Part shown: piece by piece, positions 1 through 64,000 of the stretch
Numbering within the stretch: position 1 is the stretch's first letter
Layout: every line of letters starts with the position of its first letter
Origin: Thermobifida halotolerans
GTDB lineage: Bacteria > Actinomycetota > Actinomycetes > Streptosporangiales > Streptosporangiaceae
DNA: 64,000 nucleotides
Assembly: GCF_003574835.2 (NCBI RefSeq)
Contig: NZ_CP063196.1
Coordinates: 1,798,001 to 1,862,000 of the forward strand
Direction: 5' to 3'
The notes under the pieces: model-generated
Seen by the model: the letters and a program-made list of their open reading frames with translations, nothing else
Database searches by the model: none
Told to the model about the DNA's origin: nothing
Made by a program: the position numbers and the translations under genes

Positions 1-782
1 CGCAGCCCGGCGGAGTCGAGCAGGTCGGGGACCTGCTGTTCGGACTCCCGGAAGTGGGCGCGCAACTCCGGCACGGAGCCGTCGGCGGGAAGGGCACCCA
101 GGCGGCCCAGGAGGAAATCCTCCTGGCTGACCAGCCAGTCGGCGAGTATGACCAGCCCGCACACGACAGCGGCGGTCGGGCCGTCCAGCATGTGAGGCGG
201 TTCGGGACGCCCCACCGCGCCGAAGACGGCATTCAGCAGGGCGCGGCGCTGCCCCTCCCACGAAGAGGAGGTGAACCCCAACCCCAGCAGCGGGTTGCGG
301 CTGCCGGGATCGGGATGCCCGCCGAACCGACCGTGGTGGCCGCCGAGCAACTGGGCCACCAGCCACGTCACCGGTCCGCTGTCCGGATAGCCGACCGAGG
401 GCAGCGCGAACGGCAGCCACTGCCCGGTGGCGGCGGCGTGGGAGCGCCGCTCGCCGCTGAGTTCCTCTCCGGGATAGGCGGACAGGTCCACATCGGTCTG
501 CTCCTGGAACTCGCGGGTCAACTTCCCGACATCGTGCATCCCCGCCCAGAATGCGACACAGCGCCCTGCCTGCTCCTCGTCCACTTCCATGGCCGAGGCG
601 ATCGTCTCCCGCAGACCGGGAGAAAGGTACTCACGCCACAGCACCAGAGCCGCCGCGGCGGCGTCGAGGGAATGGCACACGAGCGGGTAGACCTGCCCTC
701 TGAGCCCGCGTTCTTTGGCCCAGAATCCGAGGTCGACGAGCGAAGTGTTCCTCTCCCCGCTTGCAGGGCCGTACTCAGGCAC
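1..782 (-). CDS. cas3: Cas3 nuclease-helicase, N-terminal HD domain (partial, runs off left edge)
   Basis: This is the start of a type I CRISPR Cas3, the nuclease-helicase that Cascade recruits to degrade target DNA. The frame opens at a GTG (782-780) preceded by a strong GGGAGGA ribosome site and stays open to the left edge, so only about 260 residues are visible. The HD-nuclease signature is present: a His in CHSLD (about residue 37), HDVGK (about 83-87), GGHHGRF (about 148) and a downstream LADWL segment. The helicase half must lie to the left of the window. The gene points away from the CRISPR array and starts 167 bp from the first repeat. The type I-E assignment rests on the repeat type and not on Cas3 alone, because no Cascade genes are visible. 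Confidence 0.9.
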   Translation of the reverse strand, partial: MPEYGPASGERNTSLVDLGFWAKERGLRGQVYPLVCHSLDAAAAALVLWREYLSPGLRETIASAMEVDEEQAGRCVAFWAGMHDVGKLTREFQEQTDVDLSAYPGEELSGERRSHAAATGQWLPFALPSVGYPDSGPVTWLVAQLLGGHHGRFGGHPDPGSRNPLLGLGFTSSSWEGQRRALLNAVFGAVGRPEPPHMLDGPTAAVVCGLVILADWLVSQEDFLLGRLGALPADGSVPELRAHFRESEQQVPDLLDSAGL

Positions 783-948
783 GTTTCCTCCCACAGTCCG
801 CCATCCCGGTATGCGCAGAACGTAGTGGGCGGCCGACCGCGAGCGGGACGCTTTCACGAAATTGGCCTAGAATCGCCCTACGGGAGGAGACCGCCCGCAA
901 GCTTGATAACGCGGAGATAACGCTCCGCAAAACCGCAGGTCATCTTCT
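783..948 (+). promoter_or_regulatory. CRISPR leader and cas3/array divergent promoter region
   Basis: This stretch lies between the cas3 start and the first intact repeat. It should hold the crRNA promoter, because the repeats read in their usual I-E orientation on the plus strand and the degenerate repeats are at the far end. It is more AT-rich than its surroundings near 855-875 (AAATTGGCCTAGAAT). A short inverted repeat, GCGGAG (911-916) and CTCCGC (923-928), lies about 20 bp before repeat 1. The promoter itself is inferred. Confidence 0.55.
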
Positions 949-2260
949 CCGAGCCCCACGCACGTGGGGATGGACCGGCCTCGGGCACGTAGATCAGCCG
1001 CCCCTCCAGCCGAGCCCCACGCACGTGGGGATGGACCGGCTGGTGTGCAGATCTCCCACGGGATCGCCGACCGAGCCCCACGCACGTGGGGATGGACCGA
1101 CCCTCCAGGCATGAGAAAGGCCCGCACGCTGCCGAGCCCCACGCACGTGGGGATGGACCGGTGGGCGATCTGCTGGGCGTGGTCGTCCGTTCCCGAGCCC
1201 CACGCACGTGGGGATGGACCGCCGCGATCGCGGAGGTCGAGTCCAGGTACAAGCCGAGCCCCACGCACGTGGGGATGGACCGAGGAGCCGGAGGAGTCCG
1301 AGGCGGACCTGGTCCCGAGCCCCACGCACGTGGGGATGGACCGGCGTTGAGTCTGGGGGACGCCTACCTGTTCGTCCGAGCCCCACGCACGTGGGGATGG
1401 ACCGATCCTGGTCGTGCGGAACGGGTCCGCGTCGTCCCGAGCCCCACGCACGTGGGGATGGACCGCTGGTCGACGACTCGGTGGAGGAGATCCGCCGCCG
1501 AGCCCCACGCACGTGGGGATGGACCGCAGTTGGGCGCCGTATCGGAACCCGTCGCCGCCCGAGCCCCACGCACGTGGGGATGGACCGCGTCAGGGTTCGC
1601 CCTCAGGCTGTTGGGGGTGCCGAGCCCCACGCACGTGGGGATGGACCGCGTCGATGATCTTCTGCTGTTCGTCGGTGGGCCCGAGCCCCACGCACGTGGG
1701 GATGGACCGGCAACGACTCCACGGCCGAACCAGTCGTACCCCCGAGCCCCACGCACGTGGGGATGGACCGGTGATGTCCCCGGTTGGGGATTTGAGGAGG
1801 TGCCGAGCCCCACGCACGTGGGGATGGACCGTGGAAGCGAACCGTGCCCAGTACGAGCAGTGGCCGAGCCCCACGCACGTGGGGATGGACCGTACGAGGA
1901 GGTGCCGGTTCCCGAGTGGGGTGGCCCGAGCCCCACGCACGTGGGGATGGACCGACCTGCCGTTCCGGATCGCGCAGGAGGCATACCCGAGCCCCACGCA
2001 CGTGGGGATGGACCGTACGAGGAGGTGCCGGTTCCCGAGTGGGGTGGCCCGAGCCCCACGCACGTGGGGATGGACCGGAGTGGGGGGCTGCCACCACGGC
2101 ACTCCCTGGCCGAGCCCCACGCACGTGGGGATGGACCGCCGACCCACTCCCGGGGGCCGAGCCAGACTTCCCGAGCCCCACGCACGTGGGGACGAACCGC
2201 TGGTCCAGTCGGTCTATCCGCACCGGGAGCACCGAGCCCCACACGCAGAGACCGATCCGC
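949..2260 (+). CRISPR. Type I-E CRISPR array, 22 repeats and 21 spacers
   Basis: The repeat is 29 nt: CC, then GAGCCCCACGC, then ACGTGGGGATGGACCG. Its core CCCCACGCACGTGGGG forms a hairpin. GAG starts fall at 951, 1012, 1073, 1134, 1195, 1256, 1317, 1378, 1439, 1500, 1561, 1622, 1683, 1744, 1805, 1866, 1928, 1989, 2051, 2112, 2173 and 2234. Spacers are 32 nt, except those after repeats 16 and 18, which are 33 nt. The last two repeats are degenerate: 2173 ends GACGAACCG, and in 2234 the palindrome is lost. This marks the leader-distal end. The spacers at 1893-1925 and 2016-2048 are identical. The ending GGGGATGGACCG matches the usual I-E repeat 3' end, which sets the direction. Confidence 0.97.
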
Positions 2261-2298
2261 GCCCTCTGCGCTCCCCGCTGTTGAGCACGACGGAAACG

Positions 2299-3555
2299 TC
2301 AACGGTCTTCGACCGTGGCGGCCCGGTCGGCGGCCACCGGGCTGGGGCGCCACAGTCCCGCCGCAGCCAGGGCGCACATCCCCGTGAGCGTTCCGGCGCC
2401 GCCCAGCAGCAGGATCGGGTCCAGGTTCCCGGCCCACCCGGCCAGGGGGTAGGTGAGCAGGAAACAGGCATGGGAGAGCGCGAACTGGGCGGCGAAGACC
2501 CCGGCCAGAGCGCCCTCGGGGGCGGCCTCGCGCAGCAGTCGCCCGGTGGGCGCGGACACCAGCGCACACCCCGCGCCCAGCACCGCCCACCCCGCGCCCA
2601 GCACCGCCCAGCCCGCGCCGAGCACGGCCGGTCCCGGGGCAAGGGTCCAGCCCAGAACGGTGGCCGCCGCTCCCGCGGTGGCCACGGCGGGGCCGGTGAG
2701 CATCAGGGCGCGGGTGCCGAACCGGTCCACCAGCGCTCCCAGCGCCAGGGCCACGAGCATCGACCCCGCGCCGAAGCACGCCAGCATCAGCGCCACGCCG
2801 GTGTCGGTGCCGCCCAGGTGGGAGCGGACGAAGACGACGGTGTCGACCAGGACCAGCGCGGTGGCCACGGCCACGGCCATGTTCAGGGCCATCAGCGCCA
2901 TCAGGCGCCGGTCGGTGGCGAAGACCCGCCAGCTCGCCGCGGCCCGGCGCGGACTCTGCGAGGCGGGACTCCGTGCGGGCAGGGCGGTGGTGGCCACCAG
3001 GACGCCGGACACGGTGAAGCCGAGCGCGGTCAGTGCGAACAGGCCGTCGAAGGGCACCAGGACCAGCAGGAGCGCGGCCAGTAGCGGGGAGGCCAGTGCC
3101 TCCAGGTCATAGGCCAGGCGGGACAGGGCCAGCGCCGAGGTGTAGCCGCGGTCGTCGACCAGTTCGGGGATGACCGCCTGGAAGGTGGGGGTGAAGGCGG
3201 CCGAGGCGCACTGGAGCACGGCGATGAGCACGTACACCTGCCAGACCTGGTCGACCAGGGGCAGGCACGCCACCGCCAGGGCGCGCACCGCGTCCGAGCC
3301 CACCAGCACGGCGCGGCGCGGGGCCCGGGCCAGGGCCGCGGTCAGCAGCGGACCGGCGCCCACGTAGGCGAGCATCTTGATGGTCAGGGCGGTGCCCACC
3401 ACCTGCCCGGCCCTGCCCGGGGCCAGGTCGTAGGCCAGCAGCGCCAGGGCGACCGTGGCCAGACCCGTGCCCGCCAGCGCCACGACCTGGGCGTAGAACA
3501 ACCTGCGGTAGGACCGGAAGTCCGCCAGTACCCGCCACACCACGACCACCACCCG
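2299..3555 (-). CDS. MFS transporter (probable metal or drug exporter)
   Basis: This is a major facilitator superfamily protein of about 418 residues with roughly twelve hydrophobic segments, beginning LADFRSYRRLFYAQVVALAG. It is divergent from a metal-sensor-type ArsR regulator, so it is probably an exporter repressed by that protein; the substrate is unknown. The frame is open up to an ATG at 3609, but that codon lies inside the palindromic operator (3590-3609) and has no ribosome site. Translation more likely starts at one of the GTG codons near 3555-3543, and this start is uncertain. Near residues 325-345 the motif VLGAGWA is repeated in tandem, reflecting 21-bp DNA repeats at about 2560-2625. 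The gene ends 38 bp after the CRISPR array. Confidence 0.82.
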   Translation of the reverse strand, partial: RVVVVVWRVLADFRSYRRLFYAQVVALAGTGLATVALALLAYDLAPGRAGQVVGTALTIKMLAYVGAGPLLTAALARAPRRAVLVGSDAVRALAVACLPLVDQVWQVYVLIAVLQCASAAFTPTFQAVIPELVDDRGYTSALALSRLAYDLEALASPLLAALLLVLVPFDGLFALTALGFTVSGVLVATTALPARSPASQSPRRAAASWRVFATDRRLMALMALNMAVAVATALVLVDTVVFVRSHLGGTDTGVALMLACFGAGSMLVALALGALVDRFGTRALMLTGPAVATAGAAATVLGWTLAPGPAVLGAGWAVLGAGWAVLGAGCALVSAPTGRLLREAAPEGALAGVFAAQFALSHACFLLTYPLAGWAGNLDPILLLGGAGTLTGMCALAAAGLWRPSPVAADRAATVEDR

Positions 3556-3589
3556 AGAGTGAAGAGGAGCACGAACACACGCATCATAA

Positions 3590-3609
3590 ATGTGCGTAAG
3601 TACGCACAT
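3590..3609. promoter_or_regulatory. Palindromic operator between MFS and ArsR genes
   Basis: The sequence ATGTGCGTA-AG-TACGCACAT is a perfect 9-bp inverted repeat around two bases. It lies about 60 bp before the arsR-type start and just upstream of the likely MFS start. The position and symmetry fit an ArsR/SmtB-family dimer site controlling both genes. A partial copy, TGCGCACATG, overlaps the regulator start near 3662-3671. Confidence 0.7.
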
Positions 3610-3668
3610 GATGTCATGTTGTGCGGCGCTTCCCCACCCCGGATCCGCATGTGTCCTAGACTGCGCAC

Positions 3669-4028
3669 ATGCCCACCAGCGACGAGCGGGCCGCCCCCAG
3701 CCTCGTGCATCCGACTCCGCCCGAGCACGAGCGGCTCGCCGTGGCCGCCGGGATCTTCGCCCTGCTGTCCGACCCCACCAGGCTGCACCTGTTGTGGACC
3801 CTGGCCGGGGGCGAGGCGGACGTGGGGCGGTTGACCGAGTCCTGCGGCGCCTCGCGGACCGCGGTCTCCCAGCACCTGGCCAAGCTGCGCCTGGCCGGCC
3901 TGGTGGAGTCGCGCAGGCAGTCCCGGCACGTCATCTACCGGCTGCGCGACGGCCACCTGCGCCGCCTGGTGCTGGAGGCGCTCAACCACGCCGACCACGT
4001 CGTCACCGGCGAACCCTTCCACGACTGA
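3669..4028 (+). CDS. ArsR/SmtB-family metal-sensing repressor (NmtR/KmtR-like)
   Basis: This is a winged-helix repressor of 119 residues, the normal family length. The DNA-recognition part is visible as LLSDPTRLHLLWTL, then SRTAVSQHLAKLRLAGLVESR, followed by the wing RHVIYRL. The C-terminal helix HADHVVTGEPFHD is rich in His and Asp, like the nickel/cobalt-sensing tails of NmtR and KmtR. Metal sensing is therefore likely, but the metal is an inference. The gene is divergent from the MFS exporter across a palindromic operator, the standard layout for metal-relieved repression of efflux. Confidence 0.88.
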   Translation: MPTSDERAAPSLVHPTPPEHERLAVAAGIFALLSDPTRLHLLWTLAGGEADVGRLTESCGASRTAVSQHLAKLRLAGLVESRRQSRHVIYRLRDGHLRRLVLEALNHADHVVTGEPFHD

Positions 4029-4136
4029 TCCCCGCGCCCGTGCCGGACAGGACACGTCGGCGGCCACCGCCCAGCGGGCATCGGTGATCATCCCTCGCTC
4101 CTGCCTGCGGCAGCCACCCGCACACCCGGCGGTCCC

Positions 4137-4171
4137 CGGCGGCCCCGAGCCGCGGGGGCTCGGGGCCGCCG
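4137..4171. terminator. Bidirectional terminator hairpin
   Basis: A 15-bp perfect stem (CGGCGGCCCCGAGCC, loop GCGGG, GGCTCGGGGCCGCCG) sits between the convergent ends of the ArsR gene and the copper ATPase. There is no long T tract, which is usual for actinomycetes. Confidence 0.8.
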
Positions 4172-4190
4172 AAGGACGCCTCTCCTCTCG

Positions 4191-6371
4191 TCACACCCCC
4201 GCGGTCTCGCGCGGACGCGTCCGCGCCGTCCGCAGGGCGGTTTCGGTGCTGGTGTGCGGGCGCAGGTCGAGGCGGCGCAGCAGTTGGGCGTTGAGCGCGA
4301 CCACGACCGTGGACAGTGACATCAGCAGCGCGCCCACGCTCATGGGCAGGACGAACCCGACCGGGGCGAGCACACCGGCCGCCAGCGGTATGGCTGCGAG
4401 GTTGTACCCGGCGGCCCACCACAGGTTCTGCTTCATCTTGCGGTATCCGGCCCGGGACAGTTCGATGACCGAGAGCACCGACCGGGGGTCGTCGCTGGCC
4501 AGGATCACTCCGGCGGAGGCGATCGCGACATCGGTGCCCGCGCCGATGGCCAGTCCGACGTCGGCCTGGGCGAGGGCGGGGGCGTCGTTGACCCCGTCGC
4601 CGACCATGACGACCCTGTGTCCCCGCTGCTGCAACTCCGCGACCCGCTCTCCCTTGTCCTCGGGTCTGACCTGGGCGAAAACCCGATCGATGCCCAGTTC
4701 GCCGGCCACGGCGCGGGCGACGTTCCCGGCGTCTCCGGTGATCATCACGACCTGGATGCCGAGGGCGTGCAGGGCCTGGACGGCCTGCCGGGACTCCTCG
4801 CGGATCTCGTCGGCCAGGGCGAGGGCTCCGATGGCCTCGCCGTCGACCAGCACGTGCAGGACGGTCGCGCCCCCGCTCTTCCACGACTCCGCGTCCGGCA
4901 GTTCGGCGGCGCCGTGGGCGGTGAGCATCGCGGGGCCGCCCACGCTGACCCGCAGACCGTGGACGGTCGCGGAGACGCCGAGGGCCGGAGCGGCCCTGAA
5001 GTCCGCGGCTCGGGGGACGTCGACGCCGCGGTGGCGTGCGGCGGCCGCAATCGCCTTGGCCAGGGGGTGTTCACTGTCGGTCTCCGCTGCGGCGGCCAGC
5101 GCCAGGACCTCCTCCTCGTCGTGTCCTGCCGCGGCGGCGACGCGGGTCACCGTGGGGCTGCCCTTGGTCAGGGTGCCGGTCTTGTCGAACAGCACGGTGT
5201 CGGCGGTGCGCATGTTCTCCAGCGCCATGCGGTCCTTGATCAGCACCCCGCCCCGGGCCGCGCGTTCGGTGGCGATGGAGACCACCAGGGGGATGGCCAG
5301 TCCCAGGGCGTGGGGGCAGGCGATGACCAGGACGGTGATGGTGCGGGTCAGGGCGTCTCCGGGAAGTCCGAGCAGGAACCACGCGGTGAGGGTGACGGCC
5401 GCGGCGCCGAGAGCGAGCCAGAACAGCCAGGCGGCGGCCCGGTCCGCGAGCCGCTGCGCGCGCGAGGAGGAGCCCTGCGCGGCCGCGACCAGCCGCTGAA
5501 TTCCCGCCAGGGCGGTGTCGTCGCCGACCGCGGTGACGCGCACCCGCAGCGCCGTGTCGGTGGCGATGGTCCCGGCGACGACCTGGTCTCCGGGACCGCG
5601 CCGGACCGGCCGCGACTCGCCGGTGATCATCGACTCGTCGACGTCGGCGGCGCCCTCTGCGACCTGTCCGTCGGCCGGGACCCTGCCGCCGGGACGGACG
5701 ACCACCAGGTCTCCGACGGCCAGTTCCGAAGGCGCCACGGTGACGACGGAGCCGTCAACGATCTTCTCTGCCTCGTCGGGCAGCAGCGCGGCCAGCGAGT
5801 CCAGGGCCGAGGAGGTCCGCGCCAGGGAGCGCATCTCGATCCAGTGGCCCAGCAGCATGACGACGACCAGCAGCGCCAGCTCCCACCAGAAGTCCAGGCG
5901 GTGGGTGAGGATGCCGAGGCTGGCTCCCCAGGAGGCGAGGAACGCCACGGTGATGGCCAGTGCGACCAGCAGCATCATTCCGGGCCGCAGGGCCCTGGTC
6001 TCGTCGACCGCGCCGGCCAGGAAAGGTCGGCCGCCCCAGAGGAAGATGACGGTGCCCAGCAGCGGGGAGACCCACTCCAGCCCGGGCACGGGCGGCAGGG
6101 GGTAGCCGAGGAGGTCGGCGAACATGCCGCTCGCCAGGACCGTGGGGACGGCCAGGACCAGCATGATCCAGAACAGCCGTCGGAACTGCGCCACGTGGTC
6201 GCCGTGACCGGCGTGGCCCGTGCCCGCGTGGCCCGCGCCGGAGCGGCCGTGACCGGCAGCGGTGTGGTCCGCGCCGTGGCGGTCGTGACCGGTGTGTGCG
6301 TCGGAGGCTCCGCCCGGGGCGTGGCGGACCTCCGAGGCGTGTGCGTGGTGGTTGTGCTGGCTCGTGTCCAT
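4191..6371 (-). CDS. copB: P-type ATPase, CopB-like copper exporter
   Basis: This is a P1B-type ATPase of 726 residues predicted to pump copper or silver ions across the membrane. It begins with a His-rich tail of about 60 residues (MDTSQHNHHAHASE, then many HG/GH pairs) in place of a CxxC metal-binding domain. In order it has membrane helices, the actuator loop with TGES, the ion-site motif CPH (CPHALGLAIP) in place of CPC, DKTGTLT with the phosphorylated Asp, SEHPLA and GDGVNDAPAL. CPH together with a His-rich N-terminus is typical of the CopB (P1B-3) group. A CsoR-like operator lies about 75-100 bp upstream. No copper chaperone or csoR gene is next to it. Confidence 0.92.
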   Translation of the reverse strand: MDTSQHNHHAHASEVRHAPGGASDAHTGHDRHGADHTAAGHGRSGAGHAGTGHAGHGDHVAQFRRLFWIMLVLAVPTVLASGMFADLLGYPLPPVPGLEWVSPLLGTVIFLWGGRPFLAGAVDETRALRPGMMLLVALAITVAFLASWGASLGILTHRLDFWWELALLVVVMLLGHWIEMRSLARTSSALDSLAALLPDEAEKIVDGSVVTVAPSELAVGDLVVVRPGGRVPADGQVAEGAADVDESMITGESRPVRRGPGDQVVAGTIATDTALRVRVTAVGDDTALAGIQRLVAAAQGSSSRAQRLADRAAAWLFWLALGAAAVTLTAWFLLGLPGDALTRTITVLVIACPHALGLAIPLVVSIATERAARGGVLIKDRMALENMRTADTVLFDKTGTLTKGSPTVTRVAAAAGHDEEEVLALAAAAETDSEHPLAKAIAAAARHRGVDVPRAADFRAAPALGVSATVHGLRVSVGGPAMLTAHGAAELPDAESWKSGGATVLHVLVDGEAIGALALADEIREESRQAVQALHALGIQVVMITGDAGNVARAVAGELGIDRVFAQVRPEDKGERVAELQQRGHRVVMVGDGVNDAPALAQADVGLAIGAGTDVAIASAGVILASDDPRSVLSVIELSRAGYRKMKQNLWWAAGYNLAAIPLAAGVLAPVGFVLPMSVGALLMSLSTVVVALNAQLLRRLDLRPHTSTETALRTARTRPRETAGV

Positions 6372-6444
6372 CTCTCAGCCCGCCTTGGCGTACTTCGTGG
6401 GATCGGTTCGGGACCGGTCCGTGCTCTGTTCCTTCTCCTGCGAG

Positions 6445-6496
6445 AAAATACCCCTAGGGGGTATTTTTCGATCATGAAAATACCCCTTGGGCGTAA
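6445..6496. promoter_or_regulatory. CsoR-like operator with second half site, upstream of copB
   Basis: AAAATACCCC (6445-6454), TAG, GGGGTATTTT (6458-6467) is a perfect 10-bp inverted repeat of the TACCC...GGGTA kind bound by the copper repressor CsoR. A second copy of the left arm, AAAATACCCC, follows at 6477-6486 with a degenerate right arm (GGGCGTAAAA). The region is AT-rich against a GC-rich background and sits where the copB promoter should be. CsoR binding is inferred; csoR is not in the window. Confidence 0.75.
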
Positions 6497-6679
6497 AAGA
6501 CGCAAGGGGTGGAGTCACGGGAGAATGTCCGGGGCACCGTGGACACCCGCACCGGACCCCACGGCCGACCACCACCGGGCACGCACGTCGAACGCCAGAC
6601 GTCTCCTCGGCTCCCGTCCGCCTCCTGTTTCCCGGCGGCCCCGAGGCCGCCTCCCCGCGGCACCGGTGACCCGGGAGGT

Positions 6680-7867
6680 TCAGCCGGTCCCCGTGGTCAC
6701 CCACAGTTCGCGGGGGCGGTTCACGAGCACGCTCCTGACCTGTTCGGAGGAGTCCTCGGCCAGTGCCAGGTCCGGGAAGCGCGCGAAGAGCTCGGGCAGG
6801 ACCACGTTGAGTTCCAGGCGGGCCAGCGGGGCGCCCAGGCAGTGGTGGGGGCCGTGGCCGAAGGTCACGTGCCGGCTGTCGGGGCGGGTGACGTCGAAGG
6901 CGTGGGGGTCGGCGTGGACGCGGCCGTCCCGGTTGGCGGCCAGGTAGACCATCATCACCGCCTCGCCCGCGCCGATGGTGACCCCGCCCAGCTCCAGGTC
7001 GCGGGTGGGGAAGCAGAACGGCAGCATCGCTATCGAGGCGCTGTGGCGCAGGCACTCCTCGACCGCCCGTTCCCACCGCACCGTCCCCGAGGCGACCCGG
7101 GCGAGCTGGTCGGGATGGCGCAGCAGCAGCCGCACGGAGTTGGAGATCTGGCCGACCGTGGTCTCGAACCCCGCGTCGACGAGCAGGACGACCGTCCAGA
7201 CGAGGTCCTCCTCCGACAGTCGGGTTCCGTCCTCGTCGTGGACCCGGAGCAGTGCGCTGATCAGCGCGTCGTCCGGGTGCCGCCGTTTGGCCTCCACCAT
7301 TTCCGCGACGTAGTCGTACAGCTCCCCGTGCACGGTGGCGTCGGTTCCCGACAGCAGCCGGGTGACCAGGGCTTCGAGGGCGGGCCGGGCGGCCTCGGGG
7401 ATGCCCAGCAGGTGGCCGATGGCGCCCGTGGGCACCGGATGGGACAGGGCCGCGTTGAGGTCGACCGGCCCCGTGGGGTCGATCCCGTCCAGGCAGGCGC
7501 GGGTGAGGTCGCGCACCACCGGGCGCAGGCCCTCGACGCGGCGGGTGGTGAACGCGTGCTGGACGAGGCGGCGCAGGCGGGTGTGCTCGGGCGGGTTCCT
7601 GCTCAGCATCGAGTCCATGGAGACCAGTTGGACCAGCGGGTGCTCGGCGGGAGCCTCGCCGCGGGCCAGTGCCGACCAGTGCGCGGCCCCCCGCTTGACC
7701 GTGGGATCGGCCATGAGGGCGCGCAGCTCCTCGTGGCCGGTCACGGCCCACACGTCGAGCCCCATCACGTCGAGGCGGACCACGGGATGGGCGGCCAGCG
7801 CCCTGACGTCGTCCTCGGTGATGCCGCTGTCGGCGTCAAGCGCGATCCTGGGCACTGGGGAAGGCAC
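6680..7867 (-). CDS. Cytochrome P450
   Basis: This is a soluble bacterial class I P450 of about 395 residues. The I-helix oxygen-activation region reads LVDAGFETT, the K-helix ExxR is EECLRHS, and the heme-binding loop is FGHGPHHCLGAPLARLEL with the proximal Cys. The GTG at 7867, with AAGGA eight bases before it, gives a normal N-terminus (VPSPVPRIALDAD); the frame could extend to 7924. It stands alone with no ferredoxin or reductase gene nearby, and its substrate cannot be told. It resembles the other P450 in this window only at family level. Confidence 0.9.
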   Translation of the reverse strand: MPSPVPRIALDADSGITEDDVRALAAHPVVRLDVMGLDVWAVTGHEELRALMADPTVKRGAAHWSALARGEAPAEHPLVQLVSMDSMLSRNPPEHTRLRRLVQHAFTTRRVEGLRPVVRDLTRACLDGIDPTGPVDLNAALSHPVPTGAIGHLLGIPEAARPALEALVTRLLSGTDATVHGELYDYVAEMVEAKRRHPDDALISALLRVHDEDGTRLSEEDLVWTVVLLVDAGFETTVGQISNSVRLLLRHPDQLARVASGTVRWERAVEECLRHSASIAMLPFCFPTRDLELGGVTIGAGEAVMMVYLAANRDGRVHADPHAFDVTRPDSRHVTFGHGPHHCLGAPLARLELNVVLPELFARFPDLALAEDSSEQVRSVLVNRPRELWVTTGTG

Positions 7868-8543
7868 GGGGAGGATCCTTGCTCGGAGGCGGTGGAACCC
7901 CAGTGTTATCTGCCTTCCCCGCAATGATCAACCGCTTTCCGGAAAGTCGCCACACACAGAAGCACAACAAGCCGTGAACCCCACATGCGCGAGGTCCGGG
8001 GGGCGGACCGGTGTTGCTCTTTTCCTGACGATCCCCCTGTGCCGACAGTCAGCCAGTCAACACAGCCCCTGCAGTGGGCGGGGCCAGCACAGTCGTCTTC
8101 AACGAGCTTGGTCTCGGATGGCTACCTTCTCGGCCTGAGACGGGATGTTACTTCCGCAAGCACCTGTCCGTCCCTGGACCCGCCCTTCACATCCGCCAGA
8201 ACGCCGTTCCACTCCTCGCCCGAAGCCCGGAGGCAGGCACTTGTGCACTCATCATGTTACCCTCCGAGTTCGTGAACGACGCTTCTACCACTCAGAGACG
8301 CATACCGTCGCAGGCAGTCAATAGATGCGAAGACTGTGTTTACAATCGTTACCTATAGAACCCCGCAAACCGCCACCCAAGGAACTACCATGAGCGCAGC
8401 ACCAAAGAAGCGCAACGTGGGAAGCATCGTGCAATAAGAGGGCCGACAGCAGCGACAGAGAACTCTCACAGCCTGACAAGCTCAGTGGTCAACCTCTTCC
8501 GCACCCATCTCGTCACCGAAACGCTCAGGAGCAGAGAAGCAAG
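7868..8543. other. Gene-poor boundary at the left edge of the dpd island
   Basis: No convincing protein gene is visible in this 676-bp stretch. From about 7960 the base composition becomes more AT-rich and stays so through the island, so this may be the insertion boundary. No integrase, tRNA or clear direct repeat was seen. The dpdE promoter should be here, in the AT-rich part around 8320-8390. A minute open frame with a ribosome site (8390-8437) is listed separately. Confidence 0.5.
8390..8437 (+). other. Possible 15-codon leader ORF before dpdE
   Basis: The sequence AAGGAACTACC-ATG opens a frame encoding MSAAPKKRNVGSIVQ followed by TAA. It lies 106 bp upstream of dpdE. The ribosome site is good for such a short frame, but there is no further evidence that it is translated. 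It could be a leader peptide or chance. Confidence 0.25.
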
Positions 8544-11500
8544 GTGTCAACTGGTCTTCGCGTTGGAAATATCGTTGTATGTCCGAAAAGTCCTGGCATG
8601 GGACGAATCGGCGAGGTAGAGCAGGGGCGGGTGCGTGTCGACTTCTTCGAGTCGGTCGCCGATCCTGCAGCCGAATCCATGTGGGTCCCATCATCCACCT
8701 GCAACCACGTGCAACTCGCTCCTGAGACCCGTGTCTACTGGCACAATCCTGATACTGGAACGTGGCTGGCAGGCCGGATCAGAGGAACCAAGGGCAACGG
8801 CGACGAGTACTTCGTACGATTTCCCAACGTCCCATACGACTTTCCTGTCCCTGAAGAGCAGTTGCGGGTGCGTTGGGACCGGCCAGTACGCAACCCCGTC
8901 ACCATCCTCACAGCCGGAGGGAACGAATCCCCCTACTACCGCAACGCGCGCCTGTCGATGCTGAGTGACCTGATCAACCAACGGGCAGCCAGCGCGAGCA
9001 CCTTTTCCCTGCTCTCCTCTGCTGTCGAACTCTATCCTCACCAACTCAACGCTGTGCTGCGTGTCCTCTCCGATCCGGTACGCCGCTATCTGCTCGCTGA
9101 CGAAGTAGGCCTCGGCAAGACCATCGAGGCGGGGCTTGTCGTCCGGCAGACCCTCATCGACAATCCGGAATCCCGCATCGTCATTCTTGCTCCCGAGACA
9201 CTACGCCGCCAGTGGGTCCGGGAGTTGCGGGAGAAATTCTTCATCGACGATTTTCCCGACGCCCAAGTGCGGGTGGCCGCACACGAGCAGCCAGAGCGGT
9301 GGACCTCCTACCACGGGTGCGACCTGGTCGTTGTTGACGAAGCACACCAACTGGTCCAGGTCAGTGGCCCTGATGAGAGTCCTTACCAACAGTTGTGCGG
9401 GCTTGCCCATTCGGCCCCGAGCCTGCTGCTGCTTTCTGCGACTCCTGTCACTTCTCACTACACCACGCACCTGGGACTACTGCACCTTCTGGATCCGGAG
9501 TTGTACCGGTGGACGGACCAGGAGGCTTTCCGTTACCGACACCAACTGCGCGCCCGACTCGCCGACAGTGTCTACGGTCTCGACAGCGAGTACACCTACC
9601 TGCTGCCCTCCTCCATCGAGGAACTCCGAGGCCTACTCCCTGCGGAAGACAGAAGATTCGCCGAACTGAGCGAACAGATACTGGAACTGCTCGACGAGAA
9701 CGACGAACTTCGGGAGGACGTGGATGCCAAGGAGTTGGCCTACCGGGTGGAGGCGCTACGCGGCCACATCAGCGAGGCCTACCGACTCCACCGGAGAATC
9801 ATCCGCAACCGCCGTGCCAAAGTTCTCGCCAGCCAGGAGTCGGAGGAATCTCTCCCCTACGAAGTGCTTGGGCGGCAGGCTCCCGAGCCACTGCTTCTAG
9901 ACTCGGCGGTCCTGGACACGGCGGCCCACGAGGCGACGACGACCGCAGTGCTCGACTGGCGCAGCAGGATCCATGACGCATTGCTGGACTCGGACGCAGG
10001 CGAAGAAGAGCAACTCCCCTACGCTCTGGTACTCGCTGTTCTCACCTCACGATCGGGTGTCCTCGCCGATGACCTGCTGGCCGCGCTGCGTTGGCGGATT
10101 CACCAGGACGAGAGTACGGCGGAAACCGCCGGGCTGACCCCGCGCGAACGGGAACTCCTGGCCGCTCCCCCCGTTCTGCCCGTGGAGCGTACGGTGCTAG
10201 CCGACCTCCAGGAACGGTTGGCAGGTGCGGAGGACACCGAAGCCCTCAATTCCGTCATTGACCTCATGCTCCCGGTATTCAAGCGACACCCGCGTGTTGT
10301 GGTCTTCTGCGGTCCAGGAGCCCTGGCCTCAAAATTGACCGACTGTCTACGCAGCCGCTTCCAGAGAGCACTCTTCTGCGAGCACACATACCGTGTCGGA
10401 GCCGCCAAGATGGAAGAAGAGCTCGATACCTGGCGCACATTCAACGGAAAGAAATCGAGAGCTGCCGTCCTGGTGGCTGACAACTCCGCCGAGGACGGTC
10501 TTAACCTGCAACTGGCAGACGCCGTCATCCACTTGCGTCTTCCCTGGTCCCCCAACCAGTTCGAGCAGCGCATGGGGCGTGTGGACCGCTACCGGAGCGC
10601 AGACTCGCTCCACCGAACCGGTCCCGCAGGACAGTATTGGCTGAGCAGGGGCAGCGGCGGAGACGAGTCCTTCGTCGGAGCCTGGGGGGGGCTGCTGCGG
10701 GATGGCTACAGGATCTTCGAGGAATCGGTGTCCACCCTCCAAGACGCCATCGCCGAAGGGCTGACCGAGGTCTGGAAGAACGCCTTGACTAATGGTCGGG
10801 AAGGGTTCACTGCGGACGTCCAACGGGTGCGTGCACAGTTGACGACCGCCCGTGAGGAGATCACCAAGATGGACATGCTGGAGTCCATCCACGACACCTC
10901 ACTGGGAGGCCGTGACATTGCCGAACTCCTTGACTCCTACGAGCAGCGGTGGCGTGACACCCAGTGGGCAGTGCTGAACTACACCTCGAACAGTGGCGGT
11001 GGTATCGGACTACAGCGTCGGACCCGCCGACTGAACTCCGTTGAACGGGTGGAATTCGATGTCTTCAGCGCCCAACCCCTGATTGACCCGCGTTCCTGGC
11101 GACGCCTCAGACTACGGGTCTCTAAGGAGATGGCGTCTGGAACATTCAACCGTTCGGCTGCACTACGTTCCCCGGGAACCCGATTGTTTCGCAGAGGCAA
11201 CCCACTGATCGACGAGTTGGCTTCTGTGGTCTTCAGCGATGACAGGGGACAGGTTGCGGCCTTCCGTCGCGTGGATCCCTCCCTGGCTGGGCCCCCCGAG
11301 CCCTACTTCGGTTTTCTTTATCTTGTGGAGGCCGACATCGAGGAAGCGTTGGAAATTGTTGGTGATTCCACCGCAGCGCAGGCACTGCGCCGCCATGTGG
11401 ACAGCATCCTGCCGCCGTTCACCCTGACGGTGTGGCTGTCCGGAGATTCGAAGACCCCGGTCACCGATCCTCGACTGCTCGACTGGCTCAACCTGCCCTA

Positions 11501-11873
11501 CGACAAGAAACGCAGAGATCAGAACTACAACAACACCCGCATCGCCGAACTCATCGAACTCTTCAACGGGTGGGACACCTACCGCCTGGCCGCGGAGAGC
11601 GCCGAGGAGGCCGCCCGTAGACGCCTGGTCGACATCACCGACATCGATCAGCGTTGCGCGGAGGCACAACACCAGGCCCGGCAGCAGTTGGCGATCGCCC
11701 GTGCCCAGGCAGAGGCACGAAAGGCCGCAGGACGCCTTGTGGGTGACGCCGAAAGCTACCTGACCGACGTCGGTGTAGCCGAAGCGTTGATCGAAGGGCT
11801 CAGCAAACCCGTAACCCGTGTTGTCTCGGCGAGTTGCCTGGTGCGCGTCGGGTTGGAAAAGGGCAGGGCATGA
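8544..11873 (+). CDS. dpdE: DpdE, SNF2-family helicase of the Dpd system
   Basis: This SNF2-type DNA-dependent ATPase of 1109 residues opens the dpd restriction operon. The N-terminal 110 residues hold an SH3-like segment (VGNIVVCPKSPGMGRIGEV). Motif I is DEVGLGKTIEAG (about 186-197), motif II is VVDEAHQLV (about 264), motif III is LLLSATP, and the C-terminal helicase lobe carries motif VI as QRMGRVDRYR. In Salmonella Montevideo dpdE is linked to the restriction-like phenotype and is not needed for modification. The start is a GTG at 8544 with AGGAG 12 bases upstream. The stop overlaps the dpdF start (ATGA). Confidence 0.88.
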   Translation: MSTGLRVGNIVVCPKSPGMGRIGEVEQGRVRVDFFESVADPAAESMWVPSSTCNHVQLAPETRVYWHNPDTGTWLAGRIRGTKGNGDEYFVRFPNVPYDFPVPEEQLRVRWDRPVRNPVTILTAGGNESPYYRNARLSMLSDLINQRAASASTFSLLSSAVELYPHQLNAVLRVLSDPVRRYLLADEVGLGKTIEAGLVVRQTLIDNPESRIVILAPETLRRQWVRELREKFFIDDFPDAQVRVAAHEQPERWTSYHGCDLVVVDEAHQLVQVSGPDESPYQQLCGLAHSAPSLLLLSATPVTSHYTTHLGLLHLLDPELYRWTDQEAFRYRHQLRARLADSVYGLDSEYTYLLPSSIEELRGLLPAEDRRFAELSEQILELLDENDELREDVDAKELAYRVEALRGHISEAYRLHRRIIRNRRAKVLASQESEESLPYEVLGRQAPEPLLLDSAVLDTAAHEATTTAVLDWRSRIHDALLDSDAGEEEQLPYALVLAVLTSRSGVLADDLLAALRWRIHQDESTAETAGLTPRERELLAAPPVLPVERTVLADLQERLAGAEDTEALNSVIDLMLPVFKRHPRVVVFCGPGALASKLTDCLRSRFQRALFCEHTYRVGAAKMEEELDTWRTFNGKKSRAAVLVADNSAEDGLNLQLADAVIHLRLPWSPNQFEQRMGRVDRYRSADSLHRTGPAGQYWLSRGSGGDESFVGAWGGLLRDGYRIFEESVSTLQDAIAEGLTEVWKNALTNGREGFTADVQRVRAQLTTAREEITKMDMLESIHDTSLGGRDIAELLDSYEQRWRDTQWAVLNYTSNSGGGIGLQRRTRRLNSVERVEFDVFSAQPLIDPRSWRRLRLRVSKEMASGTFNRSAALRSPGTRLFRRGNPLIDELASVVFSDDRGQVAAFRRVDPSLAGPPEPYFGFLYLVEADIEEALEIVGDSTAAQALRRHVDSILPPFTLTVWLSGDSKTPVTDPRLLDWLNLPYDKKRRDQNYNNTRIAELIELFNGWDTYRLAAESAEEAARRRLVDITDIDQRCAEAQHQARQQLAIARAQAEARKAAGRLVGDAESYLTDVGVAEALIEGLSKPVTRVVSASCLVRVGLEKGRA

Positions 11874-14452
11874 CCAGTGACCAATGGACGCAGGCACAGC
11901 AACTCTTCTCCACTTGGACCGAAGGCCATATCATAGACATCCCCGCTGCGGGCACGGTCCGGCGGTTGAGAGACGCGCTCAACGGCCTGCGCTCCGGAGC
12001 AACAGGGTGGCGGGACATCGCCGCTCTCACCCGGCAGGTGCTGTTGGAGGCACAGGTTCGTGGCAACGACTCTCCACTGAATGTGCCCCGACATCCGCTG
12101 TTTCCCACCCAGGAGCAGTGGCTCCAGGCCCACTGCGGCGTCACCTACGGAACCGATGAACACACCCTGAGGGTGTGGGGCCAACCGTGGGTTCCGGGAA
12201 GTCTCGAAGGTTCCGCAGCCGAAGCGGCCGAATCCGACCTGCGTCAGGTGTACCTGGGTCTGGACTCCCCACAACGCCGTTCACTCACCGAGCGCCCAGG
12301 AGACCCCTTCTGGTCCGCCACGTTGGGAGAGGAGTTCCAGCACTATCTGTCCGCAGGCCAGCAGCAGACCGCTCGGTCGGTCGCCCTGGCACCTCCCGGC
12401 AGCACCACGATCGTCTGCCTGCCCACCGGACACGGCAAAACGTTTGTGGCATTGGCGGCCGCACTGCTGGACGACCGTAGTGGCGTGTCCGTCATCGTTG
12501 TGCCCACTGTGGTGCTCGCCATCGATCTGGAACGGCGTATCCGCGTGCTTGCGGAGAAACGTGGCTGTCCGTCGCCTACCGGGCGCTACGCGTACACAGG
12601 AGACCTGCCCGCGGAGGTCAAGGAACGCCTGACCTCCGACATCCGCTCCGGTCGGCAACGGGTGGTACTGGCGGCGCCGGAAGCGGTCACACACGGACTC
12701 AAGCGACCGTTGGCGGACGCGGCACGGGCGGGGCTGTTCCGCTACTTCGTACTCGACGAGGCACACCTGGTCGACCAGTGGGGTAACGACTTCCGGCCTG
12801 ACTTCCAGTCCATCGCTGGCCTACGCCACTCCTGGGTGAGCAACGCGCCGGAAGGACGCGCTCCTCGCACCGTGGCGATGAGCGCCACGCTGACCGACCA
12901 GCAGATCACTACCCTTCGCACGCTGTTCGGCTCGCCCGGTCCGGTGGAGGTGATCTGGGCGAAGCAGGTACGCAGCGAACCCAGTTACTACATCGACCAG
13001 TTCACCAACGAGGAAGAGCGCACAGCGGCGGTGCTGAAGGCGGCCACCCTGCTTCCCCGGCCACTGGTGTTGTACGTGTCCAAGAGAAAAGCAGCCGAGG
13101 ACTGGGTCGCCCGGCTACACAACGCGGGAATGCACAGAGTCGCCCGGGTCACCGGAACCTCCTCCGGGGAACAACGACGGGACGCCCTTCAGGGGTGGAG
13201 TGGCCGGTTCTCTGAGCAGGACATGCCCACCCGGTTCGATATCGTGGTCGGCACTTCGGCATTCGGCCTCGGCGTCGACCTACCTGACGTCCGCACAGTT
13301 GTGCACTCCTGTCTTCCTGAAACGGTGGACCGCTACTACCAGGAGGTCGGTAGGGGCGGGCGTGACGGCAGTCCTTCTCTGGCCTACATGGCCACCGCCC
13401 CCGCGGACATCGCCACAGCGGAGAGCCTGAGCCAGGGGTCGATCATCTCCGATGAGAAGGCCTGGCCGCGTTGGCAGGGCATGTTCCACAGCCGTACGGA
13501 GGACGGCGCGGTGTTCCACCTCAATCTGGACGCTCTACCCATCCACCTTTCTTCCGGTTACGGGCGAAGCAAGCGGTGGAACATACATACGCTCAACCTG
13601 ATGGCGCAAGCCGGCCTAATCGAACTTCGGGAGTCCACAGAGCCGCAGCGCGGCCAGGATGAACCCGAAGCCAGTTGGCAACGCCGTCTGCAGGAGTACT
13701 ACGAGCAGTCGGACTCCCGGATGGACGTGGTGCTTGTTGACGGCCGCACGAACGAACACGACTACTTCACCGCTCGGATCAACGAGACTCGGGCGAGGAT
13801 CCTGGACAGTCAGCGGGCAGCTTTGGAACAGCTCCACAAGGCGTTGCGCGGCGACCGTTGTATCGGCGACGTATTCGCTGAGTACTACACGGTGGACGAC
13901 CACATCACCGCTCCCGCCTGTCGCGGTTGCCCGCACTGCCGTCGCGGCGGTCCCACATCCGACCTCGGTTTCTATCAGAAGGGGTGGGAACCCAATCCCA
14001 GCGTCGTCCTGTGGTCGAAGTCGCACGCGGATCCGCTGTCCGCGTTCCGTCCTCCCGACCAGGCTTGTCTGAGTATCTGGTGGGACACCGAGGAGGAGCG
14101 TGAACTACTCCCCGAACTGCTGGTCCAACTCTGTCGTAGGGGAATGCCGTTCCTCGGCGGCCCTGGAGCAGACGAGGCGACAGTCCGTCGCGTCCAGCGG
14201 GACGCCCTGCCCTATCCAGTCGTCTACGACAGTGACCAGAGCCTAGTCTTCACCCATCCGGCTCCGGTGATCTGGGTGGAGGACACAGATCACGAAACGC
14301 TGACCTTCGAAGCAGCGGCGCGATTCCACAGCCCCGATGTCCTGTACCTGCTGCATCCTCGGCAGTTGCGCCACCCGGAGCGCCCTGATCAACTGTTGGC
14401 TGACCTGCATACAGCCAGCATCCCCCTCCGTACAGCCTGGAAAGCCCTGTAA
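11870..14452 (+). CDS. dpdF: DpdF, RecQ-like DEAH-box helicase of the Dpd system
   Basis: This superfamily 2 helicase of 860 residues has Walker A PTGHGKT (about 185-191), motif II LDEAHLVDQWGNDFRPDF as in RecQ, SAT in motif III, and motif VI in the form EVGRGGRDG. After the helicase core a cysteine cluster, CRGCPHCRRGG, may bind zinc, like the RecQ zinc domain. It probably unwinds or translocates on DNA as part of restriction. The ATG at 11870 overlaps the dpdE stop by ATGA, which supports this start over in-frame codons further upstream. The stop TAA overlaps the dpdG start. Confidence 0.87.
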   Translation: MTSDQWTQAQQLFSTWTEGHIIDIPAAGTVRRLRDALNGLRSGATGWRDIAALTRQVLLEAQVRGNDSPLNVPRHPLFPTQEQWLQAHCGVTYGTDEHTLRVWGQPWVPGSLEGSAAEAAESDLRQVYLGLDSPQRRSLTERPGDPFWSATLGEEFQHYLSAGQQQTARSVALAPPGSTTIVCLPTGHGKTFVALAAALLDDRSGVSVIVVPTVVLAIDLERRIRVLAEKRGCPSPTGRYAYTGDLPAEVKERLTSDIRSGRQRVVLAAPEAVTHGLKRPLADAARAGLFRYFVLDEAHLVDQWGNDFRPDFQSIAGLRHSWVSNAPEGRAPRTVAMSATLTDQQITTLRTLFGSPGPVEVIWAKQVRSEPSYYIDQFTNEEERTAAVLKAATLLPRPLVLYVSKRKAAEDWVARLHNAGMHRVARVTGTSSGEQRRDALQGWSGRFSEQDMPTRFDIVVGTSAFGLGVDLPDVRTVVHSCLPETVDRYYQEVGRGGRDGSPSLAYMATAPADIATAESLSQGSIISDEKAWPRWQGMFHSRTEDGAVFHLNLDALPIHLSSGYGRSKRWNIHTLNLMAQAGLIELRESTEPQRGQDEPEASWQRRLQEYYEQSDSRMDVVLVDGRTNEHDYFTARINETRARILDSQRAALEQLHKALRGDRCIGDVFAEYYTVDDHITAPACRGCPHCRRGGPTSDLGFYQKGWEPNPSVVLWSKSHADPLSAFRPPDQACLSIWWDTEEERELLPELLVQLCRRGMPFLGGPGADEATVRRVQRDALPYPVVYDSDQSLVFTHPAPVIWVEDTDHETLTFEAAARFHSPDVLYLLHPRQLRHPERPDQLLADLHTASIPLRTAWKAL

Positions 14453-15336
14453 TGACCCTGATCAACGTCTCCGCTTCGATCCCCACTCTGATGTGGCCGG
14501 TCGTACGATTCCTGGCCAGTGTCCGCAAAGGCATCGACAAAGAGCGTGCCCGCGCCTATCTCAGCCCACCGGCACTGGGCGACGACGGGAAGGTTTTCGA
14601 CGCCGCGGTGAGCACGCTGGTGGAACTCGGACTGGTCGAGGAAACCGAAGGCGTCCTCTCGCTCGCCGCCTCCGCCAAGGAGCTCGACGCAGACAACCTG
14701 GCCGACTTCCAGAAGGTACTGCGGGAAGCCGTACTGGCTCCTGAGCGCAACACCGGCCTTGGGGATGACGACAGCCACACCGGGCCTCGGGACCTGACAC
14801 GGGCCCTTGCCTGGTACCTCTCCCTGGACCCGAGTACTACCGCACTCAACTGGGCGGAGGCCCAACAGGTGCAGGAAGAAACCTCTTTCCGCCCTGAAAT
14901 CGGACGCCCCCTCGTGAACAACACCCGGTGGAATCGTTTCGCGTACTGGGCTTCCGCACTCGGCTTGGCGACACCGTCGCTACTGACGAACGACCGTCTC
15001 GTCCCAGACTGCACCACCGCGGTCCGGCAGGTGGTCCAGAGCAGGTGGAAACCTGGAGAGCAACTCCCCGCACTGCAGTTTCTGCACGCTCTCCGTGCTG
15101 CCCTGCCTGTCCTGCCCGGCGGAGCCTACGCGGAAGCCATCGGCCTCCCCTCCCCCGGCGATGCGGTCGCCGGTCCTTCCCTCTCCTTCGCCCTGCTTCG
15201 CGGCGAGGACGAAGGCTGGCTCCGCCTGGACCGAGACGCCGACGCTCCGCAGTACCTCAGCGTGCACTCCTTCGAACAGGGCACCTCCCCCCGCTCCTGC
15301 ACCTCGATCACCATTCTGGAGGACCCCCGTGGCTGA
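14452..15336 (+). CDS. dpdG: DpdG, Dpd restriction-associated protein
   Basis: This 294-residue soluble protein lies between the RecQ-like helicase and the DpdH ATPase, as expected for DpdG. It begins MTLINVSASIPTLMWPVVR. A likely winged-helix segment around residues 25-80 (KGIDKERARAYL through GLVEETEGVLSLA) suggests nucleic-acid or protein contact. No catalytic motif was recognised. The name rests on position and general character. dpdG is one of the genes reported as needed for restriction in Salmonella. Its ATG overlaps the dpdF stop (TAATG), and its end overlaps the dpdH start. Confidence 0.72.
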   Translation: MTLINVSASIPTLMWPVVRFLASVRKGIDKERARAYLSPPALGDDGKVFDAAVSTLVELGLVEETEGVLSLAASAKELDADNLADFQKVLREAVLAPERNTGLGDDDSHTGPRDLTRALAWYLSLDPSTTALNWAEAQQVQEETSFRPEIGRPLVNNTRWNRFAYWASALGLATPSLLTNDRLVPDCTTAVRQVVQSRWKPGEQLPALQFLHALRAALPVLPGGAYAEAIGLPSPGDAVAGPSLSFALLRGEDEGWLRLDRDADAPQYLSVHSFEQGTSPRSCTSITILEDPRG

Positions 15337-18300
15337 CGTCTTCCGCGGCTATCTGTGCTGGGACTTGGAGAAGGCTGCGACGACCATCAACACCGAGGCG
15401 GTCAGCCCATCCGCAGCGGTGTTCCTGGCCACGCACGCTCCGCTGCGCATCCGGCGTTCCCACATCCAGGGCCGTGACCTGGTGTCCACCGACACGATGG
15501 TGAACGAGCACGAGGTGCTCCGCGACTTCCTGGAACGGCGGCCGGACACGGGGACGCTGCTGATGCCGATCATCGGTGACTCCGGCTCCGGAAAGTCGCA
15601 CCTGGTGCGCTGGGTCAAGGAGCGGTTTCCGCGTTCGGACAGGCACCATGTGATCTATCTGGAGAAGGCCAAGACCAGCCTGAAAGCGGTCATCGAAACG
15701 CTGTTGGAGGGAGTGAACGACAAGAACCTGGACAGGTTGCGCGAGGACATCCGGTCTTTCAGCACCAGGATGGACGCAGAGGCACTGGCCCGCCGTCTGG
15801 TCAACTCCCTCAATGAGGCTCTCGCCGCCACAAAACCCGCCGAACTCTCAGGCGCGGCCCGTGCCCTGGCGGGGCCCGGCGGACTCGCCATCCTGCTTCA
15901 GGACCCGCACATCCAGGAGCACATGCTCCAGCAGGACAAGTTCATTCCGCAGTTCGCGGAACGGCTACTCCACGACCGTAGGGAAGGCGTCCAAGAACGC
16001 CCTCCGGCCTTCACCGTCGACGACCTGCCCTTGAATGTCAACGACGTGGGCCAGGCTGCCCAGGTGTCGCAGAAACTACTCAAACTCCTCCTGTCCAGAT
16101 CGGAGTTGCGTACTGCTGCGGTGGACCTGCTGAACAAGCATTGGGAAGCCGCCGTCAAAAGCGTGTCCAGCCTCAGTTCCGGGCGACTGCACGAAGCCAT
16201 GCTGCAGGTACGGCAGGCCTATGCCCGCCAGGGCAAAGAGATTGTGCTGCTCATCGAGGACTTCGCGCTGATCCAGGGCGTGCAACGGGACCTGCTGGAC
16301 GCGATCACCGAGGCGGCCAACCGCTACGGCAATGCCCAGTACGCACCGATTCGCACCCTGATGGCGGTGACCAAAGGCTACTTCCGCGAGTTCCTACCCG
16401 AAACCGCGATCAGCCGCATCTCGGCCGCCACCATGGGTTACGTCTACGACCTCGACGTTCCTTTCAACGAAACGGACACCGGAACGGAAGTCATCGCCTC
16501 CTTCGTCGGCCGCTACCTCAATGCCGCCCGGGTGGGCCGCACTGAACTGGAGCGCCGTGGCCCCGACGACGTCCCCAACGCCTGTGAGGAATGCCCGTTC
16601 CAGGAACCCTGTCACGAAGGATTCGGCGCCACCGCCGAGGGATACGGCCTCTACCCTTTCAACCGGAGCGCCTTGGTCCGCACGGTGCACTCGGTGGCTC
16701 CCAAAGAGGAGCCCTGGGCATTCGTGCCGCGCACAGTTCTGGGCAGTGTCATCCGACCGGTGCTGGTGGAGCATGCCGATGCCCTGGCCAAGGGGGCCTT
16801 CCCCGACAACCGGTTCCGTGACCGTTTCCCACTCACCGATATCGACAGCCCGCTTCCTGAGAACGTCGGTGAGTTTGTCGCCGCAGTCGACGAACTGGAC
16901 GGCGAACGCCGGAAGAACGTGTTGGAGATGTGGGCGGACGCACCCCACAACCCCCACCACGTGCCACCAACCGTACTCGAGGCGTTCGGTCTTCCTCCCC
17001 TACCGCAACGGGACGACCGGTCCTTCACTGAGACAGCGTCTCTCCCGAAGCCCAGGAACACCGCTGTCGAGTCCGCACCCAAAAGCACCGCCCCCGAAAC
17101 CGACATTCCAGCGTCCATCCGTCGCAAGTTGCAGACGATCAGCGACTGGAACTCCCGCAAAAAACTCCTCCCCCAAGAGGAGGCCCGGGAGATACGTACG
17201 ATCATCGTGGACACCATCAGACGTCGCTATCTCTGGCTGTCGCCACCCCTGCGGGAACAGTCCACGGACGTCATCCGCAGGGCGCTGCCCCCCAAATCCA
17301 CCAGTGTCTCCATCGAGGGGGCGAACGCCGAGAATCTGCCCGGCGTCGAGAACGCTCCCGTCCGGTTCCGCCGCACTGCGGCCAACAGCCTCTTCTTCCA
17401 GAACCTCATCCTGGCAAACAACAACGTCGGTCGTCCGCGCTCCGAGGACATGCGCCGTCTGGCCTCTTTCGCGGAGGAGAAGACCGACGTGCTCATGACC
17501 GCTATCCAGCGCCACCTCGGCACCTCCGACGACGACCTGGTACTGGGACTGCGGGCTTCCCTGCTCGGTGCCGCACTGGCTGGACAAGCGACTCCGGACA
17601 TGACCGAACCCGAACTGCTGTCCGCTGCATTCGACTACGGTCAGGACTGGGAGCGCGGCGACACGGCCATCCGTTCCGCGGGATGGACGAGAACTCTGGG
17701 ACGCCATTTGGAACACCGGAAACTCCTCGTAGACACCCTGCGTTCCAGCCTGGGCGTCGCCCAGGGCACCGGCTCGGTGCGCATGATCGACGCTGCCCGT
17801 GCCCTGCCGCTACTGCGCCGCGCCACCGAGAAGTGGGAATGGGAACTGGAGGGGCGTCGCCTTCCCGAGTGGATGTCCAAAGCGGTGGGCAATTTCTCCT
17901 CCTGGAACCAATGGATGGAGGAGCACGCCGAACTGCTCCGCGGCCGCCTGCAGGAGATCCGGCGACGGCTCCCCAGGGGCGTCAACGGCCGTGAAACCGT
18001 GAAAGCCGTGGAGACCGCGCTCAACGAAGCCCGCAAGGTGGGACTGCTGTCCGCCCTGTCACCGGGAGACCTCGCTCGCCTACAAGAGTTGCTGCCCCGC
18101 CTCGCCAAAGCGAACTGGCAGGTCGTCTCCCACCTGGAGACGGATCTGGAACGGGCCGCGAATGAGAAACATTCCCCGAACCAGCGCCGACTCTCACTGA
18201 TCAGCGCGGTGACGCGAGACCGCGGTTCGGTATTGACCGACATCCAGGAGTTCCTGACCATCTCCGATCGGTGGCTCGACTCGGCACTGGTTCAGGCGAC

Positions 18301-18403
18301 AAACCGCAGTGGCTCGTTGGGCGACGCCGCGGCCCGCGAACTCCAGGAAGTCATGGCGGAATGGGCCTCGTTGATCAGTCAGGAAGGTGAGCAGGACCGG
18401 TGA
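15329..18403 (+). CDS. dpdH: DpdH, large P-loop ATPase of the Dpd system
   Basis: This is a 1024-residue AAA-type or STAND-like ATPase. Walker A is GDSGSGKSH (about 83-91) and a Walker B-like stretch is IVLLIEDFALI (about 310). A cysteine group, CEECPFQEPC, lies near residue 415 and may bind zinc. The C-terminal half is charged and helical without a recognised domain. The GTG at 15329 follows a clean GGAGGA site and overlaps the dpdG stop; an ATG 78 codons upstream is in frame but would overlap dpdG deeply. The stop overlaps the dpdI start (GTGA). It probably powers a step in recognising or cleaving unmodified DNA. Confidence 0.82.
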   Translation: MADVFRGYLCWDLEKAATTINTEAVSPSAAVFLATHAPLRIRRSHIQGRDLVSTDTMVNEHEVLRDFLERRPDTGTLLMPIIGDSGSGKSHLVRWVKERFPRSDRHHVIYLEKAKTSLKAVIETLLEGVNDKNLDRLREDIRSFSTRMDAEALARRLVNSLNEALAATKPAELSGAARALAGPGGLAILLQDPHIQEHMLQQDKFIPQFAERLLHDRREGVQERPPAFTVDDLPLNVNDVGQAAQVSQKLLKLLLSRSELRTAAVDLLNKHWEAAVKSVSSLSSGRLHEAMLQVRQAYARQGKEIVLLIEDFALIQGVQRDLLDAITEAANRYGNAQYAPIRTLMAVTKGYFREFLPETAISRISAATMGYVYDLDVPFNETDTGTEVIASFVGRYLNAARVGRTELERRGPDDVPNACEECPFQEPCHEGFGATAEGYGLYPFNRSALVRTVHSVAPKEEPWAFVPRTVLGSVIRPVLVEHADALAKGAFPDNRFRDRFPLTDIDSPLPENVGEFVAAVDELDGERRKNVLEMWADAPHNPHHVPPTVLEAFGLPPLPQRDDRSFTETASLPKPRNTAVESAPKSTAPETDIPASIRRKLQTISDWNSRKKLLPQEEAREIRTIIVDTIRRRYLWLSPPLREQSTDVIRRALPPKSTSVSIEGANAENLPGVENAPVRFRRTAANSLFFQNLILANNNVGRPRSEDMRRLASFAEEKTDVLMTAIQRHLGTSDDDLVLGLRASLLGAALAGQATPDMTEPELLSAAFDYGQDWERGDTAIRSAGWTRTLGRHLEHRKLLVDTLRSSLGVAQGTGSVRMIDAARALPLLRRATEKWEWELEGRRLPEWMSKAVGNFSSWNQWMEEHAELLRGRLQEIRRRLPRGVNGRETVKAVETALNEARKVGLLSALSPGDLARLQELLPRLAKANWQVVSHLETDLERAANEKHSPNQRRLSLISAVTRDRGSVLTDIQEFLTISDRWLDSALVQATNRSGSLGDAAARELQEVMAEWASLISQEGEQDR

Positions 18404-19086
18404 CCGCTCAATCCGTATTCGACAAGGCGCACGCACTGCAGAGTGAGGCACGCAGACTGGACACCAGCGCCAAGGGCGAAGAAGACGCCCGGAGAGTGAA
18501 TCAGCGTGTGCAGGAACTTCGAGCCACACTGCGTGACCTCGACCGGCAACTCCAACTCGCCAGGGCGCTGCGGAAGCGAACAACCGCCCAGGTGGACCTG
18601 TCAGGGATGGAGGACGGATACGCCGAGTTCGCGCGCAAAGCGGGAAACGGGCTCCCCAAAGATCCGACGTTCAACGCCGCTCGGCGCAGGGTAGAAGCAG
18701 TGACCAAACTGCTTTCCGAAAAAAACCTGCTCGCCTGGCAGGAGTGGACCCAACAGCAACTAGCGAAACTTCCCACGGACCGACTGGTGATGCTGCCAGG
18801 TGACCAGCAGCGGTCGCTTCGCACAACACTGCGCAACCTCGATGCCCTAGCGAAGCGTCCCTCGGACAGACTCAGCACATCCGACATCACCGAGTTCACC
18901 GCCTCCTACGAACGGGTGAGCGAGGAACTGGCCGAAGCTCCAGAGCCCCCCACCCCTCTGCTGACCCTGCTGGAGAAACTGGCCTCCGACGAAGTGCCGT
19001 TGAGCGAAGTAACGGACGAGGAGATCGTCCTGCTTCGTGAGTGCGGCCTGGACAGGGTGGTCAAGTTGCGCAGGAGTGGCATGTGA
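18400..19086 (+). CDS. dpdI: DpdI, coiled-coil protein of the Dpd system
   Basis: This 228-residue, highly charged helical protein has a long probable coiled coil over residues 1-60 (NQRVQELRATLRDLDRQLQL) and further helices after it. No enzyme motif was found. It sits between dpdH and dpdJ with 4-base GTGA overlaps on both sides, so it is translationally coupled. The name comes from position and size. In Salmonella dpdI is among the genes tied to the restriction phenotype. A structural or adaptor role is inferred. Confidence 0.7.
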   Translation: MTAQSVFDKAHALQSEARRLDTSAKGEEDARRVNQRVQELRATLRDLDRQLQLARALRKRTTAQVDLSGMEDGYAEFARKAGNGLPKDPTFNAARRRVEAVTKLLSEKNLLAWQEWTQQQLAKLPTDRLVMLPGDQQRSLRTTLRNLDALAKRPSDRLSTSDITEFTASYERVSEELAEAPEPPTPLLTLLEKLASDEVPLSEVTDEEIVLLRECGLDRVVKLRRSGM

Positions 19087-22000
19087 CTCCGAAACTGAGC
19101 ATCGAGTTCCTCAACCACGTCCTCAATACCTTGGAGGACCTCGAACTCCCACTGCTGTCCTGGGGTGTCACAGAGGGAGCGATGTCCGAGGAGGAGGTGC
19201 TCAACGCGATCGAGCACGCGTTGAGCAGTACCCCTGGCTCCCCCCGTGATCTCTTTCCGGAGGACGTGCGAGACCTCCTCATACGGCAGGGCCTGCTTTT
19301 CCGTGTCCCAGGAGAGTCTTCGAGCTACCGCACCCGGTTCGCCGAAGCGCTCCGTCTCACCGTGCACCTACGGCAACTCTTCCCCAGGTGGAGGCGAGAG
19401 GGGCCTCCTGCGAACTGGTGGCGAAGCGGTCGGCGACTGGTGGCCGACTACCGCCTACACGTCGCACCGCGCCGATACCCGCGACGCGACGTGCCCGCCT
19501 CCACCGCGCTGGAGGAGTTCGCCCAACTCGACGGGTGGGGGTCGCTGCAGGAACAGGTGGCTGCCGCACAGATCAGCGACTACAGCCTGGCCCGGTTTCA
19601 GGTGCGGGCCACCGAGGCCATCTTCGACTCACTGGCACGGCGACAGTCTCGCGGCGTCATCATCGGCGCGGGCACCGGCAGCGGCAAGACGCTCGCTTTC
19701 TACCTGCCCGCGTTCGCTGCCATGTCTGCGGAGACCCACCGCCGTCAGGTTCACACTCTCGCCCTGTATCCGCGTACCGAACTCCTCCGAGATCAACTGC
19801 GTGACGCTGTCGCCGCTGCGCTGAAGGTCAACCCACTGCTGGTCGGTGAGAAACGGCGACCACTGCGGATCGGAGTTCTCTACAGCAGCACCCCTTACTC
19901 AGCGAGATCTCTGGATTCTTCCCAGGCCAGTAGCCAGGGTTGGAGGCGGTTGCGCACCGGCCTCGTCTGTCCCTACCTGACCTGCCCCGCTTGCTCCAAC
20001 GGCGCACTAGTCTGGTCTGCGCAGGACTGGAAAGCCCAGGTGGAGCGGCTGCATTGCCAAGACTGCGGCCTGCAACTCCCGGAGGACCTGCTCGCCCTGA
20101 CCCGCGACTCACTGCAGCGCCACCCACCGGATCTGCTGTTCACGACGACGGAGATGCTCAACAGGCACAGCACCAATCCGTCCCTGGCTCCACTTCTGGG
20201 GTGGAGCGGACGGGCCCGACCGTCTCTGGTGCTGCTCGACGAGGTGCACATCCAATCCGGTCCACAGGGCGCTCAGGTGGCATTGCTACTGCGCCGGTGG
20301 CGGCATGCCGTACGCCAACCCGTCACCTTCGTCGGGCTGAGCGCGACCCTGAAGGACGCTCGCAGATTCTTCGCTCAGTTGACCGGGCTACCGGAGACAG
20401 ATGTCGATTACATCGAACCCGCGCCTGACACGATGGTCCAGGAGGGTCGGGAATACTCCCTGGCCTTGCGCGGCGACCCCCTCTCTGGTGCCAGCCTGCT
20501 GTCCACCTCGCTGCAGGTGTCCATGCTCTTCGGTCGTATCCTGGATCGGCAGACGTCCAACCGGAGACCGAATTCCTTATTCGGCTCCACAGGTTTTCTG
20601 TTCACCGACGACCTGGATGTCACCAACCGGTTCTACAACGACCTGCGCGATGCCGAAGGCGGACAGACCCGGCGCGGACACACCAGAGGACGGGCGGTAC
20701 TGGCCGCGCTGCGCTCCCCGGACCTCCCCCAACGCGCCGAACGCTACCAAGAGGGGCAGTCCTGGGAGTTGGTGGAGAGGATCGGCCGCCATCTCTCTCC
20801 GGATCTGCATGCACAGGAGTTGCGGATCGGTCGGACCTCCTCGCAGGACGCCGGGGTCAATCTCGACGCCGATTTGACGGTCGCCACGGCTTCACTGGAG
20901 GTAGGCTTCAATGATCCTTCGGTCGGTCTGGTGCTGCAGCACAAGGCGCCGCGTGACGCGGCCGCCTTCATCCAGCGCCGTGGACGTGCTGGCCGAATTC
21001 GTGGCACCCGGCCGATCACTGTCATCACGCTCTCCGACTACGGCCGCGACCGCTTGGCCTACCAGGGATACGAGACGCTCTTCTCTCCTGAAGTCAGTCC
21101 CCGCAACCTTCCGGTAGGCAACCGGTATGTGGTCAAGATCCAGGCCGCCCAGGCCCTACTGGACTGGCTAGGCCGTGATCTGCAACGGCAACACCGGGTT
21201 GATCCGCGGGCACTGCTGAACGGGATGCGAGCCCGGCAACTAGACCCTGCGAACTACCGCAGAGCTCGGGAGTGGCTGGTCAAACGACTGCGAGGGCTAC
21301 TGGAAGACAAGGAAGGACTGCGTGACAGTCTCGCCAGGCATGTGCAGAACGCACTGCAGTTGAGCGCCGATGCCACCCAGGCGGTGCTGTGGGAGCAACC
21401 GCGCTCCCTGATGCTGTCCGTGGTCCCCACCGCACTGCGTCGCCTGCAGAGCAACTGGCAGTCGCTGCGAAGAGATCCAGCAGCGGAACGGGATTCGGTG
21501 CTTCCCGAGTTCATCACCCGGTCACTGTTCGAACCGCTCAACGTACCCGAAGTGGAGTTCGACCTTCCTTTCGAGGCCGAACCCGAGTCGCTGCCCGTAG
21601 AACGCGCACTGCGGGAGGCGGTACCGGGCAGGGTCAGTCGCAGGTACGGCTACCGGCGAGACGACCATCGTACCTGGCTCCCTCTGCCCGTCGACGGGCA
21701 GCAGACCCTGCAGATCGACGCTCTCGCCCCAGACAGTTCCGGTCAGGGCGAGTGGCTTCCTTACGGTCCCCACCAGCAGCGCCTGCGCGTCTTCCGGCCC
21801 TTCCGCATCAAGCTGCAGACTCCCCCGGAGGATGTCAGCGACCACTCTCAGGGACGACCGCTCTGGGGCTCTCAGATCATCGCCTCCGAGGCAACTCCCC
21901 CCCACGAGGCCGAGGTTCCTCGGGTTCTGCCTTGGAAGGAACGCGTCCAATCGGTCGGGTTCGCCACCCATGCGGCAGGTAACCCCATCGAGGTGCGTCG

Positions 22001-23588
22001 GATGACCTACGGGGCGGACTGCGAAATCAGTCGAACCGGTAGTCAGTCCAGCGAACGACGTACCGTACGCTACGCACACGGGGACACACCCGCTGCGTTC
22101 GGCTACCGCCTGGAGGTGGACGCCCTGCGACTGCGGGTGGCCCCCCTGGATCTGTCCCAACCTACAGTCCGGGCCTACCTCGCCTCACCGGCGTGGCGAT
22201 CCAAGGCCTACTTCCGCGCGTTGGCCGAGGATCCAGAACTGACCAAGGTGGCCAATAGTTTCCAACGCGACTGGTTGGCACTGGTCTATCTCACCGCCTT
22301 CTCACTGGAGGGTCTGGACGGGAGTCGCACCCCTCAGCAGATCCACGCCACTCTGGCAGACGGTTCCTGGCGGGAAAGACTGCCGGAGATCCTCAAGGTG
22401 CTCTACCGGGAGGAGGCGTCCGAAAACCGACCCTCCGTGGACGCGGAACAGGCACCCGCGGATCGACTCATCAACGCGTTGACCGAGGTGAGTAACAATC
22501 AGGTCGTCCTTGATGCGTTGAACCGCGCCAGCCAACTGCTCGTCGCTGACGACGTCGCCGAGCGCACCGCAGAACTGGCGTGCCGTGCCTACTGGGACAC
22601 CCTGGCCTCCGCCGTGCTACAGGCATGCCTGCTCGCCTGCCCCGACGCCCAGGACAGCGACCTGATCGTGGATGTCCTCCCCACTCTGGAACCGGGCGGC
22701 TCCGCCACCATCTGGTTGAGCGAGTCCTCCGCCGGTGGACTCGGCGTCATGGAATACCTTGTCGAGTACTACAGTCAGGATCCAAGGCGCTTCTGGACAT
22801 TGGTGTCGGCCGTTCTCCGACCGAACGAGTATGAGTACACCGACGCGACGCTTACTCGGCTACTGGAGTACGTCGTCCAGGAGGAACCATCCGGCGAGGC
22901 ATCGGTCACCATGGAACTGCTGCGCTCAGCGGGCTCCGCATCCGACGCCGACCGCGCGCTGACCCGCCTCCGGACCGCGTGGGCCGATCTTGACGGTCCT
23001 CCCCGCCACAGCGCGATAGCTGCACTCTCCACCCGCCTGCTGCGTCCCGGCAGCGACCGGAGAACGGACGCCTTCGCCCTGCGGTTGGTCACCGAATGGA
23101 CGGCTCTGGAACAGCGACTGGGCTTCGAGGTCGACTCACGGGTAATCGCCTACGCTGTCGGTTCGGGACGACTGCGCCTCGACGGTGGTCTCAACCTCGC
23201 AGCCGACCAGGTGTTCAGTCTGCTGTGGCCACGCGGGGACCGCGCCCGTAACCACCATTTGGAGTACTACCAACCCTTCGGCAACGCCAACCGTCCCACG
23301 GTGTTGGACCGAATGCTCGCCGAAGCCGCACATGACGAGCAACTGCCGAGGATCACAGTGACAGAGGCCGGTTGGGAAGAGCGTTACCGCCGGGCCATCG
23401 CTGACGCCCGCGCGGTGGAGTTGATCTGTCCGACCTCCGAACGCGCAGCGCTGAGTGAGGCACTGCTCCGCGTCCCCGCCCTCTCTGTCGATCTGGACGT
23501 GTTGCGTGTCTACGGCGACGTCATATCCATCAATCGGTACGGCAGAGAGTTCCGCTGCCGCGTGGAACTGCTGGAGACAGAGCAGTGA
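19083..23588 (+). CDS. dpdJ: DpdJ, very large DEAD/DExH helicase of the Dpd system
   Basis: This superfamily 2 helicase of 1501 residues has Walker A GAGTGSGKT (about 195-203), a cysteine-rich insertion (CPYLTCPACSNG, then CQDCG), motif II LLDEVHI, motif III GLSATLKD and motif VI QRRGRAGRIRG. The long C-terminal part resembles the DUF1998-type tail of helicases such as DrmA and Lhr-like proteins, with ESSAGGLGVMEYLVEYY visible near residue 1230. It probably couples ATP hydrolysis to DNA translocation during restriction. The GTG at 19083 overlaps the dpdI stop, and the TGA overlaps the dpdK GTG. Confidence 0.85.
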   Translation: MTPKLSIEFLNHVLNTLEDLELPLLSWGVTEGAMSEEEVLNAIEHALSSTPGSPRDLFPEDVRDLLIRQGLLFRVPGESSSYRTRFAEALRLTVHLRQLFPRWRREGPPANWWRSGRRLVADYRLHVAPRRYPRRDVPASTALEEFAQLDGWGSLQEQVAAAQISDYSLARFQVRATEAIFDSLARRQSRGVIIGAGTGSGKTLAFYLPAFAAMSAETHRRQVHTLALYPRTELLRDQLRDAVAAALKVNPLLVGEKRRPLRIGVLYSSTPYSARSLDSSQASSQGWRRLRTGLVCPYLTCPACSNGALVWSAQDWKAQVERLHCQDCGLQLPEDLLALTRDSLQRHPPDLLFTTTEMLNRHSTNPSLAPLLGWSGRARPSLVLLDEVHIQSGPQGAQVALLLRRWRHAVRQPVTFVGLSATLKDARRFFAQLTGLPETDVDYIEPAPDTMVQEGREYSLALRGDPLSGASLLSTSLQVSMLFGRILDRQTSNRRPNSLFGSTGFLFTDDLDVTNRFYNDLRDAEGGQTRRGHTRGRAVLAALRSPDLPQRAERYQEGQSWELVERIGRHLSPDLHAQELRIGRTSSQDAGVNLDADLTVATASLEVGFNDPSVGLVLQHKAPRDAAAFIQRRGRAGRIRGTRPITVITLSDYGRDRLAYQGYETLFSPEVSPRNLPVGNRYVVKIQAAQALLDWLGRDLQRQHRVDPRALLNGMRARQLDPANYRRAREWLVKRLRGLLEDKEGLRDSLARHVQNALQLSADATQAVLWEQPRSLMLSVVPTALRRLQSNWQSLRRDPAAERDSVLPEFITRSLFEPLNVPEVEFDLPFEAEPESLPVERALREAVPGRVSRRYGYRRDDHRTWLPLPVDGQQTLQIDALAPDSSGQGEWLPYGPHQQRLRVFRPFRIKLQTPPEDVSDHSQGRPLWGSQIIASEATPPHEAEVPRVLPWKERVQSVGFATHAAGNPIEVRRMTYGADCEISRTGSQSSERRTVRYAHGDTPAAFGYRLEVDALRLRVAPLDLSQPTVRAYLASPAWRSKAYFRALAEDPELTKVANSFQRDWLALVYLTAFSLEGLDGSRTPQQIHATLADGSWRERLPEILKVLYREEASENRPSVDAEQAPADRLINALTEVSNNQVVLDALNRASQLLVADDVAERTAELACRAYWDTLASAVLQACLLACPDAQDSDLIVDVLPTLEPGGSATIWLSESSAGGLGVMEYLVEYYSQDPRRFWTLVSAVLRPNEYEYTDATLTRLLEYVVQEEPSGEASVTMELLRSAGSASDADRALTRLRTAWADLDGPPRHSAIAALSTRLLRPGSDRRTDAFALRLVTEWTALEQRLGFEVDSRVIAYAVGSGRLRLDGGLNLAADQVFSLLWPRGDRARNHHLEYYQPFGNANRPTVLDRMLAEAAHDEQLPRITVTEAGWEERYRRAIADARAVELICPTSERAALSEALLRVPALSVDLDVLRVYGDVISINRYGREFRCRVELLETEQ

Positions 23589-24115
23589 GTCAAAGCGAGA
23601 CACTGGAACGCACGGTCCGCACCGGCACGGGAACCGGACTGCGTGCCGACACACTGCTGGCCACAGCCCTGCTGGCAGAGTTGGTGTCCCCCAGCCCGGA
23701 GTTGTGGATAGTCTCGGCGTGGATCAGCGACGTCGAGATACTCGACAATGCTCATGCGGGTTTCAGCGCGGTACTTGACGAGAGCAGTGCGTCGGCGTGT
23801 CATTTGTCGACGATACTGGGGCTGATCGCCAACACCGGTGCCCGCGTCCACATCGTCACCCGGCCCGGCCCCCACAGCGGGACGTTCGTCTCCCGCGTCC
23901 GTGCCCTGGTGCGGAACCCGGAGCGGCTGCACGTGGTGTTCGACAGCAGGGTGCACGAAAAGACGATATGCGGTCGGAACTGGATCCTAAGCGGTTCCAT
24001 GAACTTCACGGTCAACGGTCTGGGAAGCAACAAAGAGCAGGTGACCTACACCGTGGGAGGCGGCCGGGCCGACCAGGCCCACCTCGACTTCACGGAGCAG
24101 TGGGGGGCCGCATGA
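23585..24115 (+). CDS. dpdK: DpdK, phospholipase D-like nuclease candidate
   Basis: This 176-residue PLD-family protein has one HKD half-motif: H124 and K126 in RVHEKTICG, then the SGSMNFTVNG stretch, and E151 further on. A single half-motif implies a homodimer forming one active site, as in the nuclease Nuc and BfiI-type enzymes. It is the only clear nuclease-like protein in the island, so it is the best candidate for the enzyme that cuts unmodified DNA; that role is an inference. dpdK is needed for the restriction phenotype in Salmonella. GTG start at 23585, overlapping the dpdJ stop; the end overlaps the dpdD start. Confidence 0.83.
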   Translation: MSQSETLERTVRTGTGTGLRADTLLATALLAELVSPSPELWIVSAWISDVEILDNAHAGFSAVLDESSASACHLSTILGLIANTGARVHIVTRPGPHSGTFVSRVRALVRNPERLHVVFDSRVHEKTICGRNWILSGSMNFTVNGLGSNKEQVTYTVGGGRADQAHLDFTEQWGAA

Positions 24116-26214
24116 CGGATACACGACAGATGGACGGCATCACCCGGGCCTGGAACCAGAGCGACATCGATCCCTTTCTCAAGGACTTCTTCGGCGAAGG
24201 CAACGACGCACGGCGCTACGGATCCGTGATCGAGTTGTACATCAACGCTCTTCGGGGCGGCAAGGACGCTCCCGCGGTGCTCCCACGGTTCATCGCGTCC
24301 GACAACCAGTTCATGATGTACGTCATCGCCCGGGACGCCGCAGAGGTCTCCTGGCTGCGTGACCTTCTCGAGGCATTCGCTGGACCCACGTACTGCACAG
24401 ACGGTTGGACAGCACCGGCTCGGCTGGATCCACACGACCCGGTTGACGCCGCTGTGATCGATTTCGCTGGCCCGGACCGCACGTTCGTCCTCAAGGGCGG
24501 TCCCAACCGTGAATACCGGACGGTCCTGCGCCAGATGCTGAAGCTCATGCAGGACACTATTGCAAGCAGTCCGCGACGCGAGTTGCGATTGTCTCGCCCG
24601 CTGGGTCGGTTGCTCGCGGAGTTCAACGCCGCACTGGCCGCAGGGGGCGAGGCGGCGTCCCTTGAGGTGTTGGAGCAACTCGCGGCACGAGGCGGCTTGG
24701 GGGCGACCAACCTTGCCCATCTACGGATCAAGCGACTTGACCGCCTGGGGCTGAGCGAGGAGTTGCTGGCGCTGCCAGGTTTGAACAGCGTACTCCGTCA
24801 GAATCCGCCGCTTCCGGTAAAAGAAGCTGTGCTCAACGCGGTCCATTCGGCAATCGTGGCGGAACCGCTGTCCCGGGACGGTCTCGTTGCAACTCGGGAT
24901 GCTCTCTTCAATACGAACCTGCCCAGTCCCCTCCCCTGGCACGAGGACGTGGGGCCATACGGGGACGAAGCCGTGACGGTACTGGTCACCGCAGCGATCG
25001 CGCGTGATGACATCCCCACCGTGCGGCGGATGCGAGCTCGGTTGGCAGAAACCGGACGTCTCGGGGTATTGCCGGAACCACTACGGGAAGCACTGGGGCT
25101 CCTAGCCGATGCGGACGACAGGCAAGCAGAAGACGAGTCACGCTCTACCGCCACGGGGACGGTTCACTCCTCCGAATCCGGGATTGCGGGAAACGAAACC
25201 GCCGAGCAGGCGAACGCCGCGTCTGCCACTGCCCAACCACCCACCTCCTGGCCCGAACTGATGGCCGCCATGAGCGGGGACGAAACCCGTTACGCGACTG
25301 TCGTTCGCAACGCGGGCTGGCGCAAGTGGCCGTCGCCTGCCGAGAGCGACCGAGAGCTCAGCGCGGTGGCCGACGCTCTGGATTACCTGGGGTGGGAACG
25401 TGCCTGGCAACATCTGACCGCCCCATTCATCGACGCGGTGGGATACGAGCAGCCCGCTCCGAGCACCGCACTGTCGTTCCTCACCTACGCAGTCTCCTTC
25501 GACCGGTTCGGCCCGGGCGACCTGGTCACAGTGCAGGCGCTGCTGGAGATCTACTTGCGCTCAGCACCCCCAGCGGACGCTTACCGGGAGGTTCTTGACG
25601 CACTGCGTGGTTCCTGCGAGCAGTGGGTGTCGCCGAACAACGCCGTCGAGGTTCTGGACTTCGCGGACCGACTCGTCCTCGCCGCGTGCCCTGACCCCGA
25701 AGCCCGAACGCGTCTGGCGGTCGCCCTTCTGGAGCCACTGCACCGACACCGAGGACGACTCAAGCCGTCGGACCTCTTCTCCGCACGAAAACTGTCGAAG
25801 GAGTTGGAACTCGGCTTCGACTGGACACTGCCCGAACAGATCTCCTCCGAGGAGGAGAACCCCCTCCCCGACAGGTCATTGACCGCCTCGGTGCTGCTCT
25901 ACTCTTTGGACCCCGATGTGCTGCAACGTACCGCCAAACACCTGGGTGAACAGTTCCCGGAGGTACGGGTGGCACTCGCACAGGACAAAGTGGGCGGTGA
26001 CTCGCTCCGGCAGAAGGCTCGCAACGCGGACGTGATCGTGCTTGCTGTCCGCTGTGCCACTCATGCGGCGACGGGATTCATCAACCAGCACTCCAATGGT
26101 GCCGTCCTGCGTCACGCGAACGGCAGTGGCTCTGTCTCGCTGCTGCGGGCGACGGTGGAGGGGCTGGCCGAATGGAATACCGCTGTCGGAGGTAAACGCC
26201 GCAGGCGGCGGTGA
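24112..26214 (+). CDS. dpdD: DpdD, restriction-associated protein of the Dpd system
   Basis: This 700-residue protein is last in the plus-strand operon. It begins MTDTRQMDGITRAWNQSD. No catalytic motif is visible. An Ala/Glu/Ser-rich linker at about residues 340-375 separates an N-terminal half from a C-terminal half, and the C-terminus (AQDKVGGDSLRQKARNADVI) suggests an alpha/beta sensor-like fold. dpdD is among the genes required for restriction in Salmonella. The ATG at 24112 overlaps the dpdK stop (ATGA), which fixes the start although the frame is open further upstream. A terminator hairpin follows the stop directly. Confidence 0.72.
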   Translation: MTDTRQMDGITRAWNQSDIDPFLKDFFGEGNDARRYGSVIELYINALRGGKDAPAVLPRFIASDNQFMMYVIARDAAEVSWLRDLLEAFAGPTYCTDGWTAPARLDPHDPVDAAVIDFAGPDRTFVLKGGPNREYRTVLRQMLKLMQDTIASSPRRELRLSRPLGRLLAEFNAALAAGGEAASLEVLEQLAARGGLGATNLAHLRIKRLDRLGLSEELLALPGLNSVLRQNPPLPVKEAVLNAVHSAIVAEPLSRDGLVATRDALFNTNLPSPLPWHEDVGPYGDEAVTVLVTAAIARDDIPTVRRMRARLAETGRLGVLPEPLREALGLLADADDRQAEDESRSTATGTVHSSESGIAGNETAEQANAASATAQPPTSWPELMAAMSGDETRYATVVRNAGWRKWPSPAESDRELSAVADALDYLGWERAWQHLTAPFIDAVGYEQPAPSTALSFLTYAVSFDRFGPGDLVTVQALLEIYLRSAPPADAYREVLDALRGSCEQWVSPNNAVEVLDFADRLVLAACPDPEARTRLAVALLEPLHRHRGRLKPSDLFSARKLSKELELGFDWTLPEQISSEEENPLPDRSLTASVLLYSLDPDVLQRTAKHLGEQFPEVRVALAQDKVGGDSLRQKARNADVIVLAVRCATHAATGFINQHSNGAVLRHANGSGSVSLLRATVEGLAEWNTAVGGKRRRRR

Positions 26215-26225
26215 TAAGAACGCCA

Positions 26226-26265
26226 CCGGTGGGGCTGGGCGCCTGATCGCACCCAGCCCCACCGG
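26226..26265. terminator. Bidirectional terminator between the two dpd operons
   Basis: CCGGTGGGGCTGGG (26226-26239) and CCCAGCCCCACCGG (26252-26265) form a perfect 14-bp stem with a 12-base loop. It fills the 52-bp gap between the dpdD stop and the stop of the convergent dpdB-like gene. Confidence 0.88.
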
Positions 26266-26266
26266 G

Positions 26267-27439
26267 TCACCCCCGGGTCTCCGCTGTCCGGATGACCCGC
26301 AGCAGGTGGGTGGTCAGCTTGCGCACGTCGTTGGGTGTGTTCTGCAGGCTGTTCCACTTCTGCTCGTCGTCCTCCCCAAACCGCCACGTGCCCTCCGTCC
26401 AGGCGACGTGCGGACGCAGGCTCTCCAGGGCGTCGCGTACCCTGATGCAACGCACTCCCTCTGCGGGCAGCTCATCGGTGAGGGCGTCCATGACGAACCC
26501 CATCGCCTGGATGCCAACGCCGTGGGTGAGTCGGGAGTGGCGCGGCGGTTTACGCCAGGCGTCGGGAAAGATCTCTTTGACCAGTCCCCAGAACCCCTTC
26601 AGGTGGGTCAGCATGCGCTCGACGTCGCCGCTGCCGTCGACGGGATTGCGGTACTGGTAGAGCGCACCCTCGAAGAGACTGTGTTCCAGCATCTTCAGCA
26701 GGCTGTTGTCCTTGATGTAGCCGTCGGGTGCGGTAGGGCTGGCGACAAGGCCATAGAAGGGCCCGTCGCCGTCGATGTTGAGCCGGGTCATCAGGTAGGC
26801 GGGAAGTTTGCGTCGAACGTAGGCGGGCGGCAGGTGACCGGTGGTCTCGGGCAGCAGTTCGTGGATGAGGCCCTTGGGCAATGGCTTGGTGGAGTTGACC
26901 AGGATGAACTGGGAGCGCTGTTCCTCCACGTTGTCGGCGATGAAACCGACGGCGGCCACGGGGAACTCCGCCAGATCGGCATCACGGATAGCGGCGCTGC
27001 GCTGTTGGCCGTCCACAAGCCAGGCGGGTTTCTGTTCCTCGGGCAACGACTCGTCGACAGGGATCACCAGTTCTCCGGGAATGGCGTAGTCGACGCTGCC
27101 CGTCTGACCGTGGCCGACGAAAGTAACCCTCGAGTCGAAGGCCAGGACAATGGCGTTGGGCATCATGGCCCCATCCGACTCCAGGTAGCGACGGATGGCT
27201 CGGATGTGACTGAGTACCTCGGGACGCTGATAGCCCTGCAGTCGCTCCTCCTTATCCCGCCGGACGCGGGACACGGCGGCGAAGCTGTGCAACTTCTTGC
27301 CGTCGATGGCGAAGCAGTAGATCCGCCGCTTTCCCTGGTGCACTTCCAGGGCGGGGATCCGGAGCGAATACTGGTCAGCCACGTCTTCTCCCAGGTCGAG
27401 CCGTGAAATAGTTGAGGGGTTGTTGTCAGGCGAAATCAA
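26267..27439 (-). CDS. dpdB: DpdB-like DGQHR-domain protein, copy 1
   Basis: This 390-residue protein of the DGQHR/DndB-like group carries the signature VDGQQRSAAI (DGQQR at 143-147), related to ParB/Srx-fold ATP-binding motifs. In Salmonella, DpdB is needed with DpdA to place preQ0 in DNA; other systems can do without it. The start is ATG 27439, 14 bases inside the end of dpdA. It shares several motifs with the second DGQHR protein at 28643-29776, including LTHGVGIQAMG and a C-terminal LQNTP, so the two look like paralogues. Which copy is the functional DpdB cannot be told from sequence alone. Confidence 0.78.
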   Translation of the reverse strand: MISPDNNPSTISRLDLGEDVADQYSLRIPALEVHQGKRRIYCFAIDGKKLHSFAAVSRVRRDKEERLQGYQRPEVLSHIRAIRRYLESDGAMMPNAIVLAFDSRVTFVGHGQTGSVDYAIPGELVIPVDESLPEEQKPAWLVDGQQRSAAIRDADLAEFPVAAVGFIADNVEEQRSQFILVNSTKPLPKGLIHELLPETTGHLPPAYVRRKLPAYLMTRLNIDGDGPFYGLVASPTAPDGYIKDNSLLKMLEHSLFEGALYQYRNPVDGSGDVERMLTHLKGFWGLVKEIFPDAWRKPPRHSRLTHGVGIQAMGFVMDALTDELPAEGVRCIRVRDALESLRPHVAWTEGTWRFGEDDEQKWNSLQNTPNDVRKLTTHLLRVIRTAETRG

Positions 27440-28646
27440 TGTCGTTCATCTTGGACCTCAAGATCGTGAGGTTGTGAAATCCTCTGCGCTTGTTCCGCTC
27501 CGACCCTCGGAAGATGATGATCTCGATCCCGTGCTTCTGACACAGAGCGCAGGAGCACGACTTCCATGGAGTTTCTTCGAGCGTGCGCCGGTACAGGTCG
27601 ATGTAACTTCTCTTCTTAGAGGTGTTGACAATCCGCTCGTAGTTCACGAGCGCGTCGAGGACGTCGTCGATCCGCACGTTTCCCTGATCGTATCCACGTA
27701 GCAGGCGCAAGCACTCACGTTCCGCAACCACCGCTTCCGCCTGGGACACCGCTCCGGAAAGGATTTGACGTTTGAGTGCGGGGTTGCCGTCGACCTGGGG
27801 GACCCGGACCGCGGTGAACATGGAGTCGCGAGTGTGGTAGTTGTTTCGGTCATCCATGAACGCCTGCCGGAAGGCCGACGTACTGTCGAAGCTGCGCACG
27901 CCGAAGTTCGCGAAGAGTTCCATGCTCTCCACACGTGTGATCCCGAGCAGGTGGAGTTCAGTTTCGGGGGCGCGAATCTTCTCGATCTCTTCCAGACATG
28001 CCAGGATCTCCGCAGTCTTGAGTGGGACCATTCCCCCAAGAGCGATGCGTCGATACCCCATCTGCTGCAGCCGGTTCACGCTGTCCGCGTAGCTGGCCGG
28101 ACTCCAGCCCTGCGCGGCACCGACCGGAATGAGCCGGGACCTGCGTTTGCGGAGTTCAGCCAGAAAGTCCTCGGCGAGGTCCAAAGAGATATGGCGACGT
28201 TTCACCCACGCCGGATCGGCCTGTTTCTCGTCTGCGTCAGACTCGTAACCGAAGATCACATGGTCGATACTGACACCCTCGTCGAAGCCGCACTCTTCGT
28301 AGAAGTCCACCACCTCGGCGACGTTGTACGGCGGATATTCCTCGTTGATGTAGTTGAAGGCACCACAGTCACCCAACGTCACTATCTCGGGAGGCAGTCG
28401 GAAGAACCTTCGTACCCCCATGCGGTAGAGCCTGGCACGCTGGGGTTCGGTGTACTTGCCAGCTTTGCGCTCTCCTCCGTCGACGATGGCCTTGCTGACA
28501 AGTATGCCGTTGTAAGGGATTGGCGTGACCACCTCGTGGGCGTACTGATCGTCCCGCTGCCGCACCCGGACAGGCGAGTACTCATCAGTGAGGAAGTCGT
28601 AGGTCGGACTCACCAGGTCCTGGCTATCAGGAAAATAGAATCTCAC
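27426..28646 (-). CDS. dpdA: DpdA, DNA 7-deazaguanine transglycosylase
   Basis: This TGT-family enzyme swaps a guanine base in DNA for preQ0. It has 406 residues. The general acid/base Asp is D93 in GDCGAFNY (tRNA TGT: DSGGFQ), the probable nucleophile is D254 in RSFDSTSAF, and GGMVPLK (about 204-210) matches the base-recognition loop. The zinc site C364, C366 and C369 with a later His (H391 or H372) is intact. It lacks the tRNA-binding PUA extension. The GTG at 28646 overlaps the upstream gene's stop (GTGA), and its first residues read VRFYFPDSQD; longer in-frame starts would bury it in that gene. Confidence 0.92.
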   Translation of the reverse strand: MRFYFPDSQDLVSPTYDFLTDEYSPVRVRQRDDQYAHEVVTPIPYNGILVSKAIVDGGERKAGKYTEPQRARLYRMGVRRFFRLPPEIVTLGDCGAFNYINEEYPPYNVAEVVDFYEECGFDEGVSIDHVIFGYESDADEKQADPAWVKRRHISLDLAEDFLAELRKRRSRLIPVGAAQGWSPASYADSVNRLQQMGYRRIALGGMVPLKTAEILACLEEIEKIRAPETELHLLGITRVESMELFANFGVRSFDSTSAFRQAFMDDRNNYHTRDSMFTAVRVPQVDGNPALKRQILSGAVSQAEAVVAERECLRLLRGYDQGNVRIDDVLDALVNYERIVNTSKKRSYIDLYRRTLEETPWKSCSCALCQKHGIEIIIFRGSERNKRRGFHNLTILRSKMNDIDFA

Positions 28647-29776
28647 GACGTTTTCGCCTTCGTCTGAACGTACTCGCGGATGAGGTAATTGGAGAGCGTG
28701 CTGATGTGGCGAGGGGTGTTCTGCAGTTCGTTCCAGTTGACGTTGAGGGCCTGCCACCGACCGTGGGTCCAGCAGCACTTCCCTTTGATCAGTGCCAACT
28801 CCGCGCAGGTGCGTTCCACTGCATCCTCGGCCGTCACATCGACGTTGGCCATCACACGATCCATCAGGCGTCCCATGGCGCGGATTCCCACCCCGTGCAT
28901 CAGTCGGCTCTTGGTAGGCGGCAGTCCCCAGGCATTGGGGAATGTGTCACGGACCGCCGCCCAGTAGGTGGCAAGCACCCTGAGAATTGCCGCCGTATCC
29001 GTGGTGTTGTTCAACAGGTTCCGGTGGAGGAACAGGACGCCAGCCGAGGAGTTCAGCGACTCTTCGATGGCGGTCATCAAACTGTTGTCTTTGATCACCG
29101 CTTGGCTGCGGTCCTCCGTCTTGGTGGAGGCGCGTTTGATCATGCCTCGCAGTGGCGAGTCCGCGTCCTGGTTGAGAACGTCCACCAGTGCGGAGGGCAG
29201 CTTCCTCGCAGAGAGCTTGGCGGGCAGTGGCATCCAGACCTCGGGCAACAACTCTGAGACCAGGTTGGATGGAAGTGGGGAGACAGTGTTGACCCGGAGG
29301 AACTGGTCACGCTGGGTGGTCAGGTCCTCGGTGACGAATCCCGCGACGGTGACGGGCAGTCGGTTGTGTCGGGTACGGGCGAGAGCGAGACTGCGCTGTT
29401 GACCGTCGACGATCCAGGCCGGTCTGGGCTCCCCCGGTGACTCCGGGAGCCTGATCTCCAGAGTGCCACTGGTGGCCAACCCGTCACTGGCGGCGGGGCC
29501 AGGACTGGACCGGAACCGGACGCTGTTTGGCAACGCCAGGATCAGGCTGTTGGGGAACAGCACCTCGTCGCTGTCAAGGTACTCCAGGATCTGCCGCACG
29601 TGCTGCTTCTTTTCCGGCCGCTGGTAGCCGATGAGCTTTCCCGCCTCGTCCCGGGAGATGCGTGCCACATCTGCTACCTGGTTGATCTCCTCTGCGGCCA
29701 GTGTGAACAGATAGAGCGGGATGTTCGGGTGCTGGTGAATCTTCAGTGCCCTACGCTTCAGAACGAGACCTGACAT
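28643..29776 (-). CDS. dpdB: DpdB-like DGQHR-domain protein, copy 2
   Basis: This is a second DGQHR-family protein, 377 residues long, lying immediately upstream of dpdA. The signature is IVDGQQRSLALAR (DGQQR at 124-128), and the C-terminal half shares LMHGVGIRAMG and LQNTP with copy 1. The ATG at 29776 overlaps the stop of the gene before it (ATGA), and its own stop overlaps the dpdA start (GTGA), so dpdC-candidate, dpdB-like, dpdA and dpdB-like copy 1 form one coupled unit. It may form a heteromeric partner for DpdA, or one copy may be regulatory, as DndB is; both ideas are inference. Confidence 0.78.
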   Translation of the reverse strand: MSGLVLKRRALKIHQHPNIPLYLFTLAAEEINQVADVARISRDEAGKLIGYQRPEKKQHVRQILEYLDSDEVLFPNSLILALPNSVRFRSSPGPAASDGLATSGTLEIRLPESPGEPRPAWIVDGQQRSLALARTRHNRLPVTVAGFVTEDLTTQRDQFLRVNTVSPLPSNLVSELLPEVWMPLPAKLSARKLPSALVDVLNQDADSPLRGMIKRASTKTEDRSQAVIKDNSLMTAIEESLNSSAGVLFLHRNLLNNTTDTAAILRVLATYWAAVRDTFPNAWGLPPTKSRLMHGVGIRAMGRLMDRVMANVDVTAEDAVERTCAELALIKGKCCWTHGRWQALNVNWNELQNTPRHISTLSNYLIREYVQTKAKTS

Positions 29777-30666
29777 CACTCTTCCATCGTCGCGGCGTAC
29801 AGAAGAGCGAACCGCTTCTGTTCGCAGGCTCTGCCGCTCTCCCGCAGCAACCGGTGGAGTCTGGTTCGGGAGTAGCCGGGGTTCCTCGCTGACTCCGTCC
29901 GTATGAACTCTCGAATCTCTTCGTCCGTCATTGGAGTCCGCTGATAGCGCTCGTGGTGCTCCGCGGCGGCGGCCCACCTCTTCCAGGAGGCAGCGGTCTC
30001 GGCGGAGACGAGTGGACGTCCCGTCCTCCAATGCTTGAGCCAGGAAGCGGCCATACGTACGTTCAGGCTGGTGAGTGTGCCTCCCAGCGCTCCCCGCAGT
30101 GCACCGTTGGCAGGCACTCGGTGAATACCGGGAATGTCACGTTCCCCACCGATCAGCAATACGTCGTCGCCTCTCTGTCCTGCGGCGCGCAGTTCGTCGT
30201 GCATCGCGGCCGCGTAGGGCTCTGAGAGCACCAAGAGAGCGGGACCTTGATCTGCTAGCTCGCTGAGTGTGGTGGCTCCACGCGCTTCCTGGAGACGGCC
30301 CCACCACCGGGTTCGCTCCGTTCTGGTCGACGCGACGGAATCTGCGTGCCGAGCCCCGAAAGTCGCCGCATACGGAGGTGCGGTGTTGGACACCGACTGG
30401 AGTCCCAACCCGGCAGAGGCGACCCACAGCTGGGGAGAGAGTCCGGCCGAGACCGCGGTCTCCACCAGAACGCGCACTTGGACCCAGTGTTCTCCCTGGT
30501 AGAGCTGGGCGAGTGAAAAACTCCTCGGTACTTCGCCAAGACGTTTGTCCCAGATTGCCACACGGTGGTCAACGTTGCCCTCGGGGAGATTCCGAGCCAG
30601 GAGTTCGGGAGCCGGACGCGCCATCTTGCGATCTGTGCAGGTAACTACAAGTGATAGTTGCCTCAC
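29776..30666 (-). CDS. dpdC: DpdC candidate, YaaA/DUF6884-like protein
   Basis: This 296-residue protein begins MRQLSLVVTCTDRKMARPAP, similar to the N-terminal strand and Cys-x-x-(R/K)-K motif of YaaA/DUF6884-type proteins. A middle stretch, LLVLSEPYAAAM and DVLLIGGERDIPG, looks like an alpha/beta core, and a helical tail follows. DpdC in Salmonella converts dPreQ0 in DNA to the amide form (dADG). Position in the modification operon and size fit DpdC, but the assignment is not certain. The start is GTG 30666. It is first in the leftward operon and divergent from queC. Confidence 0.6.
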   Translation of the reverse strand: MRQLSLVVTCTDRKMARPAPELLARNLPEGNVDHRVAIWDKRLGEVPRSFSLAQLYQGEHWVQVRVLVETAVSAGLSPQLWVASAGLGLQSVSNTAPPYAATFGARHADSVASTRTERTRWWGRLQEARGATTLSELADQGPALLVLSEPYAAAMHDELRAAGQRGDDVLLIGGERDIPGIHRVPANGALRGALGGTLTSLNVRMAASWLKHWRTGRPLVSAETAASWKRWAAAAEHHERYQRTPMTDEEIREFIRTESARNPGYSRTRLHRLLRESGRACEQKRFALLYAATMEE

Positions 30667-30776
30667 AATCTCCGGCTCCTCAATTCGCCAACTCGAACTT
30701 AATGTGGATCACTCTACCTCGGAGTTAGCGCGTATAGGATCATGACTGGTCCGCAGCCAACTGGAGGGCGAGAGAC
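30667..30776. promoter_or_regulatory. Divergent promoter region of the dpd modification and que operons
   Basis: This 110-bp, relatively AT-rich gap separates the dpdC-candidate start (leftward) from queC (rightward). TATAGGAT near 30731-30738 could serve as a -10 element for queC. A GGAGGG ribosome site lies about 12 bases before the queC ATG. The arrangement would allow base synthesis and base insertion to be expressed together. Confidence 0.5.
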
Positions 30777-31472
30777 ATGGAACGACCCGCAATCGTACTA
30801 CTCAGCGGCGGTCTGGACTCAACAACCGTGTTGGCCATCGCCCGCGAGCAGGGCTTCACCCCGTACACGCTGAGTTTTCGCTACGGGCAGCGGCACAGCC
30901 TCGAACTGGAGGCCGCCAAGCGGGTGGCCCAAGCCATGGGCGCGGCACGTCACGTGATCACCGACATCGATCTGCGGGTCTTCGGTGGTTCGGCATTGAC
31001 CGACGAGATCTCAGTTCCCAAGCACGGCAGCGTGGAGGAGCTCGACGCAGCAGCCGTCCCGGTGACCTACGTGCCGGCCCGCAACACCATCTTTCTGTCC
31101 TTCGCCCTGGCCTACGCCGAGGTGGTCGGTGCCCAGGACATCTTCATGGGCGTCAACGCGGTGGACTACAGCGGCTACCCCGATTGCCGCCCCGAGTACA
31201 TCGCGGCCTATGAGAAGATGGCCAACCTTGCCACCCGGGCAGCCATCGAGGGCGAAGGGCGTATCACCGTGCACACCCCTCTGATCACCCTGTCCAAGGC
31301 GGACATCATCCGCGAGGGAGTGCGGTTGGGCGTGGACTACTCCCTGACCTTCAGCTGCTACGACCCCGACGAACAGGGCAGATCCTGCCGGAGGTGTGAC
31401 ACCTGCCTACTGCGGCTCAAGGGGTTCACCGAAGCCGGGTTTATCGATCCCATTCCTTACCAGGCCGGTTGA
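30777..31472 (+). CDS. queC: QueC, 7-cyano-7-deazaguanine (preQ0) synthase
   Basis: QueC turns 7-carboxy-7-deazaguanine into preQ0, using ATP and ammonia. It has 231 residues, the usual length. The PP-loop SGGLDST is at about 10-16, YVPARNT and [14 protein letters not shown] are the conserved QueC segments, and the C-terminal zinc site [18 protein letters not shown] supplies four cysteines. Most actinomycetes are thought not to make tRNA queuosine, so this copy most likely feeds DpdA. The stop lies 2 bp before the queE ATG. Confidence 0.96.
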
Positions 31473-31474
31473 CC

Positions 31475-32110
31475 ATGGGATATCTCGTCAAGGAGATCTT
31501 CTACACCCTGCAGGGAGAGGGTGCCCACACGGGCCGTCCCGCCGTCTTCTGCCGCATGTCCCGCTGCAATCTGTGGACTGGTTATGAGAAAGACCGACAT
31601 CGGGCGATCTGCCAGTTCTGCGACACCGACTTCGTAGGAACCGACGGGGTGGGCGGCGGTCGGTTCGCCACTGCGGACGAACTGGCCGACGCCGTTGCGC
31701 AGGCCTGGCCCTCAGTCTCCACTGACCACAGGTTTGTCGTCTGCACCGGGGGCGAACCCCTACTCCAGTTGGACGAACCCGCCGTCGAGGCCTTACACAC
31801 ACGAGGCTTCGAGGTGGCGGTGGAGACCAATGGCACACGTCGCCCTCCACGTGGGATTGACTGGCTCTGCGTCAGCCCCAAGATCGGCGCCGAACTCGTC
31901 GTCACCAAAGGTGACGAACTGAAACTCGTCTTCCCTCAGGAAGGCGGTGACCCGACCAAATTTGAGCAACTGGACTTCAGGTTCTTTCGTCTGCAGCCTA
32001 TGGACGGTCCCGAACTCGAGGTCAACACACAAGCTGCTATCGAGTACTGTCTGAAGAATCCGCGCTGGACGCTCTCCCTGCAGACACACAAATATCTAGG
32101 AATCCGTTAG
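31475..32110 (+). CDS. queE: QueE, 7-carboxy-7-deazaguanine synthase (radical SAM)
   Basis: This radical SAM enzyme of 211 residues contracts 6-carboxytetrahydropterin to 7-carboxy-7-deazaguanine. The cluster cysteines have CX14CX2C spacing (SRCNLW ... ICQFCDTDF), the variant known from Burkholderia QueE, in place of the canonical CX3CX2C. FYTLQGEGAHTGRPAVFCR at the N-terminus and TGGEP (GGE motif) are conserved. The ATG at 31475 is preferred; a TTG at 31469 is also in frame. The stop TAG immediately precedes the queD ATG. Confidence 0.95.
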   Translation: MGYLVKEIFYTLQGEGAHTGRPAVFCRMSRCNLWTGYEKDRHRAICQFCDTDFVGTDGVGGGRFATADELADAVAQAWPSVSTDHRFVVCTGGEPLLQLDEPAVEALHTRGFEVAVETNGTRRPPRGIDWLCVSPKIGAELVVTKGDELKLVFPQEGGDPTKFEQLDFRFFRLQPMDGPELEVNTQAAIEYCLKNPRWTLSLQTHKYLGIR

Positions 32111-32467
32111 ATGGAGATCTTCCGAGAATTCGGCTTCGAGGCGGCACACCGACTGCCGAGGGTCCCAGAAGGACACAAATGCGCCCGCCTTCACGGGCAT
32201 TCCTACCGCGTCATCGTCCACGTCGACGCCCCCGTTGATCCAGAAAGCGGTTGGGTGATGGACTTCGGGGACATCAAGCGAGCGTTCAAACCGATCCGGG
32301 ACCGACTCGACCACTACTACCTCAACGAACTCGACGGATTGGAGAACCCGACGAGCGAGAATCTGGCCCGTTGGATCTGGGAGCGCCTGCGGCCAGTGCT
32401 GCCTGCCCTGTCCGCTGTCACCGTACGCGAAACTTGCACTTCCGGCTGTACCTATCAAGGAGAGTGA
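32111..32467 (+). CDS. queD: QueD, 6-carboxytetrahydropterin synthase
   Basis: This is a PTPS-family enzyme of 118 residues acting on dihydroneopterin triphosphate. The zinc ligands are His in EAAHRLP and the pair in LHGHSY, the catalytic Cys is in [10 protein letters not shown], and VMDFGDIK and a late Glu (VRETCTSGC) complete the site. It starts with ATG directly after the queE stop, in the same operon. A GTP cyclohydrolase gene (folE) is not in the window, so the substrate probably comes from the folate pathway. Confidence 0.95.
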
Positions 32468-32547
32468 ACTGCAGGTCCGCAGGTCTCGGGGGAGAATCCG
32501 TCTCTCCCGTAGTTCGGTGAGTATCCATCCCCCGAAGGAGCACCTTG

Positions 32548-33060
32548 ATGATCCTCACCCCCCGTGCCCTAGTTCTGTGGAGTCTCTACACCGCGACCGT
32601 GATTGGTGCGAACCTGGCTGTCGCCTACATTGGCATGCTACCTGTCGGATTCGGCTTGGCTGCGCCTGCCGGGGTTTACCTGGTAGGTCTTGCACTGGTG
32701 CTGCGGGATCTACTTCAAGACGCGACATCGTGGCGGTGGTCTCTGGCTGCCATTGTTGTTGGCGCGGCCCTGTCAGCAGCGTTCTCTCCCGAACTCGCCA
32801 TCGCCTCGGCAGCAGCCTTCCTGTTCTCTGAGATCGCCGACTTGGTTGTGTACACGCCGCTCCGTAAGCGAGGCTTGGTCATAGCGGTGGCCGTGTCTAA
32901 CGCGGTTGGGTTGTTTCTCGACTCAGTGCTGTTTCTGTGGCTGGCATTCGGCACTCTAGAATTCCTGGCCGGCCAGGTGCTTGGTAAAACGTGGATGACG
33001 CTCGTAGCGATCGTAGTGCTACTGGTTATCCGTCGCCCTCGCCAGGCGATAGCCCAATGA
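32548..33060 (+). CDS. VUT-family (YhhQ-like) membrane protein, probable queuosine-precursor transporter
   Basis: This 170-residue protein with about five or six membrane segments has the VUT-family landmarks APAGVYLVGLALVLRDLLQD, SAAAFLFSEIADLVVYTPLR and GLFLDSVLFLW. Members import 7-deazapurine precursors such as preQ0. Here it sits 80 bp after queD, so it probably adds imported precursor to the supply for DNA modification. A GAAGGAG ribosome site seven bases before the ATG at 32548 decides the start. It is the last gene with island-like base composition. Confidence 0.85.
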   Translation: MILTPRALVLWSLYTATVIGANLAVAYIGMLPVGFGLAAPAGVYLVGLALVLRDLLQDATSWRWSLAAIVVGAALSAAFSPELAIASAAAFLFSEIADLVVYTPLRKRGLVIAVAVSNAVGLFLDSVLFLWLAFGTLEFLAGQVLGKTWMTLVAIVVLLVIRRPRQAIAQ

Positions 33061-33163
33061 AATGCTGTCTGCGTACACATCGTTGCAGCTGATCTGCTAC
33101 CTTCACTGACTCCACATACACGAAGCTGCCCCAGGTCCGCCAGGATCCGGCTTCTCTCTCTGG

Positions 33164-34426
33164 TCACGGCCAGGAGAGCGTGATCCTGGTGTGGCGCTTG
33201 TCCACGACCAGTCCCCGTGGCAGGTGCTCGTCGGGGGTGTGTGCCGGATGGACGGTGTAGCGGGCCCGTGATCCCCGGTGGTCGCGGTCCCAGACGCGGA
33301 CCTGCTCGACGAAGCGGTCGGCGACCCGCTGGGCGTCGGAGCCGTGGGCGTAGGCCCCGAGCTCGTGCCTGGAGCTGTCCGGGGCGACCAGGCGCAGCAC
33401 GCGGTAGGCGAAACCGCCGTCCTCGACCAGGGCCGGGTTGCCGCGCGGCCAGAACGGGCGGACCAGGCCGCGGTCGAGCGCTCCCTGCTCGGCGGTGAGG
33501 CGGCAGAACCCGTGCAGGCTGCTGGCCAGCCACAGGTCCAGGTCGTCGAACGGCTCCATGCGGCCCACCGTCGCCCCCGACCACGCTTCGGCCCGCTCCC
33601 CCGCCAGGGCCGCGCTCAGCGCTTCGGCGTCGACGTCGCGGTCGTCGTCCAGCAGCAGCTCGATCCGCGCGCCGGGCTCGCCGTGGACGGGAACCCGTCG
33701 TTCCCGGCGCTCCCCCGCCCCCTGCATGGGCACAAAACCGCACAGCTCGTAGCCGCGGTCGGCCAGGTGGTCGCCCTCGCGTTCGAGGACCACCGACCGG
33801 GTGAGTCCGCGCACCCGCAGCGGCAGCACCAGCCGCCCGCCGCCGGCCAACTGCTCCACCCACGCCGGGGGGATGTCCCACGCCTCGACGGTGACGACGA
33901 TCCGGTCGAACGGTGCGCGCTCGGCCGCCCCGGACTCGCCGTCGCCGCACACCACGCGCACCCGGTCGTACCCGGTCGCGGCGAGCGCGGCCCGGGCGCG
34001 CGCCACCACGTCGGGGTCGATGTCGACGCTGGTGACCTCGCCGTCGGGGCCGACCAGTTCGGCCAGCAGCGCGGCGTTGTAGCCGCCCGAGCCGATCTCC
34101 AGCACCCGGTGCCCGGGTTCGACGCGCAACTGGTCGAGCATCAGGGCGACGACGGACGGCGCCGACACCGAGCTGAGCACGGTGCCGTCGGCGCCGTGCT
34201 TCATGCGGACGACGTCGTCGGCGTAGGCCTCCTCCAGCGACGCCCCGGGTGTGAACAGGTGCCGGGGCACGGCGCGCATCGCGTCGCGGACGTTGTCCGC
34301 CAACCCCTGGCCGAGTTCGGCCCGCCAGGCCAGGACCCGGTCGACCATCGCCTCGCGCAGCGCGCGGGCCTCGGGCGTGTCGGGGCTGCTGTCGGCGTCC
34401 GAGTCTCGCTCCCGCTGTGTGGTCAT
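33164..34426 (-). CDS. Protein-L-isoaspartate methyltransferase-like protein (natural-product-associated type)
   Basis: This 420-residue SAM-dependent methyltransferase has motif I VLEIGSGGYNAALLAELVG (about 115-133), followed by VTSVDIDPDVVARAR. The first 220 residues match protein-L-isoaspartate O-methyltransferases. The extra C-terminal half ends LPRGLVVDKRHTRITLSWP, which is characteristic of the longer enzymes annotated as FxLD-system or lanthipeptide-associated methyltransferases. No precursor peptide or lanthionine enzyme is visible next to it, so its substrate is unknown. Base composition is that of the chromosome and not of the dpd island. Confidence 0.82.
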   Translation of the reverse strand: MTTQRERDSDADSSPDTPEARALREAMVDRVLAWRAELGQGLADNVRDAMRAVPRHLFTPGASLEEAYADDVVRMKHGADGTVLSSVSAPSVVALMLDQLRVEPGHRVLEIGSGGYNAALLAELVGPDGEVTSVDIDPDVVARARAALAATGYDRVRVVCGDGESGAAERAPFDRIVVTVEAWDIPPAWVEQLAGGGRLVLPLRVRGLTRSVVLEREGDHLADRGYELCGFVPMQGAGERRERRVPVHGEPGARIELLLDDDRDVDAEALSAALAGERAEAWSGATVGRMEPFDDLDLWLASSLHGFCRLTAEQGALDRGLVRPFWPRGNPALVEDGGFAYRVLRLVAPDSSRHELGAYAHGSDAQRVADRFVEQVRVWDRDHRGSRARYTVHPAHTPDEHLPRGLVVDKRHTRITLSWP

Positions 34427-34552
34427 GCGGTCACTCTCTCACGCGGAGTCGTCCCGTGGGCTACTCCTGCGGGCCGGGGCGGGGCCCGGGCCGCCGTGTC
34501 GCGCCCTCGCTTCCGGGTAGGGGCGGATCCAGTCGACATTTCGGAGGTCGTC

Positions 34553-35041
34553 ATGGCGGGCAGTCGAACCCGTGAGGTCGCGGATGCGACTCGGCGTCCG
34601 GCCCGGCTCGTGGCCGCGGTGCTGGGCGCGGTGTTCCTCCTGGTCGGAATCCTCGGGTTCGTTCCGGGGATCACCACCGACTACGGCGCGATGGAGCTGG
34701 CCGGTCACCAGTCGCGGGCGAAGCTGTTCGGCGTGTTCCAGGTGTCGGTGCTGCACAACCTCGTGCACCTGCTGTTCGGTGTCGCCGGGCTGGCCGCGGC
34801 CTGGCTGGGCGCGAAGACCGCGCGCCTCTACCTGCTCGTCGGCGGCCTGGTCTACCTGGTGCTGTGGCTGTACGGGCTGCTCATCGACCTGACGACCGTG
34901 CAGGAGCTGTTCGGCCCGGTCCCGCCCGAGGCGAACTTCGTCCCGGTCAACAACGCCGACGACTGGCTGCACTTCTTCCTGGGCGCCGGGATGATCACGC
35001 TGTGGCTCGTGGTGCGCCCGGGACGCGGCGTCCGGGAGTGA
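34553..35041 (+). CDS. DUF4383-family membrane protein
   Basis: This 162-residue integral membrane protein has four predicted hydrophobic segments: VAAVLGAVFLLVGILGFVPG, then LVHLLFGVAGLAAAWLG, LYLLVGGLVYLVLWLYGLL and FFLGAGMITLWLVV. The HNLVHLLFG and NADDWLHFFLG motifs mark the DUF4383 family of actinomycetes. Its function is unknown. The ATG at 34553 has CGGAGG ten bases upstream and is preferred; the frame is open far upstream but only as an antisense shadow of the methyltransferase gene. Confidence 0.82.
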   Translation: MAGSRTREVADATRRPARLVAAVLGAVFLLVGILGFVPGITTDYGAMELAGHQSRAKLFGVFQVSVLHNLVHLLFGVAGLAAAWLGAKTARLYLLVGGLVYLVLWLYGLLIDLTTVQELFGPVPPEANFVPVNNADDWLHFFLGAGMITLWLVVRPGRGVRE

Positions 35042-35144
35042 CCGGCACCGGCGGCGGTCCGCGCTCCGGGCGCTGTCCGGCGTGTGCTCCCGGTCTTCCG
35101 TGTCCTCCCGCCCCGGCCGGTCCGGTCCCCTACCGTTGGGGCGA

Positions 35145-35603
35145 ATGCGGGTCCGGCTCCGGGAGGGGTTCGGGACGGGCCGCCACGCGGTCCGCGCGCC
35201 CGTCGCGCGCGTCACGCCCTTCGGCGCGGTGGAGCAGGCCCACCGCGCCGAGACGCTGGCCTGGGTCGACACAGCGGCGCGCCGCTGTAGCGCGTCGCCA
35301 GGCCGGACGTGCCACCGGTCCACCTGGTCTGCTATTGCGTGGTGCGTGAGCCCGAACGCGGCGAACTGCTGCTGGTCGCGCGCCGCCGGGCCGGGTTGCG
35401 GCCGCCCGCGGGCGGCCACGTCGAACCCGGTGAGGACCCCTGGGACACCGTGGTCCGCGAGTGCGCCGAGGAACTCGCCCTGACCGCCCGCCCCTGCCGG
35501 ACGTCGGCCCCGTGCCGGTGTTCCCCACCGCCAACCGCACCCGCGGCGCACCCTCGACCCGCACCTGCACCGCTTCGTCCGCAGACTCGCCGCGCCCGGC
35601 TGA
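35145..35603 (+). pseudogene. Broken Nudix hydrolase gene
   Basis: The remains of a Nudix protein are readable across several frames. AHRAETLAWVD is in the first frame. An extra AC at about 35270 then shifts it, and in the new frame SGAPL is followed by a TAG where the family has a Tyr codon. RVARPDVPPVHLVCYCVV and an intact Nudix box (GGHVEPGEDPWDTVVRECAE) follow. A later shift after LTAR moves the frame again (DVGPVPVFPTANRTRG), and the likely end HRFVRRLAAPG-stop is in another frame. Two or more frameshifts and a nonsense codon make it a pseudogene. The rest of 35042-35761 shows no gene. Confidence 0.75.
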
Positions 35604-35761
35604 CCGGCGCGGCACCGAAACCGTCCCCTCGCCTTCTCCGGAACCCGCCGTAGAGCCGTTCGCGGTCCGCTAGTGTCCTTGCCACCACGCCACGGCAACC
35701 GCCGTGTCCCCGTCTTCTCGCCCGTGTCCGCTCCGAGGACCGGCCCGCCCGGACACCAGAG

Positions 35762-38700
35762 ATGAACCACCCTCCCCCCTCCACCGGCGACACGTTCAAC
35801 GTCTTCCACGGGGAAGCCGAGTTCCTCGTGCAGATGCGCGACAACTACGGTGAGATCCACTACCACGCGTCGCCGCGCCCCCGCCCCGTGGACAGCGCCG
35901 CCGACGCGCTCGCCGCGACGCTGTTCACCCAGTGGCGTGAGGAGGTGGCGGCCTGGGACGTCAGCGCGCCCGCCGTGATCCCGGTGCGCTGGCGGGCCAA
36001 CTTCGAGCGTTCCGCTCCCCCCGAACACGCCGGCGGATCGGTGGACGGGCGCGGCGACCGGCTCGACGGTCTGCTCTCCGCCTTCCTGGGGCTGCGGCAG
36101 CGGCGGCTGGCCGTCCTCGGCGACGCCGGATCGGGCAAGACCACCCTGGCGGTGCTGCTGATGCTGGAGTTGCTGGAGCGCAGGCTGGCGTCCACCGCTT
36201 CCGGGGCGGACCGGTCGGCTCCGGTACCGGTCCTGTTCTCCCTGGCCTCCTGGGATCCGGACCGCGAGCACTTCGCTGCCTGGCTGACCCGTCGGCTCCG
36301 TGAGGACTACCCGGGGCTGCCCCGCGTGGACGGCCGCCATCCCGCCGACGCGCTGTGGCGTGACTCCCTGCTGCTTCCGGTGCTCGACGGCCTGGACGAA
36401 ATGCCCCAGGAGCACCGCTCCGCCGCGGTGCGGTCGCTGAACCGCGCTCTGCGGGTACGCTCCCCGCGCTCGGGGCGGGAGGTTCCGCTGATCCTCACCT
36501 CCCGGACCGACGCCTTCCGGGCGCTGCGCCGCGAGGTGGTGCTGTCGTGCGCCTCGGTGGTGGAGGCGCGGCCGGTGGACGCGGCCGGTGCCGCCGCCTA
36601 CCTGCGTCCGGAGTCCCCGGAGGCGGCGCGGCGGTGGCGTCCCCTGCTGGAGGAGCTGCGGGAGCGCCCCGACGGGACTGCGGCGCGGGCCCTGTCGACC
36701 CCGTTGATGCTGTGGCTGGCGCGCAGGGTGTACGAGCGGGTGACGACCACACCCGCCGAACTCGCCGACACCTCGCGGTTTCCCACGCGCGCGGCGGTCG
36801 AGGACCACCTGCTCGACCGCTTCGTGCCCGCGGTGTTCACCGGGGAGCTGCCCTCCCACGACCGGTGGGAGCCGCCCCGGCGGTGGCGTCCCCACCGGGC
36901 CCGGCGCTACCTGGCCCACCTGGCGCGGCACGCGGGTCGGCGGGAGACGACGGAGCTGGCGTGGTGGCGGCTGCACACGGCGCCGCTGCCCCGGGTCGTC
37001 TTCCCGCTGGTCCTGGTGGCGGCGGCGCTGCTGGTCTCGCAGGCGGCCGTGTGGTTCCGGGAGCTCGTGCTGGACCGCGCGCCCGAGGAGTGGCCCGGAC
37101 GCCTTCTCACCGTCCTGTCGCTGCAGAACTCGCTGACCATGGGCCTGGTGTTCGGGCTGGCCGTGCAGTTGTGCGCCAAGCACTGGTTCGGCTACCGGTT
37201 CGGGGAGCCGCGGCGCAGGGCGTCCCTGCGCCGCCCCGGGGCGGCGCTGCGGTCGGCGCTGCACGCGACGACGCCGTGGCGGGTCCTGCTCGTGCTCGCG
37301 CTGCTGTTCCTGATCGTGCTGTGCTTCGTGGAGTACCTGCCGTTCGTGGGGGCGAGGGGGGTGTCCGTCCCGCTGGGTCTGGTGGCCGCCACGGCGTTCG
37401 CCCTGCTGTTCGCGGCCCCCTCCGCCGGTTCCGAGGAGCCGACGACCCCGGAGTCGCTGCTGGCGGACGAGCGGACCGCGGTCCTGCGTTCGTTGACCGT
37501 GACCTGCTCCGTGATCGGCCTGGGCGTGGGGCTGGTCCACGGGGTCGCTGCGGGGGTCATGGCCTGGTTGGGTGCGGCCGCGATGCTCGTCCTGGTCACC
37601 CCGTGGTCCCGTTGGCTGGTCGCCAGGGCGGCCTTCGCCGTGACCGGCCGGGCGCCGTGGTCCCTGATGCGCTTCCTCGGCGACGCCCACCGCCACGGTG
37701 TGCTGCGCAGGGTGGGCGGAGTCCACCAGTTCCGGAACGTGCGGTTGCAGGAACGGCTGGCCGGGCGCGTCCCGGCCCGGACCGCGCGGCGACCGGTGCT
37801 GCCCGAGGGGGCGGTCACCCACTTCGCGGGCGGGGTGCGCCTGCGGTGGAAGAAGCGCCGGATCGCGCTGGCTGCGCTGCTCTTCCTGCTGCCCACGGCC
37901 GCCCTGGTGACCGTGCAGGCGGTGGTGCGTGAGGGGGTGGCCGCGCTGCCGTACGCGTGGGCGCCCGGTGCGTTCTTCGTCGTCTTCGGCGGTTCGGTCG
38001 CCGTTGTCGCCTTCCTGCTGCCCCGGGCCACGACGGTGCTGACTCTCACCGGGGACGCCGTGTCCTGCCGGGAGAGCGGCCGGGCCGTGCGCTACGAGTG
38101 GCGGCACGTGGAGGAGGTCGCGGTCCGGCGGACCCGGCGGCTCGGGTTGGACACCCGGTTGTACGGCGTGCACGTGCTGTTGACGCCTGATGCCCCCTAC
38201 CGTCCGGTGATGTCGCGCAGTGACGGCGACTGGTACCTCGTCTGCACCGTCGGCCTGTCCCCCGCGCTTGCGCGGCAGGTCGAGGAGGAGTTCCGGCGTT
38301 TTTCCGGGGGGCGGTGGCGGGCCAACGAGTCGGTGTACGCCACCGGGGCCGAGAGGAGTGGAGACGCACCGCCGCCCCTCCCGCCGCCGCTGCCCGCGTC
38401 GGCGCGTCCGCACAGCGAAGACGCACCGCCCCCGCCGCTCCCGCCGGTCGGGCCGGAACCGGCGCCGGCCGCGGCGGGCGCTCCGCGGCGCTCCTCCACG
38501 GCGGCGAGGGTCACGGGCGGGATCGGCGCGCTCCTGGTCCTGCTGGGGTGCCTGCCGGTGCTGGCCTCCCGGCTGCTGTCGGGCGGGATCGACGACTTCA
38601 CCGGCGTCTCCCCCTGGTCCTGGAGCGCCGCCCTCGTCGGCTCGGTGCTGCTGCTCTCCTCCACCCCGTTCCTGTCCCGCCGCGCGGTGGTCCCGCTGTG

Positions 38701-39247
38701 GGGCCTGGCCGCTGTGCCGTCCCTGTACGCGCTCGCGGCGACGGTGCTGCCCCCGACCCCGCTGGGCTGGTCCGACATCGCGGGTGTGGTGGTGTTCGGG
38801 CTGTGCGTACTGCTGTGCGGCATGATGGTGGGCGACCCGGAGTTCTTCGGCGCGCAGGGGCGGCGGATCCGCATGCTGTCCGGTCTGGCCCTGCTGCTGG
38901 CGGGGTACGTGGTCGTGCCCTCGGCGGCGGTGAGCGACGGCGCGGCCGTGTTCTTCGGCTACCTGGCGGCCTGCGCCGTCATCGTCGTCGGCTGTGCCTG
39001 GGCTCTGACTCGGCAGGTCTCCTACTCCCCGCGGGAGGAGGGTCCCGCGGTGACCGTCACGCCCCCGGCGACGCGGCTGACGCCGGTGTGGCGTCTGCTG
39101 GTGGCGGCGGCGGTGATCGCGGGCTGCGGTTACGCGGTCCTGGTCGGCGGAACCGCCATGTGCTGGGTCGTCGCCGTTGTCACGTTCCTCACCAACCTGG
39201 GGATTTTGATCGGGGCCCGTGACATGGCGCCCGGTGTCCTCCCCTGA
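35762..39247 (+). CDS. Membrane-anchored NACHT-type NTPase (possible defence protein)
   Basis: This 1161-residue STAND/NACHT NTPase starts with a short motif (FNVFHGEAEFLVQMRDNYGE) like those before NTPases of actinomycete conflict systems. Walker A is LGDAGSGKTTLAV (about 119-131), Walker B is LPVLDGLDEMP (about 205-215), and the sensor region is LILTSRTDAF. After about residue 410 there are several membrane helices, then near 760 a PH/YcxB-like beta domain (VLTLTGDAVSC), a Pro-rich linker and a second set of about six helices. NACHT proteins often act as phage sensors, but no effector domain is recognisable, so that role is inference. The last 59 bp overlap the convergent UvrA-like gene. 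Confidence 0.8.
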   Translation: MNHPPPSTGDTFNVFHGEAEFLVQMRDNYGEIHYHASPRPRPVDSAADALAATLFTQWREEVAAWDVSAPAVIPVRWRANFERSAPPEHAGGSVDGRGDRLDGLLSAFLGLRQRRLAVLGDAGSGKTTLAVLLMLELLERRLASTASGADRSAPVPVLFSLASWDPDREHFAAWLTRRLREDYPGLPRVDGRHPADALWRDSLLLPVLDGLDEMPQEHRSAAVRSLNRALRVRSPRSGREVPLILTSRTDAFRALRREVVLSCASVVEARPVDAAGAAAYLRPESPEAARRWRPLLEELRERPDGTAARALSTPLMLWLARRVYERVTTTPAELADTSRFPTRAAVEDHLLDRFVPAVFTGELPSHDRWEPPRRWRPHRARRYLAHLARHAGRRETTELAWWRLHTAPLPRVVFPLVLVAAALLVSQAAVWFRELVLDRAPEEWPGRLLTVLSLQNSLTMGLVFGLAVQLCAKHWFGYRFGEPRRRASLRRPGAALRSALHATTPWRVLLVLALLFLIVLCFVEYLPFVGARGVSVPLGLVAATAFALLFAAPSAGSEEPTTPESLLADERTAVLRSLTVTCSVIGLGVGLVHGVAAGVMAWLGAAAMLVLVTPWSRWLVARAAFAVTGRAPWSLMRFLGDAHRHGVLRRVGGVHQFRNVRLQERLAGRVPARTARRPVLPEGAVTHFAGGVRLRWKKRRIALAALLFLLPTAALVTVQAVVREGVAALPYAWAPGAFFVVFGGSVAVVAFLLPRATTVLTLTGDAVSCRESGRAVRYEWRHVEEVAVRRTRRLGLDTRLYGVHVLLTPDAPYRPVMSRSDGDWYLVCTVGLSPALARQVEEEFRRFSGGRWRANESVYATGAERSGDAPPPLPPPLPASARPHSEDAPPPPLPPVGPEPAPAAAGAPRRSSTAARVTGGIGALLVLLGCLPVLASRLLSGGIDDFTGVSPWSWSAALVGSVLLLSSTPFLSRRAVVPLWGLAAVPSLYALAATVLPPTPLGWSDIAGVVVFGLCVLLCGMMVGDPEFFGAQGRRIRMLSGLALLLAGYVVVPSAAVSDGAAVFFGYLAACAVIVVGCAWALTRQVSYSPREEGPAVTVTPPATRLTPVWRLLVAAAVIAGCGYAVLVGGTAMCWVVAVVTFLTNLGILIGARDMAPGVLP

Positions 39248-41528
39248 GGAAGCGGCGGAGCGCGTCCGCGGTCGGGCCGGTGCCTTTTGCGGCGAGTCGC
39301 GCGGGCGGTCCGGTGAAGGTGACGGTTCCTCCGTCGTCGCCCGCACCGGGGCCGAGGTCGATGACGTGGTCGGCGTGGGCGACCACGTCGAGGTTGTGCT
39401 CGATGACGACGACGGTGCGGCCGTGGTCGACGAGGTCGTCGAAGAGGGCGAGCAGGTGCTGGGTGTCGGTGCCGTGCAGGCCGGTGGTGGGTTCGTCGAA
39501 GACGTAGTGGCGGGTGTCGCCGGCGAGTTCCCGGGCCAGGCGCAGGCGCTGCCGCTCCCCGCCGGAGAGGGTGTCCAGGCCCCGGCCGAGGGTGAGGTGG
39601 CCGAGGCCGACGCGGTCCAGGCGGGCCAGGGCGTCCGCGACCGCCGGGGCAGCGGTGTCGGCGAAGAAGTCCTGGGCGGTTCGTGCCGTCATGCCCAGCA
39701 CGTCGGCGATGGTGCGCCCGTCAATGGTGTAGCCGAGGGTCCGCTGGTTGAAGCGGGTGCCGCCGCAGGCCTCGCAGCCGGTCTCGACGTCGTCGAGGAA
39801 GGCGAGTTCGGTGGTGACGACGCCGCGGCCGCGGCACTCCGGACAGGCGCCCCTGGAGTTGGCGCTGAAGTGGGCGGCGGGCACGCCGTGGGTCCGGGCG
39901 AAGAGGTCCCGGATCGGGTCGAGGACGTCGAGGAAGGTGGCGGGGGTGGAACGGCCGCTCGCGCGGATGGGCGCCTGGGTCATGACGGCCACCTGCGGGT
40001 GTCGGCGCGGCAGTTCCCGGGTGGCGAGTGTGCTCTTGCCGGAGCCCGCGACGCCGGTGACGGCGGTGAGCACTCCGGTGGGGACGTCCACGGTCACGTT
40101 CTTGAGGTTGTGCTCGCGCGCGCCCCCGACGGTCAGGTGCCCGGTGGGGACGCGCGGGTCCGACCGCACCGAGGGGGTGCGCCGCAGGTGGCGTCCGGTG
40201 GGGGTGTCGGCGCGGCGCAGGCCGTCGAGGGTGCCGGTGTAGAGGACGGTGCCTCCGGCGTCGCCCGCGCCGGGGCCCATGTCGACGACGTGGTCGGCGA
40301 CCGCGACGAGGTCGGGATCGTGTTCGACGATCAGGACCGTGTTGCCCCGGTCGCGCAGATCCCTGACGAGTTCGGCGAGCCGGTGCACGTCGTGCGGGTG
40401 GAGTCCCGCGCTGGGCTCGTCGAGGACGTAGCACAGTCCGGTGAGGGAGCTGCCGAGGTGGCGCACCAGCCGCACCCGCTGGGCTTCGCCGCCGGACAGG
40501 GTCGTGGCGTCGCGGTCGAGGGTGAGGTAGCCGAGACCGACGCGGTCCAGTGCCGCCAGGCGGGACGTGATCTCGGCGACGACGGGGGCCACCTTCGGGG
40601 AGGTCACCGATCGGACGGTTTCCACCAGATCGCGGACGGGTGTGGCCGACCAGTCCGCGATGGAGCGTCCGTCGACGAGGCTGGAGCGCGCGGCGTCGTT
40701 GAGCCGGGTTCCGGCGCAGTCGGGGCAGGTGGCGCGGCGCACGACCCGGTCGAGCGCGGCGCGTTCCTCGGTGGTGGTGCGCTTGGGGGTGCGGGTGAGG
40801 TAGTCGCGGCGCAGCCGGGTGAGGACGCCGTGGAACACGCCCGTCCTCGGAAACTCCGGGCCGGGGTTCGGGGGTTTGTGGCCGTCGGCGTTGAGCAGCA
40901 GGTCGTAGCGGTCCGGCGGGTAGTCGCCGAGCGGCAGGTCGGGGTCGAACAGGCCGGAGTGGACGCAGCGCTTCCAGCGGTAGGTTCCCGGCGCGAACGC
41001 GGGGAAGCGGACCGCTCCGCCGTTGAGGGAACGTGCGGGGTCGATGAGGGCGTCGACGTCGATGTCGGTGACCTCGCCGAGTCCTTCGCAGCGTGGGCAC
41101 ATGCCTGACGGGTCGTTGAAGGAGAACGCCGGGGAGTAACCGATGTGCGGCCGTCCCGCGCGGGAGAACAGCACCCGCAGCAGCGGGGCGATGTCGCTGG
41201 CGGTGCCGACGGTGGAGCGCGCGTTGCCGGAGAACCGCCGCTGGTCGATGACCACCGGGAAGTGCAGGCCGTCGATGCGGTCCGCGTCCGGTTTCGGGTG
41301 GTGGGGCAGCCGGTTGCGCACGAAGGAGGGGTAGGACTCGTTGGCCTGCCGCTGGGCCTCGGCCGCGATCGTGTGGAACACCAGCGACGACTTGCCCGAT
41401 CCGGACACCCCGGTGAACACGGTGACGCGGCCCCTGGGGACCGCGACGGTGACCTCGCGCAGGTTGTTGGTGCGCGCGTTGACGACCACGATGTGCGTGG
41501 ACGGATCGGGGCGGAATCTGTCCGACAT
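39189..41528 (-). CDS. UvrA paralogue (DrrC-type ABC ATPase)
   Basis: This 779-residue protein has two ABC ATPase units like UvrA but is shorter than the roughly 950-residue repair enzyme. Unit 1 has GVSGSGKSS, CPRCEGLGEV (zinc finger) and LSGGEAQRVRL; unit 2 has GVAGSGKST, CPECRGRGV and LSGGERQRLRLA. It matches the class of UvrA-like proteins linked to resistance against DNA-binding drugs in actinomycetes; housekeeping UvrA would be elsewhere. The ATG at 41528 (MSDRFRPDPSTH) fits the divergent 60-bp gap with the WYL regulator. Whether it protects against a local metabolite is unknown. Confidence 0.85.
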   Translation of the reverse strand: MSDRFRPDPSTHIVVVNARTNNLREVTVAVPRGRVTVFTGVSGSGKSSLVFHTIAAEAQRQANESYPSFVRNRLPHHPKPDADRIDGLHFPVVIDQRRFSGNARSTVGTASDIAPLLRVLFSRAGRPHIGYSPAFSFNDPSGMCPRCEGLGEVTDIDVDALIDPARSLNGGAVRFPAFAPGTYRWKRCVHSGLFDPDLPLGDYPPDRYDLLLNADGHKPPNPGPEFPRTGVFHGVLTRLRRDYLTRTPKRTTTEERAALDRVVRRATCPDCAGTRLNDAARSSLVDGRSIADWSATPVRDLVETVRSVTSPKVAPVVAEITSRLAALDRVGLGYLTLDRDATTLSGGEAQRVRLVRHLGSSLTGLCYVLDEPSAGLHPHDVHRLAELVRDLRDRGNTVLIVEHDPDLVAVADHVVDMGPGAGDAGGTVLYTGTLDGLRRADTPTGRHLRRTPSVRSDPRVPTGHLTVGGAREHNLKNVTVDVPTGVLTAVTGVAGSGKSTLATRELPRRHPQVAVMTQAPIRASGRSTPATFLDVLDPIRDLFARTHGVPAAHFSANSRGACPECRGRGVVTTELAFLDDVETGCEACGGTRFNQRTLGYTIDGRTIADVLGMTARTAQDFFADTAAPAVADALARLDRVGLGHLTLGRGLDTLSGGERQRLRLARELAGDTRHYVFDEPTTGLHGTDTQHLLALFDDLVDHGRTVVVIEHNLDVVAHADHVIDLGPGAGDDGGTVTFTGPPARLAAKGTGPTADALRRFLRGGHRAPCHGPRSKSPGW

Positions 41529-41588
41529 GGCTTTCACGCTAGTGACTATTGTGGTCAGGAAACGGCCACAACCTGTCGGGGAGGTGGT

Positions 41589-42575
41589 GTGGCTTCCACT
41601 GGTGCGCGCATGCTGCGGCTGCTGTCGCTGCTGCAGTCGGGGCATCCCTGGTCCGCCGCGGACCTGGCGGAGGCGACCGGGACCAGTCCGCGGACCCTGC
41701 GCCGCGACATCGACCGGCTGCGGGAGTTGGGCTATCCGGTGGAGAGTCTGCGCGGCCCCGGCGGCCACTACCGGCTTGTCGCGGGCAGCGCCCTGCCGCC
41801 GCTGATGTTCGAGGACGACGAGGCGGTCGCCGTCGCCTTGGGACTGCGACTGGTGGCGGCGGGAGGTGTCGACGTCGCCGACGCCCACGGCGCTGCGGAG
41901 CGCGCCTCGGCGAAACTGGCCCGGGTGCTGCCCGCGCGGCTGGCCCGGACCGTGGACGCGGTGAGCGCGTCCGTGCAGAGCGAACCCGACACCTGGACCG
42001 GACTGGACCGCGCCGTGGTGGCCCGGCTCGCCTCGGCGGCCCGGCACCGCCGCGTGGTCTCCTTCCGCCACCGCAACCGCTCCGGCGAGGAGTCGCACCG
42101 CCGCGTCGAGCCGTACCGGATCGTCCGCCTGCGTCGCCGCTGGTACCTGTTCGGTTGGGACCGCGACCGCGGCGACTGGCGCTCCTACCGCCTGGACCGG
42201 GTCGGCGAGGTCGCCGAGTCGGCGTCGACCTTCCGGCCGCGGCCGCTGCCGGACCCCGACGTCGTCGGCTGGCTCAACCGGTCGTTCTCCGCCTCGGAAC
42301 GGCGTTACGAGGCCGTGGTGCGCTTCGACGCCCCCGTCACCCGCGTGGCCGAGCGGCTGCCGCGGGTCGACGGGACCCTGGAGGTCGTCGACGACGCCCG
42401 GTGCCGCTACCGGGCGTGGGTGGACTCCCACGAGTGGCTGACCGCGGTCCTCGCCGTCTCGGGACTCGACTTCACCGTCGAGCGTCCCGCGGCCTTCGCC
42501 GACCACGTCACCGCGGTGGGCGGGCGGCTGACGAGGGCCGGTGCGCGCGGCGCCGGTGAACCGCCGCCCCCGTGA
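41589..42575 (+). CDS. HTH/WYL-domain transcriptional regulator
   Basis: This DeoR-like regulator of 328 residues has an N-terminal helix-turn-helix (ADLAEATGTSPRTLRRDIDRL, split by a short turn) and a C-terminal WYL domain with RRWYLFGWDRDRGDWRSYRLDR. WYL regulators usually sense DNA-damage or nucleic-acid ligands. It is divergent from the UvrA-like gene with only 60 bp between starts, so it probably controls that gene. The GTG at 41589 follows GGGGAGG. Its last 68 bp overlap the convergent CMD-family frame. Confidence 0.85.
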   Translation: MASTGARMLRLLSLLQSGHPWSAADLAEATGTSPRTLRRDIDRLRELGYPVESLRGPGGHYRLVAGSALPPLMFEDDEAVAVALGLRLVAAGGVDVADAHGAAERASAKLARVLPARLARTVDAVSASVQSEPDTWTGLDRAVVARLASAARHRRVVSFRHRNRSGEESHRRVEPYRIVRLRRRWYLFGWDRDRGDWRSYRLDRVGEVAESASTFRPRPLPDPDVVGWLNRSFSASERRYEAVVRFDAPVTRVAERLPRVDGTLEVVDDARCRYRAWVDSHEWLTAVLAVSGLDFTVERPAAFADHVTAVGGRLTRAGARGAGEPPPP

Positions 42576-43125
42576 CCCGCCGCCGCGCCGGCCCTCCGGG
42601 CGCGGGGCGGCGACCGTCCGTACCACCGGTCTGCCGTCGCGGGTGTCCGATGACCGAGACGCTGACCACGTGAGGCGCCCTGCTCGCCCCGAGCCGCTCA
42701 AGCAGTCGGGCGGAGAGTTCGCCGGTGACGGTCGGCGGTGTCCGCGACATCGCCTCGGCGTACTCCATGACGTCGCGCTCCAGCGGTGTGAAGACGTCCG
42801 GTTCCCGCCACCGCGGCACCTCGCGGGCCTTGGACTCGTCGAGTCCCCCGTTGTGCGCCCGGAAGCACCCCAGGTCGAGGCAGAAGGCGCAGCCGGTCAG
42901 GGATGCCACCGCCATGTGGGCGTAGGACTTCAGGTCCTTGTCGCACCTGTTCCACCTGGTGGCTTTCAGGCCGAGGCCGAGGCTGGTCCTGAGCACCGGC
43001 CGGTGGTGCCGCATCACTTCGAGGGGTTCGGGCACTTCGCCGAACATCCTCCTGGTGATCCTCTTCGGTACGACGCCGTGGACGCCGGTGATCTCCGCTT
43101 CGGGGACCCGGGTGCTGCCGGCCAT
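42508..43125 (-). CDS. Carboxymuconolactone decarboxylase (CMD/AhpD)-family protein with altered C-terminus
   Basis: This 205-residue protein of the AhpD-like fold carries the redox pair CAFCLDLGCF (CxxC) followed by the usual His region RAHNGG, then YAEAMSRTPPTV. After LLERLGASRAPHV the sequence turns into Arg/Pro-rich residues that do not look like the helical end of the family, so the original 3' end is probably lost or frameshifted, with the frame running into the WYL gene on the other strand. The ATG at 43125 has GAGGAGG before it. It may be inactive. Confidence 0.6.
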   Translation of the reverse strand: MAGSTRVPEAEITGVHGVVPKRITRRMFGEVPEPLEVMRHHRPVLRTSLGLGLKATRWNRCDKDLKSYAHMAVASLTGCAFCLDLGCFRAHNGGLDESKAREVPRWREPDVFTPLERDVMEYAEAMSRTPPTVTGELSARLLERLGASRAPHVVSVSVIGHPRRQTGGTDGRRPAPGGPARRRVTGAAVHRRRAHRPSSAARPPR

Positions 43126-43560
43126 GTCGCCTCCTCGTCTGCTGGTCTCGGCATGCAGACACCGGCCGGGGCCGGTCTGTGGCAGCACGGCGGACATCCT
43201 CGTCGGCCGTGGCCGGTGCCGGGTTCCGGTGCTCCCGCCTTCCGGCCGGTCAGGACGCCGTCCCGCACCGGGCTGCCCCGGGCGGGGGAAGAAGCGCCGC
43301 GTACCCGATCGGTGGCGGCTGCCTCATCGGCTTCCGCTCCTACCAGCCGCGCCCCCCGCGCGGCCGGTACGAGCGGGCGGCCCAGGCCCCGGGCAGCCTC
43401 GCCAGCCATCCCGTGGCGCGCGCCTCCGCTCCTCGCCGATGCCTGGAGGGCTTCCACGAGGAGGTCGACCATGCCGCCGCCGAGGCCTTCGAACGCCGCT
43501 CCCGCCGGGACGGGCACGCCTTCTCCGCGGCACCGGCACCACCGGTCCGCTCCCGCCGCC
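43126..43560. other. Intergenic stretch without a recognisable gene
   Basis: About 435 bp lie between the CMD-family start and the methionine aminopeptidase stop. Several open frames cross it on both strands, but their translations are Arg/Pro/Ala-rich and show no family motif or ribosome site. A degraded gene is possible. Confidence 0.4.
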
Positions 43561-44328
43561 TCAGGGCAGGGTCAGCACGCGGGGGCCGTCCTCGGTGACG
43601 GCGACGGTGTGCTCGACGTGGGCGGCCCGGCTGCCGTCGGCGGTGCGCAGGGTCCAGCCGTCGGGATCGACTCGGTAGTCGTCGCCGCCTCCGGCCATGA
43701 ACATGGGTTCGATCGCGAGGGCCAGGCCGGGGCGGAGCGGGAAGCCGCGGCCGGGACGCCCCCGGTTGGGCACGGGAGGGTCCTCGTGCATGCGGCGACC
43801 GATGCCGTGCCCGCCGAAGTGGGCGGGCATGCCGCAGCGGGCGGAGCGTGCGACGGTGTCGATGGCGTGGGAGATGTCGCCCATGCGGTTGCCCACGACG
43901 GCCGCGGCGATCCCCGCCTCCAGCGCCTTCTGGGTGGCGCTGATGAGGGCGAGGTCGGCGGGGCGGGGCGTGCCGACGGTGAAGCTGGTCGCGGCGTCGC
44001 CGGTCCAGCCGTCGAGTTCGGCTCCGCAGTCGACGCTGACCAGGTCGCCGTCGCGCAGGCGGTGGTCGGTGGGAACGCCGTGCACGACGGCGTCGTTGAC
44101 CGAGGTGCAGATCACCGCGGGGAAGGGCGTGGGGGCGAAGCGCGGCTGGTAACCGAGGAAGGGCGAGCGCGCTCCCGCCTCGGCCAGGACGGCGCGGGCC
44201 GCCTCGTCCAGTTCCCGCAGGGACACCCCGACGTCGGCCGCCTCCCGCACGGCGGCGAGCGCGCGGGCCACGACACGCCCGGCCTCCCGCATCGCCTCCA
44301 GCGCCGACCCGGTCTTGAACTCCACCAT
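43561..44328 (-). CDS. map: Type I methionine aminopeptidase
   Basis: This enzyme removes initiator Met from new proteins. It has 255 residues. The five metal ligands are in place: D in VDCGAELDGW, D in GDAATSF, H in GHGIGRRMHEDP, E in AIEPMF and E in VEHTVAVTEDG. The substrate-binding His in VHGVPTDH is present. It lacks the N-terminal SH3-binding extension, so it is type Ia-like. It is divergent from a small XRE regulator. GC-rich actinomycetes commonly carry more than one map gene, so this may not be the only copy. Confidence 0.93.
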   Translation of the reverse strand: MVEFKTGSALEAMREAGRVVARALAAVREAADVGVSLRELDEAARAVLAEAGARSPFLGYQPRFAPTPFPAVICTSVNDAVVHGVPTDHRLRDGDLVSVDCGAELDGWTGDAATSFTVGTPRPADLALISATQKALEAGIAAAVVGNRMGDISHAIDTVARSARCGMPAHFGGHGIGRRMHEDPPVPNRGRPGRGFPLRPGLALAIEPMFMAGGGDDYRVDPDGWTLRTADGSRAAHVEHTVAVTEDGPRVLTLP

Positions 44329-44363
44329 GTCCCGCTCCTTCCCCGCACACCGGGACCAATTCT

Positions 44364-44381
44364 TATACCGGTATTAGTATA
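44364..44381. promoter_or_regulatory. Palindromic promoter/operator between map and the XRE gene
   Basis: The AT-rich sequence TATACCGGTATTAGTATA contains the perfect palindrome ATACCGGTAT (44365-44374). TAGTAT ends six bases before the XRE ATG (44387), so a transcript from it would be leaderless. It could be the binding site of the XRE protein. Confidence 0.5.
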
Positions 44382-44386
44382 GGCGC

Positions 44387-44662
44387 ATGGTGAGAACTCC
44401 CCTGAGCCCACAGGAACGGCGGCGCGGAGAGCGGTTCGGCGCGCTGCTGCGTCAGGCGCGCGGCGACCGCAGCATGGCGGAGGTCGCCGCGGCGGCGGGG
44501 GTCTCCGCGGAGACGCTGCGCAAGATCGAGACCGGCCGGGCGCCCACCCCGTCCTTCTTCACCGTGGCGGCCCTGGCCACGGCGCTGGGGGTGTCCCTGG
44601 ACCACCTGGCCGCCGCCTGCGCGCGGGACGCCGACCGGGACGAGCGGGCGCTGTCGGCCTGA
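44387..44662 (+). CDS. Small XRE-family HTH regulator
   Basis: This 91-residue helix-turn-helix protein begins MVRTPLSPQERRRGERFG. The HTH is SMAEVAAAAGVSAETLRKIE with the following GRAPTPSFFTVAALATALGV, a lambda-repressor-like fold. There is no other domain. Its divergent position beside map and the palindrome before its start suggest autoregulation or control of map; this is inference. Confidence 0.85.
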   Translation: MVRTPLSPQERRRGERFGALLRQARGDRSMAEVAAAAGVSAETLRKIETGRAPTPSFFTVAALATALGVSLDHLAAACARDADRDERALSA

Positions 44663-44716
44663 GCCCCGCCCCGCCCGTCCCACCGGCTCCCGGAGCCTCC
44701 GGGGCGGGACGTCCTC

Positions 44717-45748
44717 TCACCCGGTCCGCCGGTGGGGGCTCGGGCTCCCGTCCTCCCCCGGCGTCCCGGCATCGGCCTGCGCGCCCCCGCGGGCACCGGG
44801 CCCCGCGGGCGGAGGGGACGGCGACGCGTTCGCCCGCACCCGCGCCGCGGTCTCCTCCAGCACGGTGAGGAAGGCCGCGACCGCCGGGGACGGGGAGACG
44901 CCGCGGGCGGTGGCCGTGTAGACCGTCCTCGGCGGCACGTCGTCGGGGTGCACCGGCACCACCGCGAGGTCGGGACGCACCACGTCGGCGGTCCAGGACG
45001 GCACCAGGGCCACCCCCAGGCCCGCCGCGGCGAAGCCCTGCTTGGCGATCCACTCGGCCACCACGAACCTGATCCTGGGGCGGAACCCGGTGTCCAGCGC
45101 GGCGGCCACGAAGGGGCCCACGGGGGTGTCGCGCCCCACGATCCAGTCCTCGTCGGCGAGGTCGCCCAGCCGGACGCACGCGCGGTCGGCCAGCCGGTGC
45201 GTGCGGGGCAGCATCACCGACACGCCGTCGTGGAACAGCGGCTCCGGGTCCAGCTCGTCGAGCAGGTCCCCCGCGGCGGGGGTGAGCACGGCCACGTCGA
45301 GGTCACCGGCGACGAGCGCCGCCGCCAGGCGGGGGCTCGGCTCCTCCCGCACGGTGACGTCGACCCCCGGATGGCGGGCGCGCAGGGCGGCGATCGCCGT
45401 GGGGACCAGTTCGGCCCCGGCGGAGGCGAACGTCCCCACCCGAAGTCGGCCGACCGCCGCCGCGTTCACGGCGACGAGGTCCCGGTGGGCGGTTTCGAGG
45501 CGTTCCAGGACGGCCTCGGCGTGCTCCAGCAGGACGCGTCCCTGCTCGGTCAGCCGCACCCCCCGGGGCAGCCGGTCGAACAGGGGCGCACCGGCGGCCT
45601 CCTCCAGTGCGCAGATCTGCCGGGAGACGGCCGACTGGGTGTAGTCCATCTCCCGGGCCGCGGCGGTGAAGGAGCCGTGCCTGGCCACGGTGGTGAAGAC
45701 CTGGAGCCAGACGGTGTTCAGTGCATGCGGAAACGACATGTCACCCAT
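44717..45748 (-). CDS. LysR-family transcriptional regulator
   Basis: This LysR-type regulator of about 343 residues has the N-terminal HTH FTTVARHGSFTAAAREMDY followed by TQSAVSRQICALEEAAGAPL, and a periplasmic-binding-like effector domain (LRVGTFASAGAELVPTA, then VAVLTPAAGDLLDEL). A Pro/Gly-rich tail of about 35 residues follows. Start candidates are ATG 45748 and 45739. It is divergent from the RidA-family gene, which it probably regulates. Confidence 0.9.
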   Translation of the reverse strand: MGDMSFPHALNTVWLQVFTTVARHGSFTAAAREMDYTQSAVSRQICALEEAAGAPLFDRLPRGVRLTEQGRVLLEHAEAVLERLETAHRDLVAVNAAAVGRLRVGTFASAGAELVPTAIAALRARHPGVDVTVREEPSPRLAAALVAGDLDVAVLTPAAGDLLDELDPEPLFHDGVSVMLPRTHRLADRACVRLGDLADEDWIVGRDTPVGPFVAAALDTGFRPRIRFVVAEWIAKQGFAAAGLGVALVPSWTADVVRPDLAVVPVHPDDVPPRTVYTATARGVSPSPAVAAFLTVLEETAARVRANASPSPPPAGPGARGGAQADAGTPGEDGSPSPHRRTG

Positions 45749-45882
45749 GCTAGACATTCGCTTGTGGCATTGCTGGGGTCCTCGTAGCGTCAGGGACGTG
45801 CCCACCGGCGCCTCCGCCCACGCGGCCGCCGCGGGCGCGTGGACGATCCGGCGCCCGCCGCCCCCATCCGAGAGGACCACCG

Positions 45883-46323
45883 TTGAACGTCTCGCTGCGC
45901 AACCCCGAGAACGCCCCCGGCCCCGCCAGCCCCTTCTACTCCCAGGTGGCCCGTGTCGACCTGGGCGGCGGCGCGCTGCTGTTCGTGTCGGGCCAACTCG
46001 CCCTGGACGAGTCGGGCGAGGTCATCGCCCCCGGCGACATGGCCACGCAGTCCCGGGCGGTCATGCGGTCGCTGGACGCGCTGCTGCGCGCCGAGGGCGC
46101 GTCACCGGCCGACGTGGTGAGCATCCGCACCTTCCTCACCGACATGTCCCGGCTCGGCGAGTACGGCGCCGCGCGCGCCGAGTTCTTCACCGGTACCCCG
46201 CCCACCAGCGCCACGGTCGAGGTCTCCCGCCTGGTTCCTCCCGGCGCCGTCGTCGAGGTCGAGGTCGTGGCCGCCGTCCCCGCTGCCGCCGGTGCGGACC
46301 CCTCCGGCGGCGCGGCCGCCTGA
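45883..46323 (+). CDS. RidA/YjgF-family protein
   Basis: This 146-residue protein belongs to the RidA (YjgF/UK114) family, whose best-known members hydrolyse reactive enamine/imine intermediates. Visible motifs are LLFVSGQLALDESGEV, ADVVSIRTFLTDM and the C-terminal PPGAVVEVEVVAA. The conserved Arg (SIRTFL) is present. The start is a TTG at 45883 after GAGAGGA. The final 15 residues are Ala/Gly-rich. Its partner is probably the divergent LysR regulator. Confidence 0.87.
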   Translation: MNVSLRNPENAPGPASPFYSQVARVDLGGGALLFVSGQLALDESGEVIAPGDMATQSRAVMRSLDALLRAEGASPADVVSIRTFLTDMSRLGEYGAARAEFFTGTPPTSATVEVSRLVPPGAVVEVEVVAAVPAAAGADPSGGAAA

Positions 46324-46381
46324 GGCGCGGACACCCCCGGGGCTCCCCTCTCCCGGCAGGGCCCGCTGTTGGACGCCGCCC

Positions 46382-46598
46382 GGCGCCACCAGGTCAGCGC
46401 CTCGTCGAGGCGGCTGAACCTGCCCGGCCGACAGTCGGCGGAGACGGGGGCGTAGGTCTGTTCGTGCGGGGCGCCGAGCCACTCGCCCGCGTCCTCGCGG
46501 ATCCAGCGCACCCGGGAGTCGCCGCCCAGGTGCCGTCGGGCGACGGCCTGGAGGCCGGGGGCGACCTCGACGGTGTCCGGGACGCTGTCGGCGGTCAT
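46382..46598 (-). pseudogene. Methyltransferase gene remnant
   Basis: About 70 residues look like the middle of a class I SAM methyltransferase: TVEVAPGLQAVARRHLGGD, then VRWIREDAGEWLG, then ADCRPGRFSRLDEAL, where the family would continue into a PGG loop and more strands. The N-terminal SAM loop and the C-terminal part are missing, and the frame then runs antisense through the RidA gene. It appears to be a decayed fragment. The rest of 46324-46784 shows no gene. Confidence 0.6.
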
Positions 46599-46784
46599 GC
46601 CGTGCAGCGGTCACGCGGTGGCCGCACCGGTGGACCGGGAGGTCCGGTCCGTGGGCGCCGGAATCCGGCGGAGTCGGCGGGACAACCGCTGTGTCCCCGG
46701 GTCCGCGCGGCGGTTTCCGCGCCCGGGGACCGGTCCGGCGGTGGTGCGGACCGGTCCCCGGGGAGGGTGCTCGTGGCCTGACCG

Positions 46785-46952
46785 CTATTCGGGGGGCAGC
46801 AGCCCCCGGCGGTAGGCGGGCACGAGCGAGTAGGGAACCCGCAGGGTGCGCCCCTGCACGGTGATCTCGACGAGGCTGGGGGCCTGCGCCTTCCACCGGC
46901 TGCGGCGCAGGCGGGTGTTGGCTCTGGACATCTTGCGCTTGGGTACCGCCAT
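46785..46952 (-). CDS. rpmF: Ribosomal protein bL32, zinc-independent form
   Basis: This 55-residue bL32 begins [20 protein letters not shown]. It has no cysteines, whereas zinc-binding L32 has a CxxC pair, so it is the C-minus paralogue. It lies in a cluster with alternative L31 and L33 on the same strand, downstream of a Zur-box-like palindrome. The ATG at 46952 is preceded by GGAGGACC. Confidence 0.92.
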
Positions 46953-46981
46953 GGACGGTCCTCCTGGTCTGTCGGACGGGT

Positions 46982-47239
46982 TCAGTGGTCGCGGTCGCGC
47001 CCGCCGTAGCGGCGGTTGAAGCGCTCCACGCGTCCGGCCGTGTCCACCACGTGGCTGCGGCCCGTGTAGAAGGGGTGGCTGGCCGAGGAGATCTCGACGT
47101 CGACGACGGGATAGGTGTTGCCGTCCTCCCACTCGATGGTCCGGTCGCTGGTGGCGGTGGAACGGGTCAGGAAGGCGAATCCGGCGACGCGGTCGCGGAA
47201 GACCACGGGACGGTACTCGGGATGGATGTCCTGACGCAT
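46982..47239 (-). CDS. rpmE2: Ribosomal protein bL31, type B (zinc-independent)
   Basis: This 85-residue type B bL31 begins [16 protein letters not shown] and contains [24 protein letters not shown], split by the usual loop. It lacks the CxxC of type A L31 and has the longer type B body. Such copies replace the zinc form when zinc is scarce. It is the middle gene of the L33-L31-L32 group; spacing to rpmF is 29 bp and to rpmG 43 bp. Confidence 0.95.
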
Positions 47240-47282
47240 GGTGTCACCCCTCTCCTCGGGATGTCGGTCGGATCGGGCGCGG

Positions 47283-47447
47283 TCAGCGCTCCTCGCGGAA
47301 GTCCACGTGGCGCTTGACCACGGGGTCGTACTTGCGCAGCACCAGCCGGTCGGGGGTGTTGCGCCGGTTCTTGCGGGTCACGTAGGTGTAGCCGGTGCCC
47401 GCGGTGGACTTGAGCTTGATGATCGGGCGGGTCTCGCTGCGTGCCAT
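47283..47447 (-). CDS. rpmG: Ribosomal protein bL33, zinc-independent form
   Basis: This short gene encodes 54 residues beginning [20 protein letters not shown] and continuing [22 protein letters not shown]. There are no cysteines, so it is the zinc-independent form of bL33. The ATG at 47447 is the first in the leftward ribosomal-protein group, and the Zur-box-like palindrome at 47551-47570 lies about 105 bp upstream. Confidence 0.93.
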
Positions 47448-47550
47448 CACTTCCCCCACTGGTCATGGTTTCGGTCGGTATGAAAAAGGGCTTTGGGTTC
47501 ATGTACCCAGCGACGCGCGGGTATCCCCGCGCGGGACCGGAACACAGGCA

Positions 47551-47570
47551 TAAAACGATAACCGTTTTCA
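47551..47570. promoter_or_regulatory. Zur-box-like palindrome, left (rpmG side)
   Basis: TAAAACGATAACCGTTTTCA is a near-palindrome of the TGAAAA...TTTTCA type used by actinomycete Zur repressors. It lies between the leftward L33-L31-L32 genes and the rightward CobW-like gene. Zur binding is inferred from sequence and from the gene content on both sides. Confidence 0.7.
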
Positions 47571-47640
47571 GCCCGCGGCGGAAACGCCACCCCGCCGGAG
47601 CGGACCATCCGCCCATGCGGGGCGCGGTATAGTTCTTCGT

Positions 47641-47657
47641 ATGAAAACGGTTTTCGT
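47641..47657. promoter_or_regulatory. Zur-box-like palindrome, right (CobW side)
   Basis: TGAAAACGGTTTTCG (47642-47656) is a close match to the Zur consensus form, 16 bp before the GTG of the CobW-like gene and overlapping its likely promoter. Repression when zinc is plentiful would fit the genes downstream. Confidence 0.75.
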
Positions 47658-47672
47658 TGTCATCGGAGGTGT

Positions 47673-48857
47673 GTGGTGCCCCCTGACACGGCCATGAACG
47701 TGGTGGTGGTCTCCGGACTGCACCGACGGGCGCGGCAGCGAACCGTGGAACTCCTGCTCCACACCGTGCCCCGCTCGGTGGCCGTCCACCACGACCTCAC
47801 CGAGATCGGCGCGGGCCGCGTGCGGCGGGTACTGCGCGACCGCTGGAACGTGCTCGACGCCGAAGCCGTGCCCCTCGTCCACGCCTGCGTCTCCTGCACG
47901 CTGCGCGAGGACCTGCTGCCCGCCCTGCTGGCCCTGGCCGAGCGGGGCGAACACGCACTGTGCGTGGTCGACGCCTGGGACGGGGTGGAACCCCAACCGG
48001 TCGCCGAGGCGCTGGTCCACACCGTCGTCGACGGCCGTCCCGTGGACGGTCGACTCCGCCTGGCCGCCGTGGTCACCGCGGTGGACTCCGCGCGGTTGGT
48101 GTCCGACCTGTCCTGCCCCGACGACCTGTCCGAACGCGGACTGGGCGCCGCCCCCGGAGACGAGCGCACGGTCGCCGAGGTACTGGCCCGCCAGATCGAG
48201 TACCCCTCCACCCTCGTCCTGCACGAGGCCGCCGACCCCGCGCACGACGAGGACTCCCTGCCGCTGCTGGAGCAGCTCAACCCCGCCGCCGCGGTCCTTC
48301 CCCCGCAGGTCCGCGCACTCACCCCGCTGCCGTCGGGCCGCTTCGACACCGCGGCGGCGGCCGCGCGCGTCGACCCCGTCAGTGCCCAGTACCCCGACTC
48401 CTGCGCGGACGGCCGGGTCCGCACCGTCACCTGGCGGCGGCACCGCCCCCTGCACCCGGGGAGGCTGCACGCCGCCCTGGACGAGGTGGTCGGCTCGAGC
48501 CTGCGCAGCCGCGGACGGTTCTGGCTGGCCAGCCGCCCCGACACCGTACTGGTGTGGGACGCGGGCGGCGACGCGCTCGCCGTGGAGGCCGCCGGACCGT
48601 GGCTGGCGTCGCTGCCTCCCGCCGCGCGGGAACTGGCCTCGCAGCGGCGGCGCGCCTCCGCCGAAGTCGACTGGCACCCCGACACCGGCGACCGCGGCCA
48701 GTGCCTCTGCTTCACCGGAGTGGACCTGGACGTCGCACACCTCACCGCCGTTCTGGACTCCTGCCTGCTCACCGACGCCGAACTGCGGGAGGGCGAGCGG
48801 GTGTGGACGGCCGCGGAGGACCCCTTCGCGCACGCCCTCGACTCGCCCGTGTCCTGA
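47673..48857 (+). CDS. CobW/COG0523-like protein lacking a P-loop
   Basis: This 394-residue member of the CobW/COG0523 group includes zinc-allocation GTPases. The family order is visible: LVHACVSCTLREDLLPALL (normally GCICCTLR), CVVDAWDGVEP, TAVDSARL, and a C-terminal CobW domain with LHPGRLHAALDE and RGQCLCFTG. Where the Walker A GxxGxGKT should be there is VVVSGLHRRARQRT, so nucleotide binding may be lost; the CxCC metal motif has become CVSC. GTG start at 47673 after GGAGG. It lies behind a Zur-like box and upstream of alternative L28 and S14, so a zinc-starvation role is likely. Confidence 0.8.
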   Translation: MVPPDTAMNVVVVSGLHRRARQRTVELLLHTVPRSVAVHHDLTEIGAGRVRRVLRDRWNVLDAEAVPLVHACVSCTLREDLLPALLALAERGEHALCVVDAWDGVEPQPVAEALVHTVVDGRPVDGRLRLAAVVTAVDSARLVSDLSCPDDLSERGLGAAPGDERTVAEVLARQIEYPSTLVLHEAADPAHDEDSLPLLEQLNPAAAVLPPQVRALTPLPSGRFDTAAAAARVDPVSAQYPDSCADGRVRTVTWRRHRPLHPGRLHAALDEVVGSSLRSRGRFWLASRPDTVLVWDAGGDALAVEAAGPWLASLPPAARELASQRRRASAEVDWHPDTGDRGQCLCFTGVDLDVAHLTAVLDSCLLTDAELREGERVWTAAEDPFAHALDSPVS

Positions 48858-49004
48858 CACGGGCGCACCCCGCGCCACCGATCCCGGAGCATCCGAAGCC
48901 GCCCGGAAGACGCCGCCACCCCACCCCGGCCCCGCCGCCCGCTCCGGACGGTGACGGCCCGCCCCTCCGCCGTCTTTCGACGGCTTCGAAGCAGAAAGGT
49001 CCCC

Positions 49005-49241
49005 ATGTCCAGGATCTGCCAGGTCACGGGCAGGAAGCCCGCGTTCGGCAACACGATCTCCCACTCCCACCGCCGCAGCCGGCGGCGGTTCGACCCCAAC
49101 ATCCAGACCAGGCGCTACTGGCTGCCCGGTGAGCGGCGGTACGTCCGGCTGCGTGTCAGCGCCAAGGGCATCAAGACCATCGACCGTCTGGGCGTCGAGA
49201 AGGTGGTCGCCGACATCCGGCGGCGCGGCGGAAAGGTCTGA
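49005..49241 (+). CDS. rpmB: Ribosomal protein bL28, alternative form
   Basis: This 78-residue bL28 begins [20 protein letters not shown] and continues [19 protein letters not shown]. It has a single Cys, so no CxxC zinc pair remains. It follows the CobW-like gene by 147 bp and is 5 bp ahead of the S14 gene, forming part of the zinc-starvation set. An AGAAAGG ribosome site precedes the ATG at 49005; the frame is open further upstream but without a site. Confidence 0.93.
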
Positions 49242-49246
49242 ACCCG

Positions 49247-49468
49247 GTGGCGCAGAAGAGCAAGATCGTCCGCAACGAGCAGCGGGCCCGGACCGTCGCC
49301 GCGCTCGCCGCGCGGCCGCGCGACGCCAGTGCGACCCGGCCGCGCGACCGCGACTGCGTGGACGGCCGCCCCCGGGGCTGTCTGCGCGGGTTCGGGCTGC
49401 CGCGCATCCGCCTCCGGGAGCTGGCCCGCCGGGGTGAGCTCCCCGGTGTCACCGGGTCCAGTCGGTGA
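49247..49468 (+). CDS. rpsN: Ribosomal protein uS14, short form with internal deletion
   Basis: This is a 73-residue S14 of the zinc-independent class. The N-terminus [18 protein letters not shown] and C-terminus [19 protein letters not shown] and [20 protein letters not shown] match long bacterial S14 of about 101 residues, but roughly 28 residues between ALAA and RPRDAS are missing, in frame. It has two Cys ([10 protein letters not shown]) not usual at these positions. GTG start at 49247, 5 bp after rpmB. Whether it still assembles into ribosomes is uncertain. Confidence 0.82.
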
Positions 49469-49497
49469 CCGACTCCCCCGCGGTCCCGCCGGTCCCC

Positions 49498-49531
49498 GGG
49501 GTGGCCCGGCCCCACCGGGCCGGGCCACCCC
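49498..49531. terminator. Bidirectional terminator after rpsN
   Basis: GGGGTGGCCCGGCCC (49498-49512) and GGGCCGGGCCACCCC (49517-49531) form a perfect 15-bp stem with a 4-base loop, directly between the rpsN stop and the stop of the convergent membrane-protein gene. Confidence 0.88.
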
Positions 49532-50008
49532 TCAGGTTCCGTGCCGCCCGGCTCGCCGGAGCACCGCCACCACGGGAAGCCCCGACCTGACCCCCAGAGC
49601 CGCCCCGGCGACGAGCAGCACGACGGTGAAGATCCACTCCCGGGAGCCCTCCGGGCCGTACACCCGGTTGGCCGCCCCGATGTCCACCGCCGCCGTCCCC
49701 TCTCCGATCCGGCAGCTCTCGCGGTCGCCCCCGTACAGATACACCTGGTCCCGTTCCGCCGCGCCGTCGTGCGACCGGTAGCTGCCGTAGCAGGTGCAGG
49801 ACTCGTGTCCCGGATGCTGGACGCAGTCCAGGCGGGCGGCGGTGAAGGTGCCGGGGGTCCCGTCCGCCCGGGCCGCGCGAACGCTCCGGTCGAGGTTGGC
49901 ACCCGCGATGTAGACCAGCAGCACCGCGACGGCCAGCAGCACCACGTTGAAGGCCGAGACGGGACGGGTCCGCCTCGGCCGCCCGGTGCTCTCCCGCTCC
50001 GCCGTCAC
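49532..50008 (-). CDS. Small membrane protein of unknown function
   Basis: This 158-residue protein has a membrane helix near the N-terminus (FNVVLLAVAVLLVYIAGANL) and one near the C-terminus (WIFTVVLLVAGAALGV). Between them is an extracytoplasmic domain with several cysteines (LDCVQHPGHESCTCYGSY and RESCRIGEG) that may form disulfides. No family was recognised. The GTG at 50008 overlaps the stop of the gene before it (GTGA), so it belongs to the same operon as the proteins listed next. Confidence 0.65.
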   Translation of the reverse strand: MTAERESTGRPRRTRPVSAFNVVLLAVAVLLVYIAGANLDRSVRAARADGTPGTFTAARLDCVQHPGHESCTCYGSYRSHDGAAERDQVYLYGGDRESCRIGEGTAAVDIGAANRVYGPEGSREWIFTVVLLVAGAALGVRSGLPVVAVLRRAGRHGT

Positions 50009-50577
50009 CGCGGCGCGCCCTCCGGGTGGGCGCAGGAGCACCGCATCGCCTGCCGCTCGACGGGGGTGGGCCGGGTGTGCAGGTACATCGCGACAACCAT
50101 GGGAAAGAACACCGCCGCGTTGTAGAACAGGTGCAACTCGACCCGGGGGATGAGGAACTGGACGAGGCTCATCGGGGCGTCGCCGCCGCCGAGGTGGACC
50201 CCGGACAGTGCCTGGAGGAGCAGCAGCAGGTGCTCGAAGTGGTGCCACACCTGGATGCCGAGGGAGATCTTCCACCAGGTGCGGGAGCGTCCGGTGAAGC
50301 CGGGCAGCAGCAGAAACAGCCCGACCAGCATGATGAGGGCGTAGCCGTAGTGCAGCCACTCGGAGGTGACCAGCCAGGGGAAGGGAAGTCCGAGGACCCC
50401 GCGGGCCTCGGGCACCGGCCAGTCCATGACGTAGATCTGGACCGCCTGGGCCACGTGCTCGGCCCAGTGGGCGATGACGATCGCCATGAAGATCCACAGC
50501 GAGGGTCGGTGGCCGCGCGTGTTGAGCGTCGCCACGCTGTTTCGGTACGTACTGTTCAGGGTCGTCCTTGTGGCCAT
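50005..50577 (-). CDS. Multi-pass membrane protein, unknown function
   Basis: This 190-residue protein begins MATRTTLNSTYRNSVATLN and has about four membrane segments, including WIFMAIVIAHWAEHVAQAVQ and YALIMLVGLFLLLPGF. Histidines occur in several of them (HWAEH, WHHFEH, LHLF), an arrangement that could bind metal or heme. No family was recognised. The start is ATG 50577 with AGAGG upstream. It lies 100 bp downstream of the UnbU-like gene on the same strand and probably shares its transcript. Confidence 0.7.
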   Translation of the reverse strand: MATRTTLNSTYRNSVATLNTRGHRPSLWIFMAIVIAHWAEHVAQAVQIYVMDWPVPEARGVLGLPFPWLVTSEWLHYGYALIMLVGLFLLLPGFTGRSRTWWKISLGIQVWHHFEHLLLLLQALSGVHLGGGDAPMSLVQFLIPRVELHLFYNAAVFFPMVVAMYLHTRPTPVERQAMRCSCAHPEGAPR

Positions 50578-50677
50578 GCGTGCCTCTTTTGTCGGTAGTG
50601 CTCGGAGCCGACGTCGGTCGAGCCGCGGGAGGGCGGCGCCGTTTCCGTTCTCGTGCCGCGGCCGCCCGCGCCTGCGG

Positions 50678-51673
50678 CTAGGCGGCGGCCGCGGGCGTGG
50701 GCGCGGGCGCGGGGCGGGTGCCGCCGGAGGGGCGCCCTCCGGTGAGGACACCGGTGGCCAGCAGCACCCCGCCGCGCAGCAGACAGGTGATCACCAGGGC
50801 GAAGAACAGGCCGAAGACCACGTGGAAGGAGACCAGGACCCCGTAGACCGCCGCCGCGGTCAGACCGAAGAAGACCTGGTTGCGCGGTTTGGACGGGGTG
50901 GTTCCGGGGTCGGTGATCATGTAGTTGGTGAACAGGACGAACGCCGCGCCGGTCATCGGCAGCAGGGCGGCGACGAGCGCGTGGTCCAGCAGCAGCCACC
51001 GGGCGAACGCCTGGGCGGCGAAGCCCCCCACCCAGCCCAGGACCAGCGGCCACCGCCCGGTCAGTCTGGCGTTGAGCATGGTGCCCGCCATCAGGATGCC
51101 GAGCGGGATCAGCCAGTCCACCGTGCCGGCGACGTTGTTGGTGAAGTGGTAGGGCGGGGCGATCCCCACCCAGGGAAACAGCAGCAGCACCAGCGCGATA
51201 CCGAAGTTCGACGGGTTCAGGAAGTGGCGCCACTTCCCGTTCACCGGAATCCTGACGAGGTACTTGCTGCTGACGGCGATGGTGACGGCGAACAGGTACG
51301 GCCACAGCGACTCGTTGCCCCACAGCAGCATGGCGCAGGCCAGACCCGCGATGTGCGTGGGCAGCAGGTGGTCGATCAGGGCCCGCGCCCCTCCCGCGTA
51401 GGCGGGGGCGCGGCCCTCGGCACGGGCGTCCAGGGTCTCCAGGACCAGGTCGAGCGCGTAGGCGACCAGGACCGCGACGACGGGGGTGATCGGAGACTGC
51501 TCGAAGCCGAGCAGCAGGTGCCCCAGCACGGTGAAGACGGTGATCGAGGTGGCGAACATGCGCAGCGCCTTGATCCGCTTGTCCGTGGGTGTCTTCGGGG
51601 CGGGGAGCGTCTCGGTCGCGGGGCCGCTTCCGTTGGCCGCGACGTGGTCTATGCCTGGCTGGGTCGTGGTCAT
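50678..51673 (-). CDS. UnbU/E5-like integral membrane protein
   Basis: This 331-residue membrane protein has around eight to ten hydrophobic helices. Conserved stretches include FLNPSNFGIALVLLLFPWVG and FTNYMITDPGTTPSKPRNQ, as in RnfD/NqrB-related proteins and the UnbU (E5) protein that occurs in enediyne loci. The Asp-Pro-x-Thr-Thr-Pro-Ser motif resembles the flavin-attachment region of NqrB/RnfD, which suggests a redox or membrane-transfer role, but this is not established. The ATG at 51673 overlaps the stop of the UnbV-like gene (ATGA). The C-terminus is Pro/Ala-rich. Confidence 0.72.
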   Translation of the reverse strand: MTTTQPGIDHVAANGSGPATETLPAPKTPTDKRIKALRMFATSITVFTVLGHLLLGFEQSPITPVVAVLVAYALDLVLETLDARAEGRAPAYAGGARALIDHLLPTHIAGLACAMLLWGNESLWPYLFAVTIAVSSKYLVRIPVNGKWRHFLNPSNFGIALVLLLFPWVGIAPPYHFTNNVAGTVDWLIPLGILMAGTMLNARLTGRWPLVLGWVGGFAAQAFARWLLLDHALVAALLPMTGAAFVLFTNYMITDPGTTPSKPRNQVFFGLTAAAVYGVLVSFHVVFGLFFALVITCLLRGGVLLATGVLTGGRPSGGTRPAPAPTPAAAA

Positions 51674-53571
51674 CGCAGAACCGCCGTTCCGTCGTCGTTG
51701 AGTTCGACCGTGCTCGTCCCGGACGGCAGGTCCAGGTCCGCCGTGTGCGTCCGCCCGCCGCCGTCGCGCCACTCGACCGTGACCGGCAGGGTCCCGTTCT
51801 CCGGCGCGGCCAGGTGCAGGGACTCCGCCGACACGCCGACGTGGCCGTTGGCGGGGAACAGTTGGCGGGTCTGCGCGAGCTCGTCACCCCTGACGGTGAC
51901 CTTCGCTCCGATCGCGGCGCGGTACGCGCCGTCGACCGTTCCGGGAGCGAGAAGGTTCAGGCTGATCCCCGGCGGCGCGTCGGGCGCCGTGTTGACCAGC
52001 ACCTTGGAGTCCTCCCACTGGTTGGCGACGACCGCGTCGAGCAGTCCGTCGCCGTTGACGTCGCCCAGCGCGAACGACCGGGTGACGTCGGGGTCGCCGA
52101 TGCCGAGCGGGCCCGCCAGGTCGGTGTAGCGGCCGTCGGGGGCGCGCACCCAGAACGGGTTGCTCTCGTGTCCCGACAGGTCGTCGCCCACCCGGAAGTT
52201 GGTCCACGCCCAGGGGTACTTCAGCAGCTGGTCGTTGCCCATGGCGATCTCCTGCAGCTCCGGCCAGCGGTTGTTCTCGCCCTTGATGAACCCGGTGGCC
52301 TGGACGAGCTCGTCGACGCCGTCGTTGTTGAAGTCGCCCGCCTTGACGTCCCACGACCAGCCGCTGCGGGCCAGGCCCAGCGCCTCGCTCTCGTCGCGGT
52401 AGGGCACCTCGCCCTCGAGCAGGTCGGCGCCGTCCCCGGTGGGCACGAAGGCGAAGTTGCTCTCGTGCAGGGCGTAGGGGGAGGTGATGTTGCTGACCAC
52501 GATGGTCGGCAGCTCGGCCCCGTCGGGGTAGGTGAAGGTGACGCCCATGCCCTTGAACGAGTCGTGGCCGACCACCTTGGACTTGGGCTCGGTGACGTCC
52601 CGGTCGCCGCGGACGTTCTCCAGCCGCACCCGGCCGGGCGTGGAGTGGTTGACCAGCAGGTGGTCGTTGCCGAAGTCGTTGCCGATGTAGATCTCGGGCA
52701 GCAGGTCGCCGGTGAGGTCCTGCATGCCGATGGCGAGCGTCCACCCGGTCTCGACCTTCTCCGGCAGCGCGTTGCTGGCGTCGACGACCTCGGGAGGGGT
52801 GTCGGGCTCGCCGGTGGGGACGGTGAGCAGGATCTTGTTCCGCCCGGCGTTGGAGGCCAGGCTCATGCTCTGCTGCATCTCCATGCGGGTCTCGTCGTCG
52901 GCCTCCGGGTCGAGCACCCGCGCGCCGTCGGGGAAGTAGTTGCCGACGAGGACGTCGAGGTGGCCGTCGCCGTCCAGGTCGGCGACGTTGGTCGCGGTGG
53001 TGTTCCACACCTGCATGGGCGTGACCAGCTCGTGGGCGGTGAAGTGGTCCGCGTTCGGCACCTCGCCCGGTCCGGCCGTGTTCGTGAACAGCAGCGGGGA
53101 GCGTCCCCAGTAGTAGACGAGGAAGTCGACGTCGCCGTCCTCGTCCAGGTCGGCGGGCACGCATCCCATCGGGGCCATGGTGGCGTCGTAGGGCAGCCCC
53201 TCGGGGACCAGCTCGACCACCGGGTAGTCGTCGGCGCCGCTACCGGGGACCGAGCGCAGCGTCACGCTGTCGTCGCGGGGGTCGATCAGGCAGACGTCCG
53301 CGGGGTGGCCGAGGCCGCGCAGGTCGGTCAGCGACGCACCCGCGCCGACCGAGGAGATCCACGCGCCGAAGTGCTCCAGCGCCGGAGCGACCGGACGCTC
53401 GTTCCTGGCGTCGGCCGGCTCGCTGTTGAGGTCGATGACGTCGAAGCCGTAGGACTCGGCGAGTTCGAGCCGCTCGGCCTCGCCCAGCGATGGTCGAATG
53501 GTCAGCAATCCCGCCGTGACGGTCACGGCGAGCGCCACGAGCACGGTCGCAGCGCGAAAAAGCAACCGCAT
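51670..53571 (-). CDS. UnbV/CRTAC1-like FG-GAP (VCBS) repeat protein
   Basis: This secreted or membrane-anchored protein of 633 residues has an N-terminal signal/anchor (LLFRAATVLVALAVTVTAGL) followed by at least four FG-GAP/VCBS-type beta-propeller repeats, each with a calcium-binding Asp loop: DLDEDGDVDFLVYYWG, DLDGDGHLDVLVGNY, DFNNDGVDELVQATG and DVNGDGLLDAVVANQWE. An ASPIC/UnbV-type C-terminal domain follows (GAKVTVRGDELAQTRQL, then GHVGVSAESLHLAA). UnbV proteins are hallmarks of enediyne loci (E4), though related proteins exist elsewhere. ATG 53571 has GGAG upstream. Confidence 0.83.
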   Translation of the reverse strand: MRLLFRAATVLVALAVTVTAGLLTIRPSLGEAERLELAESYGFDVIDLNSEPADARNERPVAPALEHFGAWISSVGAGASLTDLRGLGHPADVCLIDPRDDSVTLRSVPGSGADDYPVVELVPEGLPYDATMAPMGCVPADLDEDGDVDFLVYYWGRSPLLFTNTAGPGEVPNADHFTAHELVTPMQVWNTTATNVADLDGDGHLDVLVGNYFPDGARVLDPEADDETRMEMQQSMSLASNAGRNKILLTVPTGEPDTPPEVVDASNALPEKVETGWTLAIGMQDLTGDLLPEIYIGNDFGNDHLLVNHSTPGRVRLENVRGDRDVTEPKSKVVGHDSFKGMGVTFTYPDGAELPTIVVSNITSPYALHESNFAFVPTGDGADLLEGEVPYRDESEALGLARSGWSWDVKAGDFNNDGVDELVQATGFIKGENNRWPELQEIAMGNDQLLKYPWAWTNFRVGDDLSGHESNPFWVRAPDGRYTDLAGPLGIGDPDVTRSFALGDVNGDGLLDAVVANQWEDSKVLVNTAPDAPPGISLNLLAPGTVDGAYRAAIGAKVTVRGDELAQTRQLFPANGHVGVSAESLHLAAPENGTLPVTVEWRDGGGRTHTADLDLPSGTSTVELNDDGTAVLR

Positions 53572-54025
53572 CACCACTCCTAGAGAAAATGGGCGCCGGC
53601 ACCGACCGCACCCTTTCCATCCGGTCCTTCCCATCCTGATTCACCGAGCAGACGGCGCTTTATCTTTTCTTGCCTGTTTCCAACGGCGCAGAAAAGGGCG
53701 AAGCAGTTTCTTCGGAGGGGAGTTCCGGGGTTTCCGGGGGGTTTCGGGGTCGGCGGTTCCGAACAGGACTCCACGGCTCTTCTCGGCGCTGCCGTCCCGC
53801 TCCGACCTTTTGTCGCGGGTTTCTCAGAACGCGTCCGCCGCGTTTCCTCGGCAGGCTCCGGCACGTGGAACGGTCTTGGTGGTCGGATTCTCGGATTCGG
53901 GGTGAACGGGGTTCCGGCACCGCGGTCCCCTGCCGCGGGGCCGCGGTGCCCGTGGTCGCGGGCGGCGGAGCGGGGCCGTCCGGCCCGCGGGGTTCAGCTT
54001 CTCCGCCGCGGCGGACGCCCCGACG
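53572..54025. other. Intergenic region between epoxide hydrolase and UnbV-like genes
   Basis: This 454-bp gap on the leftward strand has no convincing gene. It should hold the promoter of the UnbV-UnbU operon. A relatively AT-rich patch (TTTATCTTTTCTTGCC, about 53659-53674) lies about 90 bp before the UnbV-like start. Confidence 0.45.
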
Positions 54026-55189
54026 TCACCGCCGGAACGCCCGGCAGAACGCCCGGATGTCGTCCGCGAGCGGCTCCGGCTGTTCCATGGCCGCGAAGTG
54101 GCCTCCGCGGTCGAACTCGGTCCAGCGGGTGATGTTGGCGAGGTCCCGCTCCGCGAACCGGCGGATCGGCAGGAAGATGTCGTGGGGGAAGACCGCGACT
54201 CCGACCGGGGTCCGCAGGGGCGGCAGGTCGCCCGTGTCCGCCGAGGCCAGACGGCGCATCTGCTCGGCTCCCTCGTAGTAGAACTGGGCGGAGGAGCCCG
54301 CGGTGGCGGTCAGCCAGTAGAGGGTGACGTTCGTGAGCATGAGGTCGCGGTCCACCGCGTCCTCCGGTGCCTTGTCCGAGTCGGTCCACTCCCAGAACTT
54401 CTCGACGATCCAGGCCAGTTGGCCGACGGGGGAGTCGGTCAGGCCGTAGGACACCGTCTGGGGCCGGGTGGCCTGGAGCTTCATGTAGCCGGACAGTTCC
54501 GTGTCGAAGCGCGCCAGGCGGGCCAGCCGGTCCTGGTCGGTCCCGCTCAGGTCGGCCAGCGCCGCGGGGTCCCGGGGCGGGAACGTCATCAGCATGTTGA
54601 CGTGCACCCCGGCCACGTGCTCGGGGGCGACCCGGGCCAGTTCCAGCGAGATGACCGAGCCGGCGTCCCCGCCCTGTGCGACGTACCGGTCGTAGCCGAG
54701 GCGGCGCATCAGCTCCGCCCACGCCTCGGCGATGCGCGTCGTGTCCCAGCCCGCCTCCCGGGGCTTCCCCGAGAATCCGTAGCCGGGCAGGGACGGGACG
54801 ACCAGGTGGAACGCGTCCTTCGGGTCGCCGCCGTGGGCGCGCGGATCGGTCAGGGGCCCCACCAGGTCGAGGAACTCGACGAACGATCCGGGCCAGCCGT
54901 GGGTGAGGAGGAGGGGCAGCGCCTCGGGTTCGGGCGAGCGGACGTGGAGGAAGTGCACGTCCACACCGTCGATGTCCGTGACGAACTGGGGGAACCGGTT
55001 CATCCGCGCCTCGGCGGCCCGCCAGTCGTAGTCCGTCCGCCAGTACTCGGCCAGCTCCCTGAGGTATCCCGGTGGCACTCCCCGGCTCCAGCCCTCGTCG
55101 AGCGTCTCCGCGGGCCAGCGGGTGTCCGCGATCCGGCGGCGGAGGTCGTCGAGGTCCTCCTGCGGGACCTCCACTCGGAACGGGCGCAT
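54026..55189 (-). CDS. Epoxide hydrolase (EHN-type alpha/beta hydrolase)
   Basis: This 387-residue alpha/beta hydrolase of the microsomal-type epoxide hydrolase family opens with the EHN lid domain (FRVEVPQEDLDDLRRRIADTRWP). HGWPGSFVEF carries the oxyanion-hole HGXP, and the nucleophile Asp is in AQGGDAGSVIS. The acid and catalytic His are near the C-terminus (DRGGHFAAMEQPE). Relatives such as SgcF and NcsF open epoxides of enediyne cores. RBS AAGGAG before ATG 55189. It is 70 bp downstream of the flavin monooxygenase gene, so probably one operon. Confidence 0.9.
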   Translation of the reverse strand: MRPFRVEVPQEDLDDLRRRIADTRWPAETLDEGWSRGVPPGYLRELAEYWRTDYDWRAAEARMNRFPQFVTDIDGVDVHFLHVRSPEPEALPLLLTHGWPGSFVEFLDLVGPLTDPRAHGGDPKDAFHLVVPSLPGYGFSGKPREAGWDTTRIAEAWAELMRRLGYDRYVAQGGDAGSVISLELARVAPEHVAGVHVNMLMTFPPRDPAALADLSGTDQDRLARLARFDTELSGYMKLQATRPQTVSYGLTDSPVGQLAWIVEKFWEWTDSDKAPEDAVDRDLMLTNVTLYWLTATAGSSAQFYYEGAEQMRRLASADTGDLPPLRTPVGVAVFPHDIFLPIRRFAERDLANITRWTEFDRGGHFAAMEQPEPLADDIRAFCRAFRR

Positions 55190-55259
55190 CAGCGTCTCCT
55201 TTCGTGTCTTCTGACCGCGTCGGTGGCGGGTTCCGTTCTCCCCGCCACGTCCGCGTCCG

Positions 55260-56444
55260 TCAGATGTAGAGGGTGTTGGGTTCCAGTCCGCAGAGGATCC
55301 GCCCGTAGAGCTCGTAGTTGGTGTCGGGGTGCATCAGGGCGTGCAGGCTGACGGCCTGGATGTCCCGGGAGATCCGCTGCATCGGCACGGTGCTGTAGAC
55401 CGAGGAACCGCCGCTGGCGGAGCTGAGGATGTTGACGGCCTCCTTGGCGCGCCGACCGGCCGCCCCGAGGCAGGCCCTGGCCAGGACACGTTCCTGCAGG
55501 GTCCACGGCTCGCCGCTCTCGCCCTTCTCATCGACCATGGCGGCGAGCCGCCGCGCGTGGAACTGCGCCTCGTCGGCCTTCAGCGCGGCGTCCGCCGTCT
55601 GCAGGTGGGTGATCGGCGCCTCGCGCTGGCTGGAGTAGGCGGTGTAGGTGATGCCCCGCTCGGGCATCCGCTGGAAGAACGCCTCCTGGGCGGCCTTCGC
55701 CAGGCCCACCATCGCCCCCACGGACGTCGCCGAGGCCACCGGCAGCAGCGGAGCCCGGTACATGGGGGAGTCGGCGTTCTGCTTGGAGGCGTACTGCTCG
55801 TGCAGCACCGCCCCCAGGGGCAGGACGCGCTCTTTGGGGACGAACACGTCCTCGGCGACGGTGGTGACGCTGCCCGTGCCCCGAAGTCCCGAGGTGTGCC
55901 AGTCGTCGACGACCGTCAGCTCCTCCATGGGGACCAGCGCCATGACCGGCTCCTGTCCCCCGTCGGGGGTGGCCGCCATGGCGATGATCTCCTGCCAGTG
56001 GCTGTGCAGTGCGCCGCTGATGAACCCCCACCTGCCGTTGACAACGATGCCGTCGCCCCTGGGGACGGCCGTGGCGCTGGGGCTGAGGGTTCCGCACACC
56101 CGGACGTCGGGGGTGGAGAACACCTCGTCTTGGACCTCGTCGGGGAACAGCCCCGCCATCCAGGTGGGAATCCACCAGACCGACGCCACCCAGGCGGCCG
56201 AGCCGTCCCCTCTGGCCAGCTCCGCCGCCACGTCGACCATGGTGCGCGCGTCGCTCTCGTAGCCCCCGTACCGCGCGGGGACGCGCATCCTGAACAGGCC
56301 GGCGTCGGCCATCGCCTCGATCGTCTCCTCGGGAAGCCGCCTGTTCTCCTCCGTCCAGGCCGCTTTCTCCCGCAGCAGCGGCACCAGTTCCGATGCTCGG
56401 CGCACGAGTTCTTCCCGTTGCGGCACGCGGCGCTCTTCCACCAT
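55260..56444 (-). CDS. Acyl-CoA-dehydrogenase-fold flavin-dependent monooxygenase (HsaA-like)
   Basis: This 394-residue protein has the acyl-CoA dehydrogenase fold but belongs to the hydroxylase branch represented by HsaA and related antibiotic-pathway monooxygenases, which use reduced flavin from a partner reductase. Visible segments are [49 protein letters not shown] and [14 protein letters not shown]. No flavin reductase gene is adjacent. The ATG at 56444 is preceded by GGAGAGCAGGA. A large hairpin lies 58 bp upstream. Confidence 0.85.
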
Positions 56445-56843
56445 GTTCCTGCTCTCCTCAAGGGCGGTGAACTCTTGACTCGTCCGGTACGGGCCGCGGG
56501 AGGGACCGCCCCCGCCCGGCGGGCGCCTTCGCGCGCCGGGCGGGGGCGGTCCCCGCGCCGCCCATTCGACCGTGGCACCTCTCCCCCCGTCGACGCGCCT
56601 TCTGGAATGCGGCGTCGATCCGCCCCGGCTCCGGCAGCGCATTCTGGAAGATGTCCCGCCCCGTGCCCGGATGTGACGATTGCCGGGAAGCGCCAACAGG
56701 CCGCAGGTGGCACGGAAGGGCGTTTCCTCTCGCCCCGCGCGCCCCGCACCGGTCGGCGGAGAGGGGGGAAGGACGGGTGTTCCGACCGCGTGTCCTCCAC
56801 CCCGCATCGATTCAGGTCCCAGGTCGGGATTAAGGAGCAAGAC
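56445..56843. promoter_or_regulatory. Divergent control region with a 20-bp hairpin and repeated TTCTGGAA
   Basis: This 399-bp gap separates the leftward flavin monooxygenase from the rightward SgcJ-like gene. GGGACCGCCCCCGCCCGGCG (56502-56521) and CGCCGGGCGGGGGCGGTCCC (56534-56553) form a perfect 20-bp stem with a 12-base loop. TTCTGGAA occurs twice, 42 bp apart (56600-56607 and 56642-56649), the first flanked by GACGC/GCGTC. These could be regulator sites; nothing else was recognised. Confidence 0.55.
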
Positions 56844-57275
56844 ATGACCACAACCCCCCAGTCGGCAACGTCCGCCGGCCCCTCCGACGCCGACAAGGCG
56901 GCCGTCGCGGGCCTTCCCCAGCGCGTCGTCGAGGCGTGGGCGGATCACGACGCGGCGGCGTTCGGCGACGTCTTCACCGAGGACGGGACGATGATCCTGC
57001 CCGGCGTGTACCGCAAGGGCCGCTCCGAGATCCGCGCGTTCATGGAGTCCGCCTTCGCCGGGCCGTACAAGGGAACCCGGGTGACCGGCCAGCCCGTCGA
57101 CGTCCGCTTCTTCAGTGCCACGTCGGGGCTGGTGATCACGGTGGGCGGCGTGCTGGCTCCCGGAGAGACGGAGCCGTCCGCGGAACGCGCGGTCCGGGCC
57201 TCCTGGACGGTGGTCAAGCAGGACGGCCAGTGGCGTCTGGCCGCCTACCAGAACAGTCCCCGCGACACGCTCTGA
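56844..57275 (+). CDS. SgcJ/EcaC-family NTF2-like protein
   Basis: This 143-residue NTF2-like protein belongs to the SgcJ/EcaC group, named after the C-1027 enediyne locus. Visible motifs are [36 protein letters not shown] and [18 protein letters not shown]. SgcJ proteins are reported to act with the enediyne polyketide synthase; many family members have no proven function. The ATG at 56844 follows TAAGGAG. It is 26 bp ahead of the FAD monooxygenase gene and forms an operon with it. Confidence 0.85.
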
Positions 57276-57301
57276 CCCGACGGCCTGAGGAGGAGACCGC
57301 G

Positions 57302-58675
57302 ATGAGCGGCTACTTGGGAGACCGGGCGGTGGTGCTCGGCGCAGGCATGGCCGGGCTGCTCACCGCCCGGGTGCTCGCTGACGCGTACGCGCAGGTGCTG
57401 GTGGTGGAGCGGGACCGCGTGAGCGGTCCCGCCGCGCCGCGGCGCGGGGTGCCCCAGGGACGGCACGTCCACGGGCTGCTCGCGCGCGGACAGCAGATCC
57501 TGGACGAGCTGTTCCCGGGGTTCACCGAGGAGATGACCGACGCCGGCGTGCCGACCGGCGACCTGGGCCAGCTGCGCTGGTTCTTCCACGGAAGGCGGTT
57601 GCAGCCCGCCGGCACGGGCCTGGTCTGCGTGTCGGCGACCAGGCCCCTGCTGGAGCACCGCGTACGGGAGCGGGTGCGCGCCCTGCCCGGTGTCTCGTTC
57701 CTGGAGGAGCACGACATCCTCGACCTGGTGACGACGCCGGACCGCGGCCGGGTGACCGGGGTCCGGGTGCGGCACAGGACGGAGGGCGGCGCCGAGGAGG
57801 TCCTGGAAAGCGACCTCGTCGTCGACGCCACGGGCCGCGGGTCGAGGACGCCCGTGTGGCTGGAGCAGCTCGGCTACTCGCGGCCCGACGAGGAACGGAT
57901 CAAGATCGACCTGACCTACACGACCCGGATCTACCGGCTGCCCGGCGAGGAGGTCCTGAGGGGGGACCTGTCGATCAACCCGGTCTCCTCCCCCACCCAC
58001 CGCCGCGGCGCCTTCCTCTCCCGGATCGAGGGCGACCGGTGCATCGTGTCGCTCACCGGCGTCCTCGGCGACAGCCCGCCGACCGATCCCGACGGGTTCC
58101 TGGAGTTCGCGCGCTCCCTTCCGGTTCCGGACGTCTACGAGGCGATCCGGGACGCCGAACCGCTCACCGACCCGGTCTCCTTCCACTATCCGACGAGCGT
58201 GCGGCGCCGCTACGAGCGGCTGGGGCGGTTCCCCGACCGCCTCCTGGTGACGGGCGACGCCGTGTGCAGTTTCAACCCGGTCTACGGGCAGGGAATGACC
58301 GTCGCGGCGCTCGAGGCCCTGACGCTCCGCGAGCACCTGCGGAGGGGCGCCCACCCCAGCCCCCTGCCCTTCCTCAAGGACGTCTCCGGCGTCATCGACG
58401 TGCCCTGGCAGACCTCGGCGGGAAGCGACCTCGGCTTCCCTGAGGTGGAGGGGCCGCGCTCCCCCGCCGTGCGGCTGGCCAACGCCTACGTGGGGCTGGT
58501 GCACGCCGCCGCGGCCCGCGACGGCGCTGTCACCCGGACGTTCATGCGGGTCGCGGGACTCGTCGACCCGATGGGCGAACTGATGCGCCCCCGCATGCTC
58601 CTGCGCGTCCTGCGCGGAGCCTGGGGGCTGTCCTCGCCCGGCGAGGAGCGGCAGCCGCGGACCGCGGACGTCTGA
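57302..58675 (+). CDS. FAD-dependent monooxygenase (PHBH-like, group A)
   Basis: This 457-residue flavoprotein has the N-terminal FAD-binding GXGXXG as VVLGAGMAGLLTARVLAD and the second FAD motif LLVTGDAVCSFNPVYGQGMT. VVDATGRGSRTP is the DG-like stretch, where the usual DG has become DATGRGS. It probably oxidises a natural-product intermediate using NAD(P)H. RBS GGAGGAG before ATG 57302, in one operon with the SgcJ-like gene. Two strong hairpins follow the stop. Confidence 0.87.
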   Translation: MSGYLGDRAVVLGAGMAGLLTARVLADAYAQVLVVERDRVSGPAAPRRGVPQGRHVHGLLARGQQILDELFPGFTEEMTDAGVPTGDLGQLRWFFHGRRLQPAGTGLVCVSATRPLLEHRVRERVRALPGVSFLEEHDILDLVTTPDRGRVTGVRVRHRTEGGAEEVLESDLVVDATGRGSRTPVWLEQLGYSRPDEERIKIDLTYTTRIYRLPGEEVLRGDLSINPVSSPTHRRGAFLSRIEGDRCIVSLTGVLGDSPPTDPDGFLEFARSLPVPDVYEAIRDAEPLTDPVSFHYPTSVRRRYERLGRFPDRLLVTGDAVCSFNPVYGQGMTVAALEALTLREHLRRGAHPSPLPFLKDVSGVIDVPWQTSAGSDLGFPEVEGPRSPAVRLANAYVGLVHAAAARDGAVTRTFMRVAGLVDPMGELMRPRMLLRVLRGAWGLSSPGEERQPRTADV

Positions 58676-58700
58676 CGCCGGACCCGTTCCGGGAATGTGG

Positions 58701-58733
58701 GGAGGCGGCGCCGGGAGTCCCGGCGCCGCCTCC
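58701..58733. terminator. Terminator after the FAD monooxygenase
   Basis: GGAGGCGGCGCCGGG (58701-58715) and CCCGGCGCCGCCTCC (58719-58733) form a perfect 15-bp stem with a 3-base loop, 25 bp after the plus-strand stop codon. Confidence 0.85.
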
Positions 58734-58788
58734 TCCGCGTGGGTCGCCCCGCCCGCCGCGCGGTCGCGTCCGCGCCGGTCCGGACACG

Positions 58789-58827
58789 GCGGGCCCGCCG
58801 GGAGGCGTGTCCTCCCGGCGGGCCCGC
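58789..58827. terminator. Terminator after the HpaB-like hydroxylase
   Basis: GCGGGCCCGCCGGGAGG (58789-58805) and CCTCCCGGCGGGCCCGC (58811-58827) form a perfect 17-bp stem with a 5-base loop, about 60 bp downstream of the minus-strand stop at 58889. Together with the hairpin at 58701 it insulates the two convergent genes. Confidence 0.85.
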
Positions 58828-58888
58828 GTGGACGGATCCCCCGGCGCGGGGCGGCGGAGCACGGGGCGCGGCGCTCCGCCGGCCGCGC

Positions 58889-60472
58889 TCAGCCGTCGAG
58901 CATGCCGCTCCGGACGCCGCGCAGCTCCTCGAAGGAGGAGAGGTCGGGGACCGTCCAGCCGTCCAGATCGTACTCGCCGAGGCACTCGTCGACGAGCGCC
59001 TTGTAGGCGTCGACCTGTCCCGAGACCAGTTGCGAGGTCAGCAGTTCGATGCGGGTGTTCTCGTGGTTGCCGGAGTAGTTGCGCTCGTAGAGCTCGTGCC
59101 GCCCCCCGAACTCCGACCCGATGGAGTCCCACAGGAGCTTCATCACCTTCGCCCGCTCGACGGCGTCGGTCCCGTTGGAACCGCGGAGGTACCTGTCCAG
59201 GTAGGCCCGGATCTCCGGATTGCCGAAGTCCTCCGTCCCGGAGTTGACGTAGATGAGTCCGCTGGCGACGTCCTGCAGGATGACCTCCCGGATTCTCGGA
59301 TAGCCGACCTGCATGAACCACCGGTAGGCCATGCCGTACTGGGGATTGGGCAGCAGGGCGCCGTTCTTCCACTCGACGGGGTTGCGCGCGGCGGCGTCGG
59401 AGAGCGCCCAGAACAGGTTGCGCCAGGCCATGACCTCGCCCAGCCGCGTCTGCACGCCCCGGAAGTCCCCGGTGCCGGTGATCTCCAGCGCCTTCACCAG
59501 CAGGCCCGCGATGAACTCCAGTTTCACCGCCAGCCGCGTGCACCCCTGGAACGTCGCGCGCTCGTTGAAGCCCGAGTGTCCGGTGAACATCTGGAGCTTG
59601 CCCAGGTTCCCGTAGACGAACACGTTCTCCCAGGGGATGAGGACCCTGTCCAGGACGAGAACGGTGTCGTTCTCGTCCAGCCGGGAGGAGAGCGGGTAGT
59701 CGAACGGGGTGCCCATCACCGAGGCCGCGGCGGTGTAGGAGGGGCGGCAGAGCAGCTTCACTCCGGAGGCGTTCATGGGCACCGTCGCCACCAGGGCGAA
59801 CTTCCGGTCCTTGACGGGCAGGCCCCAGTTCGCGATGAAGTTGTAGTGGGTCAGGGCGGAACCGGTGGCGACGACCTTGGCGCCGCTCACGACGAGCCCG
59901 GCGTCGGTCTCCCGCTCCACGTGCACGAAGACGTCGGCGACCTCGTCGGGAGGGCGGTTGCGGTCGACCGGGGGGTGCACGATCGCGTGGTTCCAGTACA
60001 GGACCTTCTCCTGGGACTCCCGGTACCAGCGGCGCGCGTTGTCCGCGAAGGGCTCGTAGAAGTCGGCGTTGGCTCCGAGGGTCCCCAGGAACGACGCCTT
60101 GTAGTCGGGGCTGCGCCCCATCCACCCGTAGCTCATCCGGGCCCATTCGGCGATCGCCCTCTGGTCCGCCACGAGGTCTTCGACGGTGCGCGGGGTGGTG
60201 AAGAAGCGGTGCGTGTACCCTCCGCTCCCGGTGTCGGTGCCCGTGGTGAGGACGTCCCGTCTCCTCGGGTCGTGGAGGGCGTCGTACAGCCGGGCCGTCA
60301 TCCGCACGGGGTTGTGGAACGCCGGGTGGGAGGTGACGTCCTCGACCCGCCCGCCGTACAGGTAGACCTCGCGGCCGTCACGCAGGCTCTCGACGTATTC
60401 GGCGCCCGTCAGCGGTCTCGACGCCGCCGGGGACTCGGCCGGGTCGTCGGGAACGTCCTGGTGGTCGGTCAT
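58889..60472 (-). CDS. HpaB/SgcC-type FADH2-dependent aromatic hydroxylase
   Basis: This 527-residue enzyme belongs to the 4-hydroxyphenylacetate 3-monooxygenase family, which hydroxylates phenols with FADH2 supplied by a separate reductase. Visible family segments are [39 protein letters not shown], a central [13 protein letters not shown] and [14 protein letters not shown]. SgcC of C-1027 belongs here and hydroxylates carrier-bound beta-tyrosine. The ATG at 60472 ([10 protein letters not shown]) is preferred because of the GAGAGGAGAG site before it; an ATG ten codons upstream is possible. No HpaC-like reductase is in the window. Confidence 0.92.
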
Positions 60473-61079
60473 GGGGCCGCTCTCCTCTCCCACGTGGTCC
60501 AACTCCTACACGGGTCGGTGGCTGCCGGGGCCCACGCCCTGCGACGCCCCTCCTCCTCCGGCGCTCCGGTCCGAGGGCCCCGGGGCGCGTCGTCCCCTCC
60601 GGCCGCGGCACCGGAGGAACCGGAGCCGTCCCGGTTCCTCATCGTCGCACCTGGACTCCTGCGGGGCCTCTCGTGGATTGCGGGCCGCGGCCCTCGCAGA
60701 CCGCAATCCGCAAGAGGCGCCCGCTTCCGCAGGTGAGGACAATTCAAGAACAGTGAGCGGTCGGCGACCGGACCGCTGAGGAGCACGGCGGCGCGTACGG
60801 GGCGCCGCGCGAACACCCCGGGACGGTCCCGGGGCGTGTGAGGAATCCGCGCGGGATGCCGGGCGGGTGGGGTGTCCGCTCCAGGAGGGCCCGGGTGGGG
60901 AAGCCGTGCGGCGCCGCCGACCCTTCCGCCTTCGTCGTCTCCGCCCCGGCGCCTTCGACAGTCGTAGCGCCACCGGTTCCGCGTCGCAGACCGACGGAGA
61001 ACGGGGGCAGCCCGTCGGGCCGTCTCTTCTCCGCGGGGAAACCCGACCACGTTCGCCACCACGATCCAGGGAGATGACC
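60473..61079. promoter_or_regulatory. Divergent control region, HpaB-like gene and P450
   Basis: This 607-bp gap has no convincing gene. It contains an imperfect long inverted repeat (60661-60682 against 60701-60724; outer arms GCGGGGCCTCT / AGAGGCGCCCGC, inner arms GGATTGCGG / CCGCAATCC). Further right is a compact palindrome, CCCCGGGAC-G-GTCCCGGGG (60816-60834). Promoters for both genes must lie here. The two symmetrical elements are candidate regulator sites or structured 5' leaders. Confidence 0.5.
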
Positions 61080-62330
61080 ATGGAGAGACGCTGCCCCTAC
61101 TCTTTGGACACGACCGGCAGGGACATCCACGCCGAGGCCGCGATGCTGCGCGATCAGGGGCCCGCCGTCCAGGTGGAGCTGCCCGGCGGTGTCATGGCGT
61201 GGTCCCTCAACAGCCACTCCGCCATCAGGAAGGTGCTGACCGACCCGCGTGTCACCAAGAGCGCCCGCAACCACTGGCCCGCCTTCGTCAACGGGGAGAT
61301 CCCGCCGGACTGGGAGATGATCAGCTGGATCGCGATGGACAACATGGTCACCGCCTACGGCAAGGACCACGTCCGCCTGCGCAGGCTGGTCGGCAGGGCG
61401 TTCACCCCCCGCCGCGCCGAGGCGATCCGACCGCGCATCGTGGAGCTGGTCAACGAGCTGCTGGACGACCTGGCCGCCACACCTCCCGGGCAGGTCGTGG
61501 ACCTGCGGGCGCGGTTCGCCTACCCGCTGCCCGCCCGCCTGGTGGCCGACCTGATCGGCATGTCCGAGGAGGCCCGGGCCAGGACCGCCAAGGTCATCGA
61601 CATGATGGTGGACACCACCGTCACCCCCGAGCAGGCGCAGGCCGTCCTCGCCGGCTGGCGGAGCGCGATGGAGGAGCTCATCGCCGCCAAGCGTCAGTCG
61701 CCGGGTGAGGACATCACCAGCGACCTCATCGCCGCCCGGGACGAGGACGGCTCCCGCCTGAGCGAGACCGAGCTGACCGACACGATCTTCGCGATTCTCG
61801 GCGCGGGCTCGGAGACCACGATCAACTTCTTCGACAACGCCATCACCGCGCTGCTCACCCATCCCGAGCAGCGTGAGCTGGTCGTCTCCGGCAAGGTCTC
61901 CTGGGAGGACGTCATCGAGGAGACGCTGCGCGTGGAGTCCCCCCTGGCCCAACTGCCGCTGCGGTACGCCGTCGAGGACATCGAGGTGGACGGCGTGACG
62001 ATCCCCAAGGGGGACCCGATCCTGGTCAACTACAGCGCCGTCGGCCGCGACCCGGACCTCAACGGCGCCGACGCGGACCGCTTCGACGTCACCCGCGAGG
62101 CCAAGGAGCACCTGTCCTTCGGACACGGTCCCCACTACTGCCTGGGGGCCGGGATCGCGCGCATCGTGGCCGGGGAGGGCCTGTCCATGCTCTTCGAGCG
62201 CTTCCCCGACATGTCCCTGGCCGTCTCCCCCGCGGAGCTGGAGCCGCTCCCGACCTTCATCATGAACGGCCACCGCGCCCTGCCGGTCCGGCTGACCCAC
62301 CCGGTCCCCGCCGGCGCCGGGGCGGCCTGA
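61080..62330 (+). CDS. Cytochrome P450 (CYP105/107-like)
   Basis: This is a 416-residue bacterial P450. The I-helix motif is AILGAGSETTINF, ExxR is EETLRVE, and the heme loop is FGHGPHYCLGAGIARI with the proximal Cys. The ATG at 61080 has AGGGAG six bases upstream and is chosen over the ATG at 61074, which lies directly on the ribosome site. It probably tailors the same product as the neighbouring flavoenzymes. It is convergent with trpD, with a hairpin between them. Confidence 0.92.
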   Translation: MERRCPYSLDTTGRDIHAEAAMLRDQGPAVQVELPGGVMAWSLNSHSAIRKVLTDPRVTKSARNHWPAFVNGEIPPDWEMISWIAMDNMVTAYGKDHVRLRRLVGRAFTPRRAEAIRPRIVELVNELLDDLAATPPGQVVDLRARFAYPLPARLVADLIGMSEEARARTAKVIDMMVDTTVTPEQAQAVLAGWRSAMEELIAAKRQSPGEDITSDLIAARDEDGSRLSETELTDTIFAILGAGSETTINFFDNAITALLTHPEQRELVVSGKVSWEDVIEETLRVESPLAQLPLRYAVEDIEVDGVTIPKGDPILVNYSAVGRDPDLNGADADRFDVTREAKEHLSFGHGPHYCLGAGIARIVAGEGLSMLFERFPDMSLAVSPAELEPLPTFIMNGHRALPVRLTHPVPAGAGAA

Positions 62331-62353
62331 CCCCCTCCCCCGAAGACGGCGAC

Positions 62354-62388
62354 GGCCGACCGACCCCGGAAGGAGGGGCCGGTCGGCC
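62354..62388. terminator. Terminator between the P450 and trpD
   Basis: GGCCGACCGACCCC (62354-62367) and GGGGCCGGTCGGCC (62375-62388) form a 14-bp stem with one mismatch and a 7-base loop, in the 69-bp gap between convergent stops. Confidence 0.8.
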
Positions 62389-62399
62389 GGGCGCTTCGG

Positions 62400-63476
62400 T
62401 CAGCGCAGGGCGGCGGAGAACCTCACCCAGCGGTCGAGCAGGTCCGCCGCGGCGCCCGAGTCGATCGCCCGGGCGGCGCGCTCCACCCCCGCTGCGACGT
62501 CGTCCTCCAGCCTCCCGGAGAGCCCGGTGAACGCGGCCAGCGCCGCCGCCGCGTTGAGCAGGACCGCGTCCCGCACGGGTCCGGTCTCGCCGCGGACGAG
62601 CCGACGGACCGCCTCGGCGTTGTCCTCCGCGTCCCCGCCGCGCAGGTCCGCGGCGCTTCCCCGGGGAAAACCGAGGCGCGCGGGATCCAGGGTGTGCTCG
62701 CTGACCCGTCCTCCGGACACGGCCCACACCGTGCTGGTCGTCGTGGTGGTCACCTCGTCGAGGCCGTCGTCACCGCGTACGACGAGCGCCTCCGTCCCCC
62801 TGCGGGCGAGCACCTCGGCCAGTGTCCGTGCCTTCTCCCGGAAGGCGCAGCCGACCAGCGCGCTCGACGGGCGGGCCGGGTTGGCGAGCGGTCCCAGCAG
62901 GTTGAACGTCGTGGGAATCCCCAGCTCCCGGCGGGTCGCGCCGACGCGCCGGAACTCGGGGTAGAACACCGGGGCGAAGCAGAAGCCGATGCCCAACTCG
63001 GCCACGCAGCGCTCCACGGCCTCGGGCGGGAGGTCGATCGCGACCCCGAGCCGCTCCAGCACGTCCGCCGCCCCGGCCCTCGACGAGGAGCTGCGGTTGC
63101 CCACCTTGGCCACCGGCGCCCCGCTGGCGGCCACGACGAGCGCCGCCATGGTGGAGATGTTCACCGAGTCGGACCGGTCCCCGCCGGTGCCGACGACGTC
63201 GACCGCCGGCCGGTCGAGCCGTACCCGGCGGACGCGGGCGAGCATCGTCTCGACCATGCCGGAGACCTCGGTCGCCGTCTCGCCCTTGGCCCGCAGCGCC
63301 ACCATGAACGCGGCGGCCTGCGCGGGTGTGGCGTTCCCCGACACGATCTCCTCCAGGGCCCACGCGGCGTCCTCCTCGCGCAGGTCCACACGGGCGACGA
63401 GCTGGTCGAGCAGCCGCGGCCAGGAGCGGGGCGGCGCGGCCGCGTCGATCGTCGGTGTTGCGGTCCGCTCGCTCAT
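62400..63476 (-). CDS. trpD: Anthranilate phosphoribosyltransferase
   Basis: TrpD joins anthranilate to PRPP in tryptophan synthesis. It has 358 residues. The PRPP loop is VGTGGDRSDSVNIST (about 95-109), the anthranilate site follows as KVGNRSSSSRAGAADVLE, and FCFAPVFYPEFRRVGATRRELG and FNLLGPLANPARPS are conserved. SSS replaces the more common SS-G-S-x-D form. No other trp gene is near, and it lies 34 bp behind an extradiol-dioxygenase-like gene, so it may be a copy dedicated to a specialised pathway instead of the housekeeping one; that is inference. Confidence 0.9.
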   Translation of the reverse strand: MSERTATPTIDAAAPPRSWPRLLDQLVARVDLREEDAAWALEEIVSGNATPAQAAAFMVALRAKGETATEVSGMVETMLARVRRVRLDRPAVDVVGTGGDRSDSVNISTMAALVVAASGAPVAKVGNRSSSSRAGAADVLERLGVAIDLPPEAVERCVAELGIGFCFAPVFYPEFRRVGATRRELGIPTTFNLLGPLANPARPSSALVGCAFREKARTLAEVLARRGTEALVVRGDDGLDEVTTTTTSTVWAVSGGRVSEHTLDPARLGFPRGSAADLRGGDAEDNAEAVRRLVRGETGPVRDAVLLNAAAALAAFTGLSGRLEDDVAAGVERAARAIDSGAAADLLDRWVRFSAALR

Positions 63477-63510
63477 TGTCGGCTCGGTCCTTCCTGTCTC
63501 GGCGGGGCCG

Positions 63511-64000
63511 CTAGGCGCCGTGGGAGTCGGTCATCAGCTCGGCCAGGTCCTCCGGCCGCAGGAAGGACGGCGGCGGCGGAGGCCCCCAGCTGTAGAGTCC
63601 CAGGGCGCCCTCGAACACCTCGGGCTTCCAGAGCTGGTCGTCCACGATGCAGTCGGTGTCGCTGTAGTACTCGGAGAAGTTGCCGGCGGGGTCCTTGAGG
63701 TACCAGAAGAAGTTGGACCCGACGTGGTGCCGCCCCAGTCCCCAGACGTGGCGCTCGGGGTGGTCCTCCAGCATCCTGACCGCCCCACGCCCCACCTCGT
63801 CGACGCTGTCGACCTCCCACGAGGTGTGGTGCAGGAAGTTCACGGGGGCGCGCAGCAGGAGCAGGTTGTGGTGGTCGGTGGTGCATCTCATGAAGGCCCC
63901 CGCCTCCTTGACCAGGTCGCTGATCTTGAAGCCGACGCCGTCCACGAAGTAGGTCCTGGACACCTCGAAGTCGATGCTGCCGAGCACGACGTGTCCCAGT
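63511..64000 (-). CDS. VOC-family extradiol dioxygenase-like protein (partial, runs off right edge)
   Basis: About 163 residues of the C-terminal part of a type I extradiol dioxygenase-like protein are visible; the N-terminus is outside the window. The likely iron ligands are present: His in LGHVVLGSIDF, His in LHHTSWEVDSVDE and Glu in FSEYYSDTDC. Segments RHHVGSNFFWYLKDPAGN and MRCTTDHHNLLL match the family of 2,3-dihydroxybiphenyl/catechol ring-cleaving enzymes. It precedes trpD by 34 bp on the same strand. Ring cleavage of a catechol made by the nearby hydroxylases is plausible but not shown. Confidence 0.85.
   Translation of the reverse strand, partial: LGHVVLGSIDFEVSRTYFVDGVGFKISDLVKEAGAFMRCTTDHHNLLLLRAPVNFLHHTSWEVDSVDEVGRGAVRMLEDHPERHVWGLGRHHVGSNFFWYLKDPAGNFSEYYSDTDCIVDDQLWKPEVFEGALGLYSWGPPPPPSFLRPEDLAELMTDSHGA

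Follow-up and report, generated by a model that had tools for sequence, protein, structure and literature searches.

A predicted Dpd DNA modification-restriction island with two distinct DpdB paralogues in Thermobifida halotolerans

Introduction

The question raised by positions 8544-33060 of our window (64,000 nucleotides of the Thermobifida halotolerans chromosome) is whether this 24.5-kb, lower-GC stretch encodes a complete system that marks DNA with 7-deazapurines and restricts DNA without the mark. Such a system, known as Dpd, is already well described and common in actinomycetes: the available text of a 2025 preprint (PMC11888242) reports dPreQ0/dADG and the inhibition of unmodified DNA in Salmonella Montevideo, validated 7-deazaguanine bases in the DNA of Kineococcus radiotolerans, and 333 unique Actinomycetota dpd windows, with extra dpdB copies; eight associated genes lowered transformation efficiency, as told in the available part of a review (PMC12707154). 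The window is a sound further example of this system, not a new one. Our reading, to which we assign a probability of about 0.93, is that the stretch is a chromosomal Dpd modification-restriction island that has most likely been acquired by transfer, supplies its own preQ0, marks DNA and restricts unmarked DNA, the base made and the restriction being predicted by analogy.

Results and Discussion

Layout of the island

The island contains 16 genes with tight overlaps: dpdE-F-G-H-I-J-K-D face dpdC-dpdB2-dpdA-dpdB1, followed by queC-queE-queD and the gene of a VUT/YhhQ-type transporter. The features are listed below, with model scores given as bits/cut-off.

8544..11873, plus strand: dpdE, SNF2/RapA-like helicase (NF041062, 1170/500; PADLOC DpdE; GLGKT, DEAH, QRMGRVDR)
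11870..14452, plus strand: dpdF, RecQ-like helicase (NF041063, 844/550; PADLOC DpdF; GHGKT, DEAH, QEVGRGGR)
14452..15336, plus strand: dpdG, possible winged-helix DNA reader (NCBIfam DpdG equivalog, 132/80)
15329..18403, plus strand: dpdH, AAA/STAND-like ATPase (NF041065, 1134/450; Pfam AAA_16; GDSGSGKS)
18400..19086, plus strand: dpdI candidate, all-helical model (position, conservation, weak profile similarity)
19041..23588, plus strand: dpdJ, YprA-family DExH helicase (NF041067, 1784/800; GSGKT, DEVH, QRRGRAGR)
23585..24115, plus strand: dpdK, PLD-like nuclease candidate (NF041068, 174/100; HEK ... GSMN)
24112..26214, plus strand: dpdD (NF041061, 650/300; PADLOC DpdD, 702 bits)
26226..26265, no strand: perfect inverted repeat of 14 bp, between the facing stop codons of dpdD and dpdB1
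26267..27439, minus strand: dpdB1, DGQHR protein, start uncertain (NF041060, 530/300; position, tree)
27426..28646, minus strand: dpdA, DNA-guanine transglycosylase (NF041059, 625/200; 7ui4; residues)
28643..29776, minus strand: dpdB2, second DGQHR paralogue (NF041060, 408/300; position, tree)
29776..30666, minus strand: dpdC (PADLOC PDLC02817, 386 bits, 296/296 residues)
30777..31472, plus strand: queC, preQ0 synthase (TIGR00364, 202/150)
31475..32110, plus strand: queE, 7-carboxy-7-deazaguanine synthase of the Cx14CxxC type (TIGR04508, 347/240; motif)
32111..32467, plus strand: queD, 6-carboxytetrahydropterin synthase (TIGR03367, 111/89; Pfam PTPS)
32548..33060, plus strand: VUT/YhhQ-like transporter (Pfam Vut_1, 40.6/27.2)

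The complete Dpd island that the initial annotation had described is thus borne out at this place: DpdA, both DpdBs, DpdD, E, F, G, H, J and K, ten proteins in all, pass their NCBIfam equivalog cut-offs, DpdC is recognised by PADLOC, and DpdI is left without a direct match. Dnd and Ssp genes (DndC/DndD, SspA-D) do not occur among the matches listed for the 16 proteins in PADLOC and NCBIfam and for 15 of them in Pfam (DpdJ left out); the DGQHR/DndB domain is the sole common element seen.

Probable source and destination of preQ0

QueC, QueE and QueD, claimed from the start, all exceed their model cut-offs, and FolE is encoded in the host genome; this housekeeping FolE and the three island enzymes would together yield preQ0. 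The transporter claim stands for the Pfam model and falls short of the TIGR00697 cut-off (35.3 vs 50.95); relatives of the protein, which may be an importer of preQ0, occur in at least 20 of 80 related loci; each locus reaches no further than 10 kb from dpdA, or stops where its contig does, so that counts of VUT and restriction genes are lower bounds. A search with one actinobacterial DpdA gave 104 loci, of which the best 80 are used here; counts on them hold for close relatives and not for Dpd at large.

The que genes and the TGT homologue could alternatively serve tRNA queuosine or salvage, with the helicases forming an unrelated adjoining defence cluster: QueC/D/E and VUT-type transporters do also serve queuosine, and the NCBI family is named 'tRNA-guanine transglycosylase DpdA'. 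We regard this explanation as extremely improbable, in view of the 625-bit score with the DpdA-specific model, the match to a DNA-TGT structure, the lack of a tRNA TGT match in the genome, and the presence of queC/E/D beside dpdC-B2-A-B1 in 75 of the 80 loci. The single PDB match of DpdA at E<=0.01 is 7ui4, 'DNA-guanine transglycosylase' (E 7e-124), while the Pfam TGT model remains below its cut-off (19.9 vs 26.3 bits). The Asp and zinc residues, which had been noted as intact, are D94, D255 and C365/C367/C370/H392 (numbering from 28649), and both the Asps and the Cys3His set are kept in 91 of 91 aligned rows; the start of the gene is most likely the GTG at 28646, by its GTGA overlap with dpdB2, rather than 28778 as first given.

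A grouping of DpdA with tRNA TGTs, named beforehand as an observation that would refute the Dpd reading, is not seen in the 7ui4 match, in the sub-cut-off Pfam score, or in a rough tree (18 of the 80 actinobacterial rows, rooted by choice on E. coli Tgt), where the 30 DpdA rows lie on one side of a branch with a support of 99, and E. coli Tgt with an archaeal protein annotated as TGT on the other; this is a rough test, with one bacterial tRNA TGT on an extreme branch, the TGT branches being 5-10 long and the E. coli zinc site unaligned. The tRNA TGT model TIGR00430 has no match in the host genome even at E<=10, and matches 14 of 14 controls, 10 of them above its cut-off. Since FolE is present and a tRNA TGT match is not, preQ0 probably ends up in DNA, as judged from sequence. 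The complete island, its own preQ0 synthesis and the missing tRNA TGT match make a clean setting for the study of Dpd, because all 7-deazaguanine made should go to DNA; the 7-deazapurines in host DNA could be few or conditionally made.

In the proposed mechanism, preQ0, which the transporter may also import, would be swapped for chosen DNA guanines by DpdA, driven or guided by DpdB1 and DpdB2, and DpdC is predicted to turn dPreQ0 into dADG. The assignment of DpdC, at first a candidate, is supported by the full-length PADLOC match; NCBIfam and Pfam give no match for this protein.

Two DpdB paralogues on either side of dpdA

The DGQHR proteins of the initial annotation are present and can be refined to two DpdBs, both above the NF041060 cut-off, with about 40% identity between them in the window. 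DpdB2 precedes and DpdB1 follows dpdA in 77 of 80 actinobacterial and in 4 of 5 alphaproteobacterial loci, and their places are never swapped: among copies above 60 bits, 81/81 upstream copies are of the B2 type and 85/85 downstream copies are of the B1 type (copies below 60 bits are uncounted, e.g. the weak DGQHR matches in loci L078, L079 and L088). DpdB1 and DpdB2 are distinct paralogues in fixed places. Two points speak against the two-DpdB reading: 5 of 10 plasmid dpdA loci (10 fetched of 26 matches) are without a DpdB above 60 bits, which indicates that DpdA can occur without one, and the E. coli and Enterobacter islands have a single DpdB.

For the comparison of the paralogues, 165 of 168 rows (166 copies and the two of the window) were kept, with lengths of 250-470 aa and the reverse-strand DGQHR protein of L073 removed; the tree contains 56 rows, from 18 random loci, L012, L032, L074, all of L087-L098 in which a DpdB occurs, plus the window and two DGQHR proteins of cyanobacteria. 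The root is placed on this last pair, whose branches amount to about 5 changes in each column, and is not to be trusted. DpdB1 and the Enterobacter DpdB (L089) form one side of a branch with an SH-aLRT of 100, while the cyanobacterial pair joins among the B2 rows, so that no single branch sets B2 apart there (2 changes, imposed by starred branches). A warning applies to the meeting point, with a support of 81, of the Enterobacter protein and the B1 rows from alphaproteobacteria, since both have long branches; the Enterobacter DpdB is called B1-type because, beside the tree, it has 49% identity to DpdB1 of the window vs 39% to DpdB2.

The two proteins may be redundant, either being sufficient with DpdA and no hetero-complex being formed; they keep identical invariant motifs, and a single DpdB is found in the enterobacterial islands examined. 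We consider redundancy a minority possibility: the fixed places, the identity of about 40% and the joint occurrence in 77 of the 80 loci argue for distinct roles, and the modification complex of this lineage probably contains two non-identical DpdB subunits. The two old, distinct DpdB copies are the most telling detail of the island.

The predicted restriction arm

The products of dpdE-K and dpdD would recognise and destroy DNA without the mark. All eight ORFs are open and seven match Dpd models across nearly the whole protein; the four large NTPases (SNF2, RecQ-like, AAA/STAND and DExH) hold up as DpdE, F, H and J, with Walker A kept in all four and DExH and QxxGR in the three helicases, and the PLD-like protein, DpdG and DpdD are likewise upheld by their NCBIfam models. 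The family of DpdJ is YprA, according to the available text of PMC12458937.

A PLD-type HKD motif usually includes an Asp. DpdK carries HxK and GSxN, the HKD Asp is not evident, and Pfam PLDc_2 is below its cut-off. This feature, and the islands without a restriction operon that occur in the published survey as available (PMC11888242), would fit an island that only marks DNA, its restriction arm being decayed or silent; the open ORFs, the seven near-full-length matches and the intact NTPase motifs make this unlikely, and we retain the reading with both arms.

The DpdG model weakly resembles the DNA-reading regions of FokI, Nt.BspD6I, BpuJI, SspB and BrxA, and DpdG may serve the restriction arm as its DNA reader; the alignment of this protein covers 14 of 16 relatives and the window. 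If the restriction proteins include such a reader, it addresses how Dpd distinguishes marked from unmarked DNA.

The product of 18400-19086 remains a DpdI candidate: position, conservation and weak profile similarity support the original suggestion, and a direct match to a DpdI model does not. Its model has a pLDDT of 89.7; it has no match at E<=0.001 in Pfam, PADLOC or NCBIfam, and its sole PADLOC match at E<=0.1 is the unrelated JetC model. The gene is located between dpdH and dpdJ; the Enterobacter island has an ORF without a name at the equivalent place, and its product matches PADLOC DpdI. Relatives are found by tblastn in at least 35 of the 80 loci, and the profile (31 of these 35 and the window) is weakly similar to the Enterobacter protein (probability 76%, E 2.3e-5, C-terminal 134 columns).

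Comparison with known systems

By description, the island resembles the S. Montevideo system, with dpdA-C and dpdD-K, and those of K. radiotolerans and other Actinomycetota in the group with full synthesis and restriction operons (PMC11888242, available text). The locus of Nocardiopsis sinuspersici (L012) has the identical order VUT-queD-queE-queC / dpdC-B2-A-B1 / D-K-J-I-H, with best-segment identities of 79% (DpdB1), 81% (DpdB2) and 73% (DpdA); its restriction genes are further diverged (DpdH 50%, DpdI 40%), and the fetched stretch stops short of dpdE-G. The islands of an Enterobacter plasmid and of E. coli GE3 also have dpdA beside dpdB, with dpdE and F annotated, and dpdG, H, J, K and D are annotated in the former; they differ in their single DpdB (B1-type in Enterobacter) and in annotated stretches without que genes, whereas the island of the window carries two DpdBs, the genes for preQ0 synthesis and that of a VUT transporter. 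TGT or 7-deazaguanine genes are combined with helicase/nuclease defence in BRIGADE and in the capture systems related to BREX as well; in the available texts (PMC12458937, PMC12839542), BRIGADE is reported solely from halophilic archaea, and the BREX-related system, which lacks DpdB and DpdC, centres on HerA/FtsK and BREX components, unlike the canonical Dpd genes of the window.

The constant order DpdB2-DpdA-DpdB1 hints that a subunit present in most actinobacterial relatives may be missing from the enterobacterial form. A broader proposal, which we put forward as tentative, is that in a widespread form of Dpd two old, non-interchangeable DpdBs flank dpdA and act as one hetero-complex, the enterobacterial system being a reduced one with DpdB1 only, and DpdG being a FokI/SspB/BrxA-like tandem winged-helix reader of sequence or of the unmodified state.

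Origin and borders of the island

The GC content (2-kb windows) is 0.60-0.65 in the island and 0.69-0.75 in the flanks, with 0.66 at the right border and steps at about 7.8 and 33.2 kb. A dpdA above the cut-off occurs in 7 of 150 sampled genomes of the family, the host included, and in 0 of 3 other genomes of the genus. This patchy distribution, with the lower GC, makes acquisition by horizontal transfer most likely. Regions 7400-8700 and 32900-34600 share no att-type repeat, direct or inverted, of >=13 bp, and an empty site was not demonstrated, the DNA searches (right-border gene, left stretch, farther right stretch) giving scattered, non-syntenic or multi-copy matches in 4/4 genomes of the genus. 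Beyond the right border, the tRNA-Gln that ARAGORN calls at 33391-33484, inside a methyltransferase ORF, is probably spurious, and a NACHT protein (35762-39247), with just a 14-bit PADLOC match, is left out of the island.

Within the island, the inverted repeat at the convergent stops folds as DNA with -25.4 kcal/mol (z -4.26; equally low in 0 of 200 shuffles) and is likely a bidirectional terminator.

Gene content of the Dpd island

The island that the initial annotation had placed at 8544-33060, together with its named components, is borne out by the open reading frames, the base composition and family searches, within a host genome of 5.5 Mb in two contigs. The GC content, measured in 2-kb windows, is 0.60-0.65 within the island versus 0.69-0.75 outside it and 0.66 across the right border, with steps at approximately 7.8 and 33.2 kb. 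The genes are arranged in three runs:

dpdE, F, G, H, I, J, K, D: strand (+), consecutive, linked through short overlaps
dpdC, dpdB2, dpdA, dpdB1: convergent to the dpdE-D run
queC, queE, queD, VUT-family transporter gene: divergent from dpdC

Where dpdD and dpdB1 converge, the whole space between their stops is taken up by a 14-bp perfect inverted repeat (z -4.26).

Profile searches of each protein against the Dpd families, proposed earlier as a check, have succeeded for most components: ten proteins (DpdA, DpdB twice, DpdD, E, F, G, H, J and K) pass the NCBIfam equivalog cut-offs and DpdC is recognised by PADLOC only, but no model directly matches DpdI. The reading frame between dpdH and dpdJ is assigned as the DpdI candidate by its position, by its relatives in 35 of the 80 genome loci compared (see below) and by the weak similarity of its profile to an Enterobacter protein named DpdI by PADLOC. 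The proposed queC-queE-queD set holds, each protein passing its own model; the transporter exceeds the Pfam Vut_1 cut-off but falls below that of TIGR00697. The presence of the Dpd island is confirmed and its interpretation is supported, the biochemistry being predicted.

DpdA and the destination of preQ0

In a PDB sequence search, the single match of DpdA at E<=0.01 is 7ui4, a “DNA-guanine transglycosylase” (7e-124). An alignment of 91 rows (the window, 80 genome loci and 10 plasmid loci) shows no variation at D94, D255, C365, C367, C370 or H392, in agreement with the intact aspartate and zinc residues first noticed; D94 and D255 correspond to D89 and D264 in E. coli Tgt, which we take to be its catalytic residues, and the cysteines and the histidine are presumably zinc ligands. 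The tRNA TGT model finds no match in the host genome at E<=10, while it matches all 14 control genomes (10 above cut-off), and FolE is present in the host. DNA is therefore the most likely destination of the preQ0 that the island makes. The grouping of DpdA with tRNA-acting TGTs, named initially as a refuting outcome, was not observed: in a tree, support 99 separates 30 DpdA rows from a single bacterial tRNA TGT and an archaeal protein annotated as a TGT, but these two have extreme branches, which makes the tree a rough test.

Two DpdB types at fixed positions around dpdA

A scan of species-representative genomes found 104 relatives, of which the best 80 were retained, all from Actinomycetota as far as their titles are readable. 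DGQHR copies above 60 bits were counted in these and in ten plasmid loci. All 81 copies upstream of dpdA score better to the window's DpdB2, and all 85 downstream copies (one a reverse-strand gene in Mycolicibacterium arenosum, L073) to DpdB1. Both types occur in 77 of the 80 genome loci, the exceptions being L041 (one short copy), L088 (one) and L081 (none), and in four of the five alphaproteobacterial plasmid loci (L090, L091, L097, L098), the fifth, from Acetobacter (L095), having no DpdB above 60 bits. None passes this threshold in L092, L093, L094 and L096, which are cyanobacterial or from Paenibacillus, though in L092 and L096 the opposite strand bears a gene annotated as DndB or DGQHR. 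The Enterobacter plasmid locus (L089) and the E. coli GE3 island have one DpdB each; DNA close to the Enterobacter dpdA-dpdB stretch occurs in 161 of 5426 E. coli genomes.

The two window proteins share 40% identity over 352 residues. Upstream copies have a mean identity of 67% to DpdB2 and 40% to DpdB1, and downstream copies of 69% to DpdB1 and 40% to DpdB2 (n=77 each). Neither type looks dead, since GYQR and DGQQR are kept in nearly all rows of both (82 and 83 rows). In the DpdB tree, a branch 1.29 long (SH-aLRT 100) separates DpdB1 and the Enterobacter protein from the DpdB2 rows, among which two distant cyanobacterial proteins attach. We read this as an old duplication common to actinobacteria and alphaproteobacteria, through descent or transfer, with DpdB2 lost in the enterobacterial form; a gain of DpdB2, or a derivation of DpdB1 from DpdB2, is also possible, because the root of the tree is unsafe.

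A third, diverged DGQHR gene lies at 13254-14369 (-) of the M. arenosum locus, on the opposite strand beside its two-DpdB core.

Distribution and relation to published work

DpdA exceeds its cut-off in seven of 150 genomes of the family, including the host, an eighth giving a weak partial match; none was found in the three other genomes of the genus. Among the best 80 of 104 loci, 75 hold dpdC, dpdB2, dpdA, dpdB1 and queC/E/D together. The restriction genes vary in order, and their identity is mostly below that of dpdA and dpdB, a sign that they undergo exchange or diverge more quickly than the modification core. Actinomadura sp. J1-007 (L081) has dpdA and queC/E/D and no DpdB or DpdC match in its 21-kb locus, and the Paenibacillus plasmid (L094), where a DpdB match is absent, combines que genes and a VUT transporter with a long DpdA, another TGT-like gene and DpdJ.

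The Dpd system is known, and the occurrence of further dpdB copies has itself been published: the GATOR-GC preprint (PMC11888242) reports 2,335 unique dpd windows (333 from Actinomycetota) and operons that are fully intact in over 50%. It also lists extra copies of dpdB (n=801), places YhhQ in roughly 9% of the islands and describes validation by experiment for S. Montevideo and K. radiotolerans; DpdG occurs in it 0 times. A second article places DpdJ in the YprA family and notes a PLD-type nuclease (PMC12458937). In the literature searched, whose reach excludes the main Dpd papers, we found neither the fixed B2-A-B1 order nor a fold for DpdG described. The two-DpdB rule and the weak likeness of the DpdG model to DNA-reading regions of known proteins are the parts worth following.

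Features at the right border

Three further features lie at or beyond the right border:

33164-34426 (-): PCMT-like methyltransferase
33391-33484 (-): 94-base tRNA-Gln called by ARAGORN
35762-39247 (+): protein of 1161 aa in which Pfam detects a NACHT domain (41 bits), 2.7 kb past the island

The methyltransferase looks like a member of a multi-copy family, because related DNA occurs at several sites in its own genome and in genomes of the genus; the tRNA call, located within its reading frame, is probably a false positive. The NACHT protein may belong to the bacterial NLR-like defence genes, but its PADLOC match reaches only 14 bits.
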